Assembly: GCA_964023275.1 (NCBI GenBank)
Contig: OZ029914.1
Coordinates: 13,312,341-13,376,340 of the forward strand
Length of the DNA stretch: 64,000 nucleotides
Reading direction: 5' to 3'
Origin: Norana najaformis
Lineage: Eukaryota > Annelida > Clitellata > Crassiclitellata > Hormogastridae
Part shown: one piece after another, positions 1 to 64,000 of the stretch
Layout of the letters: every line of letters starts with the position of its first letter
Numbering within the stretch: position 1 is the first letter of the stretch
Notes under the pieces: model-generated
The model's input: the letters and a program-made list of their open reading frames with translations, nothing else
What the model was told of the DNA's origin: nothing
Databases searched by the model: none
Made by a program: the position numbers and the translations under genes

Positions 1-165
1 CATACATACTGTAATGTACTAGCGATTGACCAAAAGTGTCATGTATGAGACTGACAGTATGCGTCATCTATCATCACTGCAAGCACACGTGCTGTTGATT
101 CAGTATAGGCCTAATGCCATTCTGCTCAAGGTGAACTCATCTAAGCCTATAACTCGTCTGGTCTC
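1..165. repeat. Duplicated upstream-flank block
   Basis: This stretch matches 17405-17545 over most of its length, including the shared segment GCAAGCACACGTG. The second copy lies about 2 kb upstream of the start codon of array copy 1. By analogy, this block should lie about 2 kb upstream of another array member to the left of the window. That last step is inference. Confidence 0.6.
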
Positions 166-700
166 TTGCCATTAGAGCTGAACAAGTCTGTTGGTTCCTT
201 AGTACTGGGAACATCAGCTTTATGTAGAGCTCGCCAAACTGTGTCATTGATGGCACAATGACGAAGGGATCGTCCGAAAGCCAGTCTGCAGACGAAACCG
301 TGGTGGCCGTCATAGCCAACCAAATCACCGCAGCGACATTGATGTGGGCTGCAAAGGTTAAGGCCCAAACGGAGGCCAACTGCTACTTGTACCGCCTCGT
401 TGTTTAAGAAGAGGTCTCATGATGAGATGGGAAGGGCGGTCAGCCAATCACCAGAGTGGGGACAACCGACGTCTGCCAACCGTGCTCGATCGGTCGGTTT
501 TTCGGCACTTATCCAAACAGCCGTCCTATCTAATTCAATCATAGGTCCGTCTCAGGTCGCCTGTTGGTTGGCAGTGGGTCGACGCTTGATGGGAGTGTCT
601 CCCTACGAGCAGTTATCAGATCAACCAGGTGCGTATCGGGAGTCTCAAGTCATTGACTAAGAATGGCGGACTGAAGATGGAAGGTGGCCGCAGCTGAAGC
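137..700 (-). pseudogene. Degenerate non-LTR retrotransposon pol C-terminal region
   Basis: The minus strand encodes a frameshifted relic in two overlapping frames. One frame has a cysteine-histidine cluster (QCRCG, HHGFVC, LRHCAIND) followed by KEPT and GKRPDE. This pattern is common at the C-terminus of retrotransposon reverse-transcriptase polyproteins, where a zinc-knuckle-like cluster precedes an EP-GL-DGKRPDG segment. No reverse transcriptase core remains. The region looks less AT-rich than its surroundings, which fits an insertion. The assignment rests on remembered family resemblance. Confidence 0.4.
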
Positions 701-859
701 CAAGTAGGCCCACCCTCCTCATACCAAGTCCACCGTGCCTTATAGGCAACGTGGCCTGCAGCCTTTGAGTGTTGTCAAGTTTTATATTGACGATGGACTC
801 GATGCCTTCCCGCATGGTGTTATCATGCCGATCCAGTTAACTATCCAACGACAATGCAT

Positions 860-985
860 CAATCGATGACGCTGAGCAAGTGTAAACGAAGGACTTGACC
901 GTCTGAGGGGAGCAGGTTCGAATTCATACTCCCAGCGTTACAACCGAGCGCTCTAACTAATCGGCTACCATGCCCCGCAAATTAA
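860..985 (-). repeat. tRNA-derived SINE
   Basis: Read on the minus strand this is a tRNA-like head. A box A-like TAGCCGATTAGTTAGAGCGC is followed at normal spacing by a box B-like stretch ending TTCGAACC. The same family occurs near 28285-28485 and in intron 2 of array copies 1-3. It continues leftward into a body containing GACGCTGAGCAA. It is a repeat rather than a functional tRNA gene, because the head runs into the family body and lacks a clean acceptor stem. Confidence 0.65.
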
Positions 986-1730
986 TTAATATTTTCAATA
1001 ATGATTTGGCTCAAGCAAGGCAGAAGAGCAGAGAAAAAGGCGAAGAAAAGAAGTGGAAAGGTTAGCGTGTGGTGCAAGGGTGTTTGGAAGGCAGTTCGAA
1101 GCCGGGTTGTCCCGCTTTACCGAACGCAGATTTCCTATGGTCATCGCAGAGAGGACCGCCCCTATCTGTGGACGCTTTGCTAGATAAAAGGATATGCAAG
1201 CATCACTGTCAGCTGTACGTGCGATCTATTGTCATTTTAAGGCTCTAGACGCCTTTGGGATTGCTAGTCTCGCTCTCCGCTCAGTATCTGGCGGTAAAGC
1301 TTAGGGTAGGGACTACCACAGCTTCTAACACCATTTTGCACCACAGGTTAGGCATATTTCAGTCCAATTTTTTATGATTTTTAGGCATTGTCGCGCAACG
1401 TAATTGTCCAGTACGACTGTACATAAAAGTATATAGTCTGGTTTTAATATACAGTATAAAGTGACAACTCTGCACCTAGACATGTTCTGTAACTGAAAAC
1501 CACCACTCAGCTTCAGGGCATTAGTTTCTGCATTGTTTTAAAAATTGCTATAATTAGTTCTAAACGAAGAAAATGCAGACGTGTTCTCCATGGAAACAGA
1601 TGGCGTCACATTTAATTTTTGAAATCAGGCGTTACTATGACAACACAGTAAGATCGTTAAAAGTATTGGTTTTGATTACGATTTAAGTTGATGCGACCAT
1701 TGATTGATGTATTAATGCATCAATAAAATT
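986..1730. other. Intergenic, nothing recognised
   Basis: No open frame here resembles a protein I know, and no splice pattern matches the array. The short lysine-rich ORF at 1001-1183 shows no support as a gene. Confidence 0.5.
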
Positions 1731-3240
1731 TCTAAGGGTACTATTTCCTATTAAACCTCGTATAATGCACCAAGTTTTCTTAATATCATCTTTAAAATCC
1801 GTTAATTTTTTACATAATGCAGTTCTTCGGCTTTATTTCTGAGTTCCTTAAATTTGTTCCTATATTTAGTGTATTTGTTTTTATTGGCTGCGGAAGGATT
1901 TTTTAAAGGAATTTAAATAAAGTTTATATTTTATTTTACACGATTTTAACAAGTCAGGGATCATCCATGGTTATTTTAATAAGGTGTGTCCTTTCAAATT
2001 ATCACATACTATGGACAGTAAAGAATTAAATCGTAAACAGCTCTATATTTGATTAATAAATACTGAATATGCCAGAGGGGTCGCAGTTGCTACATGCAGA
2101 GATTACTGGAGTCCAGTCCGTTCCAATCAGGTGCGCATGGAACTCATGAATACTAGATTCAGTAATTAAGCGTCTTTCAGATTAGGGTTGATTGTAAGAG
2201 TGAAGAGGGTTTTAGTCACCACAGACCAAAACTGTAAATGGTCAGATATGTCACTAACCATACTAGAAGAATCAAAGTGATTCAAGTAAGTATTAGTATA
2301 GATATTATCAATTAATGAAGCTGTTGTATCTGTAATGCGTGTGAGCCGTAATATAGAAGGAAGATAGTAATAGGAATCCAAAATGTTAAGAAAATCACAA
2401 GCGTGAGTGTGTTGTTCAGATTGGAGAAGGTTCATATTAAAATCACCTGGTAAGAATATTCTTTTTCCAGTGCTGGAGAGGTAGGGTAACAACTGTTCGA
2501 ATTCCTTATTAAATGCATCTACATCAGCTCCGGGAGGGCGATAAATTGGGCCAAATATACTATCTTTCCCCTTAGTTTGTGGTATATTAATGAACAGTCT
2601 TTCATAAGTAATATTGTTAGGTTTAGGCTCAGGTACTTCAAAAACACAAAAATTAAGATCTGCTTTAATAAAGACAGCTACCCCACCTCCTTTACCTGCA
2701 GTTCTACATTTGTAGATAAATTCATAACCAGGAATGGTAATGATTTCAGCAGAATCATTGTCAATCCAAGTCTCAGTTAATGACAAAACGGAAATAGGGC
2801 GTTGGGACAGAACAGTCCGTATTTCGAATAATTTGGGATACAGACTTCTTCAGTTTAAATGCATGATTGCAAATGGATAGATTGGCGATTAAGAAACTGT
2901 TTTTCTAAGGTGTCAAAGGTACTGTAGGAACTTGAACAGAGAATATATCGAAAGAAATTTTCGTCATGGTCTAGGTCGTTATTATTCACTAAGGAACTGT
3001 GTTCCTCTTCTGGATACAAATTAAGGGCCAATTTATCAAACCTCTTTTCTATCGGCTGTCTCGATAAAATCAGAGACAACGGCGCAGTAATAAAAGGGTA
3101 GGATTGTCTTAACACATTGGTGGCAGTAATAGGTTCGGAGACAGAGATAGGATGAGACCTGAACTCCACTTCGGTATAACTAATACATGTGCAGCTGTTA
3201 CACAATGCGCAGATTACATTAATATCATTAAACTTGCAGC
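1730..3240 (-). mobile_element. Non-LTR retrotransposon relic with APE endonuclease
   Basis: A 5' part of an APE-type LINE on the minus strand. The frame at 2166-2786 carries the ordered endonuclease motifs SLTETWI, IYRPPG, GDFNMNLL, LIDNIYTN and a C-terminal SDISDHLQ (catalytic SDH). Just upstream the expected HLN-x-RSL motif is interrupted by a TGA near 2858, and a frameshift separates it from a further upstream frame (2855-3205). Downstream, between 1730 and 2050, broken frames show PWMIPDLL, typical of the linker before reverse transcriptase. The polymerase itself is missing. The element is therefore inactive, although its endonuclease is well preserved. Confidence 0.8.
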
Positions 3241-3319
3241 GACTATCGCCTAGTCAAATCGTTTGTACAGAAGGAGTGGTGATCGTAAAGTGAAAAGAAA
3301 AACAAAGAAGAAAACAGAG

Positions 3320-4341
3320 TGTGTGTATGGTCAGAGACTGGATAGAGGCAAACACGTAACATCAGGAAGGGTCGAAACTAACTCTACGTCATGTTTAAGG
3401 CAAATTCGAATAAATCGATCATAAATTTGTGAAATGTACAGTTTAAGCGAAAGTTTATTTCGTTACTTAATTACCATAAATAATTTTTATAGACTCAAGT
3501 GAAGTAGATTACTTAATTTTTCCGATGACTGTAACCCATAAGTGGAGAAGACATTTTATCATCAAGAAGAATTTTATTATCAAAATTAGAATTATGGCGC
3601 AAAACGTCTATTTGAGGATTCTCCGGATAAAGAACAGACACCAAGAGGTCTCTACAAACTTCTGCAAAAAATGACGTAATCGCATCGTATCACCGTAAAC
3701 GTCATTGTAATTTTTCTAGGACCCTCGTTGCATAGGTGGGAACTGTGGGCAAGCAGAGAAGGTTATAGATACAGGACCTTCAGTGCGGGAGCCAAACCTA
3801 CATAGATGCTAACGTATCTTTTAATACATAATAATTATATTATTGAAATTTGCTGGTCTGGAACAGCCTGCACAAAAATATAGAGATTTACACAGTGTAA
3901 GTTGTGGTGCATGCCAAATAACCTCCGTACATGTATGAAGGTGTAACCACTTCACATAAAAATTAATCAAGGTACATGTGAATCTGAGAGAGAACTTGTT
4001 CGATTAATATGTGTCTTTTCTGAGACAAAACGGCTACGTCATTGGAAAACAATACTGACAAAACTACTATGTACTTGAAAACAATTTCGACAAAAAGGCT
4101 ATGTCCTCTGACACGCCAGTCTCAGGAAAACTATTGTCAATCCGGAAGCAATAAACAGCACTTTAGAAGTTGCTCGAAACTTATGATGGTCCATTAATTG
4201 AACGTTTTAGGATTTCATTGCATAAATTTGTACTAAGAAGTCCATCAAAATGAGGCTCTAATGCAGTAGCAAGTAGTTTCTTTATCAGTTCTAAAACATT
4301 GCTAGTTCTTGTGTCTAGAAGGTAAAATCTGACATTTTCTT
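3320..4341 (-). other. 3' flank / 3' UTR region of array copy 1
   Basis: This region aligns with 18180-19212 and with 29820-31191, each directly after the stop codon of a paralog on the minus strand. It therefore belongs to the duplicated unit and probably contains the 3' UTR. I found no convincing AATAAA on the minus strand near the stop, so the transcript end is not placed. Confidence 0.6.
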
Positions 4342-5183
4342 TCAGCCTGAAATGTCAAAAACCAAAACGCTGCCACCGTTTATTGAGTTGTCACAGACAA
4401 GCAGGCGGCAGTTCGACTCGTCAACGAATATTTTTCGTGGATTTACCAATCCCAGTTTTCTTGAGACAAGTTTTCTCTGATATCCCAAATTCGATGTCAG
4501 CAACAAGATTCGACCGCCAGTTTCATCAACTACCAAGAATGAGCCATCTCTGTTCACTAACACGTTGATTGGACGTAAGCCTAATATTGAAGTGCTTAGA
4601 TCTTTATAGGAGGGTGACTTCAATACTTTTCCTTCATTGTTTATTATGCAGATTCTGCCTCCTGAAGCCTCACCGTAGGTCACCACGAAACGATCACTGG
4701 CTAGTTTCACCGCATGCCATGGATTCAATACATCAAGCGGTATCTCGTGGACCACTTGACCGTTTGGAGTGATTTCTATTAATTTCCTTTTATCCAATAC
4801 AGTTAGGATGATATTCGATTCATCGGTAATAGACAACCTAGCCGCGTCGTCGCCTTGCCATAATTTCTTTAAGATATTTCCACTCGCATCAACTCTTAGA
4901 ATTTCCATTGGTACACCAAAAGGTTTTCCATCGACAATATACAAACACTTGTTTCTAGAACAGGATACGATATCTCGCGGTTCTTCCAAAGTGTCAATGA
5001 TAAAGCATCGTTCAAAATGAAGGCTGGTGTAGTTGTATACTTCGATTTCAGAATTTTTCCTAGTTACAACAAAAATTTCATCAGCCAAAAGCGCCAGTCC
5101 ATAGATAGCGGTTTTATTTCTTTCTGATGCTTTTGTTCTGATCGTCAGAAGTAATTTCGGATCAGCTGTAAAGTCGATTTTTT
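4342..5183 (-). CDS. Copy 1 exon 9: six-bladed NHL-like beta-propeller and stop
   Basis: The last coding exon encodes 280 residues with six repeats, each of the form strand, x-D-x-G, strand. Recognisable starts are [62 protein letters not shown] and [17 protein letters not shown]. This fits NHL/TRIM2-like propellers, which bind proteins, RNA or other ligands. Equivalents: 19213-20054, 31192-32033, 42069-42973 and 58886-59793. The last two have a C-terminal tail about 21 residues longer. It ends FDISG-stop. Confidence 0.85.
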
Positions 5184-5976
5184 CTGTGTTAAAACATATT
5201 TATTAGTGCATAATAATTCGGCAATCTGTCATGTAAGTAAAAAAGGCGAACATCAGCACGACAATGTATGTATCACAACAATGGATAGATTGTTGGTAGA
5301 AATAAAAATTTTGAACTAATTCCTACATAAAATACATTAATAGCCTTAACATTGCGATTAGGTAAGGCCAGTTAACTAAAACAGTTCCGCTGTGACGTCT
5401 ATGACACCACCGATATCAGATATGTCACGCTGCTTGCCTATCTAGACGTATGCACAGAATTTGATACTGTGAGCCGCAGCCGCTCTGGTTCTTGCCAATT
5501 TCCTCATTCCGATGCATCTGGCCTACTGCAATGCTGCCTTAGAGGTTTGTCAAAATTCCAGATACGTTGGTTTCAACCATCCTAAATTGCGCCGTTCGAA
5601 ATGTTGCCAACCTCCGAAACTTAAAATAAAACTCATGATTCCGGCTATGTTTCAGACACTGACTTTTGGTCGAGAATAATGAATGACAGTAAGCAATTCA
5701 GTAAACATTATGGTTGAGAACCTTATAGTAACATTAGATTACGTTCTAAGTTACAAAAATGTCTATCCGTAGAACACTGTATTTTCTTCTCCCCTCTCTC
5801 TCTCTGGTCTCTAGCAACAGGACTTGTTTTTCATATAGCTTCTTTAGACAACCCCACTGACTTGATGCAGAGCTCGTCATTAAGAATCTGGTGCCCTGCT
5901 ATAAGCTTTTACCTGGCGCTTTAGAAGTTTCGAGTTTACGAGTACGATTATGTATAAAGCCTTACAGCTGTAACAC

Positions 5977-6029
<53 letters not shown>

Positions 6030-9000
6030 GGGAATTATAATACAAAAAGCTCGTGCAAATTGATTTTTAAAGCTTTGCTCACATCTCCAACTTAACGCGT
6101 CATTTCATGAACGCGTAGTAAGCAGGTCCATTTAGAAACTGTTAGCATCATGCATTCTACTTTTGCGATTACTTCAAAGATTAATTACACGATGCTTTGC
6201 GGCTTCCGATGCAGAATACTATGAACTGCAGACGAACAATCTATACGACGCTCATATCAAAATTCATCTATCATAATCCGAATAAAAATGAAAAACTAAG
6301 AATACTTGAAACTGTCGCTCACTTTCGTTCTTCTTCAAATCATCCAAGAATATAGTGATGCTGATGGGGATAAGTAATTCAGACGAATCCGACACATTAC
6401 CATTGGAAAACTGTTCGAAGATCGTTTCTAGTTTTTCAAGTAGGATCCCTGATGCATACATACTTTGCAAATCCCGTTGTGCATTTATCGACTGACACCA
6501 AAACCAGATCACAATTCCATTATCCTCCTGGTGAGAGAAAGGGACGATGACAATTTGATCATCTGCAGTTTTGAATGCCGTGTCTTCACTGCTAGGAAGT
6601 GGCAATCCTTGTGACTGGTTTAGTTTTTTGATTACCATGGCTTCCTTTTCTTTCAACTTCAATATTTTCTCGTTTGAGGATTTAGAGAATAGACGTAGTT
6701 GAAGCCCTTCTTTTATCAGTTTTGTCGATATCTTTGACTTAATAAGAACTGCAAGCATTTCAAATATAATCGCACAATCATAACATGCGTACAATTCTAT
6801 AGCGGCTATAAAAACATGATCTCCTCATATTTTAAAAAACCGATCCTCACAAGTTTCAATTAACATATGCAAAGTTAAGCATAGAACACCACTACCGTTC
6901 CGTTAAAAAATTGCAAGTGCGACTACATATGACATAAACTGGCAGAGCAATAATTCAAACAATAAAAAGGTGGCATAGTTACACAGAAAGTCACTTCTCA
7001 ATTGTAAGTTTCCATTTGTGCTATCATCGTTCATTTTCTTTACCTGATTGTTTGACATTTTTGAGAATGTAAGAGAATATAAAGCATCAACCTACTAATT
7101 TCAATAACTTGAAAACAAGTTGATTCGACTATAATTACAATTATAACTTATAATAATGATAATAATTATTATTATTATTATAATCATTACCTCCTCCTTT
7201 TTCCAAAAGATCGACAACAAAATTCTGTTCGGTCTGGCGAAAGCATTCTAGAACCCTCAAACCTTTGTCTTCAGTGAACGTAATCGTTCTCATCCAGAGT
7301 AGAAGTTCATCGTTCTTACAGAACCTGTAAGGCTGATTGCTCAAGTGCTCTTGTTCTTCATCCGTTATACAATTTTTTGAATGTAGTAGAGCAATCAAAC
7401 GATTTGAGTCCAGATTCTCAACCAGAAACTGATGATTGCTTCTAATCACAAGACTTTCTGTGTGAAATACATAGGAAAGCAAATGAAGAGAAATCTACAA
7501 TTAAGAACCCCATTTGGTCGACTGAAATAAACAAAGGCTGTCATACAATCATAACAGCACAAATTATCTGGTATAAATGAACCCTACAAATGTATGAGCT
7601 TATTATTAAAAATCTATTAATTTCATATGGAAAGAATAGGTAATGGTTACGACTCTCTCGAAATGTATTAACGTCGTTCTAGGTCACTATCAACACTCAG
7701 TCACAATCGAAACAATTTAATCATAATTGAATCAAAACACTTAGAGTTTACACATGAACTAATAAGGTGGAAGCCTACCACGATTAACGGCTGTGATATA
7801 TACGCCTTCGAGCTCACGATTGAGCTGTTGTGGCTGAATTGTTGCACAATTGAGTTTATTCTCTAACTCTGGCTTTCGTTGTTTTTCAGTTTCCAGTTCT
7901 TTTTGTAACTCCAATATTTGATCAGTTGCCAATGCTTTTGCATCCGCTGTCTCCTTTTGAGATTTAATTAGATCCAGCTTTTTCTCCTCAGCCAACTCCA
8001 AAGTCTTTTCCATCTCTTTATGTTGTGACTGAGTTGTTGCATAACTGAGGTTGTTCTCTAACTCCTGCCTTCGATGTTTCTCACTTTTTAATTCTTCTTG
8101 TAACTTCAATAATCGATCAATTGCCAATGCTTTTGCTTCCGCTGTTTGTTTTTGAGTTTTGATTAGATCCAGCTTTTCTTCCTCAGCCAACTCCAAAGTT
8201 TCTTTCATCTCTTCTAGTTGCCTTCGGAGCTCCCGACTGTTTTTCTGCTTCTCAAGCAGCTGTGCTTTGAGTGCAGTTCTAATCTCGTTTTTATCCTTTA
8301 GTATTTCGCATTCTTTCTTTAACTCGTCTCTTTCAGTTTTCAACAAAGTCATCCCACTTTTGCTTTCTTCAAAAGTTTCTTTTGATTTCTGAAGTTCACA
8401 TTCGGTGGACGCTAAACGGGCATTTAATTCATTCATTAGTTGTTGGAGGCTTTGTTTATCGCATTCTGTTTTCTCCAATCTATCTTCCATTTTCATGATT
8501 ACAGCACTATTCAAAAGTTTCTCTTCCTCGAATCGCCTGCACTTTGCTTTTTCATGGTAAATATCGGTCTTCAATTTAATTATCTTCTCTTCTAATTGTA
8601 TCCGTTCCTCACTGTTTTGAAATCTTTCGCTAGACAGGTCTTGTTTCAGGAAATGCAGTTGTGTTCTGATAACTTCATTTAGCGATGCAGCAGCTGAGTA
8701 TTTACTGGCATTTTCTTTCAATTGTTCCAACTCATTGTTTGTCTCTAATTTTCTTGTAACAGCTTCTTTCCTGATCTTGTGACAGTCTTAACAGAAAACA
8801 CTTGCAACTGTTAGCCGTGACTAGAATTTTAATGTACTTATTCGTTGGTCGTTGTAATTGACTGTGAGTTTAACTTAAAACCATATAATAAAGGCAAAAG
8901 TAGTTAAACATGAAAAGTAAGACTGCACTTCACGTATATCCCATCTATGTCACTGATCTCAAGAAAAGTCATTGTAATTTTAAAACAAGTAAGCACGCTG

Positions 9001-12000
9001 ACTTCAGTTTCGGGCTTCACATTGCCAGCATGTATATAAATTGAAACACATACCATCCAAAATTACAGCAATCATTTTGTCCATAGGGTTCACAAATACA
9101 TAATTTATGCCGTTTTTAATGGTACGCCCTCTACCAAAGCGTCTTGTTCAAAAAAATAATTTATTGCAGCTAGGGAAATATTTTCTGAGTTTAAAGAAAT
9201 CAGTATTACCTTGCAGTACAACATGACAACACATCTTCAAATTATCTTCTGTTTTATCTGAATAAAACAGGTAAACGGATATGACTTTGGTTGCGATTTC
9301 TGTCTGCAGTTGAGACTCAAGTCCACTTAGCCTCGCTTGAAATTTTGTTCCTTCAATCTAGGAATATTATGCAGAACACCTATACAGTTATTATCCAACG
9401 AAACCTAAAGGCTGACTTATTGCAAGCGATTTATTGCACTGTTCATTTACAATCTCAAGAAAAGCTTATATAAAAATGGAATTGGATTGAGGTAGAGAGT
9501 ATATCGAGACAACATCGCAAAGGCCATATAAAAATTGAGAGAGACAAAATTACGTATCCGGGTGGATTATCATAGGGTACCAAAGTTAACTGATATACAA
9601 TAGAGTGATGTTGATTAACAATGAAAATAATGATGTCGAAGGAATTTATACATACCCTCCGGAAATGGTCTGTTTTCTCTGCATTTTTGGCAACAATGTG
9701 TATTGATTTGACATTGCGCTGGACTACGGCTGACCCTCTGCCTGGCTTTGGTGGAGGAACTGGCTTTGAAAAAGAACGCACTGGAATGGGTTTCTGCCCA
9801 AATTTATGAAATGCTGTTGGTGACAGTTTCTTGCAAATACGTTTTGTTGTTTGCACTGTAGATGCCTCTGTGGCGTGGACAACAGGTGAATCTGCGAACT
9901 CAATGAATTCCAAAATCAATCAAGCTGGTCTATTTAAAATAAAAGGATATCAATAAGCTATGCATTATACACCAAAGGCTTTTTTGGACAATCAAAGTCT
10001 AAAGGAATGATACAATTGATCTAAACTTTGAACAAAGATGCAATACATTGACAAATATCTATGATTTTAGTCTCGTTAATATCTTGTTACACAAATGTTT
10101 CCTACCCATATCTTTTCCTAAAATTATGTTATCAGTTTTCAAGTAATCTCAAAGTTCTAAAGTCACACATTAGCAGTTTTCTAACCGGCCAGTAATATGA
10201 AACACAATCGAAGTAAACGCACAAGTACTGATTAACATCTCTTACTTAGCATTTGATACACACTTTGTTAATTGCAATGAAGACTTGTCACTCTAGCCTT
10301 TAAAATAGTGTATGTGTGCACAAATTAGACTAATAGTTGACTGCGAACATCATAATTACTGTAGCCTAATAGATATACAGCAGCAACAGCAGAATATAAT
10401 AATTTAAACATCTACCTTTTGGTGTTTTGAGTTTTGTAGCCAGGTGTCCTTGACCTGAGTCTTCTAGAGCTGATAAAAACTTGTCAAAGTCTTTCGGAGA
10501 TTTCTTGCTAAGAAGTCCAAGCAGAAACTCGTTCTTTTGGAAGGTGTCATTCAAACAGAAAATATGCTGTTTCTCGCGAGCCGTCAAGACCTCTTCTTGA
10601 TATAGCAGAGAAATGAGTCCATTTTGTATGTCGAGGTTATCTGATAACCATATGAAATTTCGGCAAATCAAGTCTTTATGATCCGAGGCATCTCCTCTAC
10701 TAGTCCCAGCACACGCTAAAATAAATTTCATAAAATTTTGAACTGCATGGCATAAAGAAAACCAGAAATAAAGAATTTGGCTATTAACTAGATTCTGACT
10801 TTAAAAACTGTTCACTCTCACACACTTGAAATAAAAGAGTGTATTACTGTACTTCCAAAATTCAGCTACTTTGTATAAAACTCTTTCTTTCATACATAAT
10901 AAGCAACCACCAGAAACTAATCCCCCAGGAAGGATAAAAATAATATTTTAACACTCAATCCAACATGAACGAAAGGATATGACTTATAATGCATATGGAG
11001 GTGTTTTATGACGTGCTATATTATTTTTATCAACATCATCTTCATCACTATCCTTATCATGATCATCATTGGCCTGATCATCAACATCATTGTTATTATT
11101 TTCATTGTCATTATTATTTTTATCATATTTACTATTTTTATTATTATTACATGAGGATTTTGTCTTACAGCACTTACAGTATTGGCCGTCACAAGCTCAA
11201 CAGAATCATAAGAGAGAATATTGATGGCGCTGAGCAACTGTGAGAGAAATACTGGCTCATGATTCCTACACAGTATCCATCTAAGGGAAGGCTCGAAACC
11301 CTACTCTTCGCGTTACAAGATGTGCGTTCTACCAATTAGCTACTGTGCCACACAAATAGTTAATATGTCAAACTTACCATCGTCACCAGACACCAGCATT
11401 TGATACAGATGCAACTGGTTCGTATGTTTAATGAGCGCCAAGAAATATTCATATGCGTGTCTCGGTTTTCTAGCAATGATGCTTAGCAGCTCTTCATTGG
11501 CTCGGATTGGAATTGACTGTAAATGTTGGATGTGTTCTATCTCCTTCAGTGTTAGTTTCTCCTCTTGATACATCGCTGCTATTATATCTCCCAGGCATGA
11601 AAGGTTGCTAACCAGCTGGTTGTATTTTATGTGAATTAATTGTCCATGTTCTTCTATAATAAATGAACAAAACAATAACTGACTGCTTTTTACGACGATT
11701 ATGCCTACCATAAATAAATGTGTTTGAACCATGTTTTCTGGATTTCATTTATACTTATACTTTTCCATAAATTAAATATTGTTTAGTTTTAAGTGCTTGC
11801 ATTCTTTTGTAATCTTTCAACTCTCCTTCTCAAACTGTTAAGGTTTTTAAACTGATATGCTGCATTTTGCTCCAACTTAAGCAAATCCGTGAAAAGTTAC
11901 GGAGTTATCTAAAATTTAGTTTACAACTTTGGATACTTTCATTCACTCTTTAAAATATTTTCTTACTTCGACATCTAACTTTTGAATTCGCGGTAGCCAT

Positions 12001-15000
12001 TTCAAAAATTTAAAAAAATAGTTGCTGAGCCAATTAAGATATGTTTATCGTTGATTTGGATTGTGTAGTCTATGATCTTCAGAAAGAATTCTGCAGCACA
12101 AGCCCATGTTCTGGATGATCGAATTCGACACAGTCGTGTACAAATTATATTACTTTACAATTGTTAAAGTAAATATTAGCTGCAATCCAAGTTTGTGACA
12201 TTATATCACACTACAGCGATTTGTAATGATAACACTGGCCAACACATAATTTGTTGCCTCAAATGTTAGAACTGTTTCTGGGTATATTTGACCTGCTGAT
12301 TCCAGAAAAGGCACCAGTTTTCTCCCAGCAGGTCTAGTTTTCGAGATATAGAACATTATGCCATAGACCAGTCCTTGACTCTGCTCGCCCATAAGACATA
12401 AGGCTATAGCTATAATTATGTAGTGCTCAATTTATTATGTGATACACTAAATAAACATAATAATACAAATACTTAAAAGAAAATGGTAGTACCTGAAACT
12501 GTACTTATATGATACCAAACAGAACAAGTTTGTTATAAAAATTTCAAGTCATTCGACACCGAAGAAGCTCCTTTTGTACGATTTCCGAGTGTGGCATCTG
12601 CCGGAACAATTGCGCATAATATTCCAGCAATAGTCTGCCATCATGTGTGCATCCCATCTTCCTTGATATCGATTTTCCATTGTTTTGATGTCTTCGTGAA
12701 ATCTTTCACCTTGCTCTTCGCTGAAGTCACCAAGATTCTCTGGAAAGCGATCTAAGTGACTGTGGAGATAATGGACTTTAATGCTCATGTTGCAGCCAAG
12801 CTTGTTGAAATGAAGAAGCATATCCTCTACTAGTTGTGCATAATTGTCTGCCTTCTTGTTGCCAAGAAAATTTTTAGTTACAAGAACAAAGGAAGACCAG
12901 GCACAAGATTCGATTTCATTCACTGATGGTATGAAAAGTGGGTCATTCATAAGTTGCCTGATCTGTGGACCATCGAAGATTCCAGCCTTCAATTTTTCCA
13001 TTGTAATTCCTGGTAACTTGTGTACTATGTATTCGAAGCATGAACCTTCTTTATTCAAAGCCCTGACAAATTGTTTCATCAGGCCTAGCTTTATATGTAG
13101 TGGTGGCAGTATGATCCTATCTCGTGCCACCAAAGATTCCTTGATTACATTTTGAGCTCCAACCACCATGTCTTTCCTCGAAGGCCAATCTTTTCTTGTC
13201 CAATGTTCATGCTTGGCTCTACTGTCCCAAAGACACAAAAAGCAGGGATACTTTGTGTAGCCACTTTGTTGACCAAGGAGGAAATTTACCATCTTCAAGT
13301 CTACACAAATTACCCATTGATGTTCTTTGTATTTTATCTTTTCCAGTACTAAAGAGATGGCATTGTACTCTTCTTTCATCCTGGTGGAGTGACCGATTGG
13401 AATAGAACCAAATTTGTTGCCGTTATTTAAAAGCACACATTTCAGACTACGTTTTGAACTGTCGATAAAAAGACGCCACTCATCTGGGCTGTAATCCGAC
13501 AGACCAATTTTCTTCAATAAGTTGCTGATGTCATTACAGAATACTAGGTTGTTGTCTTCGGTAAAGAATGGCAGCAAATCCTTTTCTCTGTTTCTATAAA
13601 TTGTAATTTTCGTTCCAGGCTGAAGTGCATTCTTTTCCTTTAGTCTGGACGCAAGCAATTCAGAGGACTCTTTGGAAAGATTTAAGTCCCTGATCAGATC
13701 ACTCATCTCTTTTTGGTCAAAACGTTCACTGTGTGAAGTTGATTGGAAATCACTGTCACTGCCCCCACTTTCTTCACTTTCGTCATCTTGTCCGATATTG
13801 GACATGCAAGTGTCATCGTCTGAGAGCTGAGGTAGTTCGCGAAAAGGTGGAACTGGTACAATATCCGAATGCGGAACAGGTCTCCTGGCTGAAGGTATAT
13901 CAGGGTAAGACAACTTGTGACGATTATTTCGATTGATGCCTATGATATTAACCATACAAAAGTAACAGTCGTCGAAGTGGTTTATCTCTTCCCTCCAAAC
14001 CATCGGTACACCAAATTTCAGGCAGCTTCTCTTTCCAATTGTCCAGTGGCGCAATTGTTCAATACAAGTTTTGCATACTGTATGAGGAGCCCATTGCTTA
14101 TCTTGATCTCCAAGTTTGACACCAAAATAACCTACATATGCTCCTTTTACAAACTCAGAAATCCGTTTCCTGTTTGCTTTTAGTGTGTATTCCCCACAAA
14201 TGTAGCAGAATATGTCTGGATGGTTAATGCAGCTCCGTCTGGAAGTAGCCATAACCTTAAGGATGCTCGCATCTAAGGAATTAAATGACTAACCTAAAAA
14301 ATAGTAAGAACATGTAGTTATTTAATGCTCACATTCACAGATTGTTCTTGCGACCAACTCTTAATATGCCCTAAGACGACTGCGGCTGCTCTAGCTTTCA
14401 GGAGGCGGTTTCTTCTTCTTTATGTTCTCTGCCCCTCGGCAGGTTCGTATGTCCAATGACGCCATCTTTCTCTGTTCTGTGCCTCTCTCTTCAGTCCACT
14501 GTATCTCTTCTCTGTCATCATCCAGTCCAGTAGCAGTGCTCTTAGGCGGTTTATATAGGCTATAAATGCTGACTTCAGCATAATCTATTTACATAGTTCG
14601 AAACCATGAAACGCTGTATAAGCACAAATAAATTCTAAATGAGGCCATGAATTTAGTGCTGAGTAAGCTGTAGGCTACGGAATAGTTATTTCGTTGAATC
14701 AGCAATATCTCAGCACGCGGCAAGATATGCTGATTTTACATTATAAGGATGTAGGCATTATATGAATCAGCAAGAATTATAATTAGCCATAAATAAAGCT
14801 TATTATGACATTTTAGTTTTGTCAAAGACATCGTTTAAAGAGTGGACTGGGTTTTCTTTACAAAATCGACGATATCTGAGAAACTAGACCTGATGCACTC
14901 AATAACTTGTATGGTAGTTCATTTATTTGTATTGTATCGTATTGCTTCTATTCTAATCTTGAAAAGCCTTGTCTATTCTATTCTATCTATTTTAGACTAG

Positions 15001-15413
15001 TCTGCAGTCAAACTCTGGCATAATTCAACAAAAATTTACTTCATTCTAATCTACTCTTAAGCTGAATCTTTTATTATCCATTCAAGTATACGTCTACTTA
15101 TTGGAGTCTAACCGGCTAAGCAAATGCTTTTGTCTTTATACTGACAAAAACATTTGTTTTATAAAGACATTGCCATACCATTCCCATAACAAACAAATTA
15201 CCATGCTGTGTGTCACAATTACAATGTAATGGTTTCAAAACTGTTGAAAAAACTGAGTTTTATTTTGTGTTTCTCAGCTATATTTTAAAATAAAAACTGT
15301 ATTGACACGAACTCACCTTCTTGCTGTGCAAACTGAGTTGATTTTGTTTCTTCTTCAGCAAGTTGTAGGGCGACATACCACAACTGGTCCCTTCGCGTTG
15401 AATTCCCAGCCAT
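4342..15413 (-). CDS. Array copy 1: triple-CARD, coiled-coil, NHL-propeller protein (1199 aa)
   Basis: Nine coding exons, in transcript order: 15413-15317, 11653-11378, 10715-10416, 9891-9656, 9357-9210, 8786-7779, 7457-7191, 6748-6323 and 5183-4342. All junctions are GT-AG and the sum is 3600 nt, an exact reading frame. All introns are phase 1 except intron 4, which is phase 0. Domain order: CARD 1 (about residues 33-124), CARD 2 (125-224), proline-rich linker (225-303), short exon (304-352), coiled coil (353-688), CARD 3 (689-777), TRADD-N-like segment (778-919), six-bladed propeller (920-1199). The start is chosen because the [12 protein letters not shown] frame is shared by copies 1-3 and joins CARD 1 in phase. 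It is the longest copy because of a 195-bp duplication in the coiled-coil exon. Intron 1 holds a separate 2.7-kb element. Function in CARD signalling is inferred from the domains. Confidence 0.9.
5370..5700 (+). pseudogene. Reverse transcriptase relic in intron 8 of copy 1
   Basis: Plus-strand fragments match the LDYCNA-L-GL region that lies C-terminal to the reverse transcriptase of L2/CR1-type LINEs. A better preserved version is at 32880-33535, in the same intron of copy 3. It is broken by frameshifts. Confidence 0.55.
5981..6026. repeat. (AT)n microsatellite
   Basis: An uninterrupted run of about 22 AT units in intron 8 of copy 1. It is absent from the matching intron of copies 2 and 3. 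Confidence 0.95.
6323..6748 (-). CDS. Copy 1 exon 8: TRADD-N-like alpha/beta segment
   Basis: About 142 residues. A basic helical lead-in ([14 protein letters not shown]) precedes a predicted beta strand [10 protein letters not shown], a helix [18 protein letters not shown] and a closing strand [10 protein letters not shown]. The strand, then Y-x-SG-x-L helix, then strand order resembles the N-terminal domain of TRADD and related invertebrate death-signalling proteins. This is a pattern match by eye, not a search result. Equivalents: 21326-21751, 34448-34873, 43380-43811 and 60387-60824. The 3' half is almost identical between copies 1 and 2. Confidence 0.7.
7191..7457 (-). CDS. Copy 1 exon 7: CARD 3
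   Basis: A third death-fold domain of the CARD type, placed after the coiled coil: [20 protein letters not shown] (helices 1-2), [10 protein letters not shown] (helix 3), ELLLWMRTI (helix 4), [20 protein letters not shown] (helices 5-6). Equivalents: 22205-22471, 35311-35577, 44819-45085 and 61192-61458, all 267 bp. In copies 1-3 a trinucleotide AT-rich microsatellite starts a few bases past the donor. Confidence 0.82.
7779..8786 (-). CDS. Copy 1 exon 6: long coiled coil
   Basis: One 1008-bp exon of heptad-rich, Glu/Lys/Gln-rich sequence, for example [13 protein letters not shown] and [19 protein letters not shown]. It begins with a [12 protein letters not shown] segment that has its own phase-1 acceptor. 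Equivalents: 22776-23588 and 35918-36730 (813 bp), 45619-46452 and 62049-62882 (834 bp). It is expected to drive oligomerisation, as coiled coils do in CARD9/CARD11-type scaffolds. Copy 1 has one extra 195-bp unit. Confidence 0.85.
7826..8215 (-). repeat. 195-bp in-frame tandem duplication in the coiled-coil exon
   Basis: The motif CCTCAGCCAACTCCAAAG starts at 7986 and again at 8181, exactly 195 bp apart. Both units encode a [13 protein letters not shown] segment followed by an ALA-D-L-LQ-EL-EK heptad run. Copies 2 and 3 have a single unit, and their exon is exactly 195 bp shorter. The outer boundaries given here are approximate. The duplication adds 65 residues and keeps the frame. Confidence 0.9.
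9210..9357 (-). CDS. Copy 1 exon 5: conserved 49-residue segment
   Basis: Entered in phase 0 and left in phase 1, this exon reads [20 protein letters not shown] followed by a hydrophobic and cysteine-containing stretch. Equivalents: 24010-24157, 37141-37288, 47012-47159 and 63448-63595, all exactly 148 bp. The constant length and the F-x(3,4)-L/I-ES-L-TEI-x-K pattern across both subfamilies argue for a real coding exon. The F-x-x-R-L-x-x-L-E-S start looks helical and may begin the coiled coil. I do not recognise a domain. Confidence 0.78.
9656..9891 (-). CDS. Copy 1 exon 4: proline-rich linker with PPPKP
   Basis: A low-complexity, basic linker of 78 codons, the only exon ending in phase 0. 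It contains [12 protein letters not shown], a PxxP-type motif of the kind bound by SH3 domains. The PPPKP core persists in the equivalents 24460-24695, 37584-37819 and 52118-52281, even though the rest of the linker diverges and copy 4 is 72 bp shorter. SH3 binding is inference. Confidence 0.78.
10416..10715 (-). CDS. Copy 1 exon 3: CARD 2
   Basis: A second CARD, from [12 protein letters not shown] to HLATKL. Key pieces are [17 protein letters not shown] (helices 2-3), [12 protein letters not shown] (helix 4) and [16 protein letters not shown] (helices 5-6). Equivalents: 25137-25436, 38297-38596 and 53445-53729 (15 bp shorter). The second half is nearly invariant among copies 1-3. Two CARDs in tandem near the N-terminus recall the arrangement in RIG-I-like receptors, though no helicase follows. 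Confidence 0.88.
11028..11352 (-). repeat. tRNA-derived SINE in intron 2 of copy 1
   Basis: The minus strand has a tRNA-like head at 11352-11290, with box A-like TAGCTAATTGGTAGA and box B-like GGTTTCGAGCC. A body with GGCGCTGAGCAA follows, then an ATT/ATG-rich tail down to 11028. It lies 26 bp inside the intron. The same insertion is present in copies 2 and 3 but not in copy 4. Confidence 0.75.
11378..11653 (-). CDS. Copy 1 exon 2: CARD 1
   Basis: The whole exon is one caspase recruitment domain. Visible landmarks are [16 protein letters not shown] (helices 1-2), [13 protein letters not shown] (helix 3), a [13 protein letters not shown] segment (helix 4), [13 protein letters not shown] (helix 5) and LYQML (helix 6). 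This is the classical CARD pattern ending in F-x-AL-x-x-x-Q-x-H-L. Equivalents: 26077-26352, 39191-39466 and 54363-54638. It would mediate CARD-CARD assembly with partners in the cytosol. A tRNA-derived SINE sits only about 26 bp beyond the splice donor. Confidence 0.88.
12233..14903 (-). mobile_element. 2.7-kb insertion carrying a 567-aa ORF in intron 1 of copy 1
   Basis: Intron 1 of copies 2 and 3 is continuous where copy 1 has this block. The flanking intron sequence resumes near 14905 (TTGTATTGTATCG). Inverted sequences near both ends (12330-12349 and 14872-14892) share AGGTCTAGTTT and AGATAT, with 17 of 20 positions equal. Candidate boundaries repeat ATAAC. The block contains one intact intronless gene. 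It is probably a DNA transposon or similar mobile unit, but I could not prove terminal repeats at the exact ends. Confidence 0.55.
12549..14252 (-). CDS. Intronless 567-aa protein of a dispersed, unnamed family
   Basis: A single uninterrupted frame from MATSRRSC to FFGVE. The N-terminus has zinc-binding-like cysteine pairs: C near HPD, CYIC, CKTC, and later CYFC. An acidic serine-rich spacer follows (residues about 150-190). The middle has [15 protein letters not shown] and [14 protein letters not shown], and the C-terminus has [19 protein letters not shown]. From memory, similar intronless proteins occur many times in cnidarian, arthropod and mollusc genomes without a known function. Repetition in genomes, lack of introns and the flanking inverted repeats point to a mobile-element protein. 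Conserved Asp and Cys/His residues could be catalytic or metal binding, but I cannot identify a transposase family. Confidence 0.8.
   Translation of the reverse strand: MATSRRSCINHPDIFCYICGEYTLKANRKRISEFVKGAYVGYFGVKLGDQDKQWAPHTVCKTCIEQLRHWTIGKRSCLKFGVPMVWREEINHFDDCYFCMVNIIGINRNNRHKLSYPDIPSARRPVPHSDIVPVPPFRELPQLSDDDTCMSNIGQDDESEESGGSDSDFQSTSHSERFDQKEMSDLIRDLNLSKESSELLASRLKEKNALQPGTKITIYRNREKDLLPFFTEDNNLVFCNDISNLLKKIGLSDYSPDEWRLFIDSSKRSLKCVLLNNGNKFGSIPIGHSTRMKEEYNAISLVLEKIKYKEHQWVICVDLKMVNFLLGQQSGYTKYPCFLCLWDSRAKHEHWTRKDWPSRKDMVVGAQNVIKESLVARDRIILPPLHIKLGLMKQFVRALNKEGSCFEYIVHKLPGITMEKLKAGIFDGPQIRQLMNDPLFIPSVNEIESCAWSSFVLVTKNFLGNKKADNYAQLVEDMLLHFNKLGCNMSIKVHYLHSHLDRFPENLGDFSEEQGERFHEDIKTMENRYQGRWDAHMMADYCWNIMRNCSGRCHTRKSYKRSFFGVE
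15317..15413 (-). CDS. Copy 1 exon 1: start codon and N-terminal segment
   Basis: Encodes about 32 residues beginning [13 protein letters not shown] and ending FAQQE before a phase-1 GTGAGT donor. Equivalents are 27330-27426 (copy 2), 40420-40516 (copy 3) and 55154-55253 (copy 4, one codon longer, MVNGISSRRDQLWYF). The RRDQLWY core and a run of acidic residues are kept in all four. A conserved ATAG acceptor shortly upstream of the ATG in copies 1-3 suggests that the exon includes a short 5' UTR. An overlapping longer frame beginning MSNADSIK is not conserved and does not splice in phase. Confidence 0.85.
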
Positions 15414-15772
15414 GTCAACTTCTCAGTTTCTATATCAAGATATTGCTTTATGCTATCTGCATTTGACATAACATTGGATTAAGTTTCCATTATCATAAAC
15501 GGTAAAAGGTAAAAATCCAATTCTATGTTTCAGCAATTTTCACCTTACCATATGAATCATTTCAGAGGTTAAGAAATATACATACATGCAAACAAATACA
15601 GTACATACATTCTTGTGTGTTTCTTAGTAGATATGATTTTTGGAGATGCAATATATATGACTTATTTCATTATATTACTTAAATACATGCATCTAAATTT
15701 TAATGCAGAGGTATATAAAATGTAGTAATATACGCATAAACTTGATAAACGATAGAATTGCGAAGCTCTTAC

Positions 15773-15960
15773 CAGGCCCGTTTCAATTAAACATCATAGT
15801 AAAAAGCCAGTTTTATCTGAATAGGAACAGTTTTCAAGCGCAACAGTTTCACAGAAAGCCTGGTTTGTATCCTGTTCAGGCTGTATTCCGTTATGTACTG
15901 CATGTCAGTGTAGGGCTCGCTTCATTAGTCTGTGCGCTTATCTGCCAAGCTCGGTGAAAA
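15773..15960 (-). other. Putative 5' UTR exon of copy 1
   Basis: The minus strand ends a conserved segment with GGGCCTG followed by GTAAGAGCTTCGC, a strong splice donor. The same segment and donor occur upstream of copy 2 (27827) and copy 3 (40919). It could join the ATAG acceptor just before the start codon of exon 1. The upstream end is not defined. Confidence 0.4.
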
Positions 15961-16004
15961 TCAGGCCGACAGCTGCGCTAGTGTAATTCATAGACATGGT
16001 GCAC

Positions 16005-16205
16005 TAAATATGGTAATCTCGAGATTTCTATGGCGCCCAACGAAAGCTAAGTCGCGGGAACCAGCTTATTCACAGGCGCTCAAGAGAAAATCGATAGGCA
16101 AGTAGGGCTTAACAAGCAGGCAAGATAAGGCAAGAGCCAGGCAGGCACGCAGGCAGGCAGTCAGAGGCTACGGTGGGTGGTGTTCTGTACCGGAGCCAGT
16201 CTAAG
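16005..16205 (-). mobile_element. 5'-truncated LINE 3' tail, upstream of copy 1
   Basis: Begins on the plus strand with AATCTCGAGATTTC and a GCGCCCAACGAAAGC segment. This is the reverse complement of the 3' end of the LINE at 47930-51990. A matching insertion lies at 28065-28265 upstream of copy 2, whereas copy 3 has an empty site. Confidence 0.75.
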
Positions 16206-16394
16206 TGTGCCGTTGATATGCAGCACATAAAAGAGGCTTTCGGAGTTCTCTTCCATTCTGACCGAATTGTACATTTATTTTGCAATTTGGGGCATATGAT
16301 TATGCCTGTCTGCTCCCCTTAAAGCTCGCCCCATATACTCAGTCATTTATTTAGCGAGTTTGTGATACACAAGTAGACTAAGCTTAGTATCATA

Positions 16395-17045
16395 ATTCCG
16401 TACTGATGTATGTCGCTAGCGGCTCCTATATAGGCCAATCAATATTGGGATTTCTACAATGAATTGCAAAGCAAAACTCGGCTGTGACTGGGTAGAATTT
16501 ATGGACGCCATATTTGTTCTAATTTTTGTTACAGCTGTTCAACCTGCAAAAACTTGTTTCGTGTTCGTTTCTAGTAAAACTTAAGTGTTCATAAATTAAC
16601 TTCATCTTTGAGAAGATATCTACGTGATAAAATAAGCAGTTGAACAAGATTAGAACCACGTATAGCAGTCTAACGTATAAATAGGTAATTCTAACAGGCT
16701 TAGATGTAATTCATTCGGCTGATGAACGAATGAGAGGCGAGTGGATAGAGAGTTACGCAATGAGGCATAAACATTTCTTTCATGTCATGCAGAGTAGCAT
16801 CCCAAAATAATTGACCGATAATATAATCAGAGTTCATCCAACAAAGTCCATCTCTGACCGCGTATGAGTAAACCCTCAAAAGTCGACAAAAATCAAAGCT
16901 GAGTCTGTAACTAATCTAGTCTAAACTAAAGACTTCTATAGCGCCATTATCATAATGCACGAAGCATCAGTCGATGGTCGCTTCAAGTCAAAAATCGCAG
17001 TCAAAAATCACAAACCGTCGAAGAAGCGGAATGCATTGGTTTATA
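16395..17045 (-). promoter_or_regulatory. Conserved upstream block, candidate promoter of copy 1
   Basis: Homologous to 28490-28870, 41140-41700 and 56545-56965, each 0.6-2 kb upstream of a paralog. On the minus strand an inverted CCAAT (ATTGATTGG, 16435-16443) is followed directly by CCTATATAGG (16425-16434). The latter is both TATA-like and a perfect CC(A/T)6GG CArG box. Promoter function is inferred from position and conservation. Confidence 0.4.
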
Positions 17046-17404
17046 GTAGACGACTAAAAATACAGGTAATCCCTTATTCCAGTGTGGACAATTACATTGG
17101 AATCAATGCATGTTGAACAAGCATGCCACAGCAGGTCGTAAAGGATCTCACTCGATTAATCCTATAAAAAATGAGCAGGGTCGAGGACCTACGGTCGCTA
17201 TGGCAAAATGTAAATAAATGCATTTTACATTTGCAGCAATTATTCTTTGGCAGTGATTATCTAAAATGTAGCACTAAACAATTTACAATCTACTGAAAGT
17301 TATACATAAACATCGACTGAACACACAATATTTTTAAAGAAGGTAAATGAAATGGCTTCACAAAAAGACACACTTCCTGAATCTAACAGGTCCAATGCAT
17401 CTGA

Positions 17405-17545
17405 ATGTATGAGCAATTGACCAAAGTATCATGCATGCGATTAACATTATGCGTCGTCTAACATCACTGCAAGCACACGTGTTGTCGATTCAGTACAGGC
17501 TTAATGCCATTCAGCTCATCTAGGTCTATAACTCATCTCAAACTT
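17405..17545. repeat. Second copy of the block at 1-165
   Basis: Matches the left edge of the window with scattered substitutions. It sits between the upstream block of copy 1 and the 3' flank of copy 2. Confidence 0.6.
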
Positions 17546-17784
17546 ATGCCTACTTTGTTCTGGGAATAAACATACAATGAGCAACAAGAAACAAATTTAA
17601 TTTCTGCGTTCTGGTCACGTAAAACAATAACGATATTTCCGGAACTGTATTTGCCTCAATTTGGCTTCACACCATCCCAGGTGCACCTATCCTAAAGACT
17701 GGCCGTCATGTTGGCCTAGTTGCATCTTTTCCCTTCATACGATTACACTCGCGAAAACACTGTCTGTAAGAGCAGAGATGAGAA

Positions 17785-17890
17785 TAGCTCGAATAATATT
17801 AATAAATAATAATATTAATAACAATAACAATAATGACGATTTATAGAGCGCAGTAATATGGCCGAGGCCGAAAAAGGGTGCTACACATAT
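17785..17890 (-). repeat. SINE tail remnant with AAT/AAC repeat
   Basis: An AT-rich trinucleotide stretch is joined to GCGCTCTATAAATCG on the minus strand. This layout is seen at the 3' ends of many tRNA-derived SINEs. No head is present. Confidence 0.4.
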
Positions 17891-18179
17891 ACAATATGTC
17901 TCAACTTCAAATTGAACATTTCTCAAAAAGAAAAATACGAAAGAAAAAAATTAAACGCCATTACTTTTCAAGCCATACAAAATGCCAGTGACCTGACAAA
18001 TCAGTAAGGTTTCAGAATGACAGAATCAGTAGAACTCCGAGAATCTGTTTTGATGATAGTACGTCCGGTAGAATGGATTTGCTTCCAGGCGAAGAATACG
18101 GTAGTCCACACTCATTACACGAAGAGACAAAGGGCACAGAGAGTTAAAGAGACTAAAAAATTTGGGTCAGACAGACAAA

Positions 18180-19212
18180 CAGACAGACTGTATGGTCAGA
18201 GTCTGGACAGAGCCAAACATGTAACGTCAGGAAGGTTCGACACGAACTCTATATCTTGTTCAGGAAGGAACTTTAAGCCAAATTCGAATAACTCGATCAT
18301 AGATTTGTGAAATGTACAGTTGAAGCGAAAGTTTATTTCGTTATTTAATTGCCATAAATAATTTTTTAAGCTTCAAATGAAGTATAATATTACTTAATTT
18401 TTCCGCTGACTGTAAGCCGTAAGTGAAGAAGACAGAAATGTTGTTAAATTTTAACAACAAAATTAGAATTATAGCACAAATTGAAATTTGAAATTCTATT
18501 TGAAGATTTTTCCGATAAAGGACAGACAGCATAAAATCTTAACAAACTCACCGCAAAAAACTGACATAATCAGACCGTATCAGCGTAAACGCCAATGTAA
18601 TTTTTCTAGGACCCTCGTTGCATAGGTCGGAACTGTGCGCAAGCAGAGAGGGTTATATATACAGGATCTTCACTGCGGGAACCAAACCTATATAGATGCT
18701 AACGTATCTTTTAAAACATAATAATTATATTATTCAAATGCGCTGATCTGGAACAGACTGCACAAAAATACAGAGATTTACACAGTGTAAGTTGTGATGA
18801 ATGACAAATAACCTACCTACATGTATGAAGTGGTAACCACTTCACACAAAAATTAATCATGGCACATATGAATCTGAGAGAGGCCTTGTTCGATTAATAT
18901 GTGCCTCCTGTGGAAGCAATTTTGACAAACCACTATGTACTTGAAAAACAATTTTATAAAAAGGCTACGTCCTTAGAAAACGCCATTCTCAGGACAATAG
19001 TTGTCGAAAGCACAGCAAACGGCACTCGCGCTGACGATAAACAGCACTTTAGAGGTTGCTAAAAAATATGATGCCCCATTAATTGAACGTTTTAGGATTT
19101 CATTTCATCAATTGGTACTAAGAACTCCATCAAACAGAATCAAGTAGTTTCTTTATCAGTTCTAAAACATTCCTAGCTCTTGTATATAGAAGGTAAAATC
19201 TATCATTTTCTT
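18180..19212 (-). other. 3' flank / 3' UTR region of array copy 2
   Basis: Aligns with 3320-4341 and 29820-31191. No protein-coding signal is visible, and the short ORFs within it are not shared with the other copies. Confidence 0.6.
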
Positions 19213-22200
19213 TCAGCCTGAAATGTCAAAAAACAAAATGCGGCCACCGCTTATTGAGTTGTCACATACGAGCAATCGGCAGTTTGGCTCGTCGACGAAT
19301 ATTTCTCGTGGATTTCCCATTCCGTGTTCTCTGGATATAAATTTTCTCTGATATTCCAAATTCGATGTCAGCAACAAGATTCGACCGCCAGTTTCATCAG
19401 CTACCAAGAATGAGCCATCTCTGTTCACTAACACGTTGATTGGAAGTAGGCTTAATATTGAAGTGCTTAGATCTTTATAGGAAGGTGACTTCAGTACTTT
19501 TCCTTCATTGTCTATTATGCAGATTCTGCCTCCTGAAGCCTCACCGTAGGTCACCACAAAACGATCACTGGATAGTTTCACCGCATGCCATGGATTCAAT
19601 ACATCAAGCGGAATCTCGCAGACCAGTTCACCATTTGGAGTGATTTCAATTATTTTCCTTGTAACCAGTGCAGCCAGTAGAATGTTCGATTCATCGGTAA
19701 CAGACAACCGACCCGAGTCGTTGCCTTGCCATAATTTCTTTAAGATATTTCCACTTATGTCGATACTTTGGACTTCCATTGGTACACCACAAGGTTTTTC
19801 ATCGACTATATACAAACACTTGTTTCTAGAACAGGATACGATATCTTGCGGTTCTTCCAAATTTTCAACGCTAAAACTTCGCTCAAAATGAAGACTTGTG
19901 TTGTTGTATACTTCGATTTCTGAATTTAATCTAGTTACAACAAAAATTTCATCAGCTAAAAGCGTCAGTCCATAGACAACGGCTTTATTCCTTTCAGCTG
20001 CTTTTGTTCTGATCGTCAGAAGTAATTTCGGATCAGCTGTGAAGTCGATTTTTTCTATGTTAAACATTTAAGAACATAACAATCAGGCAAACTGTCACGT
20101 AAGTAAAAAGGCGAACATCAGCGAGACGATGTATGCCTGTATGTATCACGACAAGGGACAGAAAGCTGGTAGAAATGACGCTTTTGAACTGATTGCTATA
20201 TAAGAAATATTAATAGCCTTAGCACTGCAATATCATGCCACTTGATGGCCAGGGTATAATCGAGCTTCAGTTAAGGCCTCTAATAAAGTTGATATATGCA
20301 TTGTTATTAGCCCTATTTCATGTATTTATCAGCCTATGCAGTTAATATATAAAACTGTTATAAATTGATGAGAGTAAGCAAATAAGTTAACGACACGGTT
20401 GGGATCCTTATAGTAATCGTAATTCCGCAATTTCTACAGCACCCAACGAAAGCCACGTCGCGGGGACCAGCTTATTCACAGGCGCTCAGTCAAAGCGAAA
20501 TCGATAGGCAAAAGGTTCCAGGTCAAGAGCCAAAAGTCAGACTGAGAGACAGCGTGGCAGATATGGGGGATGGTGTTTGGGGTTGGAGAGGAGAGAGAGA
20601 TAAGAGGAAAAGGGTGTCAGGATAGGATCTGTGAAAGAGGAATGTTTCCAGCTTTGAGTGAAAGGCCGATGCAGAAATTGCAAATGGTGGAGCATCGATG
20701 AGTTTGTATGATGGGTCAGAAAACTGTCGCAGTTTTGGAGGAGTTTATTCCAGAGTGGTGGGGCAGCAATAGTAGCATTTGAATACACTCTAAGTTACAA
20801 TAAAATCGCTAAGCTAACAATCGAGAGTATTATTTTCTTCTCTCCGTCCCTCTGGTCTTCTGACAACCGGACTTAGTTCTTGATATAATCTTCTTTGGAC
20901 AACCCCACTGACTTGACGCAGAGATCCTGAATAAGCTGTTGCCTTGCGTTTAGTTTTTAAGTAGCGCTTTAGATATTTCGAGTCTACGATTACGATTACG
21001 TATATAGACTTACAGCTGTAACATGTATTATAGATTCAAGGGAACTGTAATTCAAAAAGCATGTGCAAATTCAATTTTGCTCACAATCTCCAACTTAACG
21101 CTTCCTTTCATAAAAGCGTAATAAGCAGGTCCACTTAGAAACTGTAAGCATCATGCATTCTACTTTTGCGGTTACCTGGAAGATTAATTACACGATGTTT
21201 TATAGCTTTCGATGCAGAATACTATGAACTGCAGACGAACAATTTATACGACGCTCATATCAAAATTCATCTATCATAATCCGAATAAAAATGAAAAACT
21301 AAGAATACTTGAAACTGTCGCTCACTTTCGTTCTTCTTCAAATCATCCAAGAATATAGTGATGCTGATGGGGATAAGTAATTCAGACGAATCCGACACAT
21401 TACCATTGGAAAACTGTTCGAAGATCGTTTCTAGTTTTTCAAGTAGGATCCCTGATGCATACATACTTCGCAAATCCCGTTGTGCATTTATCGACTGACA
21501 CCAAAACCATATCACAATTCCATTGTCCTCCTGGTGAGAGAAAGGGACGATGACAATTTGATCATCTGCAGTTTTGAATGCCGTGTCTTCACTGCTAGGA
21601 ACTGGCAATCCTTGTGACTGGTTTACTTTTTTGATTACCATGGCTTCCTTCTCTTTCAGCTTCAAAACTTTCTCGTTTGAGGATTTAGAAAATAGACTTA
21701 ATTGGAGCCCTTCTTTCATCAGCTTTGTCGATATCTTTGACTTAATAAGAACTGCAAGTAATTCAAATATAATCGCACGATCATAACTCGTGTACAATTC
21801 TATAGCGGCTATAAAAACATGATCTCATATTTTAAGAAACCGATCTTCACAAGTTTCAATTAACAATATGAAGAGTTAAACATAGAACATCAGTGTTTTT
21901 CGCTAAATAAAATAGCAAATACGACTGCATATGACACAAACTAGCACATGCAATAATGAACATGCAATAATAAACATACAATAATAAAAAGGTGGCATAG
22001 TTACACAGAAAGTCACTTCTCAGTTGTAAGTTTCCACTTGTGCCTATCATCGTTAATTTTCTTTACCTGATTGTTTGACATTTTTGAGAATGTAAGAGAT
22101 TCTAAAGCAGTAACCTATTAATTTCAATAAATTGAAGACTTCCTGGTTGAATCAGCTGTAACTACAATTATAATTATTATAATAATTATTAATATGATCA

Positions 22201-25200
22201 TTACCTCCTCCTTTCTCCAAAAGATCGACAAAAAAATTCTGTTCGGTCTGGCGAAAGCATTCTAGAACCCTCAAACCTTTGTCTTCAGTGAACGTAATCG
22301 TTCTCATCCAGTGTAGAAGTACATCGTTCTTACAGAACCTGTAAGGCTGATTGCTCAAGTGCTCTCGTTCTTCATCCGTTATACAATTTTTTGAATGTAG
22401 TAGAGCAATCAAACGATTTGGGACCAGATTCTCAACCAGAAACTGATGATTGCTTCTAATCACAAGATTTTCTGTGTGAAATACATATGAAAGCAAAGAC
22501 ATGGACATCTACAATCAAGAACCCCTTTGGTATACTGAAATAAACAAGAGCTATCACACAACCTTAAGAGCACAAATTATCGGGTACAAATGAACCATAC
22601 AAATGAAAGATACACTTATACCAGAGATGTGACATTTGAACTGTTCACTGTAGGATTCATTAAGTATCACCGTGGTTCTAGGCCAAGATCAGATCTCTGC
22701 TACAAAATAAAAATGAATCACGATTGAATCACAACGCTTAGACTTTACACAGAAAGTATTAAGATGGAAACCTACCACGACTAACGGCTGTGATATTTAC
22801 GCCTTCCAGCTGATAACTGAGCTGTTGTAGCTGAACTGTTGCACAACTGAGTTTGTTCTCTAACTCTTGCTTTTGATGTTTTTCACTTTCAAGTTCTTCT
22901 TGTAACTTCAATATTTTATCAACTGCCAATGCTTTTCCTTCCGCTGTCTCCTTTTGAAATTTAATTAGATCCAGCTTTTCCTCCTCAGCCAACTTCAAGC
23001 ACCTTTCCTTCCCTTCCAGTTGCTTTCGAAGCTTCTGATTTTTTTCCTTTTTCTGAAGCAATTGTACTTTGAGTTCATTTCCAATTTCGTTTTCCTTCAT
23101 TAGTACATCGCATTCTTTCTTCAACTCGTCTCTTTCCGTTCTTAAGAAAATCGTCTCAGTTTTGCCTTCTTCAAAAGTTTCCTTAGATTTCTGAAGTTCA
23201 TATTCGGTTGATGCTAACCGGGAATTTATTTCATGCATTTGTTGTTGGAGGCTCTGCTTATCGCATTCTGCTTTTTTCAATTTATCTTCCATTTCCATGA
23301 TCACAGTATTGGTCAAATGTTTCTCTTCCTCAAATCTCCTGCACTTTGCTTTTTCATGGTAAATATCGGTCTTCAATTTATTTATCTTATCTTCTAATTG
23401 TATCCGTTCCTCATTGTTTTGAAACCTTTCTCTTGTCATCTCTTGTTGCACAGAATGCAGTTGTGTTCTGATAACTTCATTTAGCGATGCAGCAGCTGAA
23501 TACTGACTGGCGTTTTTCTTCAACTGTTCCAGCTCAACGTTTGTTTCAGAATTTCTTGTGATAGTTTCTTTCCTGAACTTGTGACATTCTTAACAGAAAA
23601 TGACACAGTTTTAGTCATTATTAGAACATGTATGAATTCACTTGGTGGTTGTCGCTGAATGCGAATAAAACGCAAAACCATGGGATAAAGGCAAAATGTC
23701 TTAAACATCTAAAATAAGAGAGTAATTCACGAATGTCCTACCTAAGTTACTGGTCTCATTTGAAGCCATTGTAAATTAAAAGCAATTTGGCACGTTGGCT
23801 TCAGTTTTGGGCTTCACACAGCCAGCATATAAAAAGATCCAGTAAAACACCAGCTCTAAAAAATTAATTATAGCAATCGGTTTGTTCATAGGGTCCACAC
23901 ATGCATAATTTATGCCGATCTTTCATGTTACGCCCTCTACGTCATGTTCACCAAAATAAATTATTGTGGTTTTGGTTATATTTCCGAAGTCTGAAGAAAT
24001 CAGTATTACCTTGCAGTACAAAATGAAGGCATATCTTCAAATTATCATCTGGTTTATCCAAATAAAACAGGTAAACGGATGTGGCTTTGATCGCAATTTC
24101 TGTCTGCAGTTGAGACTCAAGTCCATTTAGCCTCGCTTGAAATTTTATTCCTTCAATCTAGGAATATCACGTAGAACAGCATTTATTTATCCAACGGAAT
24201 CTAAGGGCTGAAGTTATTGAAGGCGATTTCTTGCACTGTTCATTTACGATCTCAAGAAAATCTTATATGAAAATGAAGTTGGATAGATGTAGAGATTATA
24301 TCGTGACCACATCGTAAATGCCATATTAAAATTTGAAAAGACAAAAATACATATCTGAGTCGAATATCTTAGGCTACCAAAGTTAATTGATATACAATAC
24401 AGTGATGCTGATTAAAAAATAAAAATAACGACGTCGAAGGGATTTATATTTTGGCCTACCCTCCGGAAATGGACTGTTTTCTCTTTATTTTTGGCAACAA
24501 TGTGTTTTGACTTATCGCAACGTTGGACTGGGGTTGATTCTCTGCCTGGCTTTGGTGGAGGAACTGGCCTTAAAGAAAAATACGCTGGAATTGATTTCTC
24601 CTCAAATTTATGAATTGCTGCTTTAAACAGCTTTTTGCGAGCATGTTTTGACATTTGCGCTGTTGGTAGCTCTGATGCGCCGTCAAAAGGTAAATCTGTG
24701 AACAAAGTGAATTCCAAAATGAATCAAGCAGGTCCATTTGAAATTAAATCATACCACTTAGCTGTGTATTTATTCAATAACGGCTTTTTTTGGAAACAAT
24801 AAAACTCTAAAGCAATGAAACAAATGATCTAAACTTTGAACGAAAATGCAATACATTGACAAACATCTATAATATTAGTCTCGTTAATGTTCTGTTACAC
24901 AAATGTTTCCTACCTGAAATATTATCTTTTCCTAAAATAATGTCTTTATTTTTCAAGAATTCTCAAAGTTGAAGGATTCTCAAAGTTCCACGTTTTAACA
25001 TTTTTCTTGCCACTCAAAGTATTGATATACATGTATGTATGAACAAAGTTAGACTAATAGCTGACTCTAAACATAACTACTGTCGCCAAATAGCTGTACA
25101 GTAGCAACAGCAGAGTATAATAAGTTAAACTTCTACCTTTTGGTGTTTTGAGTTTTGTAGCCAGATGTCCTTGACCTGAATCTTCTAGAGCTGATAAAAA

Positions 25201-27426
25201 CTTGTCAAAGTCTTTCGGAGATTTCTTGCTAAGAAGTCCAAGCAGAAACTCGTTCTTTTGGAAGGTGTCATTCATACAAAAAATATACTCTTTCTCACGA
25301 GCCGTCAACACCTTTTCTTGATAGAGCAGAGAAATGAGTCCATTTTCATTGTCGAGTTTCTCTGATAACCATATGAAATTTCGGCAAATCAAGTCTTTAT
25401 GATCTGAGGCATCTCCTCTGCTTGTTTCAGCACATGCTAGAATAAATTTCGTATAATTTTGAACTACACGGCACACATAAAATCAAAATTAAAGAATTTG
25501 GCTATTAACTAGATTCTGACTTTAAAACTGCTCACTTCACGCACTTGAAAAAAAGAGTGCATTACTTGCAAAATTCAGCTACTTTGTATAAAACTGTTTC
25601 TTTCACACATAATGAGCAACCACCCGAAACCAATCCCACATGATGCATTCCAATGGATAGAAATATGTTAACATCCAATCTAACGGTTACGAAAAGACAT
25701 GGCTTACTATTCGTTTGGAAGAGTTTTCAGGTTTTGCTAAATTACTTTTATCATCATATTTATCATCAATATCATCATCATCATCATCATTGTTATTATT
25801 TTCATTGTCATTATTATTTTCATAATAATTATTTTTATTAATATTACATGAGGGTTTTATCTTCACAGCACTTACAGTATAGACTCTCACAGCTTGCTCA
25901 ACAGAAAAATAAGAGAGAATATTGATGGCGCTGAGCAACTGAGTTAAAGACTAGCTCAAAGTTTCTACCAAGTATCCATCTAAAGGAAGGCTCGAAACCC
26001 TACTCTCCGCGTTACAAGATGTGCGTTCTACCAGTTAGCTACCGTGCCCCACAAATAGCTAATATTTCACACTTACTGTCTTCACCAGAGACCAGCATTT
26101 GATATAGATGCAGCTGGTTCGTATGTTTAATGAGTGCCAAGAAACATTCATATGCGTGTCTCGGTTTTCTAGCAATGATGCTTAGCAGTTCTTCATTGGC
26201 TCGGATTGGAGTTGACTGTAAATGTTGGATGTGTTCTATCTCCTTCAGCGTTAGTTTCTCCTCTTGATACATCGCTGCTGTTATATCTCCCAGGCATGAA
26301 AGGTTGTTAACCAGGTGGTTGTATTTTAGGTGAATTAATTGTCCATGTTCTTCTATAATAAATGAACAAAACAATAACTGACTGTTTTTTACGACGATTA
26401 TACTTAGGAAAAATATATCCATTTCAGCCATGTTTTCTGGATTTCATTTATGCTTTTACTTTTCCATAAATTGAATATTGTTCAGTTTTAAGTGCTTGAT
26501 TTCTCTTGCAATCTTTCAACTCTCGTTTTCAAACTGTAAAGATTCTTAAACTGATATGCTGCGTTTTGCTCCTACTTAGGCAAATCCGTTAAAAGTTACG
26601 GAATTCATTTAAAATTTAGTTTACAATTTAAGATCCTTTCATTCACTCTTTCAATTTTTTTCTTACTTCAGCATCCGATGTTTGAATTTTCGGTAGCCAT
26701 TTCAAAAATTAAAGATAGTTGCTGAGTCAAGTAAGATATATTTATCGTTGATATGGAGTTGCGTTGTCTATAATCTACAGGGAAAATTGTGCACTAGACC
26801 ATGTTCTGGATGACTGAATTTGACAAAGTCGTGTATACATTATATTACTTTACATTTGTTAAAGTAAATATTAGTTGGAATCCAAGTTAGTAACATTATT
26901 CCACGGTACACTGATTTGTATTGATAACTTGTTTTGTACTGCATTATATTGTATCGCATTGCTTCTATTCTAATCTAGAAAAGCCTTGTCTATTCTTTTC
27001 TATCTATTTTAGACAAGTCTGTAGTCTATCTCTGGCATAATTCAACCAAAGTTCACTCCATTCTAATCTAGTCTAGTCCGAATGGAGTCCTAACCTGACT
27101 CTTTTATTATCTATTAATATATATATACTTCTACTTATTGGAATCTAACCGTCTAAGCAAATGCTTTTGTCTTTATGGTGGCAAACAATTTGTTTAAAAC
27201 GACAATGCCAAACCATTCCCATAACAAATCAAATACCATGATGTGTGTCACAATTACAGTGTAATATAAGTAGAAGTTTCTCAGTTACGCTGTATATTTT
27301 AAATGTAAAATGTATTGACATGAACTCACTTTCTTGCTGTGCAAAATGAGTGGATTTTGTTTCTTCTTCAGCAAGTTGTAGGGCGAAATACCACAACTGG
27401 TCCCTTCGCGTTGAATGCCCAGCCAT
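19213..27426 (-). CDS. Array copy 2: triple-CARD, coiled-coil, NHL-propeller protein (1134 aa)
   Basis: Exons in transcript order: 27426-27330, 26352-26077, 25436-25137, 24695-24460, 24157-24010, 23588-22776, 22471-22205, 21751-21326 and 20054-19213. They total 3405 nt in an exact frame with all GT-AG junctions. The architecture equals copy 1 minus the 195-bp coiled-coil duplication. Residue ranges: CARD 1 about 33-124, CARD 2 125-224, linker 225-303, coiled coil 353-623, CARD 3 624-712, TRADD-N-like 713-854, propeller 855-1134. Exon 8 and its flanking intron are almost identical to copy 1 over about 220 bp, which suggests gene conversion. Intron 8 contains a LINE fragment (20412-20800). The gene appears intact. 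The spacing between the stop codons of copies 1 and 2 is about 14.9 kb. Confidence 0.9.
20412..20800 (-). mobile_element. 5'-truncated LINE in intron 8 of copy 2
   Basis: Minus-strand frame at 20537-20788 includes AAPPLWNKLL and LLSNPKHHPP, the C-terminal end of the LINE polyprotein. It is followed by the family 3' UTR (CCCAACGAAAGCC, read on plus) down to the AATCGTAAT edge. LLSNPKHHP also appears in the nested copy at 49105-49437, so both come from one family. Confidence 0.8.
25745..26050 (-). repeat. tRNA-derived SINE in intron 2 of copy 2
   Basis: Head at 26050-25988 with the same boxes as in copy 1, and a TCA/ATT-rich tail near 25748-25850. It starts about 26 bp beyond the exon 2 donor, at the same site as in copies 1 and 3. 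Confidence 0.75.
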
Positions 27427-27826
27427 GTCAACTCCTCAGTTTCTATATAAAGATATTGCTTAATGCTATATTTATTTGATGAGTCTCCTAACATTGGGTT
27501 AAGTTTACATTATCATAATTCGAAAAAAGGAAGAATCCACTACTATGTTTTCTCCATTTTCACCGTACTATATGAATGATACTCTTTCAGATATTCACAA
27601 ATATACGTGCATATATATACACACATACTTAGATACATACATGTATACAAACATATATAGATTCTTCTGTTTCTTAGTATATATGATTCTTACAGATGCT
27701 ATATAAATTATTTTATTTCATTACATTACATAAATACACGCATCCGAGTTATATTGCAGGGATATATAACATGTAGTAATATCTATAATATGAACTTAAA
27801 TAAGGACAGAACTGCGAAGCTCTTAC

Positions 27827-28030
27827 CAGGTCCGTTTCAATTACACACCATAGTAAAAACCTCGTCTGATCTGAATAGGAATAGTTTACAATTGCAATAG
27901 TTTCACAGAAAACATGGTTTGTATCCTGTTCAGGCTGAATTCCATCATTATCTGCTTGTCAATGCAAGGCTCGCTTCATTAGACTGACAAATAATAATTA
28001 TGCCTAAAAACGCCGAAAAACAGGCCGATA
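27827..28030 (-). other. Putative 5' UTR exon of copy 2
   Basis: Conserved segment ending in a GTAAGAGCTTCGC donor, homologous to 15773-15960 and 40919-41100. Its length is not defined. Confidence 0.4.
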
Positions 28031-28064
28031 GCTGCGTGAGTGTACATCATAGTCAGAGTTTAAT

Positions 28065-28265
28065 TACTATCGTAATCGTAATCTCGAGATTCCTGTAGCG
28101 CCCAACGAAAGCTAAGTTGCAGGAACCACCTTATTCACAGTGCTCAGGACAAAATCGATAAAGAAGGGCTCGGTGCCAGGTCAAGATCCAAGTGTCGTGC
28201 AGGCAGGCAGGCACGCAGGCAGGCACGCAGTCGACGGCTATATTGGGTGGTGTTTTGTTATGGAG
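28065..28265 (-). mobile_element. LINE 3' tail upstream of copy 2
   Basis: Starts with AATCGTAATCTCGAGATTCC on the plus strand and contains the family 3' UTR. It occupies the same site as 16005-16205, so the insertion predates the split of copies 1 and 2. Confidence 0.75.
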
Positions 28266-28284
28266 ACAGTCTTCGTATGCCGTT

Positions 28285-28485
28285 GATAATAATATTTCTG
28301 CATTTATTAGGCGCCACCATCTAATGACTTAGCATCAGTCGATGGCGCCGAACAAATGTGAATTAAGGACTTGCTCAAGGTGCCTACACAGTAACTGTCT
28401 CGGAGGAGGCTCGAACCCGTACTCTCCGCGTTACAAGCCGAGCGCTCACTCCAATAGGCTAAAGTCCTGCACATACACGAGACTT
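28285..28485 (-). repeat. tRNA-derived SINE specific to copy 2 upstream region
   Basis: Minus-strand head with TAGCCTATTGGAGTGAGCGC (box A-like) and a perfect GGTTCGAGCC box B, then a GATGGCGCC-type body. The corresponding site upstream of copies 1 and 3 lacks it. Confidence 0.75.
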
Positions 28486-28489
28486 TCAG

Positions 28490-28870
28490 CGATCGTTGCC
28501 ACCTTGACCGAATTTTACAGTTTGCTATTTGTGGCATAGGATTATCCCTGTCCGCTCCCCTTTAAGTCATCTATTCGGCAAGTTTGTGATACGTTGGTAG
28601 GCTAAGCCTAGTATCATTATAATTTTGTACTGATGTATGTGGCTAGCGTCTCGTATATAGGCCAATCAATACTGAGATTTCTACAACGAATTGTAAAGCA
28701 GACTCGGGCTGTGATTGGGCAGAATTTATGGACGCCATCTTTGTTATATTTTTTACAGCTGTTCGACCTGTAAAAGCTTGTTTCTTGTTCGTTTCTTGTA
28801 AAATTAAATTTTTCGTAAATTCGATTTATCTTTGAGAGGATATGTACGTGCAAAAATGATCAATTGCAAT
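28490..28870 (-). promoter_or_regulatory. Conserved upstream block, candidate promoter of copy 2
   Basis: Homologous to 16395-17045. An inverted CCAAT at 28662-28670 abuts CGTATATAGG at 28652-28661 on the minus strand, and a further CCCAATCAC is present near 28715. Promoter activity is inferred. Confidence 0.4.
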
Positions 28871-29089
28871 AATCTGACTTTATAATTATCTTATCTATGA
28901 CATCGGAAGTGCTGTCTTAGACTATAATCGCTACGTAATGAAGAGCAAAACAATGTAATTAACCATTTGATAAGTTAACCGTTTGATAGGTTAATTAAGA
29001 TAAGATAAGATTAGCCATTAAGATAAGATAGTCGGATTGGGCTGATAGACAGAGACACAAGACATAATGGAAGATAGGCTGCTTGACTG

Positions 29090-29118
29090 ACTTACTTACT
29101 TACTTACTTACTTACTTG
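29090..29118. repeat. (TTAC)n microsatellite
   Basis: Seven consecutive TTAC units in the spacer between copies 2 and 3. Confidence 0.9.
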
Positions 29119-29449
29119 CGGGCAGTCGTTCTAAAGTGCTTTAATGCCTCCAACTTCTTGGGCAGAAAGCGAACTTAATGTATGACCCAGTAGCCAGTTC
29201 GGCTGAGGCTTACCGCAGAGCAGAGCGAAGGGATTGAGGGAATGAATGGTTGAAACTGATATGGACGAGTCACCACATCTCAGCATGCATTTGACTTGAT
29301 TAACGGTTCGTATGTGCTCAGAAAGCTCAAACTTAACAGTTCAGTAGCAAGTCACGAGTATATGTTGTACACTTTAAATCCACACAGTTTCTTGATAATT
29401 ATCTACACCCCAAAGCGTGTTCGTCTCCCGTGTGTTTCGGACATCACAG

Positions 29450-29825
29450 CGCACTGACATTGTTTAGCGCCTTTGCCAGGTTCTAAAAGGCGCCACATAC
29501 ATACATTAATGCATCATGAGTTTGGAAAATCAACTGGAATTAGATTAAAGCAACTAGCAATACGATAAAACTGCAATCTGACAAAAATCAAAGATAAAAA
29601 GCATTGTGAATAACGTACAATTGAAATTCCACTATATAACTTAGCCAACGAAACCGAAATACACAATGTACATGTATAGTACACATACAATGCGCTACGG
29701 TATGGCCTGCACCTTTAGCTGGCCAAGCCGTGGCGCCCTTGTCAGTTACCTAAAAGCGCCATACAAGTTTTTCGATACATACATACATACATACACACAC
29801 ATACATACATGCATGCATACATACA
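29450..29825 (+). repeat. Two short interspersed repeats ending in (ACAT)n
   Basis: Two related segments (about 29455-29510 and 29695-29825) share a TTxxCAG...CTAAAAG-GCGCCA core and run into ACAT repeats. The spacer from 28880 to 29450 shows only GATAA-rich simple sequence and nothing coding. Confidence 0.5.
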
Positions 29826-31191
29826 AGGGTCCAAACTAACTCTACACCGTGTTCAGGAAAAAACTTTAAGGCAAACTCGAAAAGCTTGATTAGCTTGTTA
29901 ATCTATAGGGTTAATCTATAGCTTGTTGTTAAATTTGTGAATTTTTATTTAAGTATTGCGTTACTTATTTACTATAAATAATTTGTATAGATTATGAATA
30001 GTCCATTAAAATTAAGTATATTATTACGTATTTTTCCGCTATCTGTAACCCATAGAGGCTTTCAGTAAAGAAGACAGATTTGTTGTTAAATTTTCATATC
30101 AAAATAAGAATTACGGTGCAAAACGTCTATCTACAGATTTTCCGGATAAAGGACAGACGCCAGAAGGACTCAACAGTCCTGCAAGAGACTGACATAAAGG
30201 GATCTCATCAGCGTACACGTATATGAAGTTACTTAGGGCCTTCTTTTTCTGGACATCTTGTACACATGCTTTTCCATAGCCCATAGTTTAAGAAGGCAGA
30301 CACATCGCTGCACAAGTCGGGACGAAGAACTGTGTGCAAGCACGAAGGGTAATAGATATAGGATCTTTACTGCCGGAGTAAAATTACTAAAATGCGCTGG
30401 ATAAAAATAGTTCTGTAAGTCATTCTATAGTAAGCATATGTCAGTCGAACAGCGCGTCTCTCTAATTCGCTCGTTCCATCGTTAATTTTTGTGTGAAGGC
30501 CTTAAGCACCCCACACAAGTACGATGTTTTTTCGTGCAGGATGTTGCCAACCAACACATTTCAATAATTCACGAACTAAGATTGCGTTACAATAAGAAGA
30601 ATGGCGGTGAACAGTAAGTCTGTTAGAAAGAGGACATAGGTAGGCTGAACGGCTATGTCCTAAGAAAGCTCCTTCCTCAGGACGATTGTTGTCTATCCGG
30701 AAGCACAGCCAACGATTAGCGCTGACAACAAACGGCACTCTAAAAGTTGCTCGAAACTTCTGCTGCTCTATATTTGGTCGTTTTAGGATTGCATTGCACA
30801 CATTTTTAATAAAAGTCTATCAAAATCGAGCCCTAGAGCATAAACAAGTAACAAAAAAAGTATCCCATATCCCACAAGTGAGTAGAAGGGTAGGCGCTCA
30901 TCTCCTTTTTTTTAGGCCCTCAGCCGGGAATAAACGAATCCCGATGTCCTGGACACGGGCTCATTGCATCGCAGGACTTGCCGTTTACTTCCCAGCTTAC
31001 GCCGGTAAAAAATTGTACTTCTTGGTGACAGAGGCACGGTGTGCGCAAACTGCTTACCAAGGGTCGTTACAGAATTCCAACCTGCAACCGCATAACCACT
31101 TACCGTTACCAATAGTAGGAAATAGTTTCGTATTAATTCTAAAACATTCTTAGTTCTGGTCCATATTGGTCGTAAAATTGCATATTTTGTT
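29820..31191 (-). other. 3' flank / 3' UTR region of array copy 3
   Basis: Homologous to 3320-4341 and 18180-19212, but interrupted by a copy-specific insertion at about 30860-31115. Confidence 0.55.
30860..31115 (-). mobile_element. Copy-3-specific 250-bp insertion with A tail
   Basis: Relative to the flanks of copies 1 and 2, this less AT-rich block splits the sequence between an AAGTA and a TAGTTTC. On the minus strand it ends GGCCTAAAAAAAA, which suggests a retroposed SINE. The head is not a clear tRNA. Confidence 0.45.
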
Positions 31192-34100
31192 TCAGCCTGA
31201 AATGTCAAAAACCAAAATGCGGCCACCGCTTATTGAGTTGTCACAGACAAGCAAGCGGCAGTTCGACTCGTCAACAAATACTCTTCGTGGATTTCCCAAT
31301 CCGTGTGTTCTAGAGACAAATTGTCTACTGTATTTCAACGTCGATGTCAGCAAAAAGATTTCACCGCCGGATTCATCAGTTACCAACAGCGAGCCATCTC
31401 TGTTCACTAACACGTTGATTGGAAGTAGGCCTAATACTGAAGTGTTTAGGTCTTTATAGGACAGTGACTTCAATTCTTTTCCTTCATTGTCTATTATGCA
31501 GATTCTGCCTTTGGAAGCCACACCGGAGGTCACCACGAAACGATCACGGGATAGTTTCACTGCATGCCATGGATTCAATACATCAAGCGATATCTGGCGG
31601 ACCAGTTGACCATTTGGAGTGATTTCTAATAATTTTCTTTTATCCAATACAGTTAGGATGATATTCGATTCATCGGTAACAGACAACCGACCCCAGTCCT
31701 CGCCTCGCCATAATTTCTTTAAGACATTTCCTCTCGCGTCAATTCTTAGAATTTCCATTGGTTGACCAAAAGGCTTTCCATCGACAATATACAAACACTT
31801 GTTTCTAGAACAGGATACAATATCTCGCGGTTCTTCCAAATTGCCAACGATAAAACTTCGTTCAAAATGAAGACTGGTGTAGTTGTATACTTCGATTTCT
31901 GAATTTATCTTATTTACAACAAAAATTTCATCAGCCAAAAGCGCCAGTCCATAGATAATGGCTTTATTCCTTTCAGCTGCTTTTGTTCTGATCGTTAGAA
32001 GTAATTTCGGATCAGCTGTGAAGTCGACTCTTTCTATGTTAAAACATATTAGTACATAATAATTCGGCAAACTTTTATGTAAGTGAAAAAGGCGAACATC
32101 AGAACGACGATCTATGTGTGTATGTATGTATGTTTAATACGTGTCAAGGCACTGGATCACATGCTGGTAAAAAAATTTAAAACTAATTCCTATACAGAAT
32201 ATATTAATAACCTTAAAACTGCAGTAGCATGCCATTTGATGGCTAAGGTACAGCCATTTGGCTGATACAGTAAGAACTCTGACGCCAATAACGCCAACGA
32301 TATCAGACATGTCATGCTTCTCTAGATGCATGCACATATACTGCAGACTAGGACATCTTGCTTACCAGATTAAGCGCTTCTTTTGTAGCTGCGAAATCAT
32401 AATCGGAAGCTCGATATTTCTACACCGTGCAACGAAAGCCACGTCGCGGGAACTAGTTTATTCACAGGCGCTCAGTCAAAACAAAATCGATAGACAGGAA
32501 GGATGCGGTTCGAGGTAAAGAACTAAGAGTAAGACGGGCAGGCAGTCAGTCGGCTACAGTGGATGCTGTTTCGAATTGAACCGAAAGTGAGATAAGGGGA
32601 AGAGGAAAAATAAAATTAACGGGCAGCCGTTGGAATAGATAGCTCTTTCATTGACTCGGACAAGTCGGCTAAGGTATCCATTAAATTTGGTGTCCATTTG
32701 TTGTCCTTGGGCCACTATTTTTAGCCTACGTTCTGCACAATATACCTGACTAATATCTGAACTGCCTTAGGAGACCGGCTTCATTAGTACACCCACGTAG
32801 TCCAGCTGTATTTGAAATGTCACTCAACTGGCTTGTGTGTCAAAGTGGAGGCTGGAAAACATGAAACTTTATCCGGGACCTTAGGGTGGTTCTACCGATG
32901 AAGGAGTATCTCATTGCTCTGTGTAAGTCCTGCTTTTGCCAGTTTTATCAGTTCACAGTCATATGGAGAAATTTATCGTTTGAAGCCGCTGTGGTTCTTG
33001 TCCACTTCTTCATTCTGACGCATCTGGACTACTGCAATGCTGTCCTTAGAGGTTTATCAAATTTCCGGATACGTTGGCTTCAGTCCATCCTAGAGTCTGC
33101 CGTTCAAATTTTTGCCAACCCCAAAACTCCAAAAATACTCATGTTTCGAGCAGTATCTGAGACACCGTGCACTGGCTACCGGTCGAGAACAGGATCGCAC
33201 CCAAGATTCTCATATTTGTTGGAGCTCCGCTAGTTAGTTCGGTCCCAGAAGATATCAGAGCCTTTTGCGGTTCTGTCTTGAGCCAGCCGGGTCGACAATC
33301 ATAGCATTCTGCACTCATGAGGTCTCTTCGTCCCGCGCTACCGTACCACAATGCGGATAAGTAGTGCTTTCTGGTGTACTGGATCATCGATCTGGAAGAA
33401 TCTTCCTATGAAATGCATAGTTTTCTTAGCGACAGCTCAAGAAATCACGTCCGATCGCATCTTGTTAAAACTGTTAGATATGGACTTTTGAGGTACTCAA
33501 ATGGCGTTATAGAAACAGCAATATACATACATACATGATTAGAACGAATCTTATCTAAGATAAAATTTGATAAGATAAGATTTGAATCTAAGTTACAAGA
33601 AAATCATATGAATCATTTATATTCGCAAAGATAGGAATACCTTTTTTCTCAAACATAGCGAATTGCTTAAAATGTTTACGGCGTGATTCCGGCTTCTGCC
33701 TCTTTGCTCAACCCTTCTAATAATGTTATGTGCATTGTTATTTGTCTTATTTCATGTACTTATAAGTCTACGCAGTTAATATTTAAAGAAACTGTTATTA
33801 ACTGATTAGATAAGCAATTCAGTTAACGATATGGTTCAGATCCTTCAGACTCAAGGGAATTGTAAATGTCAAACGCATGTGCAAATTCATTTTTATCTCT
33901 TTTGCTCACAATTTCCAACATAACTTTTCCTTTCATGAACGCATAGTAAGCAGGTCCATGTAGAAACGGTTAACCTAATGCATTTTACTTCCTCGAATAA
34001 CATTCAAGCTTATGTGCCTTGTTTCCGGATTACGTGATGCTTTGCAGCCTTAGATACAGAACACCCTGAACTGCAGACACAATATTAACATCGTAATCGT

Positions 34101-37100
34101 AGACTCGAGATTTCCACAGCGCCCAACAAAAGCCAAGTCAAGGGAACCAGCTTATACACAGACGCTGAGTCACAACAAAATCGATAGGTAAGAAGAGTTT
34201 GGTTCCAGGTCAAGATCCAAGAGTCGGGCTGGCAGATAGGCTGGCACGCATGCAAGCAGGAAAGCACGCAGACAGTCAGACGGCTACGGTGGGTGGTGTT
34301 TGAAATTGGATCTGCAGGACAGATAAGGGGTAGAAGAAGAATCGGGATGGGATCTGCGGCACAGGAGATACAACGTTCATTTCAAAATTCATCTATCATG
34401 ATGCAAGTAAAATGAGATAAATAAGAGTATTTGAAATTGTTGCTCACTTTGATTCTTCATAAAATCATCCAAGAATATAGTAATGCTGATGGGGATAAGT
34501 AATTCAGGCGAATCCGACACACTGCCAATGGAAAAGTGTTCAAAGATCGTGACTAGTTTTTCAAGTAGGACTCCTGATGCATACATACTCTGCAAATTGC
34601 GTTGTGCGTTTATCGACAGACACCAAAACCAGATCACAATTCCATTGTCCTCCTGGTGACAATAAGGGACGATGACAATTTGATCATCTGCAGTTTTGGA
34701 TGCCGTGTTTTCATTACTAGGAAATGGCAATCCTTGTGGCTGGTTTAGTTTTTTGATTACCATGGCTTCCTTTCCTTTCAACTTTACCGCTTTCTCGCTG
34801 GAGGATTTATTGAATAAACTTAATTGCAGCCGTTCTTTCATCAGGTTTGTCGAAACCTTTGACTTAATAAGAACTGAAAGTGATTCAAATACAACATCAC
34901 AATTATAGCATTTTGTGTCTATTTCGTTGGCTATAAGAGAAAATATGACGCTCTCATATTTTAAAACAACTAATCCCTATTAGTTTCGATTAACAATGGA
35001 CAGCTAAAAGTCGAACACCAGTTTTGGTTCGCTAAACAATATTGCATATGCGACTACGCATGACATAAACTAGCACATGCAATAAATCAAAAAATGAAAA
35101 GCTGATAAGTCAAGCATAATTACAGAATGTTACTCTACTCCTTAATCATAACTTCCGTTTGTGCACATCATCACTCATTTCCTTTACCTGAGTGCTTGAC
35201 ATTTTTCCAGAATATAAAAGAATATAAAGCATCAATAAAGTGAATACTTTGCATGTAGAATCAGTTAAAATTAATATTACAATAATCATAATTATTGTTA
35301 TCATCATTACCTCCTCCATTTTCCAAAAGATCGACAACAAAATTCAGATCAGCCTGGCGAAAGCATTCTAGAACCCTCAGGCCTTTGTCTTCAGTAAATG
35401 TAATCGTTCTCATCCAGAGTAGAAGTTCATCGTTCTTATAGAAGATGCCTGGCTGACTCCTCAAGTGCTCTCGTTCTTCATCGGTTATACAATTTTTTGA
35501 ATGTAGTAGAGCAATCAAACGATTTGGGACCAGATTCTCAACCAGAAACTGATGATTGCTTCTAATCACAAGACTTTCTGTGTGAAATACATAAGAAAGT
35601 AAAAATGAGAAATCCACAATTGAGAACCCCTTTTCGTCTACTGAAATAAAGAAGGGCTGTCATACAACCTTAAGAGCACAAATTATCTGGTATAAAAGAA
35701 CCATACAAATGAAAGATACACTTATACCAGATCGAATCATATTATGTGGAAAGAATAGGTAACGGTTAAGTCTCACTTGAAATGTTCACTGTAGGATTCA
35801 TTGAGTATCACCGTGATTCTCGGCCAATATCAACATTCTGTTACAACCAATACAATTATTCAAGATTGAATCACAACGCTTAGACTTTACACATAAACTA
35901 TAAAGATGGAAACCTACCACGACTAACGGCCGTGATATTAACGCCTTCCAGCTGATGACTGAGCTGTTGTAGCTGAATTGTTGCACAATTGAGTTTGTTC
36001 TCTAACTCTTGCCTTCGATGTTTTTCACTTTCCAGTTCTTCTTGTAACTCCAATATTTTATCAACTGCCAATGCTTTTGCTTCCGCTGTCTCCTTTTGAG
36101 AATTAATTAGATCCAGCTTTACCTCTTCAGCCAACTCCAAAGTCACTTTAATCTCTTCTAGTTGTCCTCGGAGCTCCCGATTATTTTCCTGTTTCTGAAG
36201 CAGCTGTGCTTTGAGTTCAGTTCTAATTTCGGTTTCCTTTATTAGTACATCGCATTCTTTCTTCAACTCGTCTCTTTCTGTTTTCAACAAAGTCATCTCA
36301 GTTTTGCTTTCTTCAAAAGTTTCTTTAGATTTCTGAAGTTCATATTCGGTGGATGCTAACCGGGAATTTATTTCATGCACTTGCTGTTGGAGGCTCTGCT
36401 TATCGCACTCTGTTTTTTTCAATTTATTTTCTAATTCCATGATCACAGCATTGGTCAAAAGTTTCTCTTTCTCAAATCTCCTGCACTTCGCATTTTCATG
36501 GTAAATATCGGTCTTCAATTTAGTTATCTTTTCTTCTAGTTGTATCCGTTCCTCATTGTTTTGAAACCTTACGCTAATCAGGTCTTGTTGCATGGAATGC
36601 AGTTGTGTTCTGATAACTTCATTCAGCGATGCAGCAGCTGAGTATTTACTGGCATTTTCTTTCAACTGTTCCAGCTCCTTGTTTTTCTCGAAATTTCTTG
36701 TGATAGTTTCTTTCCTGATCCTGTGACAGTCTTAAAAGAAAATCACTGGAAATTGTTAGTCATGGCCAGAATTTTTATGTACTCGTTATGATTAAGTGTG
36801 ATTTTAACTTAAATCCACATTCGAAAGCAAATTACCTTGAACATCAAAAGTAAAACTGTAATTCACGTATGTCTCACCTATGTCACTGGCCTCAAGTAAT
36901 TGTAAATTTAAAACAAGTTAACACGCTGACCTCATTTTTGGGCTTTACATAGCCAGCATACTAGTAGATACAGTGAAGCACATGCTTTCCAAAAATTATA
37001 GCAATCAGGTTGTCCATGGGTTTCACAAGTTTATAATTTATGCCAATTTTAATAGGTATGCCCTCTACCAAAGCATGTTGCTCAGATATATATTATTGCA

Positions 37101-40100
37101 GCGTGTGCTATATTTCTAAGTTTAAGGAAAGCAGTATTACCTTGCAGTGCAATATGAAAAAACATCTTCACATTATCATCTGGTTTTTCCAAATAAAACA
37201 GGCCAACGGATGTGACTTTGATTGCAATTTCCGTCTGCAGTTGAGACTCAAGTTCATTTAGCCTCGCTTGAAATTTTATTCCTTCAATCTAGGAATGTCA
37301 CGTAGAACAGGCATTTATTTATCCAACGGAATCTAAAGGCTGACGTAATTGCAAGCGATTTATTGCACTGTTCATTTACGAACTCAAGAAAAGCTCATAT
37401 AAAAGTGCAGTGGGATAGATCTAGAAATTATATCGAAACAGCATCACAAAAGCCATATTAAAATTTGAAAAGACAAAATTACATATCTGAGTCGATTATC
37501 ATAGGGTACCAAAATTATTTGATATACAATAGACAGATGTTGATTAGCAAGAAAATAATGAAGTCAAAGGGATTTATACCTACCCTCCGAAAACGGACTG
37601 TTTTCTCAGTAGTTTTGGCAACAATGTGTATCGACTTAACATTGCATTGGACTGTATTTGACTGTGTGCTTGGCTTTGGTGGAGGAAGTGACTCTGAAAA
37701 AACACGCATCGGAACAGGTTTCTGCGGAAATTTATGAAGTACTGTTGGTGGGAGCTCCTTGCAAACACGTTTTGATGCTTGCATTGTAGATGGCTCTCTT
37801 GCAAGGTCGATAGGTGAATCTGTGAACTCAATGAAATCCAAAATGTACCAAAATTAAAGGATATACTAAGCTAGGCATTAATTACCAAAGGCTGTTTTAG
37901 ATAAATGATTAATGAAAAATCTAAATCTAAAAGCATGAAACAAGCAATCTAAACTTTATACAAGATGCAATGATTTGCAGAACGTCAGTATTAAAACAGG
38001 CTTTCACTGTCTCATTAGTATCTTGTAACACGAATATATGCGACCATGCATATCTTTTCCTAAATTATATGGGTCTGCTCAGTTTTTAAGAATTCGCAAA
38101 ATTAAGGAAGTCCTAAGGTCACGGATAAGCATTATTTCTAACCAGCCAGTAATATGAAGCACAGCCTTATGAAAGAAGTAACGCACGACTATACCATCTC
38201 TAACATAGAGTTAGACTAATTCCTGACTCTAAACATAACTACTGTCGCCAAATAGCTGTACAGTAGCAACAGCAGAGTATAATAATTTAAACATACCTTT
38301 TGGTGTTTTGAGTTTTGTAGCCAGGTGGCCTTGACCTGAATCTTCTAGAGCTGATAAAAACTTATCAAAGTCTTTCGGAGATTTCTTGCTAAGAAGTCCA
38401 AGCAGAAACTCGTTCTTTTGGAAGGTGTCATTCAAACAGAAAATATACCCTTTCTCGCGGGCCGTCAAGACCTCTTCTTGATATAGCAGAGAAATGAGTC
38501 CATTTTCAATGTCGAGGTTATCTGATAACCATATGAAATTTCGGCAAATCAAGTCTTTATGATCCGAGGCATCTCCTCTACTTGTTTCAGCACATGCTAG
38601 AATAAATTTCATGTAATTCTGAACTACCCAGCGCACAGAAAATTAAAATTAAACAATTTTACTATTAACTAGATTCTGACTTTAAAAACTGTTCACTGTT
38701 GAAAAAAAGAGTGGATTACTGGCAAAATTCAGCTACTTTGTATAAAACTGTTTCACATATAATTAGAACCACCAGAAACTAATCCCTAAGATGAATACAA
38801 ATGGATAGAAATATTTTAACATCCAATCTAAAAGGTATGAAAAAACATGACCTACTATTCGTATAAAGGACTTTCATGGTGTGCTAAATTATTATTATAA
38901 TCATTACATTTTTATCATCATTATTACTGTTATCAATATAACCATCATTGTTATCATTATTCTTATTATTTTGAATTTTGTATAGGAGTATTTTATCTTC
39001 CCAGCACACTTACAGCACAGACTGTCACAGGGTCGCTCAACACAACAATAGAAGAGAACATTGAAGGTGCTGAGTGCCTCAAGGTTCCTACACAGTATCT
39101 ATCTAAGGAAAGGCTCGAACTCCGTTGCAAACTGAGCGCTCTAATCAATTGGCTATCATGCCCCACAAATAGCTAATATTTCACACTTACCGCCATCACC
39201 AGACACCAGCATTTGATACAGATGCAACTGGTTCGTATGTTTAATGAGCGCCAAGAAACATTCATATGCATGTCTCGGTTTTCTTGCAATGATGCTTAGC
39301 AGCTCTTCATTGGCTCGGATTGGAGTTGACTGTAAATGTTGAATGTGCTCTAACTCCTTCAACGTTAGTTTCTCCTCTTGATACATCGCTGCTATTATAT
39401 CTCCCAGGCATGAAAGGTTGCTAACCAGCTGGTTGTATTTTAGGTGAATTAAGTGTCCATGTTCTTCTATAATAAATTAATAAAACAAGTGACTGCATTT
39501 TACGACGATAGTGCCTAGAATAAATAAATGTGTTTGAACCATGTTTTCTGAAATTATATTTTTTCATAAACTAAATATTATCCAGTTTTAATTCAGGATT
39601 TCTTTTGTAATATTTCAACTCTCATTCTCAAACTGAAAAAAATTATGCTGATATATTGCATGTTGCTCAAATTCACGCAAATCCTTGAGAAGTTTAGTTG
39701 ATGTAAATTAGAGTCTGCAATTTAGAATCGTTTCCTGCACTTTCGCACATATTTTCCTACTTCAGCATCCGACGTTTGAATTCCCGGGAGTCATTTCAAA
39801 AATTAAAAAAAATTGTTCCTGAGCCAAAATTTAGTATATTTATCCTTGATTTCGACGTGTGTTGTCTATGGTCTTAAGAAAATGTGGCTACACCAGACCA
39901 TGTTCTGAATGTTACAGTTGACACGGTCGTGTACAAATCATTTTGCTTTACATTTGCTAAGGTAAACATTAGTTGCAAATGAGTTGCATTGTACTACACT
40001 GCGTTAATTTGTATTATTGTTTTGTGTTGTATTTTATTGTTCCATATCATATCATATTTCTTTTTCTAGTCTTGTCTATTCTACCTAATTACAGTATTCT

Positions 40101-40516
40101 TGTCTAACTCTGGTTTAATTCAATCAAAATTTACACCATTCTACTGTTGTCTCGTACAAATCTAGTCCTAGCCCGAATCGATTCAGTTCCACTACCACTT
40201 ATTGGAGTTTGACCGGTTAAGCAGATCTTTTGCCTCTGTACTTGCAAAAAATGTTTGTTTGCTAAGACAGTGGCACACCATTCCCATAGCAAATCCATTA
40301 CCATGCTGTGTGTCACAATCACAACGAAAGAGGTTCCAAAACTGTTGAACAAAAACTGGGCTTTATAGTCTGTTTCTCAGCCATATTTTAAAATTGAAAC
40401 TGTATTGACATTAACTCACCTTCTTGCTGTGCAAACTGAGTTGATTTTGTTTCTTCTTCAGCAAGTTGTAGGGCGAAATACCACAACTGGTCCCTTCGCG
40501 TTGAATGCCCAGCCAT
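31192..40516 (-). CDS. Array copy 3: triple-CARD, coiled-coil, NHL-propeller protein (1134 aa)
   Basis: Exons in transcript order: 40516-40420, 39466-39191, 38596-38297, 37819-37584, 37288-37141, 36730-35918, 35577-35311, 34873-34448 and 32033-31192. They sum to 3405 nt and stay in frame, with every intron GT-AG. Domains and sizes match copy 2: tandem CARDs, PPPKP linker (LPPPKPSTQS), coiled coil, CARD 3, TRADD-N-like segment (IVIWFWCLSINAQ) and propeller. It shares the intron 2 SINE with copies 1 and 2 but lacks the LINE tail found upstream of them. Intron 8 is enlarged by three retrotransposon fragments. No inactivating change was seen. Confidence 0.9.
32390..32620 (-). mobile_element. LINE 3' tail in intron 8 of copy 3
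   Basis: Carries the family 3' UTR, with AACGAAAGCCACGTCGCGGG and AAAATCGATAGAC on the plus strand. It is truncated at its 5' end. Confidence 0.7.
32880..33535 (+). pseudogene. Reverse transcriptase C-terminal relic, different LINE family
   Basis: The plus-strand frame includes ILTHLDYCNAVLRGLSNFRI, typical of the region after the reverse transcriptase core in L2/CR1-type elements. It ends with TGGCGTTATAGAAACAGCAA followed by a CATA-type repeat, the usual LINE 3' end. A decayed counterpart lies at 5370-5700. Confidence 0.7.
34090..34350 (-). mobile_element. Second LINE 3' tail in intron 8 of copy 3
   Basis: Begins TCGTAATCGTAGACTCGAGA on plus and continues with the GCGCCCAACAAAAGCC segment of the same LINE family. 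It has diverged more than 32390-32620. Confidence 0.7.
38885..39168 (-). repeat. tRNA-derived SINE in intron 2 of copy 3
   Basis: Head at 39168-39110 includes TAGCCAATTGATTAGAGCGC and a partly deleted box B region. The tail is ATT/ATC-rich. Same insertion site as copies 1 and 2. Confidence 0.7.
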
Positions 40517-40918
40517 GTCAACTTCTCAGTTTCTATGTCAATATGTTGATGAATGCTATAGTTATTTGACGAGTCTCATAACATTGGGTTAAGTTTACAT
40601 TACCATAACTCGTAAAAGAGAAGAATCCACTGCTACTTTTTATCCATTTTCACCTTACCATATGAATCATACTCTTTCAGATATTCATAAATGTCCACAC
40701 ATGCATGCATGCAAGCATGCATACATACTTAGATGCATACTTGCACACAAACTTGCATACATTCTTCTGGTTCCTTAGTATATGTGATTTTTAGAGACGA
40801 TATACAAATTGCTTATTACATTACATAAATACAGGCATCTGAACTTTAATACAAACACATATAATATGTAGTTATAAGCAAATAACCTTGATTAACGATA
40901 GAACTGCGAAGCTCTTAC

Positions 40919-41100
40919 CAGGCCCGTTTCAATGAAACATCATAATAACAAGCTCGTCTGATTTGATAAAGAACAGCTTACAAGTGTTCAAATTCACAGA
41001 AAACACGGCTTATATCCTGTTCAGCCTGAATTCCATCACGATCTGCATGTCAATACATGGCTGGCTTCATTAAGACAATTATATATTTATGTGCCTAAGA
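40919..41100 (-). other. Putative 5' UTR exon of copy 3
   Basis: Homologous to the candidate exons at 15773 and 27827, with the same GTAAGAGCTTCGC donor. Confidence 0.4.
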
Positions 41101-41139
41101 ACGCTGAAACGGGCCGGCAGCTGCGTGTATGCCTTTGAT

Positions 41140-41700
41140 ATGGTGCACATACATGAGTCTTGCTATGGAGTTCTATGCCATCCTGACAGAGCTTTAACTT
41201 TACAATCTGCGGCACAGGATTATGGCTGTCTGTTGCCGCTAAAGTTTACCGCACATACCTAGTCATCTATTCAGCCAGTATGCGATACATGGTTAGCCTA
41301 AGTCTTGTATCATTATAATTATGAACTTATGTGGGTCGCTAGCGTGCTCGAATATAGGTCAATCAATACTGAGACTTCGTTCGTCTGATGAATGAATGCA
41401 GGGGCGGATGCATGCAGTGTTACGAAATGTCCCATGAACATTTTTATACCACGCTGAAAAGCAGCCCAAATTAATTAAACTATTAGCACAGCTCATCCAT
41501 CAAATATCATATGTGACCGTGCAAGAGATACCCATAAGAGTAGATAAAAATAAGAACTGAATTTATGACTAATCTAACATAATAAAACATAAAGGCTACT
41601 AAAGCTCTGTGATCATAATATCCAAGACATCAGTCGATGGTCGCTTCAAGTCAAAATCACACTAAAAATTCATAAACCGTTGGAGAAGCCGTGTCAAATT
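41140..41700 (-). promoter_or_regulatory. Conserved upstream block, candidate promoter of copy 3
   Basis: Matches 16210-17045 but without the LINE tail, so it represents the empty arrangement. CGAATATAGG (41349-41358) and TCAATCAAT (41359-41367) correspond to the TATA/CArG and CCAAT-like pair of copy 1, both slightly degraded. Confidence 0.35.
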
Positions 41701-42068
41701 CCGATAGGTCACAGAAATCAGAAGCCAGGCTATGATGGGTAACCAAGTTGAATGATACGCGTCTTAAGTTTATACAATAGACGTATAGACCTAATCACAT
41801 CACAGACGCGCATTATTTACGCAATCCTGGATTTCTCAAAACCTGCCGACTAATCATATTAAATGCGTACATCTTACATGACGCTCAGTATTATGTTCAA
41901 GTCACAAATATTATTCGATATTGTAGTTCGCCATTATCGCAGAGCAATCCAATATAAAAAAGCGGCTGATATCAAAATGTCTTATCTGGCACTTGATCAC
42001 AGTTTCGAATGTTATGTCAAAGGAAAACTTTTTTGTATGTCGATTCATTGGCATGACTGACCAGGAAG

Positions 42069-45000
42069 TCAATGTCTAGTCGAGATATCTTGTGTATTCT
42101 CGTGTTTTTCTTGCAAAGCGTTTCTGCCCTCGATGTCAAACACGCTAATCTGGCCGTTATTTCGTAAAAGAACATCACCAGCATTCTCACATACCAGCAA
42201 ACGACCATTTGATTCGTCCAGTAAAACCCGCCGTGGCTTTTTCAATCCGTGTTTTTCTGAGACAAGTTCTCTTTGATATTCCAAAGTGGACGTCAGTAAC
42301 AAGACGCGACCACCTTTTTCGTCAACCACCAGCACCGATCCAGCTTTATCTATGGCCAGATTTATTGGTAAAATATACGTAAAACCCAGTTCTTTGTAGT
42401 AATTGTCGTGGCATATTACAACTTTTCCTTCATTATCCACTATGCATAGTCCACCGGCTTTGCCGTAGCTGACCACAAAATGACCACTGGTCAGTTTAAT
42501 AGCATGCCACGGACTCGTAAATGCAAGTTTTATATCGCGGATCAATTGTCCATCTGAGGTAATTTCGAGAATTTCGTGTTTATCCAAGACCGCCAAGATG
42601 ATATTCGTCTCTTTGGTAACAGACAGCCGTCCCCAGTCGTCTCCTTGCCACAATTTTTTAAAGAAATATCCGTTTGCATCGATTCTAAGAATTTTCATTG
42701 GCTGGCCACGAAGTCCACCGTCTACTATATAAAGACTCTTTTTTATGGGACAGGATACAATATCTCTCGGTTCTTCTAAATTATCGATGATAAAACTGCG
42801 CTTGAAATCCAGGCTGGTCACGTTATACACTTCAACGGATGAACTGCATTCGTTAACAACAAAAACTTCGTCGCTTAAAATGGTTATTCCGTATATTCCC
42901 GCTTGATTCTTCTCTGCAGCTTTTGTTCTGATCGTTAGAAGTAAGGCGGGATCTCTTTTGTAGCCGATGATCGCTAGTTTAAAATTAACAGACGAAGTGA
43001 TTAGGTGTGAAATAAAAAAATAATTGTGTTTACAAATCAACATTAATCTTATATGCTTAAATGTTTTTATGATATAGCATTACATACCTAATAACTACAT
43101 GCAAATAAATTGTAAACACTTACATCTTGGTTTAATGATGATATGAATATAGGTCTGGTTGTTATTGATATCACCTTACGTAAGGAGCAAAAAGGGATGC
43201 TATACAAATTATCTTTCAACGATATATCAAGGGAATGAAGCATCAAAGAGATTTCATCATGTTTTCTAAATGTAGAACATCGAAAGCAGAATGTATTTGT
43301 TCTAGCTACTCCTTAGACAACGATTGTATATGAAATTTGAACAACTCATAACAAAGCAATTATTCAAATCAGTGCTCACCCATTGTTTTGATGAATTCAT
43401 CAGAATGTATTGCAATTGTATGAGGCACTAAAGCTGCGGTTGTTGAAGGCGTAGAAGAGCCTGTGGTTGATAATTGTTTGAAAAGCGTGGCCATTCGTTC
43501 TAACAAGACTCCTGAAACATACATTCCTTGCAATCTGAGTAGAATATTCTGCGAGTGGCACCAAAACCAGATGGCAATTCCATTCTCTTCACGATGACAA
43601 TAAGGAGCAATTTCTAATTCGTCACCGAACAATTCCGGAATAGTTTTTAATCTGCTTCCAGAGGACGGTTTGACTTGCTGTTGATTCAGTTTCAAGATCA
43701 CAGACTCTTCTTTTTCTTTCAAAGTCGGGGCTGGTTCACTCATTAATTTCTTTTGTAAATTAACGGTCAACCTTGAAGACACCTTGCTTACAATGTTACA
43801 CTTGACAACAACTGAAAATAATAATCCAGCGCACATTAGAAAATTGTAAAACTTTCAATCAAGGATGCGAACATTGTCAAGGCCACCACTAAAATGAGCA
43901 AGATAACTTTAATTTGGCACTTTTAAAAGAGTTCTTTGTCTGATGAATAGACCTCAGCAGTACTCGAAATCTTCATCAGAAAATTCCTCTGGTTTTGTAT
44001 CTTGTTAATAACTATCACCATATTCCACCAAGAGAGGCGCGAATAGCTTCATCATCTTATCAGATAACACTTGTAAATTTTTATCACGGCGAAAAATGCA
44101 ATCATTTGCAAAATTTGAACTTAAACTTATTTGAATCAGTTAAAAATTTAATAAATTACATTATTTTGATGACATTAGAACAGTGACACCAAAGCTTCAG
44201 ATACTATGGCGAGCAAGATATTCTGAATACTCTTGTTTGATCTTTTTAGAGCTAAAAATACTGTGGCAATAATATATCAGTAAGACACCAACATCAGTGG
44301 ATAGTAATAGTATAAGTAAATAGCGAAGATGAAATGGATATTTGAAAGGCATGATAAATACAAATTTTACACTTATTATTATAATGGTCTCATCGCTGAT
44401 GAATAAAAACCAAGCAAATATTAGCCTATAACTGTAATTATGGTTAACATTAAATTGTATTATGTGTCATAGAGATTCATCCTTCAAACAAATGATAACA
44501 GTCAGCTGCTAAAACTCTTGAATTGCAATTATTCAATCCTACTATGATTCAATTGAGTGTGAGCAACAATTTATTTTAAAAAATCAAACATCATGGTATG
44601 GTATCTTATGAAAAGTTCAGACTTACTAATGATAACAGACGGTACTGACAATATTTATAAACAACTGCAACATCCGCTTGAGTTTTTTATTTGCTTAGCA
44701 TATTCACTTAAATTACTAAAATTTATTCCAATTAAAATGAAGTGAGAAATCTACAACGGACGGAGCGAAACAAAATCCTTGATGCCAACAACGTTGTTGC
44801 TAGAAGACTATGAATTACCTCCTCCTTTCACTAACAGATCAGCAATGAAATCCTGCTTAGTTTCACGCAAGCATTCCAGAACAATCAGGCCTTTGTCTTG
44901 CTTGAACGTAATCGTTCTCATCCAGTGTAGAAGTTCATCGTTCTTATAGAAACTGCATGGCTGATAGTTCATGTGATCTCGTTCTTCATCCGTAATACAA

Positions 45001-48000
45001 TTTTTCTCATGCAGAAGATCAATTAAACGACTTGTATCCAGATTCTCCGTCAGAAACTGATGATTGTTTCTTACAACAAGCGTTTCTGTTCTCGGAATAC
45101 TTTCTTTTTCTACCGCATTAGCGAACAAATTATAATGACAGGTTAATAACATTGTTCATGAACTCTTTTGTATCAATAATACCATCATCCATATGTTCTA
45201 AATTGCAGCATGCTAACTTTTACTTGTTTGTTGAGATTGAATAATTGCAAAATACATGATTATCACAAGTTATACCAATTATCTGTGGTTAATAAGTAAG
45301 AATTTGAAAAATGTCTGAGCAGTTGCTGGTTTATAATTTCATTTTTAAAGGAGGTTATCAGAAGAGTAGATATTGTTATTGTTGATCTATCCACTTTGGA
45401 AATAGAGACGTTCGTTAACTATTATTTGTTACTGCTACAGGTTCAGAAAGATATAATGCTAGTTTTCAATGAAACTGTCAATCAAAATTTGTAAAATCAC
45501 ATATTCATTTGCTTCTAATATAATGTAGCTAACAATCCAATCAGCGTCCGTACTCGTTAGTGCCGTATCAAGATAGTACTTGCTTATGTACGAGACACAG
45601 TTGTAAAATTCAGCTTACTTAATGTACTTGCATTGACTTTGTTGTCATTTTGGAAAACTTCCAACTGACGAGTAGCTTCCTCTAAGTTATCCAGTGCTTC
45701 TTTGAGAACGGTTTCTTTTTCGACCCTAAGCCGTTTTTCCATGTCTAGCTCTTCTTGCATCCTCGATTGAAGTCTCAGCTCTGTTTGCTTCATTTCTTCT
45801 ATGGTATGTTTAAGGTTTTCGCATTCTTTTTCAGTTGCGCTTAAAACTAAAGCACTCTCATGTAGCTTCGCCTGAAATTCATTGGCATTTTCCTTCTCAT
45901 GAAGAAATTTTTCTTCAACCTCCTTCAAATGCTGATTCTGTTTTATTAATTGATCGTATGCTTTCTTTAAACCTTCATTTTCTATTTCGATCAATCTCAA
46001 CTTCTCATAGGTTTCTTTCAAACTCTTCTCTTGAATGACTCTACTTTGTTTCTCCTCTTTAGCTAATGATAACTGCTGACCTAGTTCATGCAGGCGTTTC
46101 TCAAGGCTTTGATTCTTGTTCTCTGCGCTACTCAGTTGTAATTCGAACTGCTTCATGTTGATTTCTTTCAAACGATTCTCTTCCTTAAGTAAGTTGCACT
46201 TTCTTTTCAAACCAAAAATCTCGTCTTGTGCTTTAGCTAACTTCTCTTTTATGAGCTCTTGCTGACTGAAATTCTGTTGGTTGAGATCTTTTTGAGATTT
46301 CAGTTCTTCTTTCAAGGACCGTAATTCACCTTTAAGGGTATCATTTATCGAAATTGCTGCTGAATATTGGCTGGTTTTTTTATCCAACTGTCCTAGCTTT
46401 TCATAGTTGTCTGATTCTGCTTTAGTCAGTTCATTCTTGAGTTGACGATATTCTGGAGAAGAGACAAAGAAAATATGTGATTTCTCGCTTAACAATTGAC
46501 CCACAGGCCTACAAGACATTGAAAACTTTTTGCTGTATATAACAATATTTAACAGCTTAATGCAACGTTCAGGATATGTAATATATGATAAGTATTACCA
46601 AACTATATACTTAAGTAAACTAACAAGCCCAACGCGGTTTACAGGTTGTCAAACAGAACGAATGGTAGCACAGAACTGACGAAAGGTGGCATTTATGCCA
46701 AGTCAATTATATCCTATAGCTACTCTAACTAAACTCGGTAGAAAGAGTGTGACATCAGACACTAGTATTACTGGAAAGCTTGTAGATATAAAATTGTAGT
46801 ATATAAAAAATTATGTTACGTGGAACACTTATGAGACAGTGACATATTGAACATGTTAGTTTCAGTAGTGTTATATTACCTTTATTTAATTACTAACTTT
46901 AACTGAAATTTGCTGTGGAGAAACAGATGAGTATAAGAATAATCCTTTACAGATTATGCTGTTTCGAAATCAACCTAAATTGCTAAGGATAAATTCTATG
47001 CCTTTCGGTACCTAGTAGAATATGAAGAAGGCATGTTTCTGACATATCTTCAGATCTTTGTGAAGTCCACTGACGTAATGCTATGACTTTTGTGGAGATT
47101 TCTGTCCGCAGTCGACTCTCAATTCTTTTAAAGTTCTTTTCGAATTGACCGGGTTTCACCTTAGAATATGATAAACTGAAGTCAACATATACGTCATCAA
47201 ACAACACGTCTGTATATTTGTACATATTAATTAAAAGTGAAGATGAGAACATAATTATGTGTATCACATAGACCTATATCGATACGAATACACACACATA
47301 TATATTAATTGAAAAATATACATGTATACATATATTTTTATCACTTGTGGCTATAAAATATCAAATATATTTCATTTTATTTATTGCACAAATAATGCCC
47401 ACGTGGTAGCAAATCTGAAACTTAGGCGTGAGATCAATATATGCAAACAACTTGTCTGGGGTTGTTAAATGGAGTCCGCTCAAAAGGCTCGAGAACGCAG
47501 TCGTTGCCTTACCGACTACTAAAGTATGGAGCTCTTTCACAACAAAATTATTGGCGCTTAAACTGGGAACTGTGGTCTCTGCTGGTATGGTGGTAGATTG
47601 GTTTCACATTTACCTTTTACTTCTGGGTTCGAGGTTCGAAGTTTGTTGCGTCATGTGATATTGGTAAATCGTTGCCAAGCCAGGTAACTCTTAACGATAA
47701 ACTAGTTGTTGAAAAATCTATAAATCGAATCTATGGTAAGTGATCTGATTCAGAAAACAATCTCAAATAATAGAATGAAAATTCTGTGTGGAAACGTAAC
47801 GCTCAGCGATTCCTGCTAAGGATAAATTCTATGCCTTTCGGTACCTAGTAGAATATGAAGAAGGCATGTTTCTGACATATCTTCAGATCTTTGTGAAGTC
47901 CACTGACGTAATGCTATGACTTTTTTGAGGCCTGCATGTTTGCTCAGTCAGTATTTATTATTACTGTTACTCCTGCTGGAGTCAGCAGGGAACCGGCGTC

Positions 48001-51000
48001 GCGGTGTCTGCGCTTTATTTTCCAAATCTATATTTTCTATCTTTCCGGCGTCTATTTAGAATTTAAGTTTCCTGTCTTACCTGATTTATTCTCTGTCTTT
48101 GTTGAGTCCGTTCCAATTTGTTTCAACTTTTAAACAACTTAAGATTCGCCTAATTTTTGTCCTTTTTGCACCCATTGTTCGCCTTGAGTCTTAATCTTTC
48201 GCCATTTTAACTTCATCTAACGGCCACGTAATCTTAGACCACATAATGTATAATTCAATCATTCTTCTTATTTTCGGCCTACGTTGCATGATCGCCTTCC
48301 ATATCACTTGCCAACCACTCCACACTAGCTTGCCTCACATCATTCCAACAGCAAATTTTTTTTACTGCGCCCAATTTGGCACAGCGACTATGCATTATGG
48401 ACATATGTGTTTCATTCCTTTATCGTTGTTCCTAACTTCATCTCTCAGTCGACCACCGCAGTACCTCACTCGCCATACCGTCTTCAACATACTGATTCTA
48501 CTGTCCGGGGACATCCATCCAAATCCTGGCCCACTGGATTTTTATTCATGTCCTCCTCCCTCACCTCCTCCTACCTATCCTCCTCCTTCTAGAATTTCAT
48601 CTTCCAGGATCCTCGACAATACTCACAATACAGGCAATAGTCGCTTCTTAATTTGCACGCTAAATATTCGATCATTCCTGCATCCTGCACATTCCCAAGA
48701 AATTAATGATATAGCCCTCTCTTCTCGCCCGCCAGACACATTTCCCTTCTGAAACCTGGTTTAATTTAAACACACTCTTGCTCAATATGAAGACTGTATT
48801 CCTCCAGGCTACCATCTTTACAGTACATCTCGACCCTGAAAATCATCTACCCCCGCCTATGTAAATCCAGCTGGTGGTGGTATTGCATTTCTGACCCGTG
48901 AACCTTCTACAGCTTTTAGACTCATCTGGTTATTGTTTCCACTCCTTTGAATGTGCATCAATTACACTTAAACTTCCTCAAACAAATCTGACTATCTTTA
49001 ATGTATATCGCCCTCCATCCTTCTCTTCATATTCAAGTCCTCCATTAGTCTTCTTGAAAGAATTTACCACCCTTCTCTCCACTGCCGCCACTACACCTTC
49101 CCCAGAACTGCGACAGTTTTCTGACATATCATACAAACTCATTGACGCTCCGCCACTTGCAATTTCTGCATCGGCCTTTCACTCAAAGCTGAAAACATTC
49201 GTCTTTCACAGATCCTACCCTGACACCCCTTCTTCCTCTTATCCCTCCCTCCTCTCCAACCCCAAGCACCATCCCCATAGCTGTCTGTTCGTCTGACATT
49301 TGGATCTTGACCTGGAACCGAACCCTTTTGCCTATCGATTTTGTTTTGACTGAGCGCCTGTGAATAAGCTGATTCCCGCGACGTGGCTTTCGTTGGGCGC
49401 TGTAGAAATCTAGGAAATACGATTACGATTACGATTACACCTCATGAATTTCTGATTACAGATGACTGCAATATACATGTCGATAACCCCTCTGACACAT
49501 TTGCTTCAGATTTCCTCGCCCTATGATCTTCAACTAATCTGGTTCAACGTATCAAATTCTCCACCCACATTCACAATCACACACTTGACCTTATTATTAC
49601 ATCATCATTCTTCACTTAGTCACCCGATATATCTTTCTCTTTTGACACACCATCTGATCATTACCCGGTTATTTTTACATGTCTTAACATTCTTCCGACT
49701 CCACGTCCTGATCCTGTCTCATTCTTTCCGTCGCATTAGTTCACTTAACATTGAAGCCTTCATACAAGAAATCTGACCTCGCTTTAAATCCACCCTCTTC
49801 CCTTGATGACCTTCTCTCTTTCTATAACACCACTCTTGCCACTATCCTTGACAAACATGCTCCTATTATTACCAAATCCAGCTCTCACTCTAACAATCCT
49901 TGGTACAATTCCTATCTCCAGGCCTTCAAATCTTTCCGGCGACGCCTTGAACGCACCTACAAACGCACCAGGGATCCTCAACTTCTCTCTGCCCTTAAAT
50001 CTGCCACAAATAAATACGATCACCTTCTTACTGCAGCTAAACAGAGTTTTTACTCCTCACTAGTTCGTTCTCGATCCTCTAACCCTCGCCTTCTCTGGAA
50101 AACCATAAACCAACTCCTCCATCGAAACTCATCCAGCCCACTTCCAAATTCTCTTCCGTCTTCTTCAATAGCCGACTCAATCTGTTCTTTCTTTTCGATC
50201 AAAATTAGTACCCTCCGTCTATCTCTTCAATCTGTCCTCCCCAAAACCACCAATAATCAACCTGATGATGCTCCATCCACACTCATGACTCCCTACCCTC
50301 CCCACCTCGATCCTCATTATCTGTCTTTCAACCCACTTCAGAGTCTGAAATATTCAAACACTCTCTTGTTACCTCTCTTCTCAAGAAATCATCTCTCGAC
50401 AAGGAAATCCTTACGGACTACCGGCCTGTTACTAACCTGACTTTCATCTCTAAATTAACTGAACGGATTGTCCTCTCTCGAATCAATGACAATTTAGCTT
50501 CTAACTCACTCCTTAACCCACACCAGTTTGGTTTTACTAAACGCCACTCAACTGAAACTCTGCTATCATCTCCTACAACAAGCTTGTTTCTGCCATTTCT
50601 TATCAACAGGTTTCTTGCCTGTGTCTCCTTGATATCTCTGCAGCCTTCAACACCATAGATCACAATATCTTACTCCACCGACCTTCAACCTGGTTTGGTT
50701 TTGCTGACACTGTTCTCCTATGGATACAGTCTTATATCTCCTCCCGATCTTTCTCTGTTAAAACTTCGGAAGCCTCTTCTCAGTCATGCCCTCTCACTTG
50801 CGGAGTTCCACAAGGCTCCGTTCTTGGACCTCTTCTGTTTCTCCTCTACACTACCTCACTCATTTCACTCATTAAAGCATCCTTAGTTGATCAAACCTCT
50901 ATGCTGATGACACCCAACTATTCATCTCTTTCTCTCCGAATTGTTTAACTACTCTATAAATCACCTTTGGTAAGGCTAAACAAATCTCCTTCTGGATGAC

Positions 51001-54000
51001 ATCTAATCTCGTATGCCTGAACCCATCTAAGACGGAATTCGTACTTATTGGCCTACGTGACCAGCTCAAGAAAATTCCTGACCCTTCTATCTCCTTCACC
51101 CTGGGCTCTGCCTCCACCAACACAATTAATATTAATTCTCCTGTCCGCAATTTAGGTGTAGTATCTGACCAATACCTCTCCTTTTCTGATCATATCAACC
51201 ATCTTTCTGCTCTTGCTTCATGCATATCCGTGACCTCTGCAGAATCCGCCCTATGCTTGACTTCAAAACTGCATCTACCATCGCCACATTCATAGTCCAT
51301 GCAAAACTTAATTACAGTAATTCACTTTTCCTCAATATAGACAAAACTCAGATAAATCGCCTTTAAGGAATTCAGAATGCTCTCGTTCGTGCCGTCACCA
51401 AATCTCCCAAATACCATCACATCACTCCTGTTCTGAAATCACTTCACTGGCTTAAAATATCAGAATGAACAGAGCACAAAGTATTATCCCTCAGCTACAA
51501 CACACTTCAATCCTCTCAACCCTCCTATCTTCGTCAATTATTTACAATCCAACCACTCCTCATCAGTCCTAACACTTCTTCGCCCTCCCGTCACCTCATC
51601 CTTAAAATTTGGAAATCGCTGCATAGCCATAGCTGCCCCACCCCTCTGGAATAAACTCCCGCCAAATTACGACAATTATCTGTTTCATTATATGAACTTA
51701 CCAACACTTCACCTCTGTCAGTGTCTGGGCAGGTCTTTCACTCAAGACTGAAAACATTTCTTTTCCCAAAATCTTATCCTGATTCTTCCTCTTCCTCTTA
51801 TCTCTCTTCTCGCTTCAATTTCAAACATCATCCACCGTAGCCATCCGACTGTCTGACTGCCTGACTCCTGGATCTTGACCTGGAACCGAACCCTTTTGCC
51901 TATCAATTTTGTTTTGACTGAGCGCCTGTGAATAAGCTGGTTCCCGCGACTTAGCTTTCGTTGGGCGCTGTAGAAATCTCGAGATCACGATTACGATCCG
52001 TTTCTCTGTAGAATAACCAGGCTTTATAATGTTTCGCGAAAAGGTAGGTCTACTTCTGCGAAAAGCTACAGATTAACTACATACGAACTTTAAAAATAAA
52101 ATATGAAACGTCTTTACCTTGCGATTTTGATTTATGGCATCGGAACAATAAGAACTTCGAAGTGGCGACGTGTTACGATGTTGGATTACGGTTGATTTAA
52201 TGCAAGGCTTTGGTGGAGGAAATGGTTTTAATGAAGAAAATTCGGAATTGTGCGTTTTCTGTTGGGGTTTAGATGGCACTCCTAAACCATTGAAGAGAAG
52301 ATATACTTTACGCAAAATAGTCTTCTGAACGATTTAAAACATGTATCAGATCGTGGTGTGCCATATGTGCTGATAATAGACTGGGACCGATGTAACTATT
52401 TTGAAACTTACTACAACCAACTCTACTAGGGAGTTGTTCATTTAGCATATTATTTTAAAATGATTAAAGACGCAACCATGTTTTCAAAGTTTTGAATTGC
52501 GGTCTCTTTCCAATAAGAATTTTTAAAGCACAAATTTAGGCTAAATGATCGCTTATCAATTACAGGTTATATTTAATAGGCGCTCAACTTTCGTTTAAGA
52601 TGTTGTACATTTTAAATTATAACTTAACTTATTCCAAGAATCATTTATCGAATATCATACCTACGCTCATATATAATTGCCAGTGACTTTGGAACAACAA
52701 ATAGCAAAACAGTTAGCCATAATTTAAAACGAGTGTTTTTAGTATTTATGTATTGCTTAGGATACCTGGATTATGTGTGACATAATCATAATACATAAAA
52801 ATCACAAAATGCAATATAATACATGAAAACAAATAAAACAACATAAAATAATATAGCATAACCCAGCATTTCATGACCGAGGCTTAATTGGTTCAAAAGG
52901 CTTTCATCTATGTTAGAACCACAACGCCTCATAGTACCTTAGCATCCACAAATAACTTACTATGTATTAATCTATACCAGGACTCTAAATCTTGTAGTGA
53001 CTTTTTACTTTTTAGCCGCAGTATGATGTTTCTCTTAGTAAAATTACTTAAGTGCCTCGATTTTTTAAAATGACTCGATTTTGATATTTGGCTCCGGAAG
53101 TCAGATAAAACATTTATATTTCCATCAACTTATTACTCCTCCAAAATGGCTTCTCGCCTTCTCTTTTCTTTTTCCACATGACGTCTTTCGGTTTCTGCTT
53201 GATTCCGACATACTTGTAAAACATCTTTCCTTACTCTTACATTTGCATATCTTACGCTGAAAGATCTCTACTGCATTGAACGAAATAATGAATATGTCGT
53301 TTATTTTTATCAAGATCGGTAACGACTCATGTCTCATTTTGTTACATACTGGAATCATTTGTAGATGTCGAGTAAATGTGTCATGATATCGATATATACA
53401 AGTGAAACTTTAACAATGAAAGAGGAAGCCTTATATTTTTATACCTTTTGGCTGCTTGAGTTTGACAACTATATGAGATTGGTTTGTTTCCTCCAGAGCA
53501 GTCAAGAATTTGTCGAAGTTTTCCGTTGACTTTCTGTTCAAAACCTCCAAGAGCGACACGTTCTTCTGAAATTGACCCCTCTTGCAAGCAATCTGCTCCT
53601 TCTCGCTGAAGGTCAATACACTCCGTTCATAGAGCAGAAAGATAAGTTCATTTTCGGTGTCCAATCTTTCTGACAGCCAAGTGAAATTTTGACAAATTAA
53701 GTCTTTGTGATTTGAAGCTTCTTGTAGGCCTAAGTTTAAAAATTAACAAATTACATCCACATCAGAGTAAAGTAAACTACATAGTAAAGTAAGCAACATA
53801 ATCTGCATTTTATTAAGTCATAGCATGTCATGAACATCACTTTAACATTAGCTTTCAGTTTGAGTTTAAAACTATGAAGATAATAGTAAGATCTGTGCAG
53901 TTTAAAAATGCGTATGTTGCATTTGTTATTAGATTAGGTAGGAAATGACTTCAAGTTAATGTTTTCTATTATGTCTCAGTTTTCCTGATTGTCATTCTGC

Positions 54001-55253
54001 TGAAGCGTCAGCCCTTCACCTTTGCGTTAGGTATTTGAGCACTGAATATTTCTATACACAAAAATGTCTTATGTAACACTTCATGTTGATGATTGCTTTA
54101 TCCAACACCATGAAGCCTGATGGACTACAGAATCAAGTCTTCGAGACTGTTGCTGACAAATCTGTTAGATCAGCTTTTTGCGGATTCTAAAAGATACATA
54201 TTCATGCATATGTACAAGAGGCATTAGCTTGTAAACGATCACATCATTTGCAGTAAAGTATAGATGAGCTTCAAATTGTGCCACATAGGAAAATAAGTAA
54301 GACTAAAAGTGGTATTTGTATCGTAGCAATTTAAGCAACTATAGGCCTACATGTGAACTTACTGTCGTTTGAGGACGTCAGCATTTGGTACAAATGCGAC
54401 TGGTCTGTAGCTATTAAGAGTTTCAAGAACCATTCATATGCATCTCTGGGTTTCTTGGCTATGACGGTTAGCAGTTCCTCGTTGGCTTTGATGGGTGTAG
54501 CCTGTAAATCGTAGATATATTCGAACTCCTGTTGAGTCAGCTTCTTCTTTTCATACATTTGCGCTATAATTTCCCCAAAGCACGACAGGTTGCTTACTAG
54601 TTGGTGGTATTTCATCTGAATCCGATTTCCATGTTCTTCTGAAAGAAAGAAATAGTACGGATTTGTTTATGAGTTCCTCTTAAACTTAGATTGATAGAAA
54701 CAGCAGCCTATCCACAGCGGGCTCTCAGCACTTATAGCCTTTATCTGTTGTTCGTCTACTCCTTTCAAGAAAGAATTTCATTTCATGCCCACTAATTGGT
54801 GACGATATTTTTTTTTGTCCTGCACTAGCAAAAGCTTAGCCGATTGCCATGCTGATGGTAGATGTAAAGCTTCACTCGATATCTGACATCGGTAAGTCTT
54901 CTAAACGAAGACTTATTGTAAGCAGATCATGTGATCTTCCTTTGAAGGTCCTGTTTCTATCTGCTGCGACTTTAGAAATTCCTCTTTGCATTCTAGAGGT
55001 CTTTACAACTTAGGTGCGAATCTATCGTGGTTGTTGTTGAAAAGGGCATATGTGTTCATTATTTTACCTTTGAAATAAAAAAGAGTAAAACCGACAGATG
55101 TCTACATCTGTGAAATTGTGTAAAGACTGAATTGCATAATTATAATAAAATACCTTCTTCTCGCGATAATGTGCAAGTTTTCAGTTCTTCTTCGATTAGA
55201 TTAACAGCGAAGTACCACAGCTGATCCCTTCGCGATGAAATTCCATTAACCAT
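42069..55253 (-). CDS. Array copy 4: triple-CARD, coiled-coil, NHL-propeller protein (1136 aa)
   Basis: Exons in transcript order: 55253-55154, 54638-54363, 53729-53445, 52281-52118, 47159-47012, 46452-45619, 45085-44819, 43811-43380 and 42973-42069, total 3411 nt in frame, all GT-AG. Domains: CARD 1 (about 34-125), CARD 2 (126-220), short linker with PFPPPKP (221-275), exon 5 (276-324), coiled coil (325-602), CARD 3 (603-691), TRADD-N-like with IAIWFWCHSQ (692-835), propeller with a longer C-terminal tail (836-1136). It belongs with copy 5 rather than copies 1-3 and lacks the intron 2 SINE. Intron 4 is about 5 kb because of an antisense LINE. The gene still appears intact. Confidence 0.9.
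46981..47091 (-). repeat. 111-bp segment duplicated at 47814-47924 (source)
   Basis: This segment covers the 3' part of exon 5 of copy 4, its splice donor and the first bases of intron 5. The second copy, 833 bp away in the same orientation, is identical by eye. The source lies in the functional exon. Confidence 0.9.
47814..47924 (-). pseudogene. Partial exon 5 duplicate beside the LINE 5' end
   Basis: A perfect copy of 46981-47091 within intron 4 of copy 4. It keeps the donor side of exon 5 but lacks its acceptor half, so it cannot be spliced as the original is. The LINE begins within a few bases of its right end. Confidence 0.85.
48504..48533 (+). other. 2A-like motif in the LINE N-terminal region
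   Basis: Encodes SGDIHPNPGP. The 2A consensus for ribosomal skipping is D-V/I-E-x-N-P-G-P. Here His replaces the Glu, so skipping may be weak or absent. 2A-like peptides are known near the N-terminus of some CR1-clade LINE proteins. Confidence 0.6.
49105..49437 (+). mobile_element. Nested 5'-truncated copy of the same LINE family
   Basis: The endonuclease frame breaks off after TPSPE, then gives FHSKLKTFVFH and LLSNPKHHP (polyprotein C-terminus), the 3' UTR and GATTAC repeats. The host endonuclease then resumes with EFLITDD. The nested copy is therefore a later insertion of a related element. GAA flanks both sides and may be part of a short target duplication. Confidence 0.8.
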
Positions 55254-56544
55254 TTTGAATTTTGTCTCTACAGTTCAATCGTTAAATGAGTCAGCAATGG
55301 AGAACGCTGATCATTATATTCCTTAACAGTGAATAAATCATTGGTATTTGCAAGATAAATACGCTGCGCTATTCGTCTCTACTTAATACCCTTTCTTCGA
55401 GTTCAGATCATGCCTGCCTATGTTAAAATACACAGACTACTGTATCTTAAAAAACTCTTGAAAACCCCACCTTTTCCTACGCCTAACGGCTATATCTGTG
55501 TAATGTTGTTTTGCAAACACGTTACTGTATTGGGAGCGCATTTCGGGAAGCTTCTCGAACACGATTCGCTGAAGCCATTGCTCATTTACATTGACTAGGC
55601 TTCCGTTTGGAATTCCCCTTGCCATTCACCCTTTATAATTCGTTCTGAATGCAGAACTATTTTTGCTTTTTTTGTCTTTAAGCTAGCTATTCCACTCTCT
55701 GGACTTCAGAGTGCATTCTTGAACTGTTCAATGTAAGAAGTCAATATAAAATGTATGCTGCATTTTATCTAAGTCTAGGTCTACAGCTTGCCATCTATGC
55801 TAGTACTGCGTCCTATGTTAACTATGCTGCTAAGTCGTATGCTAACTATGCTAATGAGTCGTATCATTTTGAGAGGTGAGAGAGAGACTTTTTATTGAAC
55901 ATCAAACATAATAATTAAAATCACAGTCTGTCACATACATTGGTGCCAAAGGGCTCACCTAAAAAGAACAAAAAGTTCCACTACGAAGGTTACCTGTTTA
56001 CATCATTGATAACAAATAGGTGACAGCATTATACTGAGCATGGTGGCATGGTAGTAACGCTGTAGCTATTCATTCCATTGTAGAAACACTACTGAGATGA
56101 AAAGTGAAACAGAATGTACTCACTCGACAGCATCCTACACACGATACTTTTATTTCTGCAGTTGGTCAATTAGAATAGGTTTGTATATTGGATTAGAATA
56201 CGCCGCATAGCCTTGATTATTTGTAATCTTCCAATAACTTGAGCATGCAGGCTGTAGTCTGAGCTACTTAACCCATATGATCGGCCACTCGTAACATATT
56301 GAAAACATTTGTACACATTGTAGGCGGACACGGACCTGCAGGCCTAACTACTCATACAGCTAGTGTTCGCTCAATAAAGTCAAATTCAGATAAGGCACAT
56401 AGCTGTATATATAATTGAGGCTATATATATAGACCAAAGATTTTAGAAAGGGATCTTTCCATTCTTAAAATCTACGGCTGAGACACGCTAATGAACATAT
56501 TCCACGTGACATAGGCAACTCAATGCTGAAGTGTTAGCTTTGCT
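55254..56544. other. Upstream region of copy 4, nothing else recognised
   Basis: A GTAG acceptor just before the start codon of copy 4 could begin the 5' part of exon 1. No homolog of the candidate 5' UTR exon of copies 1-3 was found here. The 62-residue minus-strand frame at 55437-55625 has no support. Confidence 0.4.
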
Positions 56545-56965
56545 TTGAATTGTAAAGCAAATCTCGCGCTGTGATTTGGCAGAATTTATGGACGCCATCT
56601 TTGTTTCATTTTTGGTTAGAGATATTCAACCAGTAAAAGGTTATACTGTGTTCGTTTCTGGTAAATTCAAGTTTTCGTAAATTACATATATCTTTGAAAG
56701 GATATATCCGTGCAAAAATGAGTAACTGGACAAGTTTAGAACCGTGTAAACCTATATCAGTCAAGCGTATATATAGTTCTTCAGCAGGCTTAGGTGAAAT
56801 TCTTTCGGCTGATGAATAAATGTAGAGGCGGTGGATGGAGTGTTAAGAAATGAGGCAGGAACAGTTTTCATGTCATGCAGAGAGGCATCCCAAACTAACC
56901 TGTTATCATTATCACGTCTCATCCTTCAAATATCATATTTGACAGCGAATGAAGAAACCCTCAAA
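56545..56965 (-). promoter_or_regulatory. Conserved upstream block of copy 4
   Basis: Clearly homologous to 16440-16900, including AGAATTTATGGACGCCAT and ATTCTTTCGGCTGATGAA-type segments. It is thus kept across both subfamilies. The CCAAT/TATA pair seen in copies 1-2 is not preserved at its left edge. It is regulatory or transcribed leader sequence by inference. Confidence 0.4.
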
Positions 56966-58440
56966 AGTAGACAAAATTAGAACTGATTGTGGCACTGCTC
57001 TGGATTGGGCTGAAGTTGCTGGTTAATAGGGTGATAGCCACACACTTCTATCACAAATAGTAGTAAATTTACAACTACTGATAGATGGAAGTGTCTTAGC
57101 AACTACTTTTGACAAATCTTGAGTTAAAATTTTTGCCATAACTCGACCTTAGTCGATGTGCCAGTGTTCGCGAATGTTTATTAGAATGGTAAATTGTAGT
57201 GATGTGCACGACTTCAAAATGGGGCTTTAAGGAAAAAGGTAAATTAAGTTTTGTTGCAAAACATCATAATGAAATTGTAAATAAAAAATTTCGACAGCGA
57301 AACTCTTATGGTTTGATAGCTAACACAACAAGGAATATAGCTAATCAAGAAACTCATCTTTATCCTGTCCTGGACGTAAGAATTTGTTGCGCTCGTCTGC
57401 GTCAACAAAAGGATCCGTTGGCGAGCACAGTCTTCTTCCAGATGGGTGGCGAGCGGTGCTATTGTTTTTGCGGCTTAACTTTCTGGGAACCTATTGCTTG
57501 TGCGTGGAGAATTGTACGAATGATCTGGGTGTGACCTGGGTCCAGTGATTGACCTTTATGATCACTGACGAGTGTTTGATGAAACTGCTTTTCCACCGAC
57601 GGCGGATTCGGACAGTATGCCGTGCGTCTACAACTGAAGTTGCCATAACCCTAATTCATGCATGATGTAGCCGGGTTGACTTTGGCAATGGTGTTTATGC
57701 TGGCCTAAATCTCTTCCGCATTAATAACCTGATATGTTTCAAATGCTGCAGCTAGGCTAATTGGTGGTATACGTACGTTCGATCATATATCCAGCTTCAT
57801 ACGTGAGCAACTGCAGTGGATCAAAATCTGTGGTAGCAACACAGAATCAAAAAAAAAACTTAAAGAAAAGTGTCGGGGATCTTCCGAAGTTTGGATCGAT
57901 CCAGCTTCAAAACGTAGACTCGCCCTATTTACAGCGTATCGTTGAATCGTGAAAAAACATACTGTCGATTCTCTATTATGTAAGTAATTAAATCAACAGT
58001 TCGATCACAACAACTCTGATATTAAAACTTCTACACGCTATCGACAGCAATAGCATCGACATTTTGTTACTCTTACAATCAACGGAATACCCAGATATTT
58101 CAAACACGGCTCAAACACTGTCCGACCAACGAATTTGCATTCTGGTTTATATATCCTAAAACCCGTGGAGTCAGCAGACTGCGACCGTGCAAGAACCTGA
58201 CCCATGGCAACGTACTCCCGACCTTTTCCCGCGCGATCACCCATGCACTTGATGAAATGCGCACCAGCGATGCCACACCAACTCCAGCACTGCACCCTCA
58301 ACCCAAGACGATATGGACAGACGCATCACCAAGTCAAGCGAGCCCAACGGTTAGACTCATAACTACGCACGATAGACGTATAATCACGTGACAGACGCAT
58401 TATTTACGCATGCCTGAGTTTCTCAAAACCTACTAACTAA
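56966..58440. other. Spacer between copies 4 and 5, mostly unrecognised
   Basis: Contains a stretch of lower AT content (about 57350-57690 and 58040-58330) without a convincing protein. The frames at 57199-57534 (+) and 58038-58301 (-) match nothing I recognise. From about 58330 the sequence aligns with 41735-41860, the 3' flank of copy 4. Confidence 0.4.
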
Positions 58441-58675
58441 TCATATTCATTCATTCATTCATTCATTCATCAATCTCATTTACTTATTCGAATTCAAAAG
58501 CGAATACTAGTTTAAAATTAACAGACGAAGTCAGTAGCTGTGAGATAAAACAAAAGTATTTGCAAACAAACTTGAATCTTATATAATTTAATATTTTTAA
58601 CATAGTCCAATAGCATCATATTTATCTAAGCGTTGTTACTAGCATATATAATTGTGAGGAATGCAAAAGGCTCTT
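58441..58675. repeat. Insertion with (ATTC)n and a partial exon 9/intron 8 junction
   Basis: Interrupts the 3' flank homology between copies 4 and 5. It starts with an ATTC repeat (58443-58471). At 58504-58625 it contains a copy of the intron 8 sequence next to the propeller exon (CTAGTTTAAAATTAACAGAC), as at 42974-43060, but without the exon. Confidence 0.65.
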
Positions 58676-58885
58676 AAATGCGTACATATTCGATTACGTT
58701 CATTATAATGTTCAAAAGTCGCAAACCAAACAATATACGGTACTGTAGTTCGCCACTATCGAAGAGCAAACCAATAAAAAAATTCAACCAAAATATCTTA
58801 TCTATCAGTTGATCACAACTTCGAATCTTATCTTACTTGTCAAACTTTCTTGCCTGTCGATTCATTGGAATAACTGACCAGGAAG

Positions 58886-61800
58886 TCAAACTTTAATCGA
58901 AGTATCTTGTGTATTCGCGTGTTTTTCACGCGAAACGTTTGTGCCTCCGATGTCAAACACATGAATCTGGCCGTTATTTCGTAAAAGAACATCACCAGTG
59001 TTCTCAGCTACCAGCAAACGACCATTTGATTCGTCCAGTAAAACCCGTCGTGGATTTTTCAATCCGTGTTTTGCTGTGACGAGTTCTCTTTGATATTTTA
59101 AAGTGGACGTCAGTAACAAGACACAATTACCTTTTTCGTCAACCACCAACACCGATCCAGCTTTATCTAGTGCCATATAAATTGGAAAAATACACGTAGA
59201 ACCCGGCTCTTTATAGTAATTGTCGTGGCATATTACAACTTTTCCTTCAGTATCTACTATGCATAGTCCAACTACGCCTTTGCCGTAGCTGACCACAAAA
59301 TGACCACTTGTCAGTTTGACGGCATGCCACGGACTCGTAAATGCAAGTTTTATATCGCGGATCAATTGTCCATCTGAGGTCATTTCGAGAATTTTGTGTT
59401 TATCCAAGACCGCCAAGATGATGTTCGACTCTTTGGTAACAGACAGCCGTCCCCAGTCGTCTCCTTGCCACAATTTCTTTAAGAAATATCCGTTTGCATC
59501 GATTCTAAGAATTTTCATTGGCTGGCTATGATGTCCACCGTCTACTATATAAAGACTCTTTTTTATGGGACAGGATACAATATCTCTCGGTTCTTCTAAA
59601 TTATCGATGACAAAACTGCGCTTGAAATCCAGGCTGGTCACGTTATACACTTCAACGGATGAACTGCATTCGTTAACAACAAAAACTTCGTCGTCTAAAA
59701 TGGTAATTCCGTATATTCCCGCTCTATTCTTCTCTGCAGCTTTTGTTCTGATCGTTAGAAGTAAGGCGGGATCTCTTCTGTAGTCGATGATTGCTAGGTT
59801 AATATTTGAAGACAAAGTCAATAGGTGTGAGACAAAACAAAAGTATTTGCAAAGAAACTTGAATCTAATATAATTTAATATTTTTAACATAGTTCTATAG
59901 TATCATATTCATCTAACTCCGTGCAAAGAGAAGACAAAAATTGCCCTTCGGCTTGAAAATATTGACCTAGGTTGTTTGACTATGTGCTATTGTAGTTTCT
60001 ATTATATATTTTAAGCAGCGAGCAAATCTTCGATGCCACCTACACAAACAAATTTCAACGCCAATACTAAAGGAATGAAGCAACAAAAATGATTTAATCG
60101 CGTTTTCGAAATGCATCGCATCGAAAGCAGGATGCACCTGGTAGAGAAACTCCTTAGGCCACGATTGCACACGATCTTGAACAAGTCATAATAGTCAACT
60201 ATTTGGCGCTAATCGATGATGTCTTGTATAACGGAAACAGTAATATTGCTTAGGAAAATATTAAAGACTGAGCAACTAAGGCAATGTTCTGCATGATTTG
60301 TAGCAATGAGTGACTGTTTTCAAATATATAGTCGATGCTTCTGAAAAAGACTGATGCATAGTTTCGAAATTTAACATCATGCTCACCCATTGCCTTGATG
60401 AATTCGACAATGTGTATTGCAACAGTATGAGGCACTGGAGCTGCAGTTGTTGAAGTTGTAGAAGATCCTGTGGTTGATAGTTGTTTGAAAAGCGTGGCCA
60501 GTCGTTCTATCAAGACGCCTGAAACATACATTCCTTGCAATCTGTGTAGACTATTCTGCGAGTGGCACCAAAACCAGATAACGATTCCAATTCCATTCTC
60601 TTCGCGATGACAATAAGGAGCAATTTGTAATTCGTCACCGAACAATTCCGAAATAGTTTTTAGGATGCTTCCAGAAGACGGTTTGACTTGTGCTTGATTC
60701 AGTTTCAAGGCCACAGATTCTTCTTTTTCTTTCAATGTCTGGGCTTGTTCACTCGATAATTTCTTTCGTAAATTAACGGAAAATCTTGACGCCAGATTGC
60801 ATGAAATGCTACACTTGACAACAACTGAAAGTAACGACAGAAATTATTTTATGGCCTTGAACACACTCTAAGCATAAGATCCTAATTATCATTATTATTA
60901 TTTTTGCTTCCTTAGCTACAGTTGAATTGTTAGAACAGTTTATTTTTTTAAAATTGAAACCTCATTTTAGATTATGTTATGCAAAATGGAGGTCTACCTA
61001 TAATAAGAGAAGAATATCAACATGAATATTTCTAAATATTACTAAAATCCCAATTGAGCCTTTTATTTTAACATATTCATTTGAATGATTAATACTGAAG
61101 TCAATTTAAACTAAGTGTAAAATCTAGGATCAATGAAACAAGACTAAATCCTGAAAGCTTAACACGTTGTTGCTAAAAGACTTTGAATTACCTCCTCCTT
61201 TCAATAAAAGATCTGCAATGAAGTCCTGCTTAGTTTCACGCAAGCATTCCAGAACAATCAGGCCTTTGTCTTGTTTGAACGTAATCGTTCTCATCCAGTG
61301 TAGAAGTTCATCGTTCCTATAGAAGCCGCATGGCTGATAATTCAGATGATCTCGTTCTTCATCCGTAATACAATTTTTCTCATGCAGAAGATCAATTAGA
61401 CGACTTGAATCCAGATTCTCCACCAGAAACTGATGATTGTTTCTTACAACAAGTGTTTCTTCAGTTGGAAATTTTTCTTTTTCTTCTGGGTTAGCAAACA
61501 AGTTGTACTGATAACTTTAACCCGCAAATTATTAGGCTAACTTGTCTCAATAAAAATAACCTAGTATAATAAATTGAAACATGCTCGGTTTTACTTGTTT
61601 CTTAAGATGTAGTCATTGTAGTTTTTCCGTTAAACTTAAATTTTATTGCCTTCAGTGTTTTCATGATTATGAAAAGTTTAGCATACCAGTTTGACAACAA
61701 TTTTGAAATCAGTAAGCATTGATCAGTAGTTGCTTGTTTATTATTTGCCAATTTGTGGTAGATAACCAGAATAGTAGACATCGTTTTTGTTGATGTATGC

Positions 61801-63595
61801 ACTTCGGAAAAACAAAAAGTTCGATAACTGCATTTATTGCTAGTATAGGTTTGTAATTCATGGAAAAAGAATGAAATGCGTATGAAAAGCTAGTTTTCAA
61901 TAAAAGTACTGAAATTCTCCAAATGACATAATTATTGAACTACATCTAATACATCTATTCAAAAATTTATCTAACTGCCATGCATGTTAATGTCGTATCA
62001 AAATAGTACTTACTCAAGTACATGACAGAATAACGAAGTTTAGCTTACTTAACGTGACTGAATTGACTTTGTTAACATTTTGAAAAACTTCCAACTGACG
62101 AGTAGCTTCTTCTAAGTTATCCAATGCTTCTTTGGGAACTGTTTCTTTTTCGATCCTAAGCCGTTTTTCCATGTCTAGCTCTTCTGTCATCCTCGATTGA
62201 AGTCTCAGCTCTGTTTGCTTCATTTCTTCTATGGTATGTTTATGGATTTCGCATTCTTTTTCAGTTGCGCTTAAAACTAAGGCACTCTCATGTAGCTTAG
62301 CCTGAAATTCATTGGCATTTTCCTTCTCCTGAAGTAATTTTTCTTCAACCTCCTTCAAATGTTGATTCTGTTTTATTAATTGATCGCATGCTTTCTTTAA
62401 ACCTTCATTTTCTATTTCGATCAATCTCAACTTCTCATAGGTTTCTTTCAAACTCTTCTCTTGAATGACTCTACTTTGTTTCTCCTCTCTAGCTAATGAT
62501 ATCTGCTGACCTAGTTCATGCAGGCGTTTCTCAAGGCTTTGCTTCTCGCTCTCTGCGCTACTCAGTTGTGATTCTAACTGCTTTATGCTGATTCCTTTCA
62601 AGTGATTCTCTTCCTTAAGTATGTTGCACTTCTTTTTCAATCCAAAAATCTCGTCCTGTGCTTTAGCCAACTTCTCTTCTATGAGTTCTTGCTGGTTGAA
62701 CATTAGCTGGTTGAGATTTTTCTGTTGTTTCAGTTCTTCTTTCAAGGACCGTATTTCACCTTTAAGGGTATCATTTATCGAAATTGCTGCTGAATATTGA
62801 CTGGACTTTGTATCCAGCTGTGCTAATTTCTCGCGATTATCTGATTCTGATTTAGTCAATTCATTCCTGAGTTGATGATTTTCTTAAAAAGAGAGAAAGA
62901 AAATATGTGATTTCCCATTTAGCAATTGACCTTTAGGCCTATACTGCATTGAAGACAGGTTGTTGTCCATAACAGCATTTAATTTAGCTGCAACGTGAGG
63001 GATAGTGGGTATAAGAAAACTAACTACCCAATTTCTAAGAAGCCTTAGGTTTTTTAATAGATTGTTAGTAGAAATAATGGCAGCAATGAACTGACAAAAG
63101 TAGGATTTTACGCCAAATCAAGTATATCCTAATTACTGCTAGTCTAACAAAACTCGCTGTGTTAGAAACAATGTAACACCTGACACTAATATTTCTAGAA
63201 CCCTTAGTGCGATAGCGTTCAGTGTATGAAAAATTTTGTTTAATGAGCACTAGGCTATATATGCTTATGACAAGGGACAAATTTAACAGGCTGGTTTCAG
63301 AAGTGTTATATTGACCCTTTATAATTACTAATTTAACACAAACAATTTTGTCGAGAAGCAGGTAAGTATATCAATATTCTTTTTACAGGTTATATTGTTT
63401 CAAAATCAATCTAAATTGCTAAAAGGAAATTCGATGCTTTAAGATACCTCGTAGAATATGAAGAAGGCATGTTTCTGACATATCTGCAGATCTGTGTGAA
63501 GTACACGGACGCAATACTATGACTTTGGTGGAGATTTCTGTCTGCAGTCGACTCTCAATTCTTTGAAATTTCTTTTTGAATTGATTGTTTTTCAC
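58886..63595 (-). CDS. Array copy 5, partial: exons 5-9 of the CARD/NHL protein
   Basis: Exons present, in transcript order: 63595-63448, 62882-62049, 61458-61192, 60824-60387 and 59793-58886. They join in frame (2595 nt including the stop). They encode the exon 5 segment, coiled coil, CARD 3 ([20 protein letters not shown]), TRADD-N-like segment (IVIWFWCHSQ) and propeller with the longer C-terminal tail. Exons 1-4, with both N-terminal CARDs, must lie beyond the right end of the window. It is the closest relative of copy 4, with matching exon sizes apart from 3-6 bp. No disabling change is visible. Confidence 0.88.
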
Positions 63596-64000
63596 CTAAG
63601 AATATGACATGCTAAAGGCAACATGTCTTTGTGTATGTGCATTGCAAAGGTTACTTAAAAGTGAATATGAGCCCAATTATTTTTATCATATATGTTTATA
63701 AATAGATCAATGCATATATTTATTTTAATTCGCGAAAATTATTAAAGCACACATATATAAATTTAATTTATTTTTATTATATATATTTATAATTTATCAC
63801 ATATATTTTATTATATTTATTGCATATATTGCACCCACAAGGTAGCAAATGTGGAACCGAGAAGCGACATAAATGTATGCAAACATATTGTCTGGGGTTG
63901 TTACGTGGGGTCCTCTGAAAAAGCTCAGATCCGCAATCGTTGGTTTTCAGACTGGAATGGGGCTCTTCATCAACACATCATTGCCATTTAAACTGGAAAC
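63596..64000 (-). other. Intron 4 of copy 5 (partial)
   Basis: AT-rich sequence homologous to intron 4 of copy 4 at 47160-47580 (shared TTGTCTGGGGTTGTTA). The window ends before exon 4. No LINE is seen up to the edge. Confidence 0.6.

Follow-up and report, generated by a model that had tools for sequence, protein, structure and literature searches.

The 64,000-nt window (the whole stretch of DNA that was analysed) carries a minus-strand tandem row of four complete nine-exon genes and, at the window edge, a fragment of one more; Rfam and tRNA scans gave no matches. Copies 1 to 4 (4342..15413, 19213..27426, 31192..40516 and 42069..55253) each run from ATG to stop over nine exons with no internal stops, encoding 1208, 1143, 1143 and 1145 aa, with GT..AG junctions at homologous positions and a common set of intron phases, namely phase 1 throughout except for intron 4, which is phase 0. 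Copy 5 (58886..63595) is cut by the window end, which falls 405 bases past its exon 5 (63448-63595); its in-window part comprises exons 5-9 only (63595 to 58886) and is open over 864 aa, with no CARD1 or CARD2 in view. An earlier note on this DNA, whose observation largely stands, had counted five intact copies, a number that we revise to four plus the fragment; its exact open frames are borne out, but their lengths, given as 1134-1199 residues, shift slightly with a small difference in boundaries.

Splice junctions and constraint among the copies

The earlier note also held every splice junction to be visible. This is true of the GT..AG dinucleotides and shared phases in copies 1-4, but there are alternative boundaries at exons 8 and 6, and exon 4 of copy 4 (52118-52281) is weak, the least certain exon of all. 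For exon 8 of copies 1-3 there are two possible acceptors 57 bases apart (the alternatives being at 6805, 21808 and 34930), and we used the inner one because it aligns with copies 4 and 5. In copy 4, another possible donor for exon 6 lies 27 bases upstream and matches that of copy 5; with it the exon would end at 45619 and the protein would have 1136 aa. Since GT/AG and intron phase were imposed during the exon search, independent support for the gene models was taken from exon/intron identity and dN/dS.

Identity among copies 1-3 is 0.87-0.98 in exons 1-3, 5, 7, 8 and 9 vs. 0.59-0.87 in introns, and for copies 4-5 it is 0.88-0.94 in exons vs. 0.65-0.71 in introns. dN/dS is well below 1 in CARD1, CARD2, the coiled coil, exon 8 and the propeller. 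Among the exons outside these domains (exons 1, 4 and 5 at 15317-15413, 9656-9891 and 9210-9357 in copy 1; 27330-27426, 24460-24695 and 24010-24157 in copy 2; 40420-40516, 37584-37819 and 37141-37288 in copy 3; exons 1 and 5 at 55154-55253 and 47012-47159 in copy 4), exons 4 and 5 show no clear constraint: exon 4 has an identity of 0.71-0.79, lower than both flanking introns in two of three pairs, with dN/dS of 0.55-1.16, and exon 5 has dN/dS of 0.69-2.15. A PPPKP motif in exon 4 is kept in all four copies, the rest of the linker being fast-changing. Between recent copies, dN/dS is 0.13-0.26 in CARD1 and CARD2 vs. 0.42-0.72 in the propeller. Across the two subgroups of copies the propeller has dN/dS of 0.18-0.27, indicating clear purifying selection, and is therefore not hypervariable, a point against the sensor-scaffold reading given below.

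Encoded domains

Each complete gene encodes three CARDs, in exon 2 (CARD1; 11378..11653, 26077..26352, 39191..39466 and 54363..54638 in copies 1-4), exon 3 (CARD2; 10416..10742, 25137..25463, 38297..38623 and 53445..53729) and exon 7 (CARD3; 7191..7457, 22205..22471, 35311..35577 and 44819..45085, with 61192..61458 in copy 5). All 13 of these exons matched Pfam CARD (PF00619) at E<=1, the best at 3.4e-11, so that the profile search proposed in the earlier note found its three CARDs. E-values for copy 3 were 2.2e-10, 2.6e-6 and 2.4e-4, the last being for CARD3, which at 21.5 bits is below the curated Pfam cut-off of 23.9. Profile comparison of the CARD exons with the PDB likewise returned CARDs, including those of CARD8 (6.6e-8), RAIDD and Apaf-1. 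When the joined copy-3 protein was scanned with profiles at E<=1, only CARD was found, with no match to RING, B-box, MAGUK, NACHT, NB-ARC or helicase core.

Exon 6 (7779..8786 in copy 1, where it contains an internal 195-bp duplication; 22776..23588, 35918..36730, 45592..46452 and 62049..62882 in copies 2-5) has few prolines and a heptad periodicity that support its reading as a putative coiled coil. The heptad signal is weakest in copy 3, where 15 of 300 shuffles were equally strong, a result that counts against the sensor-scaffold function proposed below.

Exon 8 (6323..6748, 21326..21751, 34448..34873, 43380..43811 and 60387..60824 in copies 1-5) is probably a TRADD-N-type domain, judging from profile comparison. 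Aligned profile to profile with 27 bacterial TRADD-like_N domains (the 29 bacterial matches minus two partial ones, L109 and L110), it gave P = 0.0066, with 1 of 300 shuffles equally good; with a smaller set of 17 bacterial domains, P was 0.079. An HMM scan against TRADD-N gave a weak match (best E 0.26), no Pfam or NCBIfam family matched exon 8 in any of the five copies, a PADLOC scan of the copy 3 exon gave nothing usable, and a PDB profile search gave weak matches only, cytochrome c oxidase subunits being the best at E 0.18. The predicted structure (pLDDT 45.7) was unusable for judging the RRM-like two-layer alpha/beta fold. The hallmark of TRADD-N domains, located in their beta2-beta3 turn, is a conserved pairing of a tiny residue + Ser (PMC8195603); the Ser is absent from exon 8, the aligned turn being N-G in all five copies. 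Nor was there a match to human TRADD-N (277 of 300 shuffles equally good). A positive control that compared human TRADD with the bacterial domains (P = 0.057, 7 of 150 shuffles equally good) was also out of register; at such a distance the method is uninformative, either way, about human TRADD. The missing hallmark Ser, the lack of a Pfam, NCBIfam or human TRADD-N match and the unusable fold model count against the sensor-scaffold reading given below.

Exon 9 of copy 3 (31192..32033) is confirmed, by its predicted fold, as a six-bladed NHL-type propeller. The model is confident (pLDDT 82.8) and has 24 strands, which we grouped manually into blades, six in all, the last of them completed by the strand at the N-terminus; in a fold search, NHL domains were the best 23 of the 50 matches listed, among them those of TRIM2, Thin, TRIM3, Brat, Mei-P26, TRIM71/Lin41 and NHL-2. 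The six blades and NHL-like fold expected by the earlier note for the propeller part are seen in this model. The Pfam NHL profile matched exon 9 at E<=1 in four of the five copies (best 2.3e-4), copy 3 being sub-threshold. The propeller exon lies at 4342..5183 and 19213..20054 in copies 1 and 2 and at 42069..42973 and 58886..59793 in copies 4 and 5, where it also encodes a short C-terminal tail. No relatives of the propeller stood among the 23, 43 and 88 pattern matches from viral contigs and prokaryote genome contigs; it may resemble large sponge families.

The bias of propeller variation to one face is weak (p = 0.035 for copies 1-3, uncorrected; 0.18 for copies 4-5; 0.07 for all five), and this weakness counts against the sensor-scaffold reading. 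Six Fisher tests were made (top vs. bottom loops and loops vs. strands, on three sets each), three of which fell below 0.05, uncorrected, and no conclusion here rests on them. Variable sites of copies 1-3 do not coincide with those of copies 4-5, with 7 shared vs. 9.5 expected.

The domain order read by the earlier note, CARD-CARD-coiled coil-CARD-TRADD-N-like-NHL, thus stands for its three CARDs and its propeller and is supported for the coiled coil, with the TRADD-N step only probable.

Proposed function and its alternatives

The domain families suggest an immune or cell-death function. We favour, as an even call, a reading in which each gene encodes an intracellular sensor-scaffold, because of the CARD matches, the propeller fold, the exon 6 heptads, the exon 8 profile match, the difference in dN/dS between CARDs and propeller, and the published parallels: in related invertebrate proteins with the same plan, propellers have been proposed as sensors and TRADD-N as a switch (PMC8195603). 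The propeller would bind a ligand, perhaps RNA or protein from an invader or a product of host stress, the protein would oligomerise through its coiled coil, and the exon 8 domain, which follows the Death-fold part and precedes the propeller, might act as a conformational switch. After sensing, the clustered CARDs could nucleate an assembly of CARDs and bring in an adaptor or caspase that carries a CARD, with cell death or signalling of an inflammatory type as the outcome. Tandem duplication with near-constant CARD1 and CARD2 and drifting linkers and propeller would be expected for a shared output with diversifying inputs, and if the proteins do work in this way, the same pattern would make the paralogue set suitable for finding out what the propeller binds to.

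It is possible, if rather less probable, that the genes encode cytosolic pattern receptors of a class of their own, in a non-vertebrate animal, in which an NHL propeller, a TRADD-N-like switch and a triple-CARD coiled-coil filament nucleator would join RLR-like output to TRIM-NHL-like sensing, diversified by tandem duplication. If the proteins work as proposed, they would be an animal-built CARD receptor, a TRIM-type propeller on a triple-CARD nucleator, made without a NACHT or helicase module, and would offer a testable case for how CARD signalling acquired new sensors.

TRIM-NHL proteins combine a coiled coil and an NHL propeller, and among the matches listed it is their solved domains that come nearest to exon 9 in fold, those of Brat, Lin41 and Trim71 having been solved with RNA. 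The array might accordingly encode a CARD-bearing TRIM-NHL counterpart that regulates development or acts post-transcriptionally, binding RNA or a protein partner through its coiled coil and propeller; its CARDs would aid clustering, and immunity would not be the main role. We consider this unlikely: no RING or B-box was found in the joined copy-3 protein (E<=1), and CARD signalling is indicated by the presence of three CARDs, two of which, CARD1 and CARD2, are more constrained than any other domain when recent copies are compared. Developmental regulators seldom expand into tandem rows of drifting copies, and by composition the propeller is not strongly net positive (K+R 30-38 vs. D+E 34-40).

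The proteins could instead be constitutive scaffolds of the CARD9/11 type, with another protein sensing upstream and the propeller only docking to a host partner. The CARD9/11 plan does pair a CARD with a coiled coil, and the PPPKP motif is a possible docking site, but that plan has a single N-terminal CARD where the array has three, the MAGUK part was not found in copy 3, and in recent copies protein divergence is faster in the propeller than in the CARDs; we regard such a role as doubtful. It is highly improbable that exons 8 and 9 form a transcription unit apart from the CARD exons, or that some copies are silent. Copies 1-3 do have a long intron 8 (1139-2414 bp), and in three of the five copies (2, 4 and 5) the open frame of exon 9 holds an in-frame ATG before the exon begins. 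These ATGs, however, vary in their distance from the exon and none occurs in copies 1 and 3; the exon 8 donor is gtgagc in five of five, an exon 9 acceptor and phase 1 are retained in all five, and wherever dN and dS could both be computed for these two exons, dN is the lower.

Relation to described proteins

The earlier note called the family undescribed, which is too strong for the general class, since proteins joining Death-like and TRADD-N domains were already published by Kaur et al. in 2021 (PMC8195603). That work counts 357 proteins of the sponge Amphimedon in the NCOA6-clade TRADD-N expansion; the class, greatly expanded there, consists in the majority of architectures of one to three Death-like domains, TRADD-N and a variable C-terminus. 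Its oyster and amphioxus members carry beta-propellers, WD40 where the type is named. What stands of the claim is the NHL layout: "NHL" occurs nowhere in the main text of that paper, and among the titles and abstracts listed in literature searches none describes a CARD joined to an NHL propeller. One figure legend (PMC8242945) names CARD and NHL together; the legend does not tell whether they are in the same protein. The array shows three Death-like domains (the CARDs) N-terminal to exon 8, the propeller after it, and paralogues (four complete copies and the cut fifth). Since the TRADD-N identity of exon 8 is only probable, we do not file the array as a full member of the class; we read its proteins as a new layout within a described class of invertebrate defence-like proteins, which would add to the class an arrangement that its main-text description leaves unmentioned.

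Like the described NCOA6-clade proteins (PMC8195603), which have one to three Death-fold domains, those of the array place such domains first, with a domain of TRADD-N type (probable in the array) before the C-terminal part, and have many paralogues; they differ in having three CARDs, the second and third of them separated by a long coiled coil, and a terminal NHL propeller, and in lacking the hallmark Ser. In TRADD and DEDD2, too, a single protein carries a Death-fold domain together with TRADD-N (PMC8195603); in the array CARDs replace the Death domain or DED, and exon 8 has no detectable human TRADD-N match. TRIM-NHL proteins (TRIM2/3/71, Brat, Thin) share the NHL propeller, the nearest fold among the matches listed, and a coiled coil somewhere before it, with RING and B-box where the array has CARDs (neither was found in copy 3). 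Scaffolds of the CARD9/11/14 type share CARD and coiled coil; the array has three CARDs and a propeller, and no MAGUK part in copy 3. From NLRs, RLRs and Apaf-1 the array differs in that NACHT, NB-ARC and helicase core were not found in the joined copy-3 protein (E<=1).

Gene models and copy number

The exons of copy 3 were marked by eye and set from reading frames; copies 1, 2, 4 and 5 were located by tblastn with those exons, and their splice sites were picked under GT/AG and phase constraints and later revised. All copies are on the minus strand. The complete copies are free of internal stops: copy 1 (15413-4342, 1208 aa), copy 2 (27426-19213, 1143 aa), copy 3 (40516-31192, 1143 aa) and copy 4 (55253-42069, 1145 aa). 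Five intact genes had been counted; because copy 5 (63595-58886) has exons 5–9 only, with the window end 405 bases beyond, the array is four complete genes and one cut. The copy 4 exon-6 donor is uncertain, a second possible donor fitting copy 5 and giving a protein of 1136 aa; exon 8 of copies 1–3 has two candidate acceptors 57 bases apart, and exon 4 of copy 4 is an uncertain exon model. With its introns and CARD-coding exons, the window has the character of nuclear DNA from an animal; scans of it for tRNAs and Rfam families gave no matches.

Because splice rules had been imposed on the models, which join exons that a rival reading would assign to separate transcription units, we sought independent signs that the genes are real. 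The copies split into two subgroups, 1–3 and 4–5. Within the first, identity is 87–98% for exons 1–3, 5, 7, 8 and 9 and 84–89% for exon 6, vs. 59–87% for introns; within the second it is 88–94% for exons and 65–71% for introns. For pairs of recent copies, dN/dS is 0.13–0.26 in CARD1 and CARD2 (exons 2 and 3), 0.30–0.49 in the coiled coil (exon 6), 0.17–0.48 in exon 8 and 0.42–0.72 in the propeller (exon 9; 0.18–0.27 between subgroups), while CARD3 (exon 7) gave 0.18–0.52 except for copy 1 vs. copy 2 (1.84, with dS just 0.019). Linker exons 4 and 5 show no clear constraint (dN/dS 0.55–1.16 and 0.69–2.15), exon 4 identity falling below that of both flanking introns in two of three pairs. PPPKP, a possible docking motif, is nevertheless present in exon 4, the fastest-changing linker, of each of copies 1–4 (9656-9891, 24460-24695, 37584-37819 and 52118-52281). 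The closest pair among copies 1–3 shifts along exons 4–8 (copies 2 and 3 for exon 6 and intron 6, copies 1 and 2 for exons 7–8 and intron 7), which suggests gene conversion or unequal exchange.

Intron 1 is longer in copy 1 (3663 bp) than in copies 2 and 3 (~1 kb) because of a 579-aa open frame (12549-14288, minus strand) that matched nothing in Pfam and looked transposase-like by eye. Open frames in intron 4 of copy 4 (48195-51751, plus strand, opposite the gene strand), likewise without Pfam match, resemble non-LTR retrotransposon remains; the frame at 48195-48752 encodes GDIHPNPGP, which we take to resemble a 2A ribosome-skipping motif. Inverted repeats in copy 2 intron 8 (20413-20770) and copy 4 intron 4 (49099-49426 and 51629-51994), 77–87% identical, probably represent one mobile-element family. 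A retrotransposon-type endonuclease lies at 2166-2849, minus strand (PF03372, E 1.4e-8).

CARDs, coiled coil and propeller

All 13 CARD exon sequences matched PF00619 (CARD) at E ≤ 1 (best 3.4e-11). A Pfam search of the joined exons, as the earlier note had proposed, returned all three CARDs of copy 3, at 2.2e-10, 2.6e-6 and, slightly below the curated cut-off, 2.4e-4 for CARD3. A PDB profile search placed CARD8 top (6.6e-8), then RAIDD, Apaf-1 and others. Exon 6 has 0–0.6% proline and heptad periodicity, a signal equalled in 4, 5, 15, 0 and 1 of 300 shuffles for copies 1 to 5, respectively; in copy 1 a 195-bp in-frame tandem duplication (7826-8213) adds 65 residues. A rival reading would make of these parts a constitutive CARD/coiled-coil scaffold.

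The AlphaFold2 model of the copy 3 propeller (pLDDT 82.8, pTM 0.82) has 24 strands, which we group as six blades, the last closed by the N-terminal strand. In a structure search the first 23 of the best 50 structures were NHL domains (best E 1e-14) from TRIM2, Thin, TRIM3, Brat, Mei-P26, TRIM71/Lin41 and NHL-2. Another rival reading is a TRIM-NHL-like regulator with CARDs. By sequence profile, designed Pizza propellers came top and TRIM71 next; Pfam NHL by itself was sub-threshold for copy 3. Propeller variation is tilted towards the da+bc loops in copies 1–3 (27/75 vs. 11/58, p = 0.035, uncorrected), though not significantly so in copies 4–5 (16/75 vs. 7/58, p = 0.18) or all five (53/75 vs. 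32/58, p = 0.07).

Exon 8 and TRADD-N

Exon 8, with 43 invariant columns across the five copies, is in our judgement quite probably a divergent TRADD-N by sequence comparison, not a proven one. The comparison set was cyanobacterial PF20694 (bacterial TRADD-like_N) domains, 17 from 10 of 16 genomes reached via loci and 12 new ones from 12 of 292 genomes of the phylum (one already counted), 27 of the 29 entering the profile. Profile-profile comparison scored 19.7 (P = 0.0066) over the would-be beta2-beta3-alpha2; 1 of 300 column shuffles scored equally high, the reversed profile scored 9.0, and CARD, NHL and coiled-coil controls gave P = 0.16–0.62. With the smaller set of 17 domains P was 0.079; by subset it was 0.0071 (copies 4–5), 0.064 (copies 1–3) and 0.0025–0.12 (single copies), all alignments ending at bacterial columns 65–66. 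When 644 ORFs of the window were scanned with an HMM, exon 8 of copy 5 came first, yet at E 0.26, with copy 2 fifth, copy 1 eighth and copies 3 and 4 absent from the best 17 matches. In the 27-domain alignment, residues that never vary among the five copies sit opposite D, S, G and L, which make up four of the six columns conserved in the bacterial domains. Against the TRADD-N-like label of the earlier note, no Pfam or NCBIfam family matched any of the five copies, and human TRADD-N, itself not in register with the bacterial set, did not match either. Because the hallmark Gly-Ser turn is replaced by Asn-Gly, without the Ser, we do not file exon 8 as a full member. Its fold model was unusable (pLDDT 45.7).

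Proposed function and published relatives

The best-supported reading is a sensor-scaffold, built on directly observed domains, domain order and constraint; the domain families point to a probable intracellular location. In this sensor-scaffold the propeller would sense a putative ligand, the coiled coil would oligomerise, the exon 8 domain would act as a switch, and the CARDs would seed CARD assembly with presumed partners and outcome.

In Kaur et al. (2021, PMC8195603), 357 NCOA6-clade TRADD-N proteins are described from the sponge Amphimedon, and in the majority of their architectures TRADD-N separates one to three leading Death-like domains from a variable end; TRADD-N is proposed as a switch, and propellers as possibly recognising invader molecules directly. 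"NHL" is absent from that main text, and no CARD-NHL protein is among the literature matches listed, which covered few subscription papers. The earlier note had suggested an undescribed family; the general plan is already published. Since the genes here match the Amphimedon plan of Death-like domains, TRADD-N (in exon 8 a probable one) and variable end, we take their layout as a variant of that known class.
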